Of a stretch of DNA of 64,000 nucleotides, positions 1 through 64,000 are shown piece by piece. Source of the stretch: Styela clava (taxonomy: Eukaryota > Chordata > Ascidiacea > Stolidobranchia > Styelidae). The notes under the pieces were generated by a model, which was given only the letters and a program-made list of their open reading frames with translations, was not told where the DNA came from and ran no database searches. Both the position numbers and the translations under genes were made by a program. The DNA is taken from the NCBI RefSeq assembly GCF_964204865.1, contig NC_135259.1, positions 4,154,001 to 4,218,000 of the forward strand, read 5' to 3'. Within the stretch, counting starts at the first letter, position 1, and each line of letters opens with the position of its first letter.

Positions 1-1060
1 GAACATACTTAGCTATTGACTTTTATATATGTTTGAGATTACGCAAGAACGTGTTCTTGAATATAAAACATATAAACATGAAATGAGTTGAATAATTTTC
101 CTAAACCTAAACAATCCGGAAAAATCGAGAGATAGTTCTAACTATATTCGTATACGCAAGCATACAAATTTAATAAAATGACTTTTTACCTGCAATTTGC
201 CATTTTCATTCCTGTTTGCGAGTAAATATTATACTATAAACATTTCTATATTATATTCCGAAATAATATCAAAACCTTTCAGATTTCGAAGAATGCTAGC
301 AAGTTTTATGTAGACAGGCTATTTTGGATAGTTATTCTAAAAAAAAATTATCATGATATATATTGCCAATTTGTTATTGGATAAGATCTTGACAAAAATC
401 TTGACTAACCAATTCATAAATGGATATAAAACTTTCAAAAATAATGTTGCTTTTTCATCAACTTATTGTCAGATAGTTAACTTACATCAACAATAAGTAT
501 AAACGTAACTTTATCTCATAATCATTCCAGAAGCAATAGACAACGTATCACGTGTCAAAAATAACATATCAATTATGATATTCGTGTCTCATCATAAATC
601 AATCGTATCATATTAAACACAATATCATATCGCTCTTGTATTGTTGCTTTTGTGCTTGACCAATAATTTTTATGACCTGTTTTCTTGCGTCATTGTGATA
701 TTTGACCTCTCATGTCATATCGACTTCCGGGAAGTGTGTAACAATTCGCTGTTGACCTTCCGCATGCAATTCTTAGAATAAATATGTGTTATTTCCAAAA
801 AATTAAAACTTCATCTTCGAAACTGAAAAGTCAAAAATATCCCATCAAACTGTTGAATCACTTTCATATATAATGAAAAACAAGAGTTATTTGTCTCCTT
901 GCATACAACTGAGAAAATTTATAGCATATGTAGTATTAAATATGACTCAGCATATTGTGAAAGTCCATATGAATTGATATCATGCTCACAATAACCAAAT
1001 CGTTGAATTATTTTATATTAGATAATACCACCAGTATATTACGCAATACATTTGTTATTG

Positions 1061-1274
1061 TAGGGTGAGCCAAAAACATAATTCATAAAATTGCCATTTC
1101 TTCTACGAAAATGACGAAAATTATTAAACATTTGAATACTTGAACTTTTGTTTGCTTATGCTCTATTCAAAAGTTTTAGCAAACCAGGGCGTTTGGCACA
1201 AAAGTTGTGTTTTCTCTAGATTCTAGAATATGTCCTAGATTATTTGGGTTCTGCATTTTCGTCACCCTGTATTA
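1061..1274. mobile_element. Possible MITE with AGGGTGA ends
   Basis: The stretch begins with TAGGGTGAGCCAAAAACATAA and ends with TTTTCGTCACCCTGTA, so AGGGTGA recurs inverted about 200 bp apart. A partial relative of the left end (GGGATGACCAGAAAACATAA) occurs near 16190. The inverted ends are short, so this is a tentative call. Confidence 0.4.
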
Positions 1275-1870
1275 CTTTATAGTCTCTAATGAAAAAATAA
1301 CAAAAAACCGTTAGTTTATGAACCCGAATGCAGACTATGTAAACTTCACGTACATGGCTGAATAATTGCTTGCAGTTTCACTCTTGAGTGGAATTAGTCG
1401 TTGAAATAATTCACCAAGGCATAATCCTAATAAAAACGTAATAAAAATGAATTTATATTTCTAGTTATATATTATAATAACAGAATATTCAGAATAAGAA
1501 AGCATCTGTTGTCAATGCGTCTATCGTTTAAATGACGTGATGTTTATATTTTAGGCAATGCAGATTAAAATACAAATTCAAATTGTCCACATTATTCAAT
1601 TTGTTTTATTGACATTGTAAAAGTTAAAATAATGTACATAAGCAAAACAACATAAACATATTTTAATATAAATAACTCAAGTATAATTATTTATTTGACT
1701 ATATGGAAGGCATAATAATCAAATTAGGAATTGCAGTCAAATTAAAAATATGAGAGCACGAAAGTGTTCAGTATCCTATGGATTGACCGCGTGTTGCACT
1801 TTAAACAGATTCGTGACGCAGAACATTCATGCCGAAGAATACAGGAAATGAAAAGATGAATTCAAGTTGT

Positions 1871-1960
1871 TGCGATCGTGCAATGTCGCATATGTAATTT
1901 CCATCCGTTATGGAAACTATGCAAGTAAGAAATACTCATGGCTCATTGCACGATCACGCA
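1871..1960. repeat. Nested hairpin / cruciform-forming inverted repeat
   Basis: GATCGTGCAATG at 1874-1885 recurs inverted at about 1944-1955, and an inner TTTCCAT/ATGGAAA pair flanks a 5-base loop. The whole 90 bp can fold into a two-tier hairpin. It lies about 370 bp upstream of the start codon of gene A. It may be a tiny MITE or a regulatory structure; the sequence cannot tell which. Confidence 0.5.
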
Positions 1961-2194
1961 TGATAGATGATGTTTACTATTACGTCATTCAGCTCTGATT
2001 GAAATAGCTCTGATCCATTTTGACTATTTTTTCAATTCCTGGGAGAAAATAAAGATTTAATTTGAATGATTTCAAATACTCCATTGACTCACATATAGGG
2101 GAATATTTAAAAGTAACTGGCAACTGAAAATATACCATTATTAAAAATAGTAACGATTTGTAATCAGTTATGAGTCGATATGTGTCACCAAGTT

Positions 2195-2203
2195 GTATAT
2201 AAG
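2195..2203 (+). promoter_or_regulatory. TATA box of peptide gene A
   Basis: GTATATAAG lies about 130 bp upstream of the start codon at 2328. Gene B has a TATA box at almost the same distance (6231 against ATG 6369), which supports both as core promoters with a short 5' UTR of roughly 100 bases. Confidence 0.55.
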
Positions 2204-2327
2204 CAGGCATTGGAAGATGTTTACCATCAAAATCGTCGATAACATCCGATACAAAGTGGAAGAGATCAAGAATTGATAGAATACAACAAAATTTTTGAAA
2301 TACTACGGAAGAAACTTCGAAACAAAT

Positions 2328-3011
2328 ATGAACAACTTGATTTTCATTGCAATCGTCTGCTTATTCGCTATGCTGTTTGTGCATAACAGTAACGGAGGTA
2401 AATATTCATTTTGTATTATTAATAATGATTACCAATTTCTATCAAAATTGGTTCAAAAATAATAGCTCATTCCACTTTTGAAATTTGATAATTGTTTTTG
2501 GTATTCATTTAATGTATTGTCTATTTTTCAAAGCGTCTGTGTCAAAGCCAGGAAATGAAGAGGGAACAACCACATCTATGAAAGTTAAAACGGTTGCAAA
2601 ATACGGTTTCGATGTTCTCAAAATCTGCAAAGTATTTTGCAAATGGAATTCTAAGACACAAAAATACAGAGGAAACTGTGACAAGACCAAATTTACAAGT
2701 AAGTAGATTTTTAAAGAATCGGTTTTCAAATGAAAATAACGAAACCAAATTTTCTATTTATTTATTTTATTAAAAATATTTTGGATATAATTTATAATGT
2801 AATTTAAATTACTCGTTAATTGAAGCATCATGAAAATTCTGGTATAACCTCAATTATCGTTTTTTCTTTAGTTCATATAAATAGATTCATAAATTTAGAT
2901 TTTTCCTTTTTATATTTTAAATATTATTACTAACTTTTTTCAGGGGCATGCAATATATGTAGAGATGATATCGGATGCGACAAGATCAATAGTGGTGGAT
3001 TATTTGGCTAG
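2328..3011 (+). CDS. Secreted six-cysteine basic peptide precursor, member A
   Basis: Three exons: 2328-2397, 2534-2698, 2944-3011. They give 100 aa with both introns in phase 1. Exon 1 encodes a hydrophobic signal peptide (MNNLIFIAIVCLFAMLFVHN) that ends at the intron. Exon 2 gives a Thr/Lys-containing spacer and then the first three cysteines (CKVFC, then 12 residues, then C). Exon 3 gives ACNICRDDIGC and ends GGLFG-stop. Cysteine frame: C-x3-C-x12-C-x8-C-x2-C-x5-C; the other four members have x4 in the last interval. The core is rich in Lys/Arg. A C-terminal Gly before the stop is the substrate form for amidation. A possible AATAAA lies far downstream (3836). I do not recognise a named family. 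A secreted antimicrobial, toxin-like or signalling peptide is inferred from architecture only. Confidence 0.85.
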
Positions 3012-3460
3012 GGTTACAAATAGCGACTGCCAGAACAGCGACTGTTAATAGGGCGACCATACGACAGCGATTATTTTAAAACAGGACTATCAATACAGCG
3101 ACTGCAAGACAGCGAATCATTTGAAACAGCGACTGCAACAACAGCGACATCACTGCCTTTATTAAATCCAAGGCTTATGCGCACACACACACATTCCATC
3201 CCCCACACCCTAACTTTGTTTTGTCATTCCTGTACAAAAAGCCTTCATGACATATCATGTCACTTCCTTTTCTTGAAGTTATGAAATCCATTGGGCCAAA
3301 TTTTTCAAACGACCTTAAAATTAATGTGACACGACATAGCGTTACCTTTCAACGACCGACCAGGAAATTCGACTCAGTGAATTCAACTCAATGAACACGA
3401 GTTAAGTCGCTGTTTCAATACGTTCGACATTATGACAGTCGCTGTTTTGACAGTCCGGCC
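3012..3460. repeat. CAGCGACTG-rich repeat element after gene A
   Basis: Directly after the stop codon of gene A, ACAGCGACTG-like decamers recur about eight times between 3020 and 3150. Inverted copies (CAGTCGCTGTT) occur at 3405-3455. A relative lies inverted at about 9405-9455 (GACAGTCGCTATTTGG), so this is a dispersed element with inverted, motif-rich ends rather than a local tandem array. If gene A is transcribed through it, the 3' UTR could fold back on itself. Confidence 0.55.
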
Positions 3461-6230
3461 TGGATACCGGAATATTCTAATTCTATTTTTTTTCCTGCTT
3501 TTATTTCAAAGTTCAATCATACATTAAAATGCGATACATTTAACAGACTTTTCAAAGAAATTCTTCATAACTTTTATAAACGCGGGGTTATTTGAAAACC
3601 TATCTTATATTTTTATTAATGCTATTTATTGTTCATATTTAGGTATTTTATTACAAGAAGTTCAATTCTATTTCATTTTCGAACATTTAAAATGCACATA
3701 TTAGCTATAGCAGACTTTTTTTTTAAATATGTCAGTGTTTTATTTTTATTTTTCTCTTCAATGCAAGTGTTTAATGTTTAATGTTTAATTTAATAAGTAT
3801 TATTTATTTATCCTTAATTTATGTCCTTATGTGATAATAAACTACTATAATTATATCCTATTCAGCCATTTTTTTGATTTCTAATAACAGCACAAGTCTG
3901 ATCAAAGGTGAATTTTTTGACGGAACTGCTGGGGGTGGTTTGCTGTTATTTTACCTACAGTTAAGACAGAACTTCTTAGTGTTCGATTTAAGCTTCCAAC
4001 CGCTGAATGCAGAAATCATGTTTATGATAAGATCATATGTGATGAAATCATCCTAAATACAATACTGCGCTTCATGAGACCTGGCTAGTTACGTAATCAA
4101 ATATGTAAAACATGCGATAATTAGGACAAATGGCTAAACAGCATTTCCTACCGACAGCTTTGACCCTAATTCACGAGTAAAACCCGCAAGTGGGTAATAT
4201 TCTTATCCGGAAGAAGGTGCTCAATTTCAATCTTTGCAAAGTGAAATGTTCAACATGGTAAACGTTCATAGCAATATTCAATACTCGTTACAATGTTTTA
4301 ATACTGTAAATTGGTTCCCTTTACGCTCGATAGAATTGAATATATAGCTTGTCATATTTAATATTCTTCCTAAAATACGGCTAGAAAAATTCCAAAACAC
4401 TGGTGCACATGAAAAAGTGTTAAATACGAAGTGAATTCGAGTGAATATTTTGGGTAAAAACATATAACATCATTCAATTTCATCGTTTAACCCAAGTAAA
4501 TTTTCTTTATTATGCATAATTCAAAACTCTCTATTGTCTATTTACTGGCGGCCCTTCAAAACAACTGTTTAAGATGAATGTTGTTTACCGAGTGATGCGT
4601 TGATAAAATCAACTTGGGCCTCAGTATTGGACGAGAAATATTCGTAAACACGGGGTTAAAGGAGTATAAGTTGTTGAAAGAGATTAGAAAGTAGCCATTT
4701 TTAGAGTATTCGTTACAGCGGATTACAGCGCGAATCGCAGAGCAGAATGCTGGACTAATGTCTATTCTTTTAAAATTCTTCGATTGAAAATTTAATTTGA
4801 TCAAATTTCAATTCAGTAGTTTCAAAGTTTCAAAAAATGTATATGTCCAACTCAACAGGCACTTGACAGACAGTTTGTTTCCAATTATTTTATGAGTAAA
4901 AAGTAAATAGATTGAGTATTTTCATTCTACTTTAGGCACAAGAGAAAAGTTTTGCTATAAACTACGTCAGTTATACTTATCAATCGATTATCAAAACAAT
5001 TTTAGGTTTTCAAACTCACTAATTCAATATCTAGTTCGAGTCACAAATCTCGAGGTCGGAATGGAAATCTTTTTATTTTCAAGCGGCATTTTACCTGTAA
5101 TTAGTGCGATTTTATAAGCTGTTATTTTATAACAAAAGGAAATTAGTTTCATCATCTGCTGGGTTGAAAGACTCAAAGCCAAAATACCTCGACATAATAT
5201 AATACCAAAACTTTGATTGTCATGTCGCATTGGTATATTTACATTGAATTAGGAAAACTGTAATACAATTCCAAGTTAGAGGCATTGTTTATTCAAAAAA
5301 TATTGATAAATATATGTAAAACAACTAATATTTAACAGAAAATAATAGAACTGGACAGAAAAAGGTAGAAGATGATTGACGATGGGGCATTTTGTACACT
5401 CACACATCTTATTTTACTCTTTCATCTCCTAACTCACAAGTTGTACAGAAAAATGATCAAAAATAGAATTTTAGTCTACTAATACTCGAACAAATTGCTA
5501 CCATTTTTAATTCGAAATCGAAAATTTTCGTGACGAAATTCACTACAAAGCTTTTTATTCCGCTTCTTTTTTGTATAAACAAAACAACAATCGTTAAATT
5601 TAAATATTATTTCACATAGTCACATTTAAAAAGGTCTAGTTTTACCAAATAAATTGCAATATATCAAGAAAAAATGTGATGTAAGTTTAACTTATATTTC
5701 AAAGAAAACGCGCCATGTCTGCGTTTGGTAGATAACAGCAACCGATGTTGTAATCTTCAAAATATATTCACACATAAAAAATAATGACGTACGACGCAAC
5801 TGCATTGAAAGAATACAGACCTCATATTAATGCAAATTGCTGAAAGTTGTTGACATCATTTCTAAAATTCTCGTATTCAATTGGTGCATGTCTGGAAAGG
5901 ACATCTGGGTTCAGTTACGTGACTACCAGACATGTGATACCATTGAAATACTGTAAATATATTTCGTTTTTTAAATATTGCTTCACTGTACAAGAGTCCA
6001 AACATTTTAGGGTAGTGCGAAGACTTTTGTTTAAGCTCCGCTCGCTAAAATGTATTTAAAACACGGAAGACACGTTCTCCTTTACTTTTGTTTTGATTGA
6101 ATCCCATACAAAGCGAGAGATAGCAAGAAACGAGAGAAGCCAACGCGCGGATTCTAGTATTTGTTTACGTCATTTCGTCAGTCACTTTAACAAAATCCAT
6201 CCGGCCTGAAAAGTACCGATTAGAACGGAC
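3461..6230. other. Intergenic region between peptide genes A and B
   Basis: AT-rich, with no exon or RNA gene that I can support. The short open frames here have no signal peptide, cysteine pattern or splice partners. AATAAA at 3836-3841 is the nearest clear polyadenylation signal for gene A, 825 bases past its stop. Confidence 0.55.
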
Positions 6231-6239
6231 TATAAAAAG
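6231..6239 (+). promoter_or_regulatory. TATA box of peptide gene B
   Basis: TATAAAAAG lies 138 bp upstream of the ATG at 6369 and is the best TATA match near any member of the family. The spacing matches that of gene A. Confidence 0.6.
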
Positions 6240-6368
6240 AGATACACCTCCTTGAAACACATTATTTATAAAAATTCTCGTAAATTGAAATAAAGCGGAC
6301 AATCTGCTAAGTTTATGTTAAATATTTGTTTCTATTGAAGCCTGCAGGAGATATTAATTCACTTTGAA

Positions 6369-7448
6369 ATGGGAAAATTTGTTGTTGTTCTCGCCGCGTT
6401 CGTGGCTATGGTGTTAATAACTGAAAATGTGAATGCAGGTAAGATATAATACCAAAGCATTATTTTACTGACTGTTATCTATTTAGGTAAATGTTGGTCA
6501 GCAAATATTTATTATCGCTGTAATTGATAAAAAAGGCAAAAAAGTGTTTGAAATTTTTATTATCGTTCTATAGCTAATCTCAGTATTATTCTGAAATGAA
6601 ACCTATTTTTTATATGCAGAATGTTTGATATTCTATAATTCTGCTTTTGATCTTAAAAAGTTTTGGATGTTAATACTCAATCTAGAAATCAGCAAAAGAA
6701 TATGTTTTAAAATATTATATTATATACAATACACATTTTATTTTGAGCTTAACCAAAATTTAGATAAAGTCACAAGGAATTGCAAAAACAATTATTTTCA
6801 AAATATAAGTTTTTGTTAATAATCAATATTCATTATTTTCAACAAATCATTCATATTTTTTGTTATAATTCAGTGTCCATATCAAGAGAAAGACGCTCAG
6901 CTAGACGAATTGTATCTCGCACGACAACGATGACCGTTCGATGCCAACGATTTTGTACGTACAGTCAAATCACTGGAAAACTCAACCGAATCTGCATAGT
7001 AAAGCGAACAAAAGGTATAGTCTTGCGTTTGTAATCTAAGCTGAATTTATTGCAAAATTATAAATACAAAACGGAAAATCTGGTGTTTGCCGATGGTCCT
7101 ATATTTAAAAAACGAAAAAGTTTTAAAGAGTTGTAGAGTTGAATTACTTTTACCCATGTTTTCCGTTTAGAACGCTATAATCGGTGAAAAACATTCTCGA
7201 CAAAACCATGTGAATTTGATAAATATTATATTTAATAGTTTCCGCGTTTGGATCAGTACAGTAAGCGCATTCTATAACATACGGTTATATCATTTTTCAA
7301 ATACAATTTTTTTGTTATGCCTACGTTTACATAGCTTATATATCTTTTCATTATCCAAATAATAAACACGTATTTTTACATTACAGCACTCTGTAAAGCA
7401 TGTCGGCGTTATGCATGTCCGTATATGTCCAGTTCAATTGTTGGATGA
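6369..7448 (+). CDS. Secreted six-cysteine basic peptide precursor, member B
   Basis: Exons 6369-6438, 6874-7014, 7387-7448; 90 aa, both introns phase 1. The signal peptide (MGKFVVVLAAFVAMVLI) ends in ENVNA at the first intron. After it comes a very arginine-rich spacer (SRERRSARRIVSR), then CQRFC, 12 residues, C, 8 residues, and CKACRRYAC. The protein ends SSSIVG, again with a terminal glycine. This is the most basic member and lacks the W-N pair that follows the second cysteine in the other four (CTYSQ here against CxWN). AATAAA lies at 7905-7910. Same gene plan and orientation as A, C, D and E. Arg-rich stretches of this kind are common in membrane-active peptides or as dibasic processing sites. 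Function not recognised. Confidence 0.85.
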
Positions 7449-10400
7449 AGAAGAGCTGAAGATGAGAACGTTTGTTAAGAACGACACAAACGAACATAGT
7501 TTAGTTCGATAACAGAATATTGCTGCTCAAATCAATGCTAAGATGTTTCGATATTTTTACCCTTTTAAATACATAGTTGCAGGGAATAATATATATTTTC
7601 GTAAAAAGTTGTTTTTGTATGCATATCGATGATTTGAGTTGCTATACACATCGGTATCTACAGTTGAAGTTCTTTGAAACGAAGGGAAAATAATTTGTTA
7701 CGTCATTGACAGCCATGAGACGTCCAAGGGTCAAGTTAAATTGGAATGATTTTCTAAGCTTCTCATTTTCCATCCTACCTATTTGTGCTTTTATATTTTT
7801 ATTTTGTACTTTATTGTGATGAAAGTTCCAATGATACATGTTTACCTTGTTTCTTCATTATCTATTTTTTTTAAATTTTCTACGTTTTCAAATCTTTTTC
7901 GTTTAATAAATCTCGTTGATTTATAAATGTACAATTTTAAATGCACGATTAACAAAAGAATGGTAGTTCCACTCAGTACTTAGACATGATATAGCGTTTT
8001 GTATTACAATAGGATCATTATGCGGGCTAACACAATGAAAGGTCAGATAAGTAGCCTACTTTCAGTTAGATTCGCTTCATGTGGTCTTCACAAAGTATGC
8101 GATTCGTAATCTCATGGCGAGAAGGAATGCGGAAATTATATAGTCAACAATGTGGATGCGGCACTACTTGCTAATAAACCGAATTTGGTTTATTTTGTAC
8201 TTTTTCGTTTGCCGTAGTATAAGCCACTTGCCTGCTTAACTTAATTTAAATCACAAACAAAACACTTTTGTCACTTATCCGATCCCGTGCATGAACAGCA
8301 TAAACGTCGCATGTTTGATAAAACTTTAACCACAAGTAACAACTAAATCTCGCAATATCAAATTTCTGACGACGGACATCTGAAAATAACGAAATGGTTC
8401 TACCGTTCGTATTATCTATTGTGAAAGAATATATTCGAGAGAATAAGAAACTGATAATTGGATTAACCTTATCTTATTCGAAATACTCAAAATGCATGAA
8501 TAGGTTCAGTAATTCAAGAAAAAAGATGAGTCAACTAGTTGATACTTGCTGGAACACTTTTTAGAAGCAGGCCTATTCAACGCAAAAACTAGAAGCCAAA
8601 TTCGTAAAGTTTTTATTCGCACACCTAAACATACTTAAATTTTTAAACGACTTATTAAATTTAATAGCATAGGCCATAGAGTAATATCATTTGTCATCAA
8701 GTTATAATGTTTACCAAAAGTGGTGACGTATATATCTTAAAGATATTACTGAATTTACTGAGTTTACTGAATTTAAACTCATGATATGGTCCGGTACATA
8801 GGTTCGTACTTTAAAATTGTTCCTCAAGTCACAAATCATAAAATTGAAGAAGTTTGGTATTAGTCCCTATGTACAACATTTAAGACGTAATTGATTTTGG
8901 AAGTCATTTATTTACATTGTGTCTTTCTTTGGCATTACATTACTTTTTGTATGACTGTAACTTTCAATAGCTATAAGTAATATATTTGCAAACAACGTGA
9001 ACTAAACAATACATCAACCATAGTGGCCAGTTAATGACTGTTTACTTCCGTACAGATCATTGAAATAAAGGATTTAAAATGAAGAAAACTCTGATTTTTA
9101 CCTAATTTCTGATTTTGTTATTTTCCTTTTATGCCAAATATACTTCTCGTGTCTTTTTCTAGTGAATACCATGTTATTTTGTTTAGAGAATGTTTGAAAT
9201 GGTTGTTCACCGTCGAAGTGGGTAGACAAACAAGCAATAAACAAACAGTAATTGAGTCATGAGTACCCCACTTGACATCGTTAATAAGGGATAGTATTCA
9301 CGGCGTACTTCCTTGGTAGTTTACGTGCAGGTTCATTTTAGAAAAAAGTCGTCTCAAAAACCAAAACGAACATAATTAACCATGCCTCTAATTAACCGCT
9401 GGTAAATGAATCGCTGTCGTGTAGTCGCTCTATTGACAGTCGCTATTTGGAACCCGAGCCCTTTTAACAACAGTTAACAAAGTTAATTTATGTGCTGCTG
9501 GCTGCATTGATATATGACTTACATCCACGACCGAATTATGTGTGAGGTTATGAATTAACTAACCATGTAGTTACATATATATTTAAACTCTAGTTTTACA
9601 CGTTTCTATGCTGAAATTTACCAGGCAACGAAAAATAGAAACTTGAGGAGGTATCTGGAAGTATGACATATTTGAAAGCAAATTTGGTTTTCGAACAATA
9701 AATAAACGATAACAAGAATTCGGAACTATTCTCCTAAAATATCTTCACGATAATGAGATGAAAATCCCCGTCTTTAAAATCTGACGGAATGTACTTTTGA
9801 TAGTGTTTGATGAATAAATACGTAAATACATTACAACATAGTAAACAGACAACGTTGATATCATGCATGAAACGGTGACTGAGATATCGTAATTCAATTG
9901 GTTGTTTATATTTTATAAGTACTGCGTTTTAAAAGTAACTCGAACCATTGGAATATATTTCTTCAATCACTGTTTGTCCCTTGAAATAGCATTGGGAATG
10001 AGTCACCAGTAGCCTATCGGTTTAAGATAACTTTATTCCCAAAATAGTAGGACATGATTTTGTCTAGTTTATTACACGGAAGTTTCATTTAATTAAACCG
10101 TCTAATCCAAGATGAACCGAAAAATATACCTGTCGAATTAAATCATGTTGAGATAAAACACAATGGGATTAAAATATCTTCTTCAAACATGTCCTCTTTT
10201 TAAACCTGCTCATTATATTGTCAGAAAGTGAAGCATAAAATGTGGGAAAACAAGAAATGTTTTGCAAAATCACAGTTTTGTTAAATCCTTTTGACATCGC
10301 CGGTTTCGAAGTATTACAAGTAATCCTAAATACTCATTCCTAAACGTATCATTCTGCACCTATCGAATGTAATTTCAAATGATAAAGTGGAGGCTAGTTT

Positions 10401-11974
10401 CCTATCCTAAGTAATGTTAGGTAATACAAGTGTAAAAAAAACTCTTATAAAGTTGGTATCTCTGTACGTGTATTATCAATCTAGAGCAGACTGATGCCCA
10501 GTAGAAAATATATGGCATGTAATAATATTGTGTTGATTCGACCAATTCCCATTTAAACCTGAGTTGTTTACTTCAATACGTTTCTTCAAATCATTCCCTA
10601 CAAGCCTGTCCAAATATAACATAATATTCCCCCATATTGACGATGAATTAAATCCAACTTTAAACATGGGATTGAAATTACCTAAAATTGATATAAACTT
10701 GATATAGTGATCCAATGGATCATACATACGCCTAACATGCGCTAGTGTGACGTGTGCAAAAAGTCCCGGAACTTGAGTTTTGCTTAATGAGCGTGGAGTT
10801 ATGCTTTGTTAATATTCAGAAGTGGTCGATGGGAAATCTCACAATAATTCGACGAAGTAAGTGAGAATGGTAAAATACAAAACCAGTAGATGTTTGATGA
10901 AGTTCCATTTTAGCATATTAGAACGTAAGAGAATAATGTGATTGGATGGTTTCACATTTTATCGCACAAACTTTAAGGGCCTTGAATAGGTTCTAACTCA
11001 CTAATAAATAATGGTAATAGTCGGTGGCATTTCAAATTAAAAAATTCTCTCAAAACCAGATTTCGAAAATTCACGTAAAGAAAAATACAAATTAATTCAA
11101 AGTAATAATAGTGTCGTTTAAATATGCATTTGAAATTAAAATAAATGTTACAGTTGACTTATATATACATATATATTTATAATACACTATTACATTTCGG
11201 GAAAATGCCCTACAACATTTTAAAGTCTAATGAAAGAATGCACTATATTTTAAGTAGATTTATATTGTTTCCTTATTTCAACAATGTTGAAACTCGTGCG
11301 CAAAAACAGTTCACCAACGTATCAAGCATGGATATATTGTTTTTTCATTGTTAACGCTATTTACGGGCAGCTTTGGCCATGATTAAATTATTTTCAACAT
11401 TTATTCAATTTCTATATCACCGAATTTCTGCTTAATATTACATCTGAAATGCTCTCTAATTGTCCCGGCTACTCACAAAATAGTAGAATTATCGCAAAGC
11501 CACAAGTAGAATTATGCACCCATTGAACTCATTTTATTTCTAGAACACGTAAGTTTATGGACACAACTATATTCTGTATTTGTTCTGACATTGAGAGGAT
11601 GAAGAATTGAGTAAATTTATTCAGTGCAGATATATTTGAACTTACCCGCGCGAACTATACACTGGAAAAACTTTTTGAAGGTAAATGGAAAAAACATGTA
11701 GCTTTCGTTCTGGGATATTTTAGTCAAAAGTGGACTTTTTCTTTGAACGAATGATGACTTGCAAGAGTCATGAACTTTTATCGGAAGTAACAACAACTTT
11801 GCAGTATGTCAATTCACTTTTTCTGCACAACTACAGTAAGATTTCTTAATGAGTGCAATGTTTTAAATGGTTATGAAGTTATACATATACCGCATTTGTG
11901 TTGTTAGCAAAGACTGGAACGCACGGTATTGCCACAGTGCGCAGTATTATATTTGCATTAAATGAATTTTCAAA
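7449..11974. other. Intergenic region between peptide genes B and C
   Basis: About 4.5 kb, AT-rich. I found no further six-cysteine exon on either strand by eye, and no protein-like open frame. A fragment of the CAGCGACTG-type repeat lies inverted at about 9405-9455. Otherwise nothing recognisable. Confidence 0.5.
9405..9455 (-). repeat. Fragment of the CAGCGACTG-type repeat
   Basis: On the minus strand this reads CCAAATAGCGACTGTCAATA and then CAGCGATT. It follows the order of motifs at 3018-3080 after gene A with only small differences, so it is a second copy of the same element end. Confidence 0.55.
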
Positions 11975-12817
11975 ATGCATTTGGCACAGTTATTTTTCGT
12001 GTTTGCAACATGTATGCCCATAATCAACGTCTTGGGTTCAGGTGAGTAACAACATTTCGATCATCAGTTTCAATCTTGAAAAAAAATTAAATAAAAAAAT
12101 AAAAGTAAATAATCTATTAATATCAGAAATATTTAGATAGATACACAACGGTAAGATTGTAATGTAAAATTGCACAGCAGTGTAGAGAAGGTTATATATC
12201 TGTCCAATTGATTTTTAGGTGAATTTGAAATTGACGTAACAGGAGTGTCCAATGACAACATTGACATGTTGAATATAACATTCAAAGAAACTTTGAAATC
12301 ACCACCAGCTGACAATATGCTTACAGCACTGACGGGCAGGACAATGCAAGTGTGCAATTATTATTGCCGATGGAATGCAAAGAAGAATAAATATTACAAA
12401 AAATGTTCACGCATGTCAAAGAAAGGTATATAGCATTGTATAAAGATAAATCCTATTTATTCTCCGATTCCAGAAATAGTATGATACACGGGCAGAGAAA
12501 TACTCTGTTGGTTTCAGTTAACAAATGGAAACAAATTTTACTAATGGAAGTAGTGCTGACATTTCAATTAGCTATGAAATAGTTCTTGAATAGTTTTCAA
12601 ATTATTGGCTTGCTTAGCTATGTTTTCCTAGTGTTCGATTTTTTTTTATTTTGTTCATAAAGCTGATTTTTGCCAATGTTAAAATGTATAAAAGTTTTTA
12701 TGTTCCAAACTATAACACTTCGATCCGTATTCAAATCAACAATTTCTTTTTTTCAATACAGGGTTTTGCAAGTTTTGTCGAAAAACTATATGCAATTCAG
12801 GAGCAATAATCTCATAG
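11975..12817 (+). CDS. Secreted six-cysteine basic peptide precursor, member C
   Basis: Exons 11975-12041, 12219-12425, 12762-12817; 109 aa, introns phase 1. The signal peptide begins MHLAQLFFVFATCMP. Exon 2 carries a long, acidic-to-neutral pro-like spacer (GEFEIDVTGVSNDN, then LTALTGR) before CNYYC-RWNAKKNKYYKK-C. Exon 3 gives CKFCRKTIC and ends SGAIIS with no terminal Gly. Cysteine spacing is x3, x12, x8, x2, x4. The contrast between an anionic spacer and a strongly cationic core is typical of secreted cationic peptide precursors. Two AATAAA signals lie at 12834 and 12864, so the 3' UTR is very short. No recognised family. Confidence 0.85.
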
Positions 12818-14808
12818 ATCGCGAGAAGCATGAAATAAACCAGCAGAATATTAAATTTTATTGAATAAAAAGTCAAACTATTTTGATTTTTTTTTTGAAT
12901 AAATTTGAAAATTCCTATATTGTGATTTTTTTGAATCAAGCTACGATGTTAGGATATTTGATTTTTATCTAGAACCAAAAATCTGCTAAGGATGTGAAGT
13001 CAAAACAAGAACAACCTGTACCAAATAGTTTTTATTTTTTTCGAAAAATACTCATTATATGATGACATATGTATCACTTCGTGTAGTAAGAGATATTTAC
13101 CTGAGATATTTGTTTAAATACTTTCCTCTTGCTTGAACAAGGTATTATTATCTGTTTAAGAATCATCTAGAGTTGGAAATAAATAGTTCCTCTGTTGATG
13201 AATGATTCAATAAATGCCTAGGGCACGAATTGTAGTTTTATGCGTTAGAAATATTTTAATATTCAAGCCGAGAACTAAGTCTACAAATAAGGTTAATACA
13301 CACTCGAACGTAGGTTAAAATAACATTTTACTTATTAAGTAGTTCAGGAAAGTCAGTATTTAGTTGAAAAGCATTTGTCAATTTGAAGATAACCAAATTC
13401 AATATATCATATTTTTATTTCATGGGGATGTCATTGAAAATTTTACCGCTTGAAATATACTTTTAAGTTCAAAGTTTAAAATATTCACTCCGTGAAAAAT
13501 GCAATGACGCAGCAAAAAGTTTTGTATGACAATTCAATTTTCAATTAAGTGAATTCATCAAAGCAACGTCACTTGTATTCATCCAGATATAAAATACTTT
13601 TTCTTTAAGCATCAAAGCTATTGGAGACCTCCGAAATAGCCAAAGCTACCAAGGCTATGTATTTGTGGTAAATCAATCTCGATTATCGCAAGACTTGAAG
13701 CAGTTCAAGCGAATACGGTCGAAAAAAACATCTTCTATGAGGTAGTGAATTCGACATAAATAACATTTTTGAAAAAAAAACTACTGCAACACATTTCTTT
13801 GTCTATTGTAAGTTCTGAAACTTAGAAAGGCCACAGATCGTTATATTATATTATAATAAGCACAATAAAGCAACATTTCGTCTAGGAGAAATAGTTTGCG
13901 GTTTGGACGCCAATGGAAAGTCAAAAATATTTGATATTATTTTTCTAAATCGGTCTAGCCGGTTTCGTACAGTTACAGTTGGTATTAAAACTGATACTTA
14001 GAATTAATCTTATAATCACATATGTTTAAGAGAGGATGTGATCATTGATAAATAGATATATTATGTTCAGTGAGTGAGAGAACTTAATATAGGTTTTGCA
14101 CAAACAAGTAGGGCGAACAAAAATGATTATTGCTGTTTTTTTCTCAATACTTTTGCAAAACATTTGGCTTAAGGCTACGCAAAATAGTACGTCATGAATT
14201 TAGTGACGAGTATGAGTTTCGTACCATCACAACCATTATCATCGGCAAAATCATTGAATCAGGCTTTTACGCTAAGCAGACCATAATCATTGATCCAAAT
14301 AATCTTGTTTCATGTACTTAAACACTGTCCACCGTGATGACGTTCTACACGAATTGCCATTTTTGAAGGCATTTATTCTAACGTTAATAATATAAAGATA
14401 TATTTAAATTAGTATCTATATAAGTATATATTGATTTAGATCAAAGAAAATCCATCCGGATTATCGGTACAAAAAAAAGTTAATCTTGAAAAAGAGTTTT
14501 GCTACAAGTGAAGAAAACTCAAAGTTTTCGGTTGCACTTTCTGATCTTAACTTTTGATCTGTTTTGTGACACAGGTGTATAAATGGATGTGTATCGTCAT
14601 CACCCAGGAATCGGAAAGTAAAAGTCATTTATAAATATTCGTTTACGATTGTGTCATAAAAGATACATAAATTCGAGTAGTGCAAAAATCATTTGTTTCC
14701 CTGTTTGTCCCCAAACCCAAAACTTTTTATATTTACATCATCGTTGCAAGATATCAAAAAGCAACAAAATCCTGTTTACCCAATAAAAATCGTTCAACGA
14801 TGTCAATC

Positions 14809-14848
<40 letters not shown>

Positions 14849-17800
14849 CCGAACTCATATCTTTACTTGTATTCGGGCACGTCGGATAGCAGTCAATTTG
14901 CCGAACGCCATTTCGGTAATTGACACAACATACACCCAAGTTAAAATCGAATTTCGAAATTTTTGCGTACAATATATATATATATTAAGCCAAAGCACTG
15001 CTTTAAGAAACCAAATGCATTCAGAAGATTTTTTCATTTTTATTTTTTGTCAATTTTTCTATCGATTTCATGAAAATGGAATCCAACTCAAGCAAATCAA
15101 CTGAAATTACAATATTCACGTAACATAATTTTACTCTTTTAACTATAACATGAAATGCCACTTTTTATTATGTAAAGCTAATTTTCCCTGGTTAATTGCA
15201 TAACTTTGCTTTCTCTTACACTTTGGATAAAGTTAACAAAAATGCAAAATATTGGAGGAATACGTTGCAGTTTAGACACAAATTATTATGCAATTCAATA
15301 ACATGTTATTCGGAGGATCAAAATAACCTAAAAAGCATTCTTTTTTGTCCACAGAAATGACGGATTGTCATTAATAAAATATAAGTATTGTTTTACTTGT
15401 GCCGAAAAACATTGCATGATTGGACAATAAAAATATAAGTGAAATAGGTCTTTCTGTTATACATAATACGGCATGTATTTTCACACAGTGTACTGGGTAA
15501 AAATTCATCAAAATCAAACATTTTTATTCTGTAAACAATTAAAATCACTAGAATTATGAACATAATCCATCCAACATTCTGGTATGCAGCCAATTAATTT
15601 ATAATATTCCCATTACTTATTTGCATTGTATTTTATACCGAAGTGTTCTATCAGTTGAAAATAAGAGAATAGAGAATTTTGTTCACTAAATGATGTAATT
15701 CACAGACTCCGTGTTGTTTCCAAGCTTCTATGAAAATGGCATTCTTGCATATTGTAATTTATTGTCGTTGTAGAGGTGGATATTGGCATCAGATGTTAAT
15801 TCTTTATATATGTACCAGGTACACAGTGTATCTATAATTGTTAGAAAATGAAGCTTTTTTATGAAGCGAGATTAATACCATAAATTTTCTTTCAATAAAC
15901 AATGTAGTTCTATATCTCGTAAATAATAAAGTTCAATGCTTTCGAAAGATAGAATAGTCTAACAAAATTAGTATCAACAGCGCGACCATGCGGTGCAACT
16001 ATTTGAGTTTTGTGGTGACTAAGGTGAATCACTTTGATCGTGTCGTAAAATATGTGTTGATTTTTCGCAGAGTTTTACATTGTCAATGTTTCAAACTGTT
16101 GCTGATGTTTTTTTAGAAAACAAATTTTTGTGAAAACTTTCGAAATGATGTGCTATAGAATGGCTGTGTACAACAGGCTCAGTACACCACGGGATGACCA
16201 GAAAACATAACTCATACATTTCTTCTACAAAAGTTGTGAAATCTTTGTATACTCTGTATTTAATTTATTGGACATGAAACTATTTGCCGGCTTGTAATTC
16301 TGACCAGAACGAAAAATTGGCCATCTTTGGCATACAGAGTGTATATTGTACATCACCATATACCCCTATATAAGTCAATATGTTGGTGTCGGCATTATGC
16401 ACAGCCGTATGCAGTATGAAAGAATAATTTGAATTATTGCAAAACACAATAATTACCGATTTTCGGAAATCATCTAAATATTTCATTTTGTAACCACACC
16501 TCTCAATTTTTCTTCGTCATAACGACTAAAGCGTGCAGACATGACTAGTCTCAGCAAAAATGTGGTATATCACGATATAATCCAGAAAAAATATGTAATT
16601 GAATATAATAATGCTAAAGTTCAACACCATTGTTAAATTTCATGCATATTACCCGAAACAATGCACGGCTGCCAAAAGAATGACCTGTAAATGCAAAAAC
16701 GTGTGTCATTGAAATTTGTGTAGTGAATTTAAAGTCGGTCACGGAAATTTAATTAGTGAATAATATTCACATGGCGATTAAACATTTTGTACACATTACC
16801 ATTGTGCGCTTGGCATTGAACGGTACTTCTTGTTTTACAAAATAGAGTATTTTTGAACGTTGCAACTTACGCCAATGAGAACAACATTTAGATGTGGCAT
16901 CATAGGATACAGTAATTAGAATATTTTCTAGAAATGGTTAAGGCTTGTAGACCTTCTGAGCGTACGAAGGTGTCGGTTATTTTTGAATATGTAGATTTTC
17001 CAGAGATCAAACGTGGGGCAGTGTAAGGCGTAAGGTGATCAATTTTAATTATGTGCACATATTTTAACCTTTTTGAACTCTTTTAACCTATTACGAGGTT
17101 AAACCAAACACCACCAAATTATTACTACTCTAGCACATTTTCACATGTCTTTCTAATCGTCTAAAGTAGAATCAAGCACGAAATAAAGATAAATCAACTC
17201 ATTGTGTCAAACTAGGCGTACAATAACTACAAAATAAAAGAAAACCTATCAAATTTTTCACAGCGAGAACCACAAAATTAGCTACGCGAATCTCTAAAGC
17301 CCCATATGAAAACAATACATAAATAGCGGTATCAATTAAGGCAGTAACCACGTAAATACAATACGCTATTTGTTTGCAAAGATATGCAAGAAACTAAAAC
17401 ATTCTTCCTTGTTTTCAAACTATACATATTTTCAATGTTTAACAGTGAATTCGGCCACAAGTTAGCAATAATTCATTGTTCATTCGTTGTATTCGCTGCA
17501 ATTGCAGTTATTTCCGATATTTGAAGATCCAGTCATAAGATATTTTCTAATAAATCGCCGTGTATTATCATGAATTTTACAAATGTCTCACACTGCATAC
17601 GTCATATTTCAATGCTATCCATCTTGATTACATCTGACATGACACAAATTTGAAGAGTGATAGACGAGAGAGCAATTGGTAGCCGAGTACCATCCTAAAT
17701 GTCTATTGCAGGAAAACAGTCGACAATTAGTCGCAGAGGGAAATAATATAAAAATATAAATAATTTTTCATATCGATTAACAGACGCTAAAGTGTTTCTT

Positions 17801-20800
17801 TAGTAACTTATCGGTTCTCTAATGTTGTTGCATAAAGCTACCAGCACATGCGAGCCTGAAAAAATTATATTATCTTTATATTGTAGAGGAGATTGCTTTC
17901 ACAAAAATGAAGACATGTTTTATATAATCGTTACCAAACAATGAAAAAGTACAGAAAAAGCAGATTTGTTTATTAGTTAATTAAACAATTAAAACCTGAC
18001 ATGAAAGAATATCGTTTTTACCGGTTTTGTGCTTTGAAGTAGGGAAGATGAAAAAGTTCATATACCTGCAGAATTTTGATATCATTATATAGGCAATACA
18101 GCTGTGTTCTATTTGTTCATACCTATAATTCTTCCATATTGACAAAATAAATTTCTTCAACTGTTACGCCGCTGTACTATTTTGATCGGTGTATTCCTAC
18201 CATGTCGACATGTGGTCGATTAAGATTATGGAAACATCAATGAAAATATTCCGAAAATCGTATTGATAATATTAATATTTGAAATTCTTGACATCAAAAC
18301 CCAATTGAACCATTTATTGGATATAAAATCAACATTTCGTGTGAGTATTCTGAATTATTTAGTCGACTTTAATGAAAGTTTGTAAATGAACATTATCCAT
18401 CAAAATCGATGTCATCTTGAGTGTGCTTCAAAGCAGCTGAAACTTTTAATTTTGCTCAGTCAGGTCAAAAAGTGAAATGAATTCTGCTGGTAGTCGTTTG
18501 ATCTGCAAAATTTATTTTGGTTGCGCCGTTAGTAGTTTCATTTTCGGATTGTTTCAGTAAATATTTTTTGCAAAAAAATTGAATGCATATATTTCGGTTG
18601 CGCAACTATAATAACATCAAAAATTGTTTGCAATATTTAATAGTTTTATCGATAAATTCTAAGAAGGATCGCTGTTCGTGTACTTATTGTTTTTATTTGT
18701 CTAGTACAAAATTCTAAATTTGGATCTTCAATTTCGCAAAAAAGATCGATAATTTTTCGTGTTGATGTCTTAGAGATCCCACGTAGAGATTGCGAGTAAA
18801 GTATTATGTGCGATTGCAGGGGAATTTTATTGTGTTAGATTTTATACAATGATAAATGTTTTATTTGCACTACAAGTATTCTGTCAAATAGGCACAAAGA
18901 TATGTTATATTTAACAAAATTGCAATAATAGCATTGAACTATTGAATTTAACGATAAAAATTTGAAATATTTTTGGCATTGCGGTTTCATGTCGGAAATA
19001 GAAATATATCACTGAAGCGAATGAAAAATAAGAAATTATGTTTAAATGAAAGCAAATAGGTATAGGTAGATATCTAAATAAAATTGAGAGAACTTGTAAT
19101 TATAATTATATACGACTATATGTGTCGCGGTACACTTAATTAAGCGCGTTAGACTTGATTAAACCATGCCGACTTACAGCTTCTATTTCTGACGGAACAC
19201 GGGCCGCCCCGGGTTTACCAATCTTGACGCTATTATTGAATTTTTTTTTATTTGTTTTTTTTTCATTTTATTGCATGTAACTACGCCAATTTATTCAGTC
19301 GATAAAAATAGCATTGGTAAAATGGCAATGTTAATTTATTGTAGATCTAGATAGCACATTGTGAAATAATTCTAATCGATAATAGTAATTCTACCTTATC
19401 GTATTTTTTTTTTAATTTGGAACAAATAAAAGCACCGTATTTGAAACAAATATTGCTTACATGCGTGCTGACTTGCATCGGTTGCATGCATTGCTAAACA
19501 AAATGTTAAGTTCCTATATGAAACTTTTTACTAGGCTTTTAGCGATAAGTTGTGCATTAATATGTTACGAATACTCTTTTTGTTATATTTATCAAGCTTG
19601 TAACATTGTAGATCCTCTATATAATCTGACATCCGCATAAGTTTTTTAATCTATACTCAAGTACAGTCGGTATTGTACCAGTACGCAACTCAATTAAATG
19701 TGAATTAGCATATTAAAAGTAAATCAATTCTAAAATGGTAAGACAAGCGCGTAACCATGTGAGGTGATGTAATTGTATTATTTATGATCAATGGATAAAA
19801 TACCGGAAATACAATGCACGCGCTCTACAACAATTAAAAGTTATGTTTCGGGAGCGTGTAGAAAAATTAGATTTTGTAATATTTTTTTATATATGTATTA
19901 TTATCTCACATAACAATTAAGAATTCTTCTCAAAAGAAGCATTCCTAATGCAAGCTTTGTTTTTGATTTTGCGTAACAAAGGTTACTTGTTGTTAGCTTG
20001 ATATAGAATTTCATCGATACAATACTTTCAGCTATTATTTATTACTTATTCCCAGAAAGTTTCCGACAATGAAGTAGAGTTTGCACGAAAAATCCATAAC
20101 AGGCAACATCAAATCACGTTCATGAAATAATTTTGAAATAAATCAAATTAGGTCAGTCATATTGAAAATTTAACCTATTACATTTTCGAACGGAAATACT
20201 ATTTTAGTTTAATTGAAAAAATGCACATTGAGGTATGCTTAAATGTTTGTGTAAATGTGTAAAAGTTTTAGGCAATGATTATAGTGTTTCGAAATCGCCA
20301 TTTTATAATTCTCGGTTTCAAGTTTAGATGAAGAGCCTTGAAAACGTATAGATCAATTGGAATGTAGTTATTTGATTGAAATAATTAGCAAATGTCTGCA
20401 ATTCAGCACGGATTATTACGCTGACAAAATAATAGTTATATATAAAGTTATATTTTAACAACAAATTTAAAAAGTTCAAAAATTGTTCTATTTCGAAAAA
20501 GAGTGAAAATTGAAGAGTGAAATTTAAATTATAAATTAGACTGAAGATCTAGCATTAATTTATTTAAACTGTTTATAACGAGAGAAAGGTGAAAAAATGG
20601 ATTAAAGCTAGATTCACCGAATTTGTAGATTCTCGATTTATACAGAAAAAATACACATTCTGCACTATTTACCCTTGATTATATCTCGATACCTAAACGC
20701 GTTTCCATATATGCCATGCCCGGGAGCAAATATTTTTATGCACATTCTGATTTGACGATTAGTAGACTTGTGATTTATGAAAAAAAACTGTTAACATTCA

Positions 20801-21256
20801 TTAGGTGATTACGAGGTTTTATGGAGGGTACTTCCCAGAGTTAAATTGCTTCTTCCGTTCAGATCATCTATCAAGTTTTATTCATTAATAAAAGATTGTC
20901 AGGTGTAATAGAAATGAGATAAATTTAGTTTATTCGTGTAATTATGTCATTGGACATACCGCTGTAGTAGCCGAATTAGCTTAGAAATTAATTTTGGTTA
21001 GAAGTACCATTATTGTAACTTTTAAAACCAAGCGAAACTGCGAGTTGAACAAATGTGTCAACTTTTTAGATTTATCGGCTAAAAGTAAATAATCTGGTTG
21101 ATATTTTGAAAAATAAGAGGGAAACACACGTAAATAGGCAGTTATATTCAATAAATTTTATATCGGTTGGGTATACCAATAAATTAAGTCTAAATTCTCA
21201 AGTTAACAATGTATTTGTTTTGCAGATTAGTAATTTAAAATTGTTTGATCTTGAAA
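12818..21256. other. Long intergenic region between peptide genes C and D
   Basis: About 8.4 kb of AT-rich DNA. It holds a (TA)n microsatellite near 14811-14843 and a shorter one near 14972-14985. I see no coding exon with a plausible splice partner, no tRNA or rRNA and no clear transposon ends. A lost or highly diverged family member could be missed by eye. Confidence 0.5.
14811..14843. repeat. (TA)n microsatellite
   Basis: Uninterrupted alternating T and A over about 33 bases. Confidence 0.9.
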
Positions 21257-22426
21257 ATGAACTTCGGTATAATCGCCTTTGGCACATTATTTGCCGTTGT
21301 GGTCATGACCGTATCAAAGCCTTCGACAGCAGGTAAGTTCCATAGCATGACATCATAACATATAATACAATTTCGGCACAAAAACAAACGTGAGGCCACC
21401 CAGTTTAATACTTATAGCTTTGGTCACAAATGAATTATAATTTTTTGATTCAACCGACTTGTCAAAGCAACGTAAAGGATTAGCGACTTCTTTGACAACG
21501 CAACAAAATTTGAATAGTTTAAGCAAACTGTAATCTAACTTTCTGTTTCTGTGTGTTTGTCAATTTATCACCTAATGTTTTCACAGATTCCTCAGTACCC
21601 CGCATTTTATAGATTCGTTCGACTCGTCATATAATTATAAATGATTATGCATGCAGTGTAATACTCTAATAACTGATCAACCGTCCAACTTTACACAATG
21701 AATATATTGTTTTTGTGTACACCACCTTCCTGTAAATGTTTTAAACTTCATTCAAGATTTTTACCATAGCCGAAAACTATTCTGTGTGTTTCTTTATCCT
21801 GTGTTGTGTGATTCAAAGTTTTCAAAATAAAGTATTGTATTGTATGTAACATATATATATATCAAAAATATTTGAATTCAGAAATATAAAAATTAAGGAT
21901 AAATCAGCAAATTTAGAATGCATATATGGTGACTATGAATATATATACAGTTTAGTATTTTATTTTTAATATACCAAATCACCAATCGGAGTCGTATACA
22001 TATATGCACAAAGTACGTGTGATAGGCTACTACTCCATTTATTCATTATTCAAACTCGGTCCTAATTTCCAACAATTTTGTAAGCAAAACTTAATGTATT
22101 GAAACTTATTTATCATTTCAGCATCTGTCGCAGCATTGAGCAAAGATAGATTCAATGACACTATTCCGATAAACTCCACCACAACTACCACCGTTGCACC
22201 AGTGAAGTTAACAACGAATACTATTCCGCTGAACTCCACCCCGACTACCACCGTTGCATCAGTGAAGCCCAAATCTAAATTCAAGCGAGTCATCTACTGC
22301 CAAAACTATTGCGAATGGAATCACTTCAGAGGAAGATATTTGGGGAAATGCGTCAATAAAAGAAATAAATATCATTGCCATGTTTGTCGGAAAAAGGGAT
22401 GTAAAAAGTTTTTGGTTCTCGGATAA
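21257..22426 (+). CDS. Secreted six-cysteine peptide precursor, member D, with Thr-rich linker
   Basis: Two exons: 21257-21332 and 22122-22426; 126 aa. The signal peptide (MNFGIIAFGTLFAVVVM) ends KPSTA at a phase-1 intron. Unlike A, B, C and E, the last four cysteines follow the first two without an intron: the second intron is absent. The spacer is an imperfect duplicated unit containing NDTIPINSTTTTTVAPVK and then NTIPLNSTPTTTVASVK, with Asn-Ser-Thr sequons and many Thr/Pro, so it is probably glycosylated and mucin-like. Core: CQNYC-EWNHFRGRYLGK-C-x8-CHVCRKKGC, ending FLVLG-stop (terminal Gly). AATAAA at 22516. Core residues EWNH and YLG are shared with member E, so D and E are the closest pair. 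Confidence 0.87.
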
Positions 22427-22951
22427 ACAAATTTTCAACTTTGTATGCGTGAACTATGGCAAAACGCATTCAACTTGCGTTCGAACGATGCACTGCATTG
22501 TAATGGAAAGTCATAAATAAACTTGCAAATATTGTGCACACAGAATACCATGAACATATATAAACGATGAATGAGTTTTTATAAAAACAAAAGATCAATT
22601 TTGAGACTTGTATGTTAACTTTTCGTACCTTTATCCCTGTTAATAATTCAGCCTTCAAATCGATTTATTTATTATTTTATTTAGTTATGATAGATCGTTG
22701 TAAATAGTTTTACACGCAACACAAAATTTCTTGATTCATATGTGTGCAGAATATATGTGTATGTGTTATGTGTGTCTAATACATTTTTAAATTCGAAGTG
22801 TGACGTGTTAATGCTATTTCAAAAAGGCATTTATGACAATCTTAAACAAAGTAACTCAAAAATAGCTGGAAAAATTTATGAAAACTCGGTTAATGCTTGA
22901 TTGGAACATACATATACAGTTCAAAGAGTACTAATACTTTTTGTACAAAGT

Positions 22952-23082
22952 GGTTCCCGACATTTTATGGCTCTTCTAAAATAAAAAATGAAACGCGTGA
23001 AAACTTGTGCCTAGCATTGTGTCCCCGCCCCAACCGCTCTGCAGGCCTCTTGCATTAGGGCGCGGTTGGGAACCACTGAACT
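22952..23082. mobile_element. Small hAT-like MITE or fragment
   Basis: It begins AAGTGGTTCCCGACATT and ends GCGGTTGGGAACCACTG, an inverted pair around the GTGGTTCCC/GGGAACCAC ends typical of hAT-derived MITEs. I could not define a clean 8-bp target duplication. Confidence 0.5.
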
Positions 23083-23926
23083 ACCCACAGACAGGGCGCA
23101 GTTGACTGATTGATATTTGACTTGGAGTTCAAAGTAATTTGGAAGATGTTGACGAATTTTGACAGGGCTTAGGTGAAATTACTGTAACAACGTAAATATG
23201 GAGGAAGCATATACTGGAACCAATTTTCTGGCCCCAATTTTTGAGAACTATGTTGATTGAACTAGGCAAAGTCAAAAAGATGCGGCATTGTTCGTTATTA
23301 CAATTAGTTTTTTGAAGTTAAGATGAAATGAAATTAAAGTGTTGATATTTTCATTGCTCCGAATAATTTTTTTGTTCTTTTAACTTGTTTATTACATTAT
23401 CACGCGAATACTTAGTGTTGATCGACTCCGGCTAATGAGAAATTGTTAACGTTTATGGTAATTCCTGATGTTAACAGCGTTTGCGTGTAAAAATAATGCA
23501 TACAATAAAAGAAAGTTTACCTCTTATAAATTAAGTATTTTGTCAAATTTTAACGTGAGAACAATCTTCGTTTAAAGAATTATTATACTGGTATCATGTT
23601 TGGCATGGCGGCGAATGGCTATTTCTTTGAAGGGTCTTATCGCATTATCATATATTGATGTATTTATAGTTTTATATTTTTCAGTTTATCTCCTTAATTA
23701 TACATTCAAATATCATTTTTGCTCATTTCATGAAAACACACGCGGGAGAATAGCGATCAAAAATTAATTTCCGAAAAAGACCAGAGAAGACCAGTTTTTG
23801 AGCGCCAACTCGTAAAATTCTTTAAAATATAAACTTTACATACATTTTTAATGGCAGGTTTAGGAAGAATATTTCAGACGTCTGAAAAAGGGGGATTTAA
23901 TTCAAATTGCTTTTCGTACAATTTTT

Positions 23927-24118
23927 GGTACTCCCGTAGTGTGTGTACCAGATTAGGCCATAATTTTTTCCCGATTTTCCCCATTTTAATTCTATGACGA
24001 GCTCGGGACTGTCGGTGTTAGCGAAGTGAGTATACTCCTTGCCCGTGGGCTTCCCTTTACACAACTTGATGTAAAGTAGGCGAACAAAATTAGTTACCTC
24101 CATATTGGTACACACACT
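23927..24118. repeat. Dispersed 0.19 kb repeat, copy 1
   Basis: It starts GGTACTCCCGTAGTGTGTG and ends TATTGGTACACACAC. The reverse complement recurs almost whole at 40111-40309 (MAN2C1 intron 22), and a rearranged copy lies at 32903-33095 (intron 12). Shared internal pieces include ACAACTTGATGTAAAG and the GGCCATAATTTT region. The ends share an inverted GTGTGTACCA/TGGTACACAC motif, so it is probably a non-autonomous DNA element. Confidence 0.65.
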
Positions 24119-25058
24119 TCCGGAAAGCCCAATTTTTTACATAATTTTATTATTATTTTGATTTCATTTATAATGACGTTGGGCACTAGAACAAATATTT
24201 AGAGATATTGGATAATACTGCGATTTTCTTATAAAATCAATCAATTCGCAGGGCATCTTGTAATGTATTACACTGTATAACTAAAATTATGTATCCCTAT
24301 TTGATGGGCCATCTGATATTGAAACAAAGCAATGCTCAAATATATGGATACGAAGACTAAAGCGAAGCAGTTGTCTGTCTAGTCTACCTTACCTTTCACA
24401 GCACCGGTACCATTATAAAACTTCCCGACTTTCGCGTTGCAAGAGAGTAGCACGAGAAAGGTCGAAGGATCGCTAAAAATAGTTAGTAATAAATTTCAAG
24501 AGGGTATCACACAACATTTCGAAGTGAAAAATCAATCACATAGAGCCCACAAAAAGTTTTGAATAAATAAAAAAAAATAAATCATTCATAGATTACGGTT
24601 AATTTTAGTGATTTACTAAATGTCATATTAATGAGAAGAGTTATCAGCCAGGTATTTTAGAACTAAACCCATTTAGTGAGTGATTTTATGTTAAAATAAT
24701 TGACATATATATTACTTGAGGCCGCCCGAGTGGCTAACGTATTTTAAAAAGAATGGGTCAAAGCAGAGACCCTGTCATGTAACCAATTTATAATATTTTA
24801 TTCTTATTTTTCAAATATTCTAAAAAATAATATTTGATGTTCCAGAATTCATTAAAATTTACATATGTTTGACATGTATGAGTTATTGCTTCACTGCCTG
24901 CGAGGTGCAAGATATTTCGGGGGATTCCCCTATAATATCCAATTTACTACCTTCTGTATAAAAATTCGTATCTTGATTTGACAAGCTTTAGATAGTCTGG
25001 TATTAGTACGCTGCAACTGCAGACTTCTGGAATTGGACTTGATCGTACAATATAATCC

Positions 25059-28000
25059 ATGGCCAATAAACGTATCGCTTCGTCATCGCGGGATAATTGG
25101 GGGGAGAAGTTGGCCCGCAAATCGATGGAGATTAGCAATGGCAACTCCCCTTTCCACCATGTTACATTGAAACATAGAAGAACAACTTTGGGGAGAGTAG
25201 ACAAATTTTTATCACCAATTTATTTTACTGATGTAAACATATTTGGAAGGTAAGCAAGCTTATTTCATTATTTAATACTGCAGCCCATAATATGACATTA
25301 CAAGTATTTTGACAGAACTATATCAGTATTCTGCATTGATTTGAATCGATTATTTAGTTAATGTTCGTCAGTTTGATCTCAAGAAATTGTTCAGTTCTGA
25401 ATACTGAACTAATATGTCATACCTTTCGAACCACGCAGGCTGGAGTACGCAAATCTATTTTCACTTCAGTTATGAAGTATCAGGATGTTATTGCAATAAT
25501 ACTGTGTTTGGACATAATTAATCAGAGATTTTGTGGTCGTAAAAGGGTAACATGTTTTCGAGACACTTATTCGGCATGCATTTGGCTTGGTTTTATAACA
25601 ATTGCACCATAAGTTGAAACTTTTAAATTCCCCTCTATTGCATTGCCTATTGTTAATAATTGCATATTCTCACCCGGGCCTTCATGAGCCGAAACATTTG
25701 CAAGGCCTATACCTCCATATACAAATCTTCTTATCCTTACTTTCCTAAGCACAGCCCAGCTTTTATAGTCATCCGCTTGTTTAATTGCTCAACTTTCAGT
25801 TATTCATAAGTTGTAAATAGACTGATTTTTTCTGATTCCAACTTATTAACATTTTATTACTCCAATATTCAAGTGTCACATATTAGCCAAATAAGTATAT
25901 TAAAATCATGTGACCTGATTATGTTTTAATAATATGAATCTCTTTCAGCAAATACCATTTATCAAATTCAGCTAAATATTAATTTTTCATTGTTAATTTT
26001 CAAGGTTATATCAACGACATGCTCCTGTTATGTTGATTAAACATTTTGGACCAACAAATTCAACCTTTCAGGAAATATCAAAATGTGAAAATCATTTTAA
26101 AAATTTTATTGTCGGTGATAATTTCGGACCAACGTAAGATTTATTACATTATTTTTACATGAATTTATAAAGTGTTTTTTTTTGAAGGTGTTGTTTATAA
26201 ATCCTCAAACAATAACGGTTTTCAGATATTTGCAAACACGAGTTCAGCTAATATTTGTCTTATTGGTACAACAGGTTAATTTTAGTCATACATCACACAT
26301 TTGTTTCAAGGTTGTAATAGAGTTTACATTATATGATTAGCCTAATTGTTTTTTTCATAAATTTCCTCTATTCCATATAAAATCCTAATTTTGTAATGTA
26401 CTGATTGAAAATAATGTCAGATTTACTTCACATTATTCTTCTCTATAATATTACTCAATCTATATTACTATTTATATTCAGATTTTCAAGACATTGGTTC
26501 AAACTGTCCATTGAAATACCATCTTCATGGATCCGAGAGAAAGTCCAACTTATTTGGGACATGGGTAATCATTTCACTATATGATGAATATATATATATA
26601 TTATACTTGATAGAATAATAAATTTATTTGTACTGGAGCAGCTATGGGCACACTACGGCCCACCAAAGCATTTTGTGCATACTTGTGCTCTTGGAAGAAA
26701 AATATGAAAATTTAGAAATGAAAAATGAAATATATTCCTCATTTATCTGGAATTAAAGTATCTAAACTATGAATTGTTAGGTTTATATTAAAGTTTTTTA
26801 ATCTTCGATTTAACAATGTCAGCCATATTAAATTTTAACTAAGGTAACAATAATATGTTATGGTCTTTTGTAAAAGTTGAGTAGGCCTATTTTGTCAATT
26901 CAGCAAAAAGATTTTCTGAATGTGGCTCTTCAAAAATAAAATTTCTTAGTCCTATACTAGAGAAATAAATTAAACATGCATAATTTTTGAGGTTGCGAGG
27001 GATTGATATGGCGAAACAACAAGCCTGTATTTAGCTTGAATTATGAAGATGAGTTTGGCGTGAAAAAACGTTACAACATCTATGAAAAATTTCAACAACA
27101 CAATGATAGAAGGTAGAAGATTTAAACCTTACATGTTCTGCCATGCCTGCAACAGGCAATATTTAGACAAACAGTGGTGATGATCAATATACTATTTCAT
27201 CATTATTGTATAAATGTTGTTGCGTAACATAAAAGCTGGGTGAACGATGTGAGGTTGAAGAGTATAGATTTGGCCCTACTAACCAGAAATCTGGAACTAT
27301 ACCACAATTTTGTAATTGAAGTTGATAATACTACTGAATTCAAATATGTACCTGAAATGTAGGAAATTTCACCCTGACAATAATTTTGCAGTAAAAGTAT
27401 TACTACCGTGTTTTCCTGAAAATAAGACCAAGTCTGAATTTTAAAAATGATTTTAATATAAGCCCTTCCTTGAAATAAGACCCAGTAGTCAATGAAGCGA
27501 ATTTTTTTTGACATATCCGATGGCATGAAATCTCTCCTACATGTTTTAAATGTTAGATGATCTACGTTTGCAGCTATTTTGAATAAAAACGTGTTATTCA
27601 TAAGTAGCATAAATGGATATCGGTTTTCATATTTTGTAGATTTTCAAATTTCCTAATTCTCCACTTTGTAATTTGGTTTTTGATAAATGAAAATATAGGA
27701 CATTCCCCGAAAATAAGCCTGACTGTTATTTTACGGAAGAAAGTTGAAATAAGACCCATTCTTATTTTTGGGGAAACATGGTAGCTGTACCTGTCTGTAT
27801 GAGTATGAGTTTTTCGAAGTAACTCAACCACCCATGCGTACATACTTCCTCTTTGATCTGATATCTCTAACTAACCTGTGATGCAATTGCAAAGTCATAG
27901 TCATAGTCAGGTTTATTTTTCTAACCAGCAAAATAATAAATGATACAAATGCAAAAAATATGCGAAAATATCACATCATTTTACTGGGCAAGACAAGCCG

Positions 28001-31000
28001 CAAACTAGTCCTTTGACTTTAGTCATACCTTCATCTTTATTGTCAGAATACTTATTTATTACCATTTTTATGCTATTCACAAAAGTAGTCTAAAATGCAC
28101 ATTATGCTTTTTGATCTTGTGTGATTTGTGTTTGAAAATACATTGAATTGAATATGATTTAATGACCGAATTCTAAAAGCTCCGTACTCAACAGAGTCTC
28201 ACAAAATTAATGCCATCTTCTCTCGAAACATTAACAACTTCATGTTAGTTGCTTTTTTTACAACATAAATACTCTACTAAGTAAAGTTTACTTTTCATCA
28301 TTGTTTGCATAGTTATGTACAGCCATATTTTGAATTTTAGTGTTACATTATACATTTCTGTATCTTGTAATCGTCTTCTCGGTGAAGGAAAGAATGGAAT
28401 GATAAATCCGACTGATCTAAAGAAAATGTTTACGTTGACAAAAGCTGAAATTGTAACGCTCAACTCAGATGCATACAACACTTTTCTTGACTTGTGTCTA
28501 CTTCATGAATTGGCAAAGGTATGATATACAGTATGAAGGTAGTAACTAAAGTAACCTAGATTATAAATAGGACGATACTGTTTGCAGTTATTTTATATTT
28601 CCATTGCCCTCCTATTTTCTGATTTAGAATGTATCATTATATATTTGAAACAAAATATGACTATTGTATTTGAGGCTGATCCAATCTTAGATCATTTTTA
28701 CCTTGTAGTATGTATTGTGTTACTTCATGGCATTGTAATTTTTATTTTAAACCAGGATTTTATAAGTCGAAGTTCTTTTATTGTTCAAATAAATAAGTTA
28801 TTTTTTTTATCTTGACAGTCTCTGCCTGAAGATTCTCAGAGAAGTACTGAAGCACTGTATTCTGCAAATGAAATCATAAACATTTTAGTTAAATCTAAAT
28901 TTTCTGAGCAGGTATGTAATATACAGACTTACTATTTACAACTTAAATTATAAAATAATTTAGCATATTAAATATAGCAGTGGCTCTCAAGCGGTGGGGC
29001 ATGCCCCTAAAGGGGGGTGTAGACAATTTTTTGAGGGGGTGTGAAGCTAATTAAAAATAAAAATATTTGTTAGATTTGATCTTGCCTGCCCTATTTTGAA
29101 TATTTACATTGCTGTATTTTAGATATTTAAGCTCCATACACACGTATCACCATCTGTTATGCATAGCTCATTGTTAGATAGTTATTTTTGAGGTGGGGTG
29201 CGAGACTTGACACCGAAAAAAGGGCTTAAAAGTTTGAGAACCACTGACATATTGCATGTAACATTATGTTTAGCCACTGCACTCTTTCCACTAAGATCCA
29301 TTTTACGCAGCCTTGCTGCATCATTCTTATGATGAAAAATGTATTCAAATTACATATCAACTAAAGATTAATTTTTCTGCAATCGTCATTTTTGGTTTCT
29401 CCATTTACGCTTACCGTATATAAATTTTGATGATTCCTTTCCAACATCAGGGGTACACGAATGCTAGAGATATATCGAAAAAGTTTTTCACCACAAAGAC
29501 AAGAGATGGAGAACACATTGTTCATGCTATGGGACATTGCCACATTGATTCTGGTATGCATAAAGACCATTTTTACCTCTAATATGAAAATTTTATATCA
29601 TCTAAGCTAAAACCAACGAAACTAGAAGTATTATATCCAATTTAACCTCCATGCCCACCACTACCTCTCCTATAGTGCAATAGATTGAATTAAAAGAAAT
29701 TCTTCTCATAATAAAGTTTTTTTAGTGCTGAGAAATTTGATATTACTTTATTTTAATATGTATATCTTTATTATGTAATCTTCTTTTCACATTAATTCAG
29801 CATGGTTATGGCCATACTCTGAAACCATTCATAAATGTGCAAGGAGTTGGATATCAACACTCACTCTCATGGATAAGTTTCCTGATTTTACATTTGTTTG
29901 CTCTCAGGTAAAATTTTCTCGTATGGAAATTTGCTCAAAGCAAGGTTACGTATACTCACTTAGAATAGAAGGGGACTAATCCCTGAGCCGAGTTAGGTGG
30001 AGCCATGGAAGCCGTTATGTAAGAAATATTGTTGTCAATCCTAACATTAGGTCTAATGTATTTTGCATTACTATTCTTAAAGATTCTTGTTATCGATGTT
30101 CTTTCATTGCTCCAGATTTTTATAATTATCCTTGTGGCAGAGGAAAGCCTAATCATATGTTGAGTCATATGTTGCCTCGGCGGTATGGCGCATCGTGCTA
30201 AGCGTTAGGAATACGCACACCACCGCATCCCTGATTACCCTTTTGGGGTTCGCAGGTTCCCATGTGGGGATGATCATGTGCGAGATTTGATGGACTCCTC
30301 GCCGCCGTAGGGTGGTTCACGTAAACGCTGGTCGGTTACGGCTTCCTCCACCATCAAGTCCATGCTTCCGAAATCAAATAACTGGCTAACTAATCCCCTA
30401 CCCGACCTGGACTGGTAACCGGACAAGAGGCTGTGGTTCGCCATATGATTAAGCCGTCTTATTGGCTATCCTCTCCCCCGGGGTAAATATGTAAATCCTA
30501 TCCTAGTTCTATAACTTCTTATCTGGTTACTAGTCCATGTCGGGTATGGGAATAGTTTACCAGTTATTTGTTCCAGATGTGTGGATTTATTAAGATAGAA
30601 TAGAAGATATGATAGAAACCATATCTGACCAGCACTTGCTTGAGCCTTCCTATGTCTTTTCGCATATAATTGAATCCCACAGCATTCCAACCTGTGCGGG
30701 ATAATCAGAGGTGCGGTAACAAGCAGGTTTTTAACAATTCGCAAAAATTCGCACAATGTGCCAAATGCTGAAATAGCAATATCTGCTCTATTAGATACAT
30801 TTTTTTGTTTGGCCAGGCACAACAGTTTGAATGGGTAAAAGAAAATTATCCTGAAATCTACAAGAAATTGAAAATTTATGTCAAAGAAGGAAGATTTATT
30901 CCTGTAGGAGGAACATGGATAGAAATGGTAGATAGTAATTTTTTTATAAAATTATTGTCAATAATCCTAAAAAGCCCAGAATATTATTTTCATGTTCCAA

Positions 31001-34000
31001 ATATCTGTTTGCACAAACCTGCATAACAATTTAGCAAATATTTAGATATCAGATTGTGTTGTGCAATTGTCTACTGAGAAACATATACAATGAAACACCA
31101 ATACACTACCATCTACTGCCAATATTTTCATGTCTATATCAGGGGTGTGTAACCTTTAATACAGTAGGTGAGACCCGGGCCGCACCTCTATTAAACATAG
31201 ACTTTCTAGTAGTTGCAGACACGACAATTTTTGGCTATTGATCTTGTGACATGCGTTGTTCACTCCGCACAAGCTAAGTGTTAGAGGGAATTGTAACATC
31301 ATATGCATAGATAATAAATTGAACTCGGGTATAGGCTTTGCAACGCAAATGGATTGGAATTACCAGAATGTACCAGATTAAACTAAATTAAAAACTCATT
31401 CCGTAGGCTGCACACCATTTAAAATTGGCACTTCTTTTTCAGCACTATTTTTTTTGTGGGCCGCATTTGGCCCGCGGGCCACAAGTTGCACAACCCTAGT
31501 CTATATTATGCTAGCAAAATGTATTCTTCATAGGATGGAAACATTCCAAGTGGAGAATCTATGATTAGACAATTTGTGTTTGGACAAAGATTTTTCCTCG
31601 AGGAATTTGGTATAACTTGCAAAGAATTCTGGTTGCCAGATACATTTGGATATTCTGCTAATCTTCCACAAATAATGAATGAAGCAGGAATACATAATTT
31701 TTTGACTCAGAAATTATCATGGAACTTGGTCAACACTTTTCCTGTAAGTATGTTTTAGTTAAAAAACATTAGGACCTAGGAGTCTTCATGGCAAATGATT
31801 CAAAGCTGAAACTCTTGTTATGGTCAAATCATACAAGAATTGCAACTCATGAAGTGTATTTCCTTGACGAGTTAACACTGGGTTGCTGTAGGACCCACTT
31901 ACTCGCCCACACCGTGTTTTACTATCGCTGAATGTGTCGTAGTTTTCCCTAGTACTACGTACCCTAGTACAATGCTCATAGATTCATTGTTAACTTGGGA
32001 ACAATTTCTCTTCCAACTTTTGGAAATATTAGGAATACCTACTTTTATAATCCTATACTGTTTTGATTGAGCCATGACCAGGTATTTTAGACAACTATAC
32101 TACATTACTATAATCAATAATAGCTAACATTTTCACTACAACATTTTTTCCAGCATAACACATTTCACTGGGAAGGAATCGATGGTTCAAGGTATTATTC
32201 AATTATAAAGAAAAATTGCATGTTCTTGGGTACTTGATTAGCTTTGAAAACTACCAAGATATGAGAATGTGTGTGTTTTGATGGCTGTGACTGTTGTAAC
32301 TGCAAAATAAAATGTACTTGATTAGCTTTGAAAAAATACCAAGACATGAGAATGCGTGTGTCAATGGGATGCATAGTAATTAACAATAACCAACACGTGG
32401 TAATCAGTGACCATAGTCAGTGAGTCAAATTTTGACAGATTATGTATTATGCCCCATTGAATCTGGTTTAATTTGTTGGCTTGAGATAGTGATAAATAAG
32501 TTTGGACATTTCAGTTTTATGATTCTCCTTTTTTCTCAGAGTGATTTGCCACTTTCCACCCGGTGACAGTTATGGAATGCATGTAAAGCCAGAAGAGGTA
32601 ATACTGAAACTTTCACCATTATAGCAAACTTCTTTGGGAACAGTTTTGGTTTTGTCATAGTAATAAATATACATATATTCTGAGTAGTTTTTGAAAATGA
32701 GTCTGGCTGTATTAAACAAAGTACAAATGAAATCATCTTCTCTCCAATCATGAAAGATGTCATTTATTAAACATGGAATGATAAATGCATGTCGTAATTG
32801 TTTTGGTAGAGCCAGCAAATTTTCAAGTTAGTCCAGCTTAAATTATTACTAAAGTGATGGTACTCCTCTGAAGTATGTGAACTAAGATGGCAGACACTGG
32901 AGCGTAGTGTGTGTACCAGGTTAGGGTTAGGCCATAATTTCAGGTACAAATACTACGGAAGTCACGTGGGTAGTCCCCGAACTAGTAATAGAACTAAAAT
33001 AAGGAAATTTGGGATAAAATTAATGCCTAACCCTAACCAGGCACATAATACAGTCAAGTGTCCGCGATCTTGGTTCACATACTTCGGGAGTACCAAAGTG
33101 ATTATAAATAACAGAGATTATACAAACTGCCATTCTCGAAGGAATCTAAGCACTGAATCTTATTTCTAGCTCATTGGTAGGAACACTCGCTATCACATTG
33201 TTGATAGTCAAGTCTGTGGGGATTGCTGTACTTCTCGCCATCATAGGGTAATACGCAGAACTGCTGTGTGGTTATGACTGGTAAATGGATGAAGGACAAT
33301 TGCATACCATATAATTAGAATTTGATATTGACTTCTCTCTATCCTAGAATAAAAATGAGCTTATTGTCCTTAATAGCAATTTATTTTTGCAGTTGTTGAA
33401 AACAATGAGTAATCACAAAGACAAAGGAAGATCTGACACTTCGGTTTTCTTGTTTGGTTTTGGAGATGGTGGTGGAGGCCCGACGTTAGTAGTATTTAGA
33501 CTGTTTATTGTAATATACTTTGTACCTGTTCACATTCACCTTATCATAGCCTACGATATATATATATATATATACCGAACGTCCTTTATATCTTTCATTT
33601 TACCTAGGTACATCGTTTACCTACGTATTTATCTTAACAGAAAGCATATAATTTTTATTTTTGTCTATTCATGAATGTAAATAAGACATCTTTACCATAA
33701 GGCGAAACACAGCATTTATTCGGTTACCCGGTATGACTGTTAATTAAAGGAACCTTTACTTAGTAATTCATTTAAAATGCATAGAATTGATTGAAAAAAG
33801 TATAACTTCTTATCACATAATTATTCACTACAGCATTCAAACCTGTGAATCTGTTATTTTTTTGTAACAGGAAATATCAAAATACAGCAGGGTATAACAT
33901 TTTCATAACCCATTCTATAACTATGTGTATAACAATAGGGAAGGCATGCTTCATCGATTGTCACGTATGAGTAATTGTGCTGGACTTCCGAAAGTCAAAA

Positions 34001-37000
34001 TGTCGACTCCGGATCAGTTCTTTGCTGACGTTGTCAAAACACAAGATAAACTTTGTACATGGGTTGGTGAATTATTTCTAGAACTTCACAATGGAACTTA
34101 TACAACACAAGCAAAAGTATGTTTCTATTCGTTTAATAGCTTAAATCCTCAAACTGCGATAAGATTTTTTCATTTATCTCGATGTGAAGGGCAGTCAACA
34201 TTTCCTTTTTCATGGGCTTTGATGGTAAAATAAGATTTTTTCAACTCTGCTGTCGGAGTGGAGGAAGTTGTATCCTAGTGACTAGCTAATACCGCCAATG
34301 GTGAAGAGTCCAGCAATTCATTTGCCCCACATTATTCCACACTGGACTTGAACCTGTGAGTTGATTACGGTGGTGAAATTGCAAGTATGTTCACAAAGCT
34401 CATCACAATGCTCCAAACTGTCAATGCATGGTTGCAAATGAATTGTAGAAGCTACATTTACAATAGGAATTTTAATGAGTAAGCTTATTGTACATGTATG
34501 TTATTGCAGGTTTGTATAAATTTTTTTCAATTCTTGCTGGTTCATGTGGCTGATTATAAAGAACACTTGTCAAGAACAATTTTTTTTTTCAAGTAACTCA
34601 CATGATGTGGCTAACAACGCACACATTTGTCTTTTATAGGAAGAAAGTAGTGAAATAATTTTTCCAACCAGCAGATATTTTTAAAATTAAGATCAAGAAG
34701 TTCAATCGAAAATGTGAAATTCTTCTACACAATATTGAATTCATGTGGACTCTTGCTGAATCTCAGAAGAAAAAAGATTTTCCGCCATATCCTCGACAAG
34801 AAATTGATAGACTGTGGAAGTTACTTTTATTAAATCAATTTCATGATGTTTTGCCCGGAAGCTCAATTGAACTGGTATGAAGAGTATTGCATTAAATCAT
34901 TTAATACTCTTTATCAGCTCTTTATCAAACTTTTTTTGCCCCGGAACTCCTATGCTTTTCTTTCATCTTGCCTAAAATTGATGGACGGCTTCCAAAAAAT
35001 TTAGTCTATGGTAATATTAAAAAGGTTGCTGTAAACATGAAAATTAAAAGATTTGGGTGACGTTATTAAACGGTTAACGAAAACTCCATGCTTTTTTGAC
35101 TGAGGCCTGTCCGCCTGTTCAGGTAGCAAGACCTGTTTGCTTTTTTGTCGCCAGTTGGGAAACAAATTCACGACCCAGAGTCGTCAAATTATGACTGAGA
35201 AGGCCATAGTGACCAATTTAGTCGCAATTTCGATCCCTGTCCCGCGGAACACGTCGAAGAAGCTAACGGAACAGCAGTGTTCGGCAGAATAGGATTCCCA
35301 TATTCATCCCCCACAGAGAGAAAAGACTTATAAGACCTCTGAAACATACCATAGTCTGCCATCCAGTTACGAGTCTGTGTTGTGTTGTGTATGGGAATAA
35401 TTACCCAAGTATTCGTTGTAGATGCATGGACTTGATGGTGAAGGAAAGCCATAACGAACCGGTAGTTAGGATAGGATTTACATATTTATCCTGGGGGAGA
35501 GGAAAGCCGATAAGACGGCTTATCCATATGGCGAACCACGTCCTCTCGTCCGGTTAGCATTCCAAGTCGGGTATGGGATTAGTTATATTGTTTGTTTTCA
35601 GAAGCATGGACTTGGTGGTGGAGGAAGCCGTAACCGACCAGCGGTTACGTGAACCACCCAACGACGGCGAGGAGTCCAGCAATCCTCTCGCACATAACCA
35701 TCCCTGCATGGGATTCGAACCTGCGAACCTAGCAGAGTAATTAGAGGTGCGGTGGCGAGCGTATTCCTAACGCTTAGTTCGTTGAGCCACACCGCCGTGC
35801 ATAAGTTACATAATCAACATAACCAACTTGTGGCGATGAGGAATCCAGCAATCCTCTCACAAATAATCCACCTAATCTTGAGTGTTTTCAAACATTTAGC
35901 ACTGTACATCCACTGTTGCCCTATTAGGTTCATGAGAATTAATGATAAGTATTGGTAATGGATTTGAAACTGATAATTTCTTTGAGTGGTATGACTCTAC
36001 TGGAGCCTATATACACCACTCTATCGATAGCTGATGATGATATATATTTTTCAAACTTGAAACTGTGTTTTATCATTGCAGGTTAACCAGGACGCTTGCA
36101 AGTATTATGAGGATATCATGAAAAGTGGTGAAATCTTAATAAATACAGCCAATAAATCATTAATAAAACATACAAAGAACAAAACTGAGTTTTCTTTTTT
36201 GAATTCTTTGTCCTGGGATAGAAAAGAAGTTGTGGAGCTGCCTGATAAATCCCTTTGTAAGTTGATGTTCATATTATCTATATCTTGGTATATGGTGCAA
36301 AAGATTTGTATGCCGTAATAGAGTGGTGAAATGAATTTCTTCATGTGCACTGACAGTCAGAAAATTATTCCAACGTCTTTATTGCCATTGAAGGACTAGT
36401 AATTTTTAGAACTAACTATTAGGATATAATTTTATATATATCCCGGGGGAGATGAGAAGTCAGCTTATACGTATGGCGCACCACAGCCACTTGTCCGGTT
36501 ACCAGTCCATGTCAGGTCTAGGAATAGTTAATCAGATGTTTCGGATATATGGACCCGTTGGTAGGGGAAGCAATAAACGACCTGTGGTTATGTGAACTTC
36601 ATTGCGACAGCAATGAGTCTAGCAATCCCCTCTCAGAATATCATACATAATCTCCCTCCCCCAGGATTTAAACCCAAGTGGGGCAATCAGAGATACGATG
36701 GCAATTGCATCCACAATGCTTAGCACGATGCGCCAACAGTCTAGCATTTGCACAGATTTTGAGAATTAGTTAATAAAATTTATGTAAAGTGCGTATTTTC
36801 CCATCTTAAGATGGATGTATGTGTCATAAAATAGTTAACTATTTAATCCACTACCTTCTATGAATATTTTCACTTTTCATTTCAGCTTTTATCTTCTGTC
36901 CTAGTTTGAGTATGACATCTATTCATATCTGTGAAACAGATCCAGTCATTGTGGAACCGCAGGTAATTTATTAAACTGTATTGAAAAAAGGAACAAAGTT

Positions 37001-40000
37001 TAAAAATGTGGACTTTTGAATTGAAATTCATATGCAATTTTTAGATGTAAGCTCCGTAAAATGAAGTATGATATTAATTTTCACACTTTTCCATTTCAAC
37101 TGGTATTAATCTTACTTACGGTATATTGCCATTCATTTCTCTTTGTAAAATAAGTCAATAGTTAAGTTGCAATACCATAGCTTAATTGGATTTACAGACT
37201 GCTTAACCATATGGCGAACCACAGCCTCTTGTCCGGTTACCATTCCATGTCAGGTGTGGAATTATTTAGTTATTTGTTTTCGGAAGCATGGACTTTAAAA
37301 CAAATAATTGATTAACTATTCCCATAACTGACAAGACTAACAGGGCAAGAGGCTCCTAACAGGGTAAATCCTAGGGATGAGCATTGTTTTCAATCATTCA
37401 TTCAGAAAAATGGTATGATATCATTACGGAACAGCAAGCTCAGATGTACTTTTGATAATGGTGGTCGATTAGTCAGTTTACAATTGAACAATGCAGAAGG
37501 TAGCAAGGAATTGATAAAGTCTTCTCACTTTGGAAATCAATTGGTTTTATTTGATGATGTTCCATTGTTTTGGGATGCATGGGATGTTATGGATTATCAT
37601 CTAGAAACAAGGTAATTCTATAATTTTCTGCATGTATAGATAGATTAATACAAGAGCAGACCTGATATCCTATATACTACGCGACAATTGCAAGGGTCAA
37701 GTGTGAAACTGTTAGCTTAACCATGTGTAATAACAGATCAGACTTAATTTGAAATGTTTTGCTGAATAACCATGCGTATTACATAGTCAAATCCATGCAT
37801 CTTAAACACAGAATTGGTGACTATTCCCACACCTGACATGTACTGGTAACCATAGAAAAGGCTGCGGTACACTTAACGGGATTCACTGGGATGAATAAGA
37901 AAATTTTATTCATTTGGTATATGTATACAGTGTGTCCAAACAATTTCACCCAGTTTCATAGTAATAACAATTGTAAGTTTAACTAAATTTTATTGTATGA
38001 TAAATGAGAACTACAAGCACAATAGGAACTATTAATAAACGAAGGCAAAGATATTATTACCGTTTTATAAATTTGGGTGAAAATTTTTGGACCTGATGTA
38101 TATTCCTTGTAATAAGGAAAAACTATGCTGTGAAGAAGAGTAGTTGCAATTTAGTTCTTCATATGTTCAAGTCAAACAATGTTGCATGGCAATCAATATT
38201 CACATGATTATTATATCCGATACATTTTTGATTCATGAACATTCTTACATGCTTTTAATATATAACAAACATACCTGCCGGCATCAACAAAGTTTGGGGC
38301 CATTTTCAATAAAAAAATGAATTACAGGTCACCTGTACTTGATGTTATTGAACCACTACATGTAAGTGAAAAATCATGTGAACTGCGTGGAATTCTAGAA
38401 TTTTCTGTACGAATTGGCGACAATAGCAAATTGAAACAAACTATAGAACTGGATGCTGATTCTCCTGTCATCAGGTTTAAGACATTTGTAAGTATCAAGA
38501 TATTTTATTATACTTGGTCAGATGGCAAACTATCCCTTTTTGGTTGATTGGTCATTAATGGAGGTAACAAGTTGCAAACGCTTGATGGAGGATTCTTGGG
38601 GAGGCAACTGACTATCAATCGAGTTAACCATCTAGTGACGGAAAGAGTACAGCGATATTTTTGCCCATTTCTATCCCTAACAGAGTTCAAACCTGTCTCA
38701 TTGGACGGGTATCAGTTGTGCAATGACAAGTATTTATTTTGGTATTGAGATATTATGCTCGTTCAAGTTTTCCAGAGAGAAGTTGAAGATGCTTATTAAT
38801 TACATTGTTTCTCCTACACTGGTCATGTTATATACATATTCAGCAATTTGATGTCATTTCCAATTTTTGAAGTGTCTATTTGGCCTAAATATATATCACA
38901 TCTTTGATGGAAGCAACAATTTGAAAACTATCGAACGCAACCATTTTTCATTCGTATAATATTTTGCAATTATAGGTTGACTGGCAAGAAAATCATAAAT
39001 TTTTGAAGGTTGAATTTCCATGGAATATTCATTCTACAAAAGCAACTCACGAAGTACAATTTGGACATTTGGAACGACCAAACCATCAAAATACTTCTTG
39101 GGATAGTGCCCGGTATTTTAGTTTGTCTATCATTGAATTAGAAGTGTCTTTACTTCATAGAACCTGGAGAATAACAATTATGTTTCTCTATTTCACATGT
39201 TTATGATGAGGTGTTCTCATGCCTTCACTTTTGACAAGGTGCTACAAGAGCAGTCACTGATTCGGAAGGAGTTACTATTGAAGCTGGTTTTTTTTCATTA
39301 GTAGGTTATGTGGTAGGAATAGACTATGATTCGGATATCTTTCACCTGTTATGTCAACTTACTTAGGTCCAACACTCATTCTACGAAGACACGATTCTCA
39401 AACCTAAAAGCCTACTTAGTGGTTTTCTTGGGATTGCAAGCAAAGGTGTTTACTAAGAAGGAATTGTGATGACCACATTAAATAAAAGTTAATGAGCTGT
39501 GAATTGTTTAATGATATAAACATAATGCACCTTTTTACTTTAGTTTTTTGTCTTTTGTTTTAAATGTCTTGAATAAAACAACTGATCAAACCTGTTATAA
39601 ACAAAATTAGGTTTTTTGTTATCAAAGACACCATGGTGTGTTGGTAATCTTAAGAAAGTTTAGAAACCACTGCACTAGCCCATTGCTGCTACCATTTATT
39701 TAATGATGTGTTTACTTATTTTTATCAGGTTTGAAGTTTGGGCTCACAAATGGGCAGATTTATCAGAATATAATTGTGGTGTTGCAATACTCAATGATTG
39801 TAAATATGGATATTCAACGTTTGGAAGTACCATGAGATTATCACTGTAAGTGTAATATGTTGAATATGTTGGGAATACAATTATTTGTTTAGTGTCAATC
39901 TACCTTGTTTTAGAAAACGTAGACTTTGTATTGTTTTCACAGATTGAGGTCGCCAAAAGCACCTGATGATAATGCAGATATGGGTGAACATGAATTTACA

Positions 40001-41621
40001 TATGAAGTCATGCCTCATTCAAGTGAGATCATTTATTATATGAATGTTACTTTGTGATTAGAAATTAATTCATCTTTGTGAATACATTCGTGTGTGCTTT
40101 TTTTGGCGCTGTGTATCAATATGGAGGTAACAAATTTTATTCGTCCACTTTACATCAAGTTGTGTAAAGGGACTGAAACCTATGGGTAAGGGGATATTCA
40201 CTTAGCTAACACAGACATTCCCCGAACTCGTAATAAAACTAAAATAAGGAAAATCGGAATAAAATTATGGCCTAACCCTAACCTGGTACACACACACTAC
40301 GGGAGTTCCCCCCCTTTTTTTAAATGTGTTCACGCATACTAAAGATATAAAGTATAACTGTATGTACAAAATTATGATTGCATTGAAGCATCCAAAAACG
40401 TAGTACCTATTGTTCAAATAATCCTAGATTACTAAACTTCTGGGTACAGCCATACACACGTTAAATAAATTTTCTTCATTACTGTAGAATGAATTAAGAA
40501 ATTACACAACACCTGTGTTAAGGCATTGCACATTTTTGACTTATTAATTTTAATGCAATTAAATGGGTTGCTGCAGAAAGTTTACAGGAATCAGGTGTCA
40601 TAAAACAAGCATTTCAACTCAATAACCCGTTGCGAGCATTCGAAGGAAAAGTTGAAAATGACTTGAAATTGGCAAATCTGAACACTGATGCAGTAATATT
40701 GGACACATGTAAAAAATCAGATGTTCATAAGTGAGTTGTCTTTGTGTAGGTGTTTATTAGAGTTCAAGCACATTCTTAACAGCAAAAAAATGCTTCATTT
40801 AAAGCAGAGTGCAGTAATCAGTTGCTTGCAGTGATGGAGTGATAAAATTCACTCGAATTCGACTGAAAACTATAATCTATGCATGAAGGAGGAATTCTCA
40901 TATTAATCCTTGGGATGGAGAAAGCGAATAAGAAGGCATAGTCAAATGGTGAACCACGGCCTCTCGTCCAGTTACTAGTCCATGTCGGGTATAGAAATTG
41001 TTAATAAGTTCTTTCTTTTGATTGAACTTGATGCTGGAGAAAGTCATGACCGACTAGCGACTACGTAAACCACCCCACAACGTCAGACGGCAATACTCTT
41101 GCACATAATTATCCTCGACATAATATGAACCTGCCAACCCGCGCATGGTAACGAAACTTGTTCCAAATGCTTAGCACGATGTACCCTTGGCCGAACCAAA
41201 TCTATTCAACTGATGTTGTTGTGTTCCTTGCAATTTTGCGTTTTTCCTATCCTTTGCTCTTTTGAAAAGTTATGCTTCCTGAATTAAATTCAGGGATGCT
41301 ATGCTACTGAGACTTTATGAAGCATTTGGGAGTTCAACAGAGTGTGAAATAACACTTTCCAATTCATGTATTAAAAAAGTTGAAAGGTATGTACACACTG
41401 AAATATATATAATGGGATTTTAAAAATAAGTTTCGAATATTTACACTCATCCATAGGTATCTTTCTTTATCTTATCTTTATCTATTATCTTATTTTTGTT
41501 TAGGTGCAATATACTAGAAGAACCCAAAGAATCATGCGATATTGAAATCAATGAAAATCATAGCTTTACTTCTTCTTTTTCACCATTTCAAATTCAATCT
41601 TTTCTTGTTTGGTTGGATTGA
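25059..41621 (+). CDS. MAN2C1: Cytosolic alpha-mannosidase 2C1 (GH38), 25 exons
   Basis: Family role: removes alpha-mannose from free oligosaccharides in the cytosol. Exons: 25059-25249, 26005-26133, 26482-26564, 26992-27112, 28341-28518, 28819-28911, 29451-29553, 29801-29907, 30817-30927, 31534-31743, 32154-32191, 32540-32597, 33393-33484, 33939-34116, 34692-34874, 36082-36256, 36886-36962, 37406-37611, 38328-38487, 38976-39112, 39729-39845, 39943-40022, 40577-40730, 41294-41386, 41504-41621. All phases agree: 1063 aa, against about 1040 in vertebrates. The metal site HCHIDSAWLWP, nucleophile region [41 protein letters not shown] and NQFHD motif are intact, so it is probably active. No signal peptide, consistent with a cytosolic enzyme. 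The N-terminus is about 30 residues longer than usual before [11 protein letters not shown]; a Met at residue 22 is an alternative start. Probable AATAAA at 42081. Introns carry many SINEs and MITEs. Confidence 0.96.
27403..27784. mobile_element. MITE with 24-bp terminal inverted repeats, MAN2C1 intron 4
   Basis: The left end is CTACCGTGTTTTCCTGAAAA followed by TAAG; the right end, read inverted, is CTACCATGTTTCCCCAAAAA followed by TAAG. They differ at only four positions. Internal copies of AAATAAGACCC-like text recur. A TA pair precedes the left end. The element is non-coding, about 382 bp. Confidence 0.75.
28978..29246. mobile_element. hAT-like MITE, MAN2C1 intron 6
   Basis: It begins CAGTGGCTCTCAAGCGGTGG and ends AAAAGTTTGAGAACCACTG, an inverted pair of the common hAT type. 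Flanks AAATATAG and ACATATTG agree at six of eight positions, as expected for a decayed 8-bp target duplication. Length 269 bp. Confidence 0.72.
30178..30503 (+). repeat. tRNA-derived SINE, plus orientation, MAN2C1 intron 8
   Basis: It starts with a tRNA-like head: GGCGGTATGGCGCATCGTGC and then TAAGCG (A-box-like), followed by a B-box-like GGGGTTCGCAGGTTCCC. The body shares GGACTCCTCGCCGCCG, CCATCAAGTCCATGC and the tail CCGGGGTAAATATGTAAATC with the minus-strand copies at 35460-35800. Immediately after it (30504-30760) lies a second, degraded copy in the opposite orientation. Confidence 0.75.
31140..31498. mobile_element. hAT-like MITE with perfect 8-bp target duplication, MAN2C1 intron 9
   Basis: The left end CAGGGGTGTGTAACC and right end GTTGCACAACCCTA form imperfect inverted ends. 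The element is flanked on both sides by GTCTATAT (31132-31139 and 31499-31506). It has the internal GGGCCGC / GGCCCGCGGGCC motifs often seen in this group. Length 359 bp. The 8-bp duplication assigns it to the hAT-type insertion mechanism. Confidence 0.85.
32903..33095. repeat. Dispersed 0.19 kb repeat, copy 3 (rearranged)
   Basis: It carries GTAGTGTGTGTACCAGG at the left, AACTAAAATAAGGAAATT inside and TTCGGGAGTACC at the right, which are the ends and centre of the family seen at 23927 and 40111. The left half is inverted relative to those copies. Lies in MAN2C1 intron 12. Confidence 0.55.
33555..33575. repeat. (AT)n microsatellite in MAN2C1 intron 13
   Basis: Short run of alternating A and T. 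Confidence 0.8.
34240..34420 (-). repeat. Degraded tRNA-derived SINE fragment, MAN2C1 intron 14
   Basis: GAAGAGTCCAGCAATTCA and TGGACTTGAACCTGTGAG correspond to the GAGGAGTCCAGCAATCC and GGATTCGAACCTGCGAA segments of the better copy at 35460-35800. Confidence 0.5.
35460..35800 (-). repeat. tRNA-derived SINE, best-preserved copy, minus orientation, MAN2C1 intron 15
   Basis: Read on the minus strand it starts GGCGGTGTGGCTCAACGAAC and then TAAGCG (A-box-like, about 35775-35793). An exact pol III B-box GGTTCGAATCC lies at 35711-35721. The SINE body then runs to GGATAAATATGTAAATCC near 35465. Length about 340 bp. A partial further copy lies upstream at roughly 35330-35460 in the same orientation. 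Confidence 0.82.
36437..36745 (-). repeat. tRNA-derived SINE, minus orientation, MAN2C1 intron 16
   Basis: Same order of blocks as the 35460-35800 copy: CCCGGGGGAGATGAGAAG tail, TTGTCCGGTTACCAGTCC body, GGATTTAAACCC (mutated B-box) and GCTTAGCACGATGCGCCA (A-box). More diverged than its neighbour. Confidence 0.72.
37195..37375 (-). repeat. Partial tRNA-derived SINE, MAN2C1 intron 17
   Basis: Contains CATATGGCGAACCACAGCC, TTGTCCGGTTACCATTCC and TTTTCGGAAGCATGGACTT, the 3' half of the SINE. After 37300 it folds back into an inverted fragment. No tRNA-like head. Confidence 0.6.
37928..38098. mobile_element. Tc1/mariner-like MITE, MAN2C1 intron 18
   Basis: The left end is CAGTGTGTCCAAACAATTTC followed by ACCCA. 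The right end, read inverted, is CATCAGGTCCAAAAATTTTC followed by ACCCA. About 20 of 25 positions match. Both ends are flanked by TA, the target site used by this superfamily. Length 171 bp, non-coding. Confidence 0.75.
40111..40309. repeat. Dispersed 0.19 kb repeat, copy 2, MAN2C1 intron 22
   Basis: Near-complete reverse complement of the copy at 23927-24118. Shared pieces include ATATGGAGGTAACAAATTTT, CTTTACATCAAGTTGTGTAA and the closing GGTACACACACACTACGGGA. Confidence 0.65.
40895..41200 (-). repeat. tRNA-derived SINE, minus orientation, MAN2C1 intron 23
   Basis: Carries GAACCACGGCCTCTCGTCC, TCCATGTCGGGTATAG, a degraded B-box region (ATATGAACCTGCC) and GCTTAGCACGATGTACCC. It ends about 95 bp before exon 24. 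Strongly diverged from the 35460 copy. Confidence 0.65.
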
Positions 41622-43106
41622 ACCCCACATCAGATTATTTATGTGTCCATGAAATATAATTGTCTGTAATAATTGCTATTGTCATTTTGCCAAGTATACT
41701 TTTATTCCTTGGGACAGATCTTAACAATTTCTCAATGATATTATTTTGCCACCTGATCTTTACGGTATAAGCCATCAAGTCAATTTTATCAGGTCTTTCA
41801 AAATGCCAGCATTTATCTCACTGAAGTATGATACTCCATATATCCATTCATTCAGTGTTGATATTGATTGTAATGCTTTGCTTTTGAAACACATTGTTAG
41901 ATGCACTGGAATCATTTATTAATTTGAATTTGCCTAATGCTTTGGTGCTATATGTGTGTACACTGTACACTGTATTAGTGACAACTCTGACATCCTGTTG
42001 ATATATTTAAATGTACTGTTACTGGAATATATAAGACAATAATTCCACTGCATACCATCATAATTCTCTGGTGATAGTCTAATAAAAGTGGTATCTTCAG
42101 AAGCCATTTTTTACTATCTGTCTACATATAGTTCGAAGTTATTTTTACATAGTGTAGACCAATGGTTCCCAAACTGGGGGTGATTACCCCGAAATGGGTA
42201 ATTTATCAATTTCAGGGTGTATTCCAGACAATCATTGTTTCAATAATTTCTTTTTTAATCCTCGTACTTTTGACTAGTCTGTGGAAAAGCTAAACATTCA
42301 ATGATTGTAATTGTAATGATTGCTAACATATCAGTGATAAAAATTGATAAAACCGGCCTTAAATTAATCTAACAATAACTAAACTATTATAATTTACCGT
42401 CAGTTGGACAGTCAGGAAGGGCTGCGATCGCTCATGTTCAAAATGTTGATTTTCGGGCCGGTATGGTAATTTTCAAAACCCCTAATCTTGTACGCATGTA
42501 TGCACCGCTGTGTACCGTTATTCATCTATAGGGCCTGACATCGTTCATGACATAACAATGCAATTGATCTGTTCATTTCTCGCAACGCCTGTCTTTTTTG
42601 GAAGTGCATCTGCAGACTGTTTTAGGGGTTATACGAGAACTAGATGCTACTTTGCATTTTATTAGTTTCTCGCCTACAATGCCGTTGTGAAAACAAAAAC
42701 TTTCAGACTTGAAATAAAAATCTAGAAATCTGATATAACAATGGGGCGGTGTAAAAGTGGCTTAATGTGATTGGAAGCTGATCGAAAATTATAACACTAT
42801 CAAAGCGGAATTACCTCCAAACACTAGAACCGTAAAATAATTTAACGCATCATCCTAAACGTTTTTGGTAATTCATGTGCGTGTTTTCGTACTCTAATAT
42901 CATAAAACCGAGTGCCATGAAAAGTCCCTGATAGAAGTGCTGCATAAGTAAAGCCCAAAACTACACCAACACCAGCTTATAAGATTTATTTCAGAAGTAT
43001 CTTATGGATACAAACGTGAATTAAATATCTGTGACCCACTCTCTTCTGTTCCGCGATAAAATTATAATTTTTGACCCATTCATTGAAAAAGGTTCGCCAT
43101 CCCTGC
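41622..43106. other. MAN2C1 3' region and following intergenic DNA
   Basis: The 3' UTR probably ends after AATAAA at 42081-42086. Past that, hAT-type end sequences appear at 42160 (AATGGTTCCCAAACTGGGGG) and near 43090 (GGTTCGCCATCCCTG), but these two do not pair with each other. No gene seen. Confidence 0.5.
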
Positions 43107-43109
43107 TCT

Positions 43110-43604
43110 AGTCTATGGCATGCCTACCAAATAACGTAGTACTGATAGATCCCAGCCTAAATAGTAGCTCATTTTGTATCAGTGACTGCTCTTGCAGGAC
43201 CTTGACAAGAGTGAAGACATGAAAACGCCTCATCATAAACAGGTGAAATATAATTACTATTCTCCATGTTCCATAAAGGACAGACACTTCTAATTCAAAT
43301 TTAGTCAAGGAAAAATACCGGGCACTATCCCATGAAGTGTTTCGATGGTTTGGCCGTTCCAGATGTCCAAATTGTACGTCGTAAGTTGCTTGGGCAGAAT
43401 GAATATTCCATGGAATTTCAACCTTCAAAACTTCAATGATTTTCTTGCTAGTCAACCTAAAATTGCAAAATATTATACAAAATGAAAAATTGTTGCGTTC
43501 AGTAGTTTTCAAATTGTTGCTTTCATCGAAGATATGATATATATTTTGGCCAAATACACACTTCAAAAATTGGAAATGACATTAAAAACTGAATATGTGC
43601 GAAT
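43110..43604 (-). pseudogene. Inverted duplicate of MAN2C1 exon 20 with flanking intron
   Basis: The minus strand matches 38827-39331 of the MAN2C1 gene across the end of intron 19, all of exon 20 and the start of intron 20. The match includes the splice sites, so it is a DNA-level copy and not a retrocopy. The conserved text [19 protein letters not shown] is readable, but the start of the exon has two in-frame stops: the Trp codon of VDW has become TAG and a Lys codon has become TGA. No neighbouring exons are copied. It cannot encode a mannosidase. It could only matter as a source of antisense or inverted-repeat RNA if the 25-44 kb region were transcribed through. Confidence 0.88.
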
Positions 43605-43959
43605 AACAATTATTTATGTTTTTACAAACTCGTAGATTGTGTAACAAGGTACATTACCGGTACCTTCCCACCTCGATATGGAAGATTAATTAAGGTGTTA
43701 AACGCTTTCGCAAAAACAGGCCTACGTTACATGAACTCTAAACATATTATATCCAAGCAGCAAGTATTGCTTTGTGCAGTTTGAGTCATAAAAACAACTG
43801 GATAGTAGTAAACCTCGCTTGAAACTAGGCCTAACATAAACAGTTATATATAGTCGAATATACCCATTTGCACTTGATTTCGTAAGTCATATTCAAATAA
43901 TGCTTTACTTTAAAATAACCCCAATGTCAGAATAAGCACCATCTGTTGTGGGCGCAATA

Positions 43960-43991
43960 TTTATATATATATATATATATATATACATATA
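43960..43991. repeat. (TA)n microsatellite
   Basis: Run of alternating T and A with one interruption, upstream of peptide gene E. Confidence 0.85.
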
Positions 43992-44395
43992 TGATTGGAA
44001 TATAAAACTGTCATAAGTAGAAGTCGTTGTGTGGTATGAGATTTGTTGATCTTTGAAAAGCAAATTAGTTCAAGAATTTGATCATACTATTTTAGTTTCG
44101 AGCCATAGACTTTTTGCTCAAACTACCCTATTTGAAGTGCAGCACAACACAGCTAATGAGTGGAAAGACTAGAAACAAGTTTCATATTATTATAGACTTC
44201 CACATGCTACCGTTTCAATACCGTTGTACCCTCAGGTCAGATAAGGTTAAGTTGATTGTCTATTTACGATTGGGGAACGTGAAAAAATACTTGGATTTCA
44301 CAAAGAAGGCCTGTGATCTGTGAATGTTTCATGAATACCTAACTATACGTTTTTTATGTTTTAATGCAGTAATCTTGAAATTATATATTTATACC

Positions 44396-45571
44396 ATGGG
44401 AATATTCTTCAAACTCTTGCTGCTAACAACAGTGTTGTCACTTACGCTAGAATTAGAACATACCAGTGCAGGTAAGTGAAATTTTTTACATCGGTGTTTG
44501 TTGCGGTATTAGACGAAAATATTGAAATTTTAATGCGCGACTATCAATGCTTGTGTAGATTTATTTTCTATTAAAATTATTATCTTGCTTGTTAGAATAA
44601 TTCTTTATAAAGACATATTTCATTTAAAAAATCTCGAATAATGAAATTAAATTGGAAGAAATTACATACGACTCACTTCTTTAACTACGGACAAATGGCC
44701 CATTGGGCGATAAAAACTACTTATTACTCAACGTGTTCTCTTGTTGTCGTATTAGTTATAACCATTGAATTGTTGGATTATGATGTTCAAGGAGTGCAGG
44801 ACTAAGTCTCATGTTTCATCAATCAAACTGGTTGGCACGTTAAACGTAGCTTACTTCGCACCCGATAGTGACGAGGGGTTATAGCACACAATATTATATC
44901 CATTTCATGGTATCCTTTCTTACATTTTATCTCCATATTGGAAGCCGACTTATATCTTTTATTTTAATTGCAGCTTTAATACAGAAGAACCATAACAAAA
45001 CATCGATTGCAAAAAAGTTCAAAAAACAAGTAAAAATAGTTTTGAATTGTACTAAATACTGTGAATGGAATCATTTCATCCAGGGATACTTAGGAAGATG
45101 CAAGTTTAAAGACAATAAAAGTAAAAAAAAATGTCAATACAACAAATTTTAAAAATGAGATACTCAGTGCATCAAATGAAAAAAAAAGGTTTATCAAATA
45201 GAAAAACTTTATTATACGATTTTCTAAGATTCCATCTATGTTTACTTGAATATTTTTATATATAATAAAACTTTGAATTCAAATTTAATGCGTTTTCTTA
45301 ACCGAGATCGATGTAATATTTTTGACTTTTTCATATGAAAGATGAGCAAGGCGTCCTAATCATCGAGTTATTAAGTAATGTCCAAAAATTGCAATGTGAC
45401 AATCCACTTAGTTTTGAATATTTAAAAAAATTCATTAATTCCTTTGCAGAATTATGTAAATTTTGTCGAAGACTTGGATGCAAGTCAGGAACTATACTTG
45501 GTGACGAATCATGGACAGATGATGACGAATTTTTACTTTATCAAATTAACATTCTGCATAAATTTACTTAA
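44396..45571 (+). CDS. Secreted six-cysteine peptide precursor, member E, with acidic tail
   Basis: Exons 44396-44471, 44974-45120, 45450-45571; 114 aa, introns phase 1. The signal peptide (MGIFFKLLLLTTVLSLTL) ends EHTSA at the intron. A lysine-rich spacer (KKFKKQVK) leads to CTKYC-EWNHFIQGYLGR-C, 8 residues, and CKFCRRLGC. Unlike its relatives, the frame continues after KSGTILG for another 22 residues with the acidic motif DESWTDDDEF. A Gly followed by an anionic C-terminal extension recalls ascidian styelin/clavanin precursors, where the tail is removed and the Gly amidated. That is analogy, not homology. The exon 2 donor (GTAAAA) is weak; read-through would give a tail ending KKKCQYNKF, a possible alternative form. 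AATAAA at 45591. It is separated from the A-D cluster by MAN2C1. Confidence 0.85.
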
Positions 45572-45596
45572 GTATAGTAAAATTTAGAACAATAAA

Positions 45597-46860
45597 ACAT
45601 CTGGTCATTTATTTTTTTCTGTAGTGTAAGTCAAAAGCTTATTAGCTTCATAATATCAGTGGATGCACACTTTACACTCCCTTATATGGATGTCGTTTAT
45701 GAACATTTAGATATAATGCCTACTTAATTTAATAGGTTTATATTACACGTTTAGCACTTACCATCAATACATAAAACAGACCTTGCAAAAAATCGCCAAA
45801 CACAGATATAAAATCCAAAGAGTCATAGGCCGGGCGTTCAGGAAGTAATCGTACCAAGATGACGCACAAACTGAACGAACCCTAACCTGATATACATTCT
45901 ATGTTTAGGTTGTGCGCCATCTTTGTACAGATACCTTGAGAGCACTCAATCTAGCACGAAATGAGGTGTTTACACAATGTATTCAGAGTAAATGTCCGAA
46001 AAGCTGACGTGGAATTTGTGGGTATGTAAGGAATCTTAAAATCACGATTATAATGGTGGTTTGTCTTACATGAAGCATAATTGCACATGAATTCAAAAAC
46101 TAGAAATCCCTTTTTGTAACGTAGTTTTCTTTGGTGGAATGTTATCGAAACTGCAGCCAGATTTCAACATCATGTTGAGTGTGCGGCAAGTAAGGCTTAA
46201 GCTTTATGGAAATCATTTTATTTTAGGGAAACACAAAACGTCGATGCGTAATAGAATTACCAATATTGATATACATACAGTAAAAATATAAGTTTCACTT
46301 TGAAAACGCAATTATGCTTTTAATTGTATTTCACTGTACTTTGAAACAGTGCTCTAACTAAATCTAAATTACAATTGATACAATTTTGTTTTAAATGAAA
46401 TTCCTTCTAATATACCTAACACAAGTCAAGATAATGTACATAAAGTGAATTCATGAAGTGCATCTGTTCTTCCGCAATTAAAAAAAAAAACAGAAACAAA
46501 AATCCCAACTTAAATAGCAACGTAGGTATAAAAATAAGGAGCTGTGTAGAAGAAAAAAAATTCAACTACTTTTGAGTTTTGTCAAGCAAGGTACATGTTA
46601 TCGATTTAAGATAAGCTCAGGACAGGGGTCACCAACACGTTGCCCGATAAGACCATATGTGTTGCCCGCAGGTCTGTTCCAAAATAAGCCCAATAACCGC
46701 GCTTATGAGTAAGCAAATATCAATTATTTTTAGTCATGCTATTCTTGTATAAATCACACTTATATGGGAACTGAGAATGACATTATATTATTTATTGTAA
46801 CGATCAACCTGATTTGTATTTGACCTCAGTCATGTGACGGGTCATTTAATACGGTTACAA
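45597..46860. other. Intergenic region after peptide gene E
   Basis: No gene seen. It contains a palindromic element at 45848-45928 and, at about 46623, a hAT-like start (CAGGGGTCACCAACACG) with no partner that I could place. Confidence 0.5.
45848..45928. repeat. Palindromic mini-element
   Basis: GTACCAAGATGACGCACAAA is mirrored by TTGTGCGCCATCTTTGTAC about 40 bp later. The centre contains ACCCTAACCTGATA, related to the dispersed 0.19 kb repeat family (CCTAACCCTAACCTGG). Probably a MITE relic. Confidence 0.6.
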
Positions 46861-48932
46861 CAGGGTTGTCCAAAACGAATCGAATATTCGAATGTATTCG
46901 AATATCAAAGTATTCGAATACCTTTTCGGCTTATTTTCGAATAATTCCGAATAATAGCCACTTTTCGCCGTAAATGTGGTGTTTCGTTTCACGGGAATCT
47001 TCAAACGACTTTTTACGCTGTCTCACGTATTGTAATGACGACGAAATAGAATCGGCACTTTGATTGTTTAAATTCTGTGCGACCGTACGTCGCATAGTGT
47101 TGCGACACATTTGCACGTTTTCGTGGGTGGACATTGCCGACATTCGTCTACGAGGCTTTCAATTTACAAATTCATTTCCATTACGTCGAAAAATTGACAA
47201 TTACCGTATTACATGATATTTAATCGCAGGCCGGTTATCGTTACTTTAAAGAGAAACACGGCCACCGAGATAAAGTGATTTGTGACCCTTTCGTTTTGCC
47301 GATTCAGCAGAACACGACAGGGACAGGAAAACACAGCTGTGAAATAACCCGTGGACGTACAGTGTAATACTTATCACATTTCAAAATTATTTCAACTTTC
47401 GGGTTAATAGGTTGTCCAAAATGATTGACGCTTCACAACTTAAATTCACCGCTCAATTGTTAAAAATAGTTAATTCTGTGAGTATGATTCTACCGAACTA
47501 ACATGATCTGGTTCTAAACATATAAAATTATTAGCGCATATCAGCACAACTGAACAACAGGGACACAATTTTTCCACCCGTCTTATTGAAGGCCTATATG
47601 AAAAAACCCATTTTTTTGTGTGCTAAAATGATTTTTTGTTGCGCAAAATAATCCAATCCATGACTGGTACCAGCATTTAAAATGTCATGCCGTATTAATT
47701 TAATTCTGCTTAACGTAACACATGGTTGTATCGACAATCTGTGGACATAAAATGTGTGGTAAACTGACCGATATTATTAAATATTGATTCCTATTTTTAT
47801 ATTGATAAAATAATGAAAGTATTAGTACCAAATACCACTGGTATTTGTGGACATGAAATACGTGGTAAACCCCCAATTATAATTAATTTCGGATTCGTAT
47901 TTACAAAATAATAAAACTATTATATATAATTGTAAAATGCAACGGCGATCTGTGGCCTTAACATGTGTGGTAAACTGCCCGATTTATAAACCTTTGAGTT
48001 ATGATGATAGAATTAAATTAACACGGTAAGGCATTTTAAATAGTGGTATCGGTCATTGATTCGAATATTTTGCGTAGCACAAAATCATCCTGGTAAAAAA
48101 ATGCATACCTTTTAAATACAAACCAATGGCAACCATTATCCAAATTAGTTCCCAAGAGCGGGATAAAGTATAAAATTCTTTTTCCGACTTGTGACAATTT
48201 TTCGTGATCAAAAACTAATTGTATTCGGCACAATATCACGGCAATCTGTGGACATAAATTGTGTGGCAAACTCGCGATTAATATAATTTTTGATTCCCAT
48301 TTTCGTATTTACAAAATACAACGGCGATCTGTGGACTTAGAATGTGTGGTAAACTACCCGATTATAAATAGTTTTTGATTCCTATTTTCATATTTATGAA
48401 ATAATAAAAGTATTATTACTCAAACATAGAACGGCGATCTGCGAACTTAAAATGTGTGGTAAAGTTCCCGAATATAATTAATTTTTGATTCGTATTTTTG
48501 TACTCACGAAAAATTGTCACCAGTCGGAAAAATAACTCATACTTTATCCCGCTTTTTGGCAAATAATTTGGATAATGGTTGGTATTTAAAAGTATGAGCG
48601 TTTTACTAGGCTGATTTTGTGTTGCGCAAATATTCAAATCCATCATCGATACCACTATTGTCGTATTAATTAAATTCTGTTAACATGGTTCATGGTATAT
48701 ATATAAAATATATATATACTGCAATAATCTGCAAATATGAAATGCCTGATAATATATATAGCTAGGTTGTAGATAGCAGTTATTCCATTGCTTATTGTAT
48801 GGAAATTCCTACATACATTTAGATAAGCTTCAATTAGTGGATTTTATTTTCGAAGTATTCGAAATTTCATATTCGAAAAAAATAATTTCGAATGTATTCG
48901 AAATAGTGAACTATTCGGTATTGGCCATCCCT
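46861..48932. mobile_element. Non-autonomous hAT-like element, 2.07 kb, with internal repeats
   Basis: The ends are CAGGGTTGTCC on the left and GGCCATCCCT on the right, with GGTTACAA duplicated on both sides (46853-46860 and 48933-48940). Subterminal sequence at both ends is dense in TATTCGAAT-like motifs (46880-46945 and 48848-48915). I see no transposase domain; the longest minus-strand open frame (46931-47143, 70 codons) has no recognisable motif. The interior is built of repeats. About six copies of an ATCTGTGGACATAAAATGTG unit start near 47733, 47843, 47943, 48241, 48321 and 48431. An inverted repeat pairs 48040-48205 with 48508-48660. A direct repeat pairs 47620-47760 with 48610-48750. 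Confidence 0.82.
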
Positions 48933-49145
48933 GGTTACAATTATGACATCACTTTCACGAACTCGCGTTTTTTCTCATCCGTTGGTTTGTGAAGCAGCAA
49001 TAATTTATGAAACAAAGTCAATAATCTTGAAAAGTGGGGGGCCGGAAAACGCGTGTTTTTATGAGTCTTGTGGGTCTAAAAAGATGTATAAAACAGAAAA
49101 ATGTATAATACAGAAAGATGCTTTTATTTTTTTTACATTTCAAAA

Positions 49146-49160
49146 AGGGGGGGGGGGGGG
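49146..49160. repeat. poly-G tract and hAT-like end beside the palindrome
   Basis: A run of about 14 G is followed by TCGACCCC. Downstream CGACAGCCCTGCTC has the look of an inverted hAT end. It lies about 100 bp outside the stop codon of the left membrane-protein gene and may mark an element end near the palindrome boundary. Confidence 0.4.
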
Positions 49161-49264
49161 TCGACCCCAAAAATTACCCGCCTGACGACAGCCCTGCTCA
49201 TATATATCACGGGATTCGTCAAATCTTTCGTTTGATTTCTGCTATGTCGGAAAAGGATTTTCTT

Positions 49265-52200
49265 TTAGTTTAAGTACTTCGTTGGCTTCCTAGGGTTGTA
49301 GAGAATGTAGGTGGGGCCGATGAGTTGCTTAAAAAACATAACTATAATACAGACACCAATGCAAAAAACTGTTGAAAAAATTATAGAAGACGCGACTATC
49401 GTAACCTCGTAGTGAGCTTGTTCATAAAAGTAAGACCCCATGACAAATAATGCAAAAATCAATATAACTCCTGATAAATACAAAGCTTGTTTAATAGGAG
49501 ACGGATTAACAAAGTCCTTCGTATAAGACTTGTTTGTGTCAGCTTGCGGAGCAGCTGCGCGTCTCGTTGGAACTTTCGATTCGATGACAAGAAAAATAAA
49601 TATAAAAAGCCAAGAAAGAAGAAATTCCATGTACTCCTGCGCTGGGATAAACAACATTTCGTACATACGACTGAATCCGCTTTTGGTAGGATCGATGGGC
49701 ACAACCACAGTGCCACACAAAGCAGCAACAATACCGAGGTACAATATTGGAGGCACAATTCGAACCCATGCAGGAATTTTTCTCCAAAATGGCAAACTGA
49801 ATATCTAGAAAAAAACATATTTTTATGTAATGTTTTTAGTTTCACCACATATAGTATATCAAGTAATTTAGTGATGCTTTTTGTGGATTAAATTTATAGG
49901 TAATGAGTGGCCAATAATATCGTTGTTCGGTATAATTTACAAAGGGATTACAATAAGTTATTACTGCAAAAGAATATGAATCAACTTCTGAAATATTACC
50001 TTTCATGGTGTATAACTGAGAAATTAAATATAAAATGACGAGTACAATCTAACCTGTGTGAATGCTAATAGAAAACCAAACCCAAATCCAAACACGGGCC
50101 ATAAATTTCCATAACCCTGTTCTGGATTTCCCGTCTGCACAGCTACCACTATAGAATGTATCAGCACCCAAGTTTCGTTTAGAAGCCGCCAATATCTACA
50201 ATTCAAAAGCAGAACTATTAAAAAGAAATTACAGAGGTCTTAGAACTTTTTTCCGTGTTCAACCCGTGGGTGAATCTATGTACGCCGGGCCTGGAATAGC
50301 AATTGAAGTAATAATCAATATAATACAATTCTTGACTGGTTTATTCACCACTCTTTAGACGAATATTTTGTCTACCTTATCTTTATTTGAATCAAGTACA
50401 TAGATTTATTTTTAACAACTACATGATTCTTATCGTCATAGAGCAAGGCATTCTTACAAATGAGAAATGGCCGACTACTGTTTCCAAAACCATCAATTTA
50501 TTTTCCCTTTAAAACGGCTAATCATTCACTTTACAATGTGAAAAGTATAAATTAGAGTCATGACATGCAGTTGAGTACATAGCCAATTTAATTCAGTGGA
50601 TTTTTATATATATACACCATTCTAGACCTGGTAAACAGAATTTATAAATACCTGTTCAAGTGAATTTCGGTGAAAACTAGACTTCCTTGAAGCAGAACGA
50701 TAGCAGTATGAAAAAATCCTAAAGTATGACCCCATGTATTTTCCATTGGATGGTACCAGAAAGTATAGATTGATGACCAAGCGAAAGCATAACCGTGGTA
50801 TCTGAAACAGTTATGAATAGAAGTAAATATACGGTATCAATTGACATTTGTATGACTTTCCATATAGAGGAATATAGATAGCAGGTTTGATTTTCAGAGC
50901 AGATGTGTATTGCTCATTACCTTCAGGTGTTGTAAAAAATCTGATTAAAAGTACCTGGTGTACAAATAAATGCTTAAAGCGACTTGTGTAAAACTCCCAA
51001 AACAAAAATTGAGCGACGGTCATAGTGATCAAAGTATTCGAAACGCAAATACAACCAAAAGTGAGAAAAAGTGAAGAGCGTTAAGGCGGAACAGTGGAGA
51101 AACGTACAGGCCGCCGTTGGAGTAAGGCAGAAACTCGGCGTAAGCGGCGTTCACAGTTTAACATTTAAGAAATTATAGTCAATAGTCATTATCTATGAAT
51201 TTCATAAACTACCGATCAGGAGTTGTATCGAATATACAGACAGTTGTTACATAATTCTCAATATAAACTGCTTCTGTCTACTTGCGAATTAATGTTGTTG
51301 GTCCAGGATGAAGCCTCAGTTTGTTTGCTGCAAAATCATCGGACGTTGAATTTGGCCACATCAATATGATTCCTCTATCCTTGTATTCCATTAGAAGAAC
51401 AAACACCAACAGCATAATTACGGATGACTGTAATAAAACGATAACGGGATATTCACAAGCAAAATCGTTTCATTTATTCGTTCCGGCAGCTAAACTCCGG
51501 TGCTGAATGTACAATGCAATGCTCTTGCCAGAATCAGTGTTTGAACACTTATTAAGTTTATTTCATTTTCAACAAGTTTTTCGGGCCTCTACTTGAAACG
51601 TTTCTGCAATGTTGAACTTGTGTGATTATTTATCATGAATGTAATATCTTTATTCTGTCTACGCATTGAAAATGTAATTTTATGTAAGCGAAAAGATCCG
51701 AAGGCGATAAAATAACTTCTAAAGTTTTAGTTACAGAAAAAAAAAATTTGGTTCCATTATGATTTGATCAGGATTTGATTGTTATAGACGTAGATTAATC
51801 AATAGCATCTAGTAGGTTTTATAAATCAATTTTCGTTCTTCTATGAGAGAGAAAACAACACATACAAGGCCGGTATTTTAACAGCTTTCTAACTATTTTT
51901 TTTATTTCTTCTCGTGCTTCAAAATTTAGACCCTCTTTACAAGACAAGATTATGAAAATTGTTTTCATGTAATCAATCAGTCAGTAAAACTAAAAATCAC
52001 TTCAATCAATTCGACGATTTGGCTACTAGATTTATTGGCTTGGAGCGCAGTCATTTATCCTACCTGTGATGTCGACACAGCCACCTGCTGTGCTAATCCA
52101 TCATATGTTGTGTGAGTTTGTATTAAATGTAGAATATGAAATAATGCATTCACTGCCAACATGGACCAGTTAAACCATCGTAGATTGGAACTGTAAAGTA

Positions 52201-54093
52201 TGAATGAATAATAAGTGACAATGTTCAGAAATTTAATACATATCGTGTACAAATAGTTACTTACTAATTCACATAAATATGGATATTATTTATAGTAAAT
52301 ATGTGTGTGGTAGTGGACAATATACTGATTTCCATAATTCGTTTGCACAAAAATTACAGAAATGATAGTAGTATCATCTGACTAAATCTGAAGATTTGAA
52401 ACTATTGCTGGAATTAAACTTAATATTAAATGGCCCGAATGCACGAGCAAGGAAGGACCTTGTGTCCATGATTTGTATGTGGTGTCAAATTAAAATATCA
52501 ATGTAAGGAATTATCATGAAAGCATTATGTAATGATGATTTAAATGTTGCAACGTATTGAGGGTTCATAAAAATTTCAGATCTATTTCAAATTTTGTTTC
52601 TGTTTTTTGCAAAACTTATGATATTTAACGAAACTATCAATTCATAGTTTGTGTTAGTAAAATACCTGTATTTCTGTTGTTTTCCTTCAACTTTATTTCT
52701 ATTTACTGTCAACTGAGATCTGTAAATAAGTCCCCATACAAATATTTGGTGAAGAGAATACAAAAGCCAAACAACTGCTTTTGTGGTTGCCGTTGATTCG
52801 TTTGGAGGTAATTTCCAGTAATACCAATTCTGTTGACAATACTGACCACTTCTACCTGAAACGTTAGTACATGTGTGACATTGTTTAGTTGTAATATTAT
52901 CTCAATAGCTTTTAAAATTGACAGGTAGTGCTGAAAATGTTTATTGAAAGTCCCATTGAACAAAAAAAAAAGAATCCATCGTAAATACCTAATTTTAGTT
53001 TTTACAGTTTTTTGCGTCGTTGGTCACTTCTTAGTGGAAAGCTGAGTTGGACTGTTTGATTAACTTCTGTGATTTGGAATATTAGTCAGAAATTATTTTC
53101 AGCATTTAATCTAAGATCAGTAATGTAGAAAAACATGATAATACGCCAATACCAGGAAAAGTTGTATCATTGCAGGCATTGTCAGGTTCAGGTAAAAGTC
53201 TCTGTTGAGAAGAGATAACTTCATAATGGAAATAACCAGAATTTGCTTTCCAATTCAACAATTCACCTAAATTGGTAAAGATAACTTAGAACAATGTAAA
53301 TTATATTTTTATTATGTCATTATGGGCATATCAAGCAATTAAGAAAAATATCAAAGAAAAATACTACTTCGGTAGTGAGTTATATAGCAAATAAAGTGTA
53401 AGTTGATATTGTGATCAAAAAATTGTTGCCAAAATTAACTGAACTAATCAGTGCAAGTTAATTGAGTAACTATACCTGACACAGTATAATTTTATTGCAG
53501 AGCGGGACACACTTCGATTGAAAAGTCAACTGACTGGCGTATCGAAAGAAACATTATTTACGATTCCAGTGCACAGGTAAAAAATTTAAGAGTAAGATCG
53601 TGCATGAACAAAGTCGATGACCGACTTTAAATGTTTTGTTTGAAACGAAGTGACTCAATATAGTGTAACATTTCGATTTTGTAGACCAATTTTACAATTT
53701 CTCGTGTATATAAAGCAAAAGTTATATATATACCTGCTATTAAATCACAATAAGGACAAAGCATTGTCGCCAATAGGAACTTCCGACACTTCTTTTTAAT
53801 AAATTCAACGCATTTACAGCAGGTGGAATTACCGACACACAACGGGGTTGTAAAAACAACTACTTTGATATTTTCATTCTCACCATTGGTTTCGTGTCAT
53901 CTATACGTGCAATATGACTATGCGACACATCTATTGCTCTTGATTCGTGACCCAAACTATCTGAATAATTCTAGCTCAATTATGATATTAAATGAAATAA
54001 AACATATATATCCTTACCCCACATCCACATCGTTCCGAGAAAAAAAATTATAAATAGTAATCCACCACCTAGTGCAAACGCATCCTGTTTCAT
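49265..54093 (-). CDS. Polytopic membrane protein of unknown function, left palindrome copy
   Basis: Eight exons on the minus strand, in order: 54093-54018, 53266-53153, 52855-52666, 52190-52064, 51427-51282, 50801-50652, 50195-50054, 49804-49265. Phases agree; 494 aa. The N-terminus (MKQDAFALGGG, then LLFII) is a signal-anchor-like segment. A short lumenal stretch with cysteines (residues about 27-75) follows, and then about nine hydrophobic segments. Notable polar or aromatic motifs sit in or next to membrane segments: LHQIFVWGLIYR, NALFHILHLIQTHTTYDG, YHGYAFAWSSIYTFWYHP and ENTWGHTLGFFHT. The intramembrane histidines could bind metal or haem, but I do not recognise the family and assign no function. 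The C-terminus ends KPTKYLN. Minus-strand AATAAA at 49123-49128. The right arm carries a second copy in the opposite direction. Confidence 0.85.
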
Positions 54094-56169
54094 AATTTCT
54101 CTGCGTAGGTTTCTGTTATCAACTAGTATTTAACGCAACTGAAATTACAATTGCCGTTTCTCAAGATGAACATGGAGTACACACTACATACACTAACTGA
54201 ATTTTTAACTTGTGAATTGCTTTGTAATTACACAAAAGTAGGTGATCTGTTGCTTGTAAAAATGGGATTAAAGTGAGACCTGAATATAAAAGAAAACAAT
54301 GATAATATTCGCATGTCCATTCTTCTCATACAAAGAGTTTTACAGTGTTAACAAACGACTAAACCAAGCAGGTATTCTAATTAAATTTTTAGATAAATTC
54401 AAGCCTGACATCTCCAATAGTTGTTGGAATTAACGGAATGAGTGGGCATCCATGGAAAATATTATTACAACGATATGGGAAATTCAAACCAACGAAATTC
54501 AAGGAGGTGTAGGGTCTTACTACAGATTGTATATTCTGTATATTATATATTTTAAATGATTTAAGAACAGCTAATGTAAGCTTCAACTCAGTAACACCTG
54601 TATAGCATTATGAAACATTCAATGACGAATCAGCGTTTTTATATTGCTCGTTACATAACCTGTGGAGTTGACAAGTCATGATTAGGCATATCGATTACTG
54701 CAGGAAGTGGCGTTGTGCTAACCAACTTTGTCTGTAAATGAGTGGTGCCTCATCAAGCACATAATTTCAAACAACATCTTTTCAATTTTATTTATAACGA
54801 TTATAAGTCGAGCATATTCAGTATTAGTAATTAAATTAAAAATTGGATAGCTTTATTATTTTGATCAATTTTAATTAAATTAGTTTTTGACAAGCAAGTG
54901 GATGTGTTATGACTGTGGATGCTAAGTATGACTGACTACTTGTAAGTATTCGATTCGATTCTCGACATAAATTATCGATGATGAATTCCCACCTAAACAA
55001 TACCATAAGAAATCAAGCAAGAGAGCAATGCTGATATAATATATAAATATATGGTCACAAAAGCCAAAACTGAGTAGTATGTGTATTCAGTAGTCACAGT
55101 AGACAAAATCGGGCAAAAACGAGTTCACAGAAATTTAAAAAAAATAATAAACGTGATAGACTTCTAGCAAAAAAATAAACTTTTTACCCACTAAAAACAT
55201 TAAAGCAATGTTGTGCCGCAGCTCAAAAATTTGTCCCGCTCGAACGAAGCAAAAGTAAGTTCTGGAGAGTAAGTTCCGGAGCAAGATTCTAATCCGCTTG
55301 AACGTGGCAACAAATAGCGTGCAAGATTGTAAAGAGGAGTTTTATGACGCGATTTTAAGACGCATCGTAATCGATTCTAGTCGCTTCCACGAAGAATCGG
55401 TTCTGCCATCCCTAGTTATTATCTCAGGCAGTTGACACCTTATATGCCTGGGGTCATACCTAGATTGATATCCTGCCACTTGTATATTCTGAAATCGAAA
55501 ATTGATCTCAAACCCCTAGCAAAAATTACTCATCTGATTCCGTAAAAACAGCGCAGAAGCATCACAAGTTGCACAATAAACTTTTTAAACGAAATACATA
55601 CCCCAAAGATAATCCAGACTAGAATAGCAATTATATGTAAATGGCAGCAAATATAGCGAATCGGCCATATGCTTATTTTCAATTCTCAGCAAAATTGAAT
55701 GAGTCAGATTTGAGATTCCGCTTGACAGTGCACGCAATTTCCTCAACTATATGTATATTCATACTGCTCATAATAAGGCTAGATATATTATAACATTCTC
55801 AATCTAGATTTGCTAATTTTTAAATTCATTGCCCAAATGCCTGTACCTTTCTGCTGAACGTTGGAAGAATAAGAATATTTAAACTCGCTAGGTTACAGTT
55901 TTCCCAAACTCTATTGTTACGTAAGTTCTGTTACGTAAGCTCTGTAACGTAAAATACCGGTACTGTGAAGAAAGCGCATAGATTTCACTGACATTGACAG
56001 ATCAATTATTGCAGAATACAACTTTCAATTGCTTGCGCATATATGCTTGGTTATTGTAATCGAGTTCGAGGCCTGATACACCTACACTCTATGTAATTTA
56101 AAAAAAAAACACTGATTTAATTCTGTTTAACAAATTACTGCTTTTTCTTACTTACATCATGCCATGTCA
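49265..56169. repeat. Left arm of large imperfect palindrome
   Basis: Read on the minus strand, this segment matches 56622-64000 in exons, introns and 5' flank, in the same order. Check points: 56126-56169 against 56622-56665; 56041-56098 against 56692-56755; 55911-55980 against 56810-56875; 54243-54330 against 57998-58075; and all eight exons. The outer boundary cannot be set because the right arm leaves the window inside exon 8. Confidence 0.9.
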
Positions 56170-58213
56170 TGACAATATCTTCCCATTATCAAGGGATACA
56201 GCACTTCGCATTTAGTGAAGCATCAGATATTTATTTATTTGAAGTTTCTATTGTGATTGATGTTAAATGTTGATTTTTATTATATTTTTTTCTTTTTAAA
56301 TTCGTTCAGAAAACATCGCTGTTTTAACATTATAACATTATAGGTATTCAAAAATATAAACACAGACTGATCAATAGAACGTTGCAATAAATATAAAAGT
56401 TTTAAAATTCAGCTGTCATAATTCTAAAATTGAGGAAAAGTATATTATGATATTTTTCATCAACTTACCTATAACTGGTCGCTGTGGAAGGTGTTAATCA
56501 AAATAAATATTTGTAATTTCTGGTAACTATATTTTATATGAAAGTTCGATAGCAATGTTATATATATATGCACATATACAATGTTTTCACGCCTTTTCAG
56601 CTGTATCGTTTCGCTTTAGTGGACATGATGTAGGTAAGAAAAAGCAGTAATTTTTTAAACAGAATTCAAGCAGCATTTATGGTCAACGTTACATAGAGTG
56701 TAGGTGTGTCAGGCCTCAAACTCTATTACAATAACCAAACTCATATGCATGAGCAATAGAAAGTTTTGTTCCGCATAAAATGCTATATAAATGCCAGTGA
56801 AATATGTGCGCTTTCTTCACAGTACCGATATTTTACGTTTCAGAGCTTACGTAACAGAACTTACGTAACAATAGAGTTTGAGAAAGCTGTAAGCTCGTGA
56901 GTTTAAATATCCTTATTCTTCCAACGTTCAGCAGAAAAGTAAAGGAATTTTTTCAATGAAATTGGAAAAACTAGCAAATGTAGATTGAGAATGTTATAGT
57001 ATATCTAGCCTTATTATTAGCAGTATGAAAATACATATAATTGAGGAAATTGCGTGCACTGTCAAGCGGAATCTCAAGTCTGACTCATTAATTTCTGTTG
57101 AGAACTGAAAACAAGCAAACCTCAGATTCGTTGCACTTACTGCCATATACTGATGCTGTACATAAAATTGCGATTATATCCTGAATTTGGGTATGCAATT
57201 CGTTTAAAAAGTTTATTAATAAACGGGATGCTTCCGCGTTGTTCTGACAGAATCAAATGAGAAAGTATGCTAGGGGCTCAAAGGTCGATTTCCGAAAGAT
57301 GTACGAGTGGCAGGATCTCATTTAGGTATATATGACGCATATAAGCTGTCAACTGCCGAGGTCATAGCACGTCCACTTGCTCGTCGAAAACTAACTTAAT
57401 TATAATTTATCAAGATAATAAAGCTATTTAATTTTCAATTTGATTACTAATACTGAGTATGCTCGATTATATTCATGTTGGGAAGAAAAATTGAAAAGAT
57501 ATCGTTTGAAATTATGTGCTTGATGAGGCACCACTCATTTACAGACAAAGTTGGTTAGCGAAACGCCACTTCCTGCAGTAATCGATATGCCTAATCATGA
57601 CTTGGCATTCCCACAGGTTATGTAACGAGCAATGCAAAAATGCTGATTCATCATTGAATGTTTCATAATGTTAAACAGGTGTTACTGAGTTGAAGCTTAC
57701 ATTAGCTGTTCTTTTAAACAGTTAAAATATCGACTGAGGAGTAAGCGCGCACAAACAGTGATATATAATACGTGTTATTTATCTGTGCAGACTCTACACA
57801 TCCTTGAATTTCATCGGTTTGAATTACCCATATCGCTGTAATAACATTTTTCATGGATGCCCACTCATCCCGTTAATTCTAACAACTATAGGAGATGTAA
57901 GGCGTGAATTTGCCTAGAAATTAAATTAGAATATCTGCGTGGTTTGGTTGCTTGTTGACAATGTATAACTTTTCGTATGAGAAGAGTGGACATGCGTCTA
58001 TTATCATTGTTTTCCTTTACATCTAGGCCTTGCTTTAATCCTATTTTCAAAAGCAACAGATCATCTACTTTTATGTAATTAACAAAGAAATTCGCAAGTT
58101 AAAAATTCAGTTGGCGTATGTAGTGTGTGCTTCCTTTTCAGCTTCAGAACCTAAAATTTTAATTTCGATTTCGGTAATACTTGTTGATATCAGAAAACTT
58201 ACGCAGAGAAATT
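54094..58213. promoter_or_regulatory. Shared divergent upstream region of the two membrane-protein genes
   Basis: About 4.1 kb between the two start codons with no other gene. It is itself palindromic apart from a 452 bp centre. Each arm holds two exact TTACGTAA octamers (55917-55924 and 55931-55938; mirrored at 56847-56854 and 56861-56868). TTACGTAA is the consensus recognised by PAR-bZIP/NFIL3-type factors. Core promoter positions are not evident. Confidence 0.5.
56170..56621. other. Spacer at the palindrome centre
   Basis: About 452 bp of AT-rich sequence between the innermost matching blocks. It shows no arm-to-arm match by eye, no open frame and no transposon ends. A spacer of this size is expected to stabilise a long inverted repeat. 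Confidence 0.7.
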
Positions 58214-61200
58214 ATGAAACAGGATGCGTTTGCACTAGGTGGTGGATTACTATTTATAATTTTTCTACTCGGAATGACGTGGATGTGGGGTAAGGATATA
58301 TATGTTTTTGTTCTTTGGTATAATGTAATAATTCAGATAGTTTGGATCCCAATTTAGGAGCAAGTCGCATAGTCCCATTGCACGAAACCAAAGGTAAAAA
58401 TGAAATTATCGAAGAAGTTGTTATACAGCTGAAGCTTCTTTTTTTCCGCCTTCTCTAAATGGTGAGAATCTATTAAAAGAAGGACGTTCTATTGGCAACA
58501 ATGCTACTTTCTGTAATAAGATTTATAGCGACTACGAAGCTATGCTTTATATACATACATAAGGGATTATAAAAACTGTCTACAAAATAGAGTAAAATAT
58601 GTTAAACTGTAATTGAGCCACTCTGTGAAATTGCCAACAAAAAAAAGGAATATAAAAACATACCAAAAACGATGGTCATTGAACGTCATTCAGCGATTTT
58701 GCTCATACCTTTAAAAATGTTGTGCACTGAACCGTGAATAATGTTTCTTTCGATACACCAGTCGGTTGACTTTTATCGAAGTGTTTCCTGCTCTGCAATA
58801 AAATTATAATATGTCAGGTATACTTAATTAACTTACACTGATCAGTTCAGTTAGGTTAATTTCGGCATCCATTTTTTGATCACAATACTAACTCACACTT
58901 TGTTTGTTATATAACTGCCCAAAATACCATTTACATTGTTCTAAGTTATCTTTACCAATTTAGGTGAATTGTTGAATTGGAAGGCAAATTCCGGTTATTT
59001 TCATTATGAGGTCAACTCTTCTCAACAGAGACTTTTACCTGAACCTGATAATACCTGCAATGATACAAGTTTTCCTGGTACTGACGTATTATCATGTTTT
59101 TCTACATTATACTGCACTGAGGTTGAATGCTGAAAATAATATGCAAATATTTTTACGAATCACAGAAGTTGATATATGGACAAAACTTCAATTTAATGTT
59201 AATAGGCAAAGCTAGACGTGTACGCTGATTAATTTTTGAGATGGAACAACGCGCCCGAACGCAAAATACATCATAAATGGCTGAATATTATTTATTAGCT
59301 ATATCCAAGAGAATTTGATACATTTTCATACTTATTACAAGTATACAACGTTTCACATATGCTATCGTTTTAGGTAGAAGTGGTCAGCATTGTCGACAGA
59401 ATTGGTATTACTGGAAATTACCTCCAAACGAATCAACGGCAACTACAAAAGCAGTTGTTTGGCTTTTGTATTCTCTTCACCAAATATTTGTATGGGGACT
59501 TATTTACAGATGTCAGTTGACAGTAAATAGAAATAAAGTTGAAGGAAAACAACAGAAATACAGGTATTTTACTAACACAAACTATGAATTGATAGTTTCG
59601 TGTTTGACAAGAAAACAGGAACAAAATTTGAAATAGATCTGAAATTTCTATGAACCCTAATTACGTTGCAACATTTAACTCATCATTCCATAATGCTTTC
59701 ATGATAATTCCCCACATTGATAATTTAACTTTACACCACATACACATTTATGTACACAAGGGCCTTCGGGCAACCTAATCTCAAGTTAGATTTTAGCAAT
59801 AGTTTCAAATGTTTCGGAATTAGTTAGATAATACTACTATCATTACTTATCGATTTTAATCGGTAAGTGTGTTGATAGGTATTTATTTGTCTGTCTGTTT
59901 GTCTGTTAGATGCACGCGATATCTCACGAAAGCGAGATTGATTCTGCTCCAGATTTTGCATGTGCATTCATCATATGTCGTACCAAAAGTCTATCGATTT
60001 TGGATGAATTATGTTGTATAATTAGCGAGTTATTAATTAATTATTGATGGGACACAAGGTGTCACTATGGAGTAAGAGCGCTGTTGGGATCCCTTAACTT
60101 TCGATCGATGGGTCTTCGGTCTCTGACCGATATTCTCGTTTATGTATTTGTTGCGCAAAAGTATTATGGAAATCAGTATATTGCCCACTACCACACACAT
60201 ATTTACTATACGAGTATATAATATCCATATTTAAATAAATTAGTAAGTAACTATTTGTGAACGATATATATGGAATTTCTGAACTTTGTAACTTATTATT
60301 TATTCATACTTCACAGTTCCAATCTACGATGGTTTAACTGGTCTATGCTGGCAGTGAATGCATTATTTCATATTCTACATTTAATACAAACTCACACAAC
60401 ATATGATGGATTAGCACAGCAGGTGGCTATGTCGACATCACAGGTGGGATAATTGAAAATAATAATGACTACCAAAGCCCGTCGTCGAGCGTGATGACAT
60501 CATAATAAATTAATAAAATTTTATAGAGCCAAGATAAACAAGCAAAGCTAGATACCAAATCGTCTAATTAATTTGGGCAAATTTTAGTTTTACTGACTGG
60601 TTACATAAAAACAATTTTCTTAATTTTATATTGTACGAAGTGTCTAAATTTGTAGCACAAGCTAAAATAGAAAAATTGTAACTTATATGGGTCACAAGAT
60701 GGAATCGGAAATTTACATGTAACGGCTCCTGAAACGGTCTCAGCGTTCGTTAAAAATACCGGCTTTTTCGTGGTATAATAAATTTTTCTGTCTCGTAATA
60801 ACTACAAGAGTTCAAAATGTCTCTCTATTTTAATTCATTTGTGTTCAAGGTAACTCGCGGTTGCGGCGACTCATGTCAAAATAAACTCATTACCGATCTA
60901 AAATAGCGCGCCAATCCGCGGACATATTAAAGTGTGATCAACTTCCCAATTATATTTAGTTTTGATATATATTGCACTCATGCGAATTCGTTGTCACCAT
61001 TAGAAAGATCTGGTATAATATCCCAGAAAGTATACTTAATTTAGTACAATTAAAATACATATTCATCGACTCGAAATCCCCGCGCTACGAATCCTGAGTC
61101 AGTTCTCGAGATTACGGCAGTCGTTATAAGAGCCGACTTTGTCAACGGATATGTGATGGTTTTCATGTTGAATAAAATATTCATTTAAAAAATGGTTGCT

Positions 61201-64000
61201 TTATTCATTTGATTGTGATAAATTAAATCTGCGATTGCGTTGATAAAATAAAAGCACCACTACTCCAAACTACCACGGTAATCCGCAACCATAAAAATGT
61301 GTGGCAAAGTGCCCGATTACATTTTGTTTTGATTTGTATTATTTTGCCAATTTCACCATTATGAGCTGTCCCTGCAACATTTACTCCGCTCTATCGCAAT
61401 GCTCGATTAATTTTAACACCGTTACAGAAATTCCTTAGTCTGCGATAAAATCCCACGGAGTAAAATTTATTTCAAGTGGGTTGATTTAGAACACTACTGG
61501 TGTGCCGCAGGCACAAGGAATTTAAAGATTTGCAATGTCTAAGAAAGTGTTTTTAATCTGTCGCGGTCCACCCCAAAACAAAACTTTTTTTTATTTTTAT
61601 ATTCCGTTTTCATAATAAAGAAATATTTGAATGCAGATTCACTGCTTTATTCTATCTTTAGCATCTCGTCGCTGATGATTATATAATAAAAACTAACTCG
61701 TTTTCCGCAGAGGTCTCATGGTTCTTTTCGAAAACAAAAAAATATGATTATAATGATTATAATCGTCTTCGCGACACAAGAATATGTCGAGGGAAATTTC
61801 TGATTTAGGGAGAATAAACACCAAAATCAAGATTTTTACGGCATAGCAGTCCACGCTTACGAAAACAATCAAGATTTAAACAAAATGCAATAGCAAACGC
61901 CTTAGCGACTTTATTTTTCAACGGTCAAGGGCCGAGGAAACGTCCACATGCATAATAACTATTGAAAAATGAACTGCTTTTAAATTTACATGAATTCATT
62001 TGTACTTTTGCTTATTTTTAACACACAGTATATAATTTTGGCATCGCTCAATAGTGATGAAGTAAACAGTTGATTGAAATTTTACGTGTCTTATGTAAAC
62101 GTTTGAGCAGGAATTACATTAAAGCATAGGTTTATTGCGTGTTTAGTTTTACCTAAAAACTAGTTTGACTTTACCAGGTATTGCAAACTGAGGGGAAAAA
62201 CGAGAATGTATGATGACCAACCATTATTTGGCTTCATACATACGACAGTGAATGGCAAAGTTGTACTCCGAAGCGTTTTATGCCTAAGCAATCTGAGCAA
62301 TGACGCTATGAGACCAACACTTTTATAGCGTCATCTTAATATATAGCAAGCTGCCCATCACAAAAGCATTTTTTCAAAGCAAAAATAGGGGGGGGGGGGA
62401 GTTCGTAAAATTTTTCAAAGGGGGGCGTGGCTCAAAAAGTTCAAGAACCACTGGACTGTAGACAGAATAAAGGCTATTGAATATTACATTCATGATAAAT
62501 ATTCACACAGATTCAACCTTGCAGAAACGTTCCGAAAAACGTTTAGAAACTGAAATAAACTTTAACAAATACTGTGATTGTGAAGGAAAAAGCATTGATT
62601 GCCGGAACAAATAAATTAAACGATTTTGATTGTAAATATCCCATTATCCTTTTTTATCACAGTCATCCGTGATTATGATGATGGTGTTTGTTCTTCTGAT
62701 GGAATACAAGGATAGAGGAATCATATTGATGTGGCCAAATCCAACTTCTGATGATTTTGCAGCAAAGAAACTGAGGCTTCATCCTGGACCCACAACATTA
62801 ATTCGCAAGTAGGCAGAAGCAGTTTATATTTGAAAACATGTAACAACTGTCTGTATAATCGATACAACTCCAGATCGGTAATTTATGAAATTCATAAATA
62901 ATAACTAGAGGTCCTTATATGCTAAATTGTGGACGCCGATTTTCTGTCACACTGCACAAGCGGCTTGTTCGTTGCTCCATTGTACCGCCTACCGTCTTTC
63001 ACTTTTGGTTGTATTTGCGTTTCCAATATTTTGATCACTGTGACGCTCATTTTTGTCTACCCCATAATATTCTTTCCTATTCCTGACTGTTTCAGATACC
63101 ATGGTTATGTTTTCGCTTGGTCATCAATCTATACTTTCTGGTACCATCCGCTGGAAAATACATGGGGTCACACTTTAGGGTTTTTTCATACTGCTATCGT
63201 TCTGCTTCAAGGAAGTCTAGTTTTCACCGAAATTCACTTAAACAGGTATTTATAAATTCTGTTTACCAAGTCTAAAGCGGTGTATATAAAAATCCATTGA
63301 ATTAAATTGACTATGTACTGAATTGCATGTCATGACTCTAGTTTATACTTTTCACATTATAAAGTGAATTATTAGCCGTTTTAAAGGGGAAATAAATTAA
63401 TTATACACGGTTTTGGAAACAGTAGTCGGCCAGTTCTCATTTGTAAGCATGCATTGCTCCATGACCGCATGTATAATCATTTGAAAATCATGTAGTTGGG
63501 AAACAAAAGTTCTAAGATCTCTGCAAATTTTTTCTAATAGTTTTGCTTTCTGATTATAGATATTGGCGGTTTCTAAACGAAACTTGGGTGCTTATACATT
63601 CTGTAGTGGTGGCTGTGCAGACGGGAAATCCAGAACAGGGTTATGGAAATTTATGGCCCTTGTTTGGATTTGGGTTTGGCTTTCTATTAGCATTCACACA
63701 GGTTAGATTGGAGTCATCATTTTATATTTTTAATTTTCATCTTAAATATACACCATAAAAGGTAATATTTCAGAAGTTGATTTATCTGATTTTGCGGTAA
63801 TAACGTATTGTAATACCTTTATTATGCCGAGTAAATTATGCCGAACGACGGTATCAATGGACACTCATTACCTATTAGTTTTATCCACAAAAAGCATCAC
63901 TGAATTATATGATATATACAGTATATGTGGTGTAACTAAAAACATTACTTTAGAATATGTTTTCTTTAGATATTCGGTTTGCAATTTTGGAGAAAAATTC
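58214..64000 (+). CDS. Polytopic membrane protein of unknown function, right palindrome copy (cut by window)
   Basis: Exons 58214-58289, 58964-59077, 59374-59563, 60317-60443, 62663-62808, 63096-63245, 63560-63701 and 63970 onward. Exon lengths 1-7 (76, 114, 190, 127, 146, 150, 142) are identical to the left copy, and the frame is open throughout. The protein is very close to the left copy: exon 6 differs at 2 of 50 residues (YVFAW for YAFAW, HPLENT for HPMENT) and exon 7 at 3 of 47. The lumenal cysteines, the CNDTSFPG region and the intramembrane histidines are kept. It therefore looks functional as far as it can be read; the last exon lies mostly outside the window. Intron 4 is enlarged to 2.2 kb by insertion. 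Confidence 0.85.
59847..60150. mobile_element. Insertion private to the right palindrome arm (intron 3)
   Basis: The left arm reads straight across this point (mirror near 52340), so about 0.3 kb was gained in the right arm or lost from the left. The insert begins near TTATCGATTTTAATCGG, contains GTCTGTCTGTTTGTCTGTTA and CGATATCTCACGAAAGCGAG, and ends near GTTTATGTATTTG. It is probably a dispersed repeat. Type not identified. Confidence 0.65.
60680..62455. mobile_element. 1.8 kb insertion private to the right palindrome arm (intron 4)
   Basis: Absent from the left arm, where intron 4 is about 0.64 kb. It holds two diverged copies (about 60911 and 61279) of the ATCTGTGGACATAAAATGTG unit found in the hAT-like element at 46861-48932. 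It ends with a G-run and CAAAAAGTTCAAGAACCACTG, a hAT-type terminus. Probably one or more nested hAT-related elements. Confidence 0.6.
62388..62400. repeat. poly-G tract inside the right-arm insertion
   Basis: About 11 G in a row, next to the hAT-type terminus at 62455. Confidence 0.7.

Follow-up and report, generated by a model that had tools for sequence, protein, structure and literature searches.

A cluster of five putative paralogous genes in Styela clava predicted to encode secreted, basic six-cysteine peptides

Within the analysed window, a stretch of 64,000 nucleotides of Styela clava contig NC_135259.1, we found five neighbouring genes (A to E), all on the + strand and spanning positions 2328-45571, whose sequences strongly support a real paralogous family of predicted six-cysteine basic peptides with signal-peptide-like first exons. 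We hold it somewhat probable that this old cluster of paralogues encodes secreted, disulfide-locked, cationic antimicrobial peptides that would be membrane-active.

Results

The initial annotation of the window had proposed five models, each with a signal peptide, a variable spacer and a six-cysteine basic core; rebuilding the models from the DNA gave the same layout in all five genes and the same outer ends (2328 and 45571). All nine introns are GT-AG and phase 1. Moreover, a scan of both strands for a signal-peptide-like exon followed by a strong phase-1 donor, performed irrespective of cysteine content, yielded six matches, five of which are exon 1 of genes A to E. A phase-1 intron inside the x8 loop interrupts the cores of A, B, C and E, while gene D lacks intron 2 and carries the whole core in exon 2, so that no exon join is needed within the D core.

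Predicted exons of the five genes and their positions in the window. Every first exon was recovered by the first-exon scan; the slash marks the exon-intron border.
2328..2397, +, gene A exon 1, signal peptide, donor GAG/GTAAAT
2534..2698, +, gene A exon 2, spacer and Cys1-Cys3 (CKVFCKWN...C)
2944..3011, +, gene A exon 3, Cys4-Cys6, tail ...SGGLFG, stop
6369..6438, +, gene B exon 1, signal peptide, donor CAG/GTAAGA
6874..7014, +, gene B exon 2, spacer and Cys1-Cys3
7387..7448, +, gene B exon 3, Cys4-Cys6, tail ...SSSIVG, stop
11975..12041, +, gene C exon 1, signal peptide, donor CAG/GTGAGT
12219..12425, +, gene C exon 2, spacer (net charge -3) and Cys1-Cys3
12762..12817, +, gene C exon 3, Cys4-Cys6, tail NSGAIIS (terminal Gly absent), stop
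21257..21332, +, gene D exon 1, signal peptide, donor CAG/GTAAGT
22122..22426, +, gene D exon 2, Thr-rich spacer, full six-Cys core, tail KKFLVLG, stop
44396..44471, +, gene E exon 1, signal peptide, donor CAG/GTAAGT
44974..45120, +, gene E exon 2, basic spacer and Cys1-Cys3
45450..45571, +, gene E exon 3, Cys4-Cys6, ...SGTILG, acidic extension (DESWTDDDEF...), stop

The cysteine frame of the five cores is C-x3-C-x12-C-x8-C-x2-C-x4(5)-C. Exact x12 and x8 spacing had been claimed for all members, and the segment lengths agree, x3 and x2 being likewise exact in 5/5; the last loop is x4 in four genes and x5 in A. The W-N reported after the second cysteine of four members corresponds to C-x-W-N in A, C, D and E, with C-x-Y-S in B. 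Unspliced, the full frame occurs once in the window (gene D) and C-x3-C-x-W-N-x9-C four times, compared with none of either in each of 100 Markov-shuffled windows. The bare half-frame C-x3-C-x12-C, which taken alone is weak evidence, was observed eight times (shuffle mean 1.8, maximum 5); given this chance expectation, three additional places at 10207, 14694 and 15535 (minus) were set aside as chance occurrences and not as members, and none of them is among the listed matches of the N-half profile (down to E ~5).

Leave-one-out profiles of the N-half and the C-half of the core were also built, and the left-out member was ranked among 2963 ORFs. The N-half profile placed A, C, D and E each at rank 1 and missed B (rank 52, E 16), while the C-half profile gave first place to B, C and E, ranked D second (E 0.049) behind an unrelated ORF (E 0.047) and put A eleventh (E 4.2). 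Every member was thus ranked first by at least one profile half, and divergence is greatest in A and B. The best matches outside the five genes reached E values of 0.29 (N-half) and 0.74 (C-half), hence we do not claim a sixth member. In the ungapped alignment from Cys1 to Cys5, 54 non-cysteine identities were counted against a shuffle mean of 22.2, and with the tails included 89 against 29.0, in both cases with 0 of 5000 shuffles reaching the observed value. Measured against shuffles of their own Cys1-Cys5 segments, even these two divergent members resemble the rest (0.0084 for A, 0.0068 for B).

Locus BLAST, with self-hits counted, detected no nucleotide match between the five loci at E<=0.01, the best (C and E exon 3, 45 bases, E 0.012) lying just past this limit, which indicates that the duplications are old and that the shared frame has outlasted a long divergence. 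The C-x-W-N and the Y-x-G-x-C loop are partly conserved, and most loop positions diverge among the five. As dS ranged from 0.71 to 1.86 or was undefined (4 of 10 pairs), no dN/dS claim is made. The Thr-rich spacer of gene D contains an imperfect 48-base direct repeat with copies 60 bases apart.

Antimicrobial peptides as a functional class are secreted, basic and able to kill microbes; of these traits, the five genes show signal-like first exons and basic cores, with net charges of +6 (A), +9 (B), +12 (C), +8 (D) and +7 (E). After Cys6, a feature absent from the initial annotation is found: four of the five tails (A, B, D and E) end in hydrophobic-hydrophobic-Gly, placed at the stop in A, B and D and before the acidic extension in E, which suggests C-terminal amidation of these four predicted peptides. 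Counted against an amidated defence peptide are the tail of gene C, which has no terminal Gly, and the extension of gene E, which has no dibasic site right after the Gly. An acidic reading was also noted beyond the stop of gene B.

Scans of all five members against Pfam listed four families, none of them a defensin family and none above the curated cut-off. New_glue, which matched D at E 7.9e-05, was rejected at 22.8 bits against a cut-off of 31, the match covering residues 11-82, i.e. the signal and the Thr-rich spacer outside the core; the other Pfam matches had E values of 0.035, 0.1 and 2.1. NCBIfam gave for the five members a single match below its curated cut-off (E 0.069), PDB sequences showed no significant similarity to family members, and a Snaclec match (E 1.4) was rejected. 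Searches of prokaryote genome contigs and of viral contigs revealed no relative of D, which is in keeping with an animal gene. Structure prediction had been suggested in the initial annotation: in two AlphaFold2 models of the contiguous D core, built from shallow alignments, the long Cys2-Cys3 loop is perhaps a beta-hairpin, at low confidence (mean pLDDT 52.5 and 50.8).

The closest named peptides found are two turgencins (A and B) from the ascidian Synoicum turgens, which are basic, C-terminally amidated and proven antibacterial (MIC down to 0.4 uM), with six cysteines in loops x3-x4-x7/8-x2-x3 and disulfides 1-6/2-5/3-4 (PMC7024374). The initial annotation knew of no named family with the same frame, which the Pfam, NCBIfam and PDB searches do not contradict, but it left these near-frame peptides unmentioned. 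Both groups have six cysteines with none adjacent, a C-x3-C start, an x2 loop, a basic character and a short tail after Cys6, and the x8 loop is common to A-E and turgencin A (x7 in turgencin B). However, the complete set of loop lengths differs (x3-x12-x8-x2-x4/5 in A-E), with 12 residues in place of 4 between Cys2 and Cys3 and 4-5 in place of 3 between Cys5 and Cys6. C-x-W-N is absent from turgencins, and their CXMAC and KKXGG motifs (PMC7024374) are absent from all five cores. Turgencin B is helix-prone (PMC7024374), in contrast to the hairpin of the weak D models, and amidation, proven in turgencins, is in A-E predicted from the tail Gly. Summed over the five genes, loop similarity to turgencins did not differ significantly from shuffles (0.074 for turgencin A, 0.274 for turgencin B), the ten single comparisons ranging from 0.016 (turgencin A with gene A) to 0.82. 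The family may be described as resembling turgencins, and membership is not claimed.

Discussion

Host defence, as guessed in the initial annotation, is still the best available guess, and the apparent amidation Gly, the acidic extension of E and the partial likeness to turgencins support it indirectly. We infer that the genes are expressed and that their products enter the secretory route, where the signal peptide would be cleaved away, the divergent spacer removed or retained as a pro-piece, and the core folded with three disulfides, which by analogy with turgencins would be paired 1-6/2-5/3-4. The Gly would then be converted to a C-terminal amide in A, B and D, and in E after removal of the acidic extension, and the basic peptide would bind and disturb microbial membranes. 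Alpha- and beta-defensins are likewise basic, with six cysteines and, as expected for A-E, three disulfides; they carry an adjacent cysteine pair, unlike any of the five cores. The turgencin disulfide pattern also differs from that of alpha- and beta-defensins (PMC7024374). In its order of signal, basic peptide, Gly and acidic extension, gene E resembles the precursors of clavanins and styelins, which are other ascidian antimicrobial peptides; to our knowledge clavanins and styelins have no six-cysteine core. In their mature form they are assigned to the alpha-helical class (PMC7024374). As a tentative extension, A-E might represent an animal family not described so far, whose host-defence peptides would be amidated and locked by disulfides and would have a cysteine frame of their own, a Cys2-Cys3 hairpin and a distant ancestor in common with turgencins.

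Alternatively, the genes could encode secreted signalling peptides (hormone, neuropeptide or cytokine-like) in which the C-x-W-N ... Y-x-G-x-C loop and the amide bind a receptor. We hold this to be unlikely: the terminal Gly of A, B and D and the partly conserved W-N and Y-x-G loop would fit a ligand, a basic amidated peptide is equally possible as a hormone and clustered paralogues are known among hormones too, whereas the high basic charge fits effectors better than ligands of conserved receptors, as does the divergence at most loop positions. Slightly less likely still is a special case of the host-defence explanation, namely that A-E are related to turgencins by descent, as true members of that family whose Cys2-Cys3 loop has become larger, for which the six cysteines without adjacent pairs, the x3 and x2 loops found in both turgencins, the x8 loop found in turgencin A, the short tail with its amidation signal and the single comparison of turgencin A with gene A all speak, but against which stand the lengths of loops 2 and 5, the non-significant summed scores and the lack of turgencin cDNA for comparison (PMC7024374). 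Least likely are venom-like deterrents, or protease or channel inhibitors, directed at predators or competitors and not at microbes: the small disulfide-rich frame, the signal-spacer-core layout and the divergence are common to such peptides, but neither PDB sequences nor Pfam families gave a significant match.

The five complete gene models describe a six-cysteine scaffold that is constrained while its loops vary freely. Should the peptides be antimicrobial, as we favour, they would add a scaffold together with a mature form predicted from the tail Gly for four of the five. According to the turgencin authors, kinship to other peptides will be fully revealed only after gene characterisation (PMC7024374), a question for which genes A to E are a candidate comparison; if a distant ancestor shared with turgencins is true, they would supply the gene layout those authors called for.

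Gene models

The window (64,000 bases, 33% GC) was translated in six frames and screened for the reported cysteine frame, C-x3-C-x12-C-x8-C-x2-C-x4(5)-C, in which the x5 last loop is that of gene A. The five spliced six-cysteine peptide models of the initial annotation (genes A to E) could all be rebuilt, on a common strand.

Rebuilt peptide genes (exon coordinates in the window)
2328-2397, 2534-2698, 2944-3011, +, gene A, protein of 100 residues
6369-6438, 6874-7014, 7387-7448, +, gene B, protein of 90 residues
11975-12041, 12219-12425, 12762-12817, +, gene C, protein of 109 residues
21257-21332, 22122-22426, +, gene D, protein of 126 residues
44396-44471, 44974-45120, 45450-45571, +, gene E, protein of 114 residues

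All nine introns are GT-AG and in phase 1. Intron 1 lies close to the end of the signal peptide (predicted, assigned by eye and hydropathy) and intron 2 interrupts the x8 loop, with Cys1-Cys3 on one exon and Cys4-Cys6 on the following exon in genes A, B, C and E; gene D has no intron 2 and holds the entire frame within a single exon (22298-22402). The Thr-rich spacer of gene D (22160-22267, +) is lengthened by an imperfect direct repeat, whose two 48-base copies are 90% identical and begin 60 bases from each other.

Homology and constraint

The six-cysteine family exceeds chance by all three controls. When the window was shuffled 100 times under a first-order Markov model, neither the full frame (observed once) nor C-x3-C-x-W-N-x9-C (observed four times) occurred, while the bare C-x3-C-x12-C half, found 8 times against a shuffle mean of 1.8 and a maximum of 5, is weak evidence by itself. 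A cysteine-independent scan of both strands for first exons (ATG, hydrophobic stretch and a phase-1 donor agreeing with the consensus at 7 or more of its 9 bases), whose criteria were chosen with the models already known and are thus uniform but not blind, gave six matches on the + strand and none on the - strand; five of the six are exactly the first exons of A to E. With the cysteines fixed and Cys1-Cys5 ungapped, the ten pairs share 54 non-Cys identities, where shuffles average 22.2 (sd 4.2; 0/5000 as high), and each member compared with the other four against its own shuffles gave 0.0084 (A), 0.0068 (B), 0.0002 (C) and 0/5000 (D and E). When the tails were included, in an alignment arranged by hand after a MAFFT alignment, with E trimmed past its Gly, identities rose to 89 against 29.0 in shuffles (0/5000 as high), nine of ten pairs falling below 0.05 and B-C at 0.0505. 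Less favourably, leave-one-out half-core profiles, ranked among 2963 ORFs, placed D at rank 2 by the C-half (Cys4-Cys6) and missed B by the N-half (Cys1-Cys3; rank 52) and A by the C-half (rank 11), which makes A and B distant relatives within the family.

Comparison of the loci with their flanks (1.5 kb upstream, 0.8 kb downstream) yielded nothing at the nucleotide level with E of 0.01 or below, the best match at a looser limit being C against E in exon 3 (45 bases, 76%, E 0.012). Together with core dS values of 0.71-1.86 or undefined, this shows the duplications to be old, despite which the x3, x12, x8 and x2 loops are invariant in all five genes. An aromatic residue (F or Y) precedes Cys2 in 5/5 and R following Cys5 is invariant. 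The column listing bears out the W-N previously seen past Cys2 in four genes (W 4/5, N 4/5), and also shows K or R (4/5) followed by Y (4/5); G stands two residues ahead of Cys3 in 3/5.

Tails and a putative amidation signal

Residues past Cys6
Gene A: DKINSGGLFG-stop
Gene B: PYMSSSIVG-stop
Gene C: NSGAIIS-stop
Gene D: KKFLVLG-stop
Gene E: KSGTILG, then DESWTDDDEFLLYQINILHKFT-stop

A pattern absent from the initial annotation, hydrophobic-hydrophobic-Gly, occupies the same tail position in 4/5, and in three of these Gly is the final residue. A terminal Gly is the usual substrate for C-terminal amidation. The acidic run past the Gly of E is reminiscent of ascidian clavanin and styelin precursors. 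Directly beyond the stop of gene B lies an in-frame acidic stretch, RRAEDEN (7449-7469, +), possibly a relic of an E-like acidic extension, or chance.

Neighbouring sequences

GH38 alpha-mannosidase exons (30772-39203, +) lie between peptide genes D and E.

Pfam matches of the alpha-mannosidase
30772-31023, +, GH38N
33898-34233, +, GH38N, below its cut-off (E 0.00029)
34659-34877, +, GH38 alpha-mannosidase middle domain
37328-37612 and 38976-39203, +, GH38C

The segment 33898-34233 also matches Ams1 and other alpha-mannosidases among PDB sequences, and this GH38 alpha-mannosidase is likely of the MAN2C1/Ams1 type. Its exon at 38834-39320 (+) recurs in inverted orientation at 43120-43598 (-); the two share 84% identity across 489 aligned bases (45/59 residues in a hand-picked stretch), and the second copy may be a gene fragment.

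Further on, six 58-base direct repeats of one family (47716-48473) start 83-296 bases apart. A large inverted repeat (49774-56161 and 56624-64000; arms roughly 6.4 and 7.4 kb long, pieces of 76-91% identity) carries hydrophobic, membrane-protein-like open frames in both arms; none of six tested reached the Pfam cut-off.

Likely nature of the peptides

No acceptable match to the A to E proteins was found in Pfam, NCBIfam or PDB sequences; the DNA scans covered prokaryote and viral collections and found no relative of gene D there, which has small bearing on a presumed animal gene. The gene style suggests an animal host, and the peptide analogy drawn below hints at a tunicate. Two structure models of gene D reached low mean pLDDT values (52.5 and 50.8). 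Both place a beta-hairpin in the Cys2-Cys3 loop, within residues 15-30, and a short helix (39-44) appears in the second model only.

The nearest named peptides that we recognised are turgencins A and B of the ascidian Synoicum turgens, which according to PMC7024374 have six cysteines, none adjacent, an amidated C-terminus, MIC values as low as 0.4 uM and disulfides 1-6/2-5/3-4, established on turgencin B by NMR. Counted on the sequences printed there, the loops are x3-x4-x8-x2-x3 in turgencin A and x3-x4-x7-x2-x3 in turgencin B. Loops 1, 3 and 4 and the tail of A to E bear a suggestive resemblance to those of the turgencins, whereas loops 2 and 5 differ. Across these two turgencins and five genes, loop residues gave no clear score above shuffles: the summed family score was reached by 0.074 of shuffles for turgencin A and 0.274 for turgencin B, the best single comparison of ten (turgencin A with gene A) gave 0.016, and turgencin A against turgencin B gave 0.0055. 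On these grounds we suggest with moderate confidence that the family works like turgencins, and claim no membership among them. By this analogy, and from their layout, the products of genes A to E are most likely host-defence peptides that are secreted, basic and locked by disulfides, and that may be amidated.
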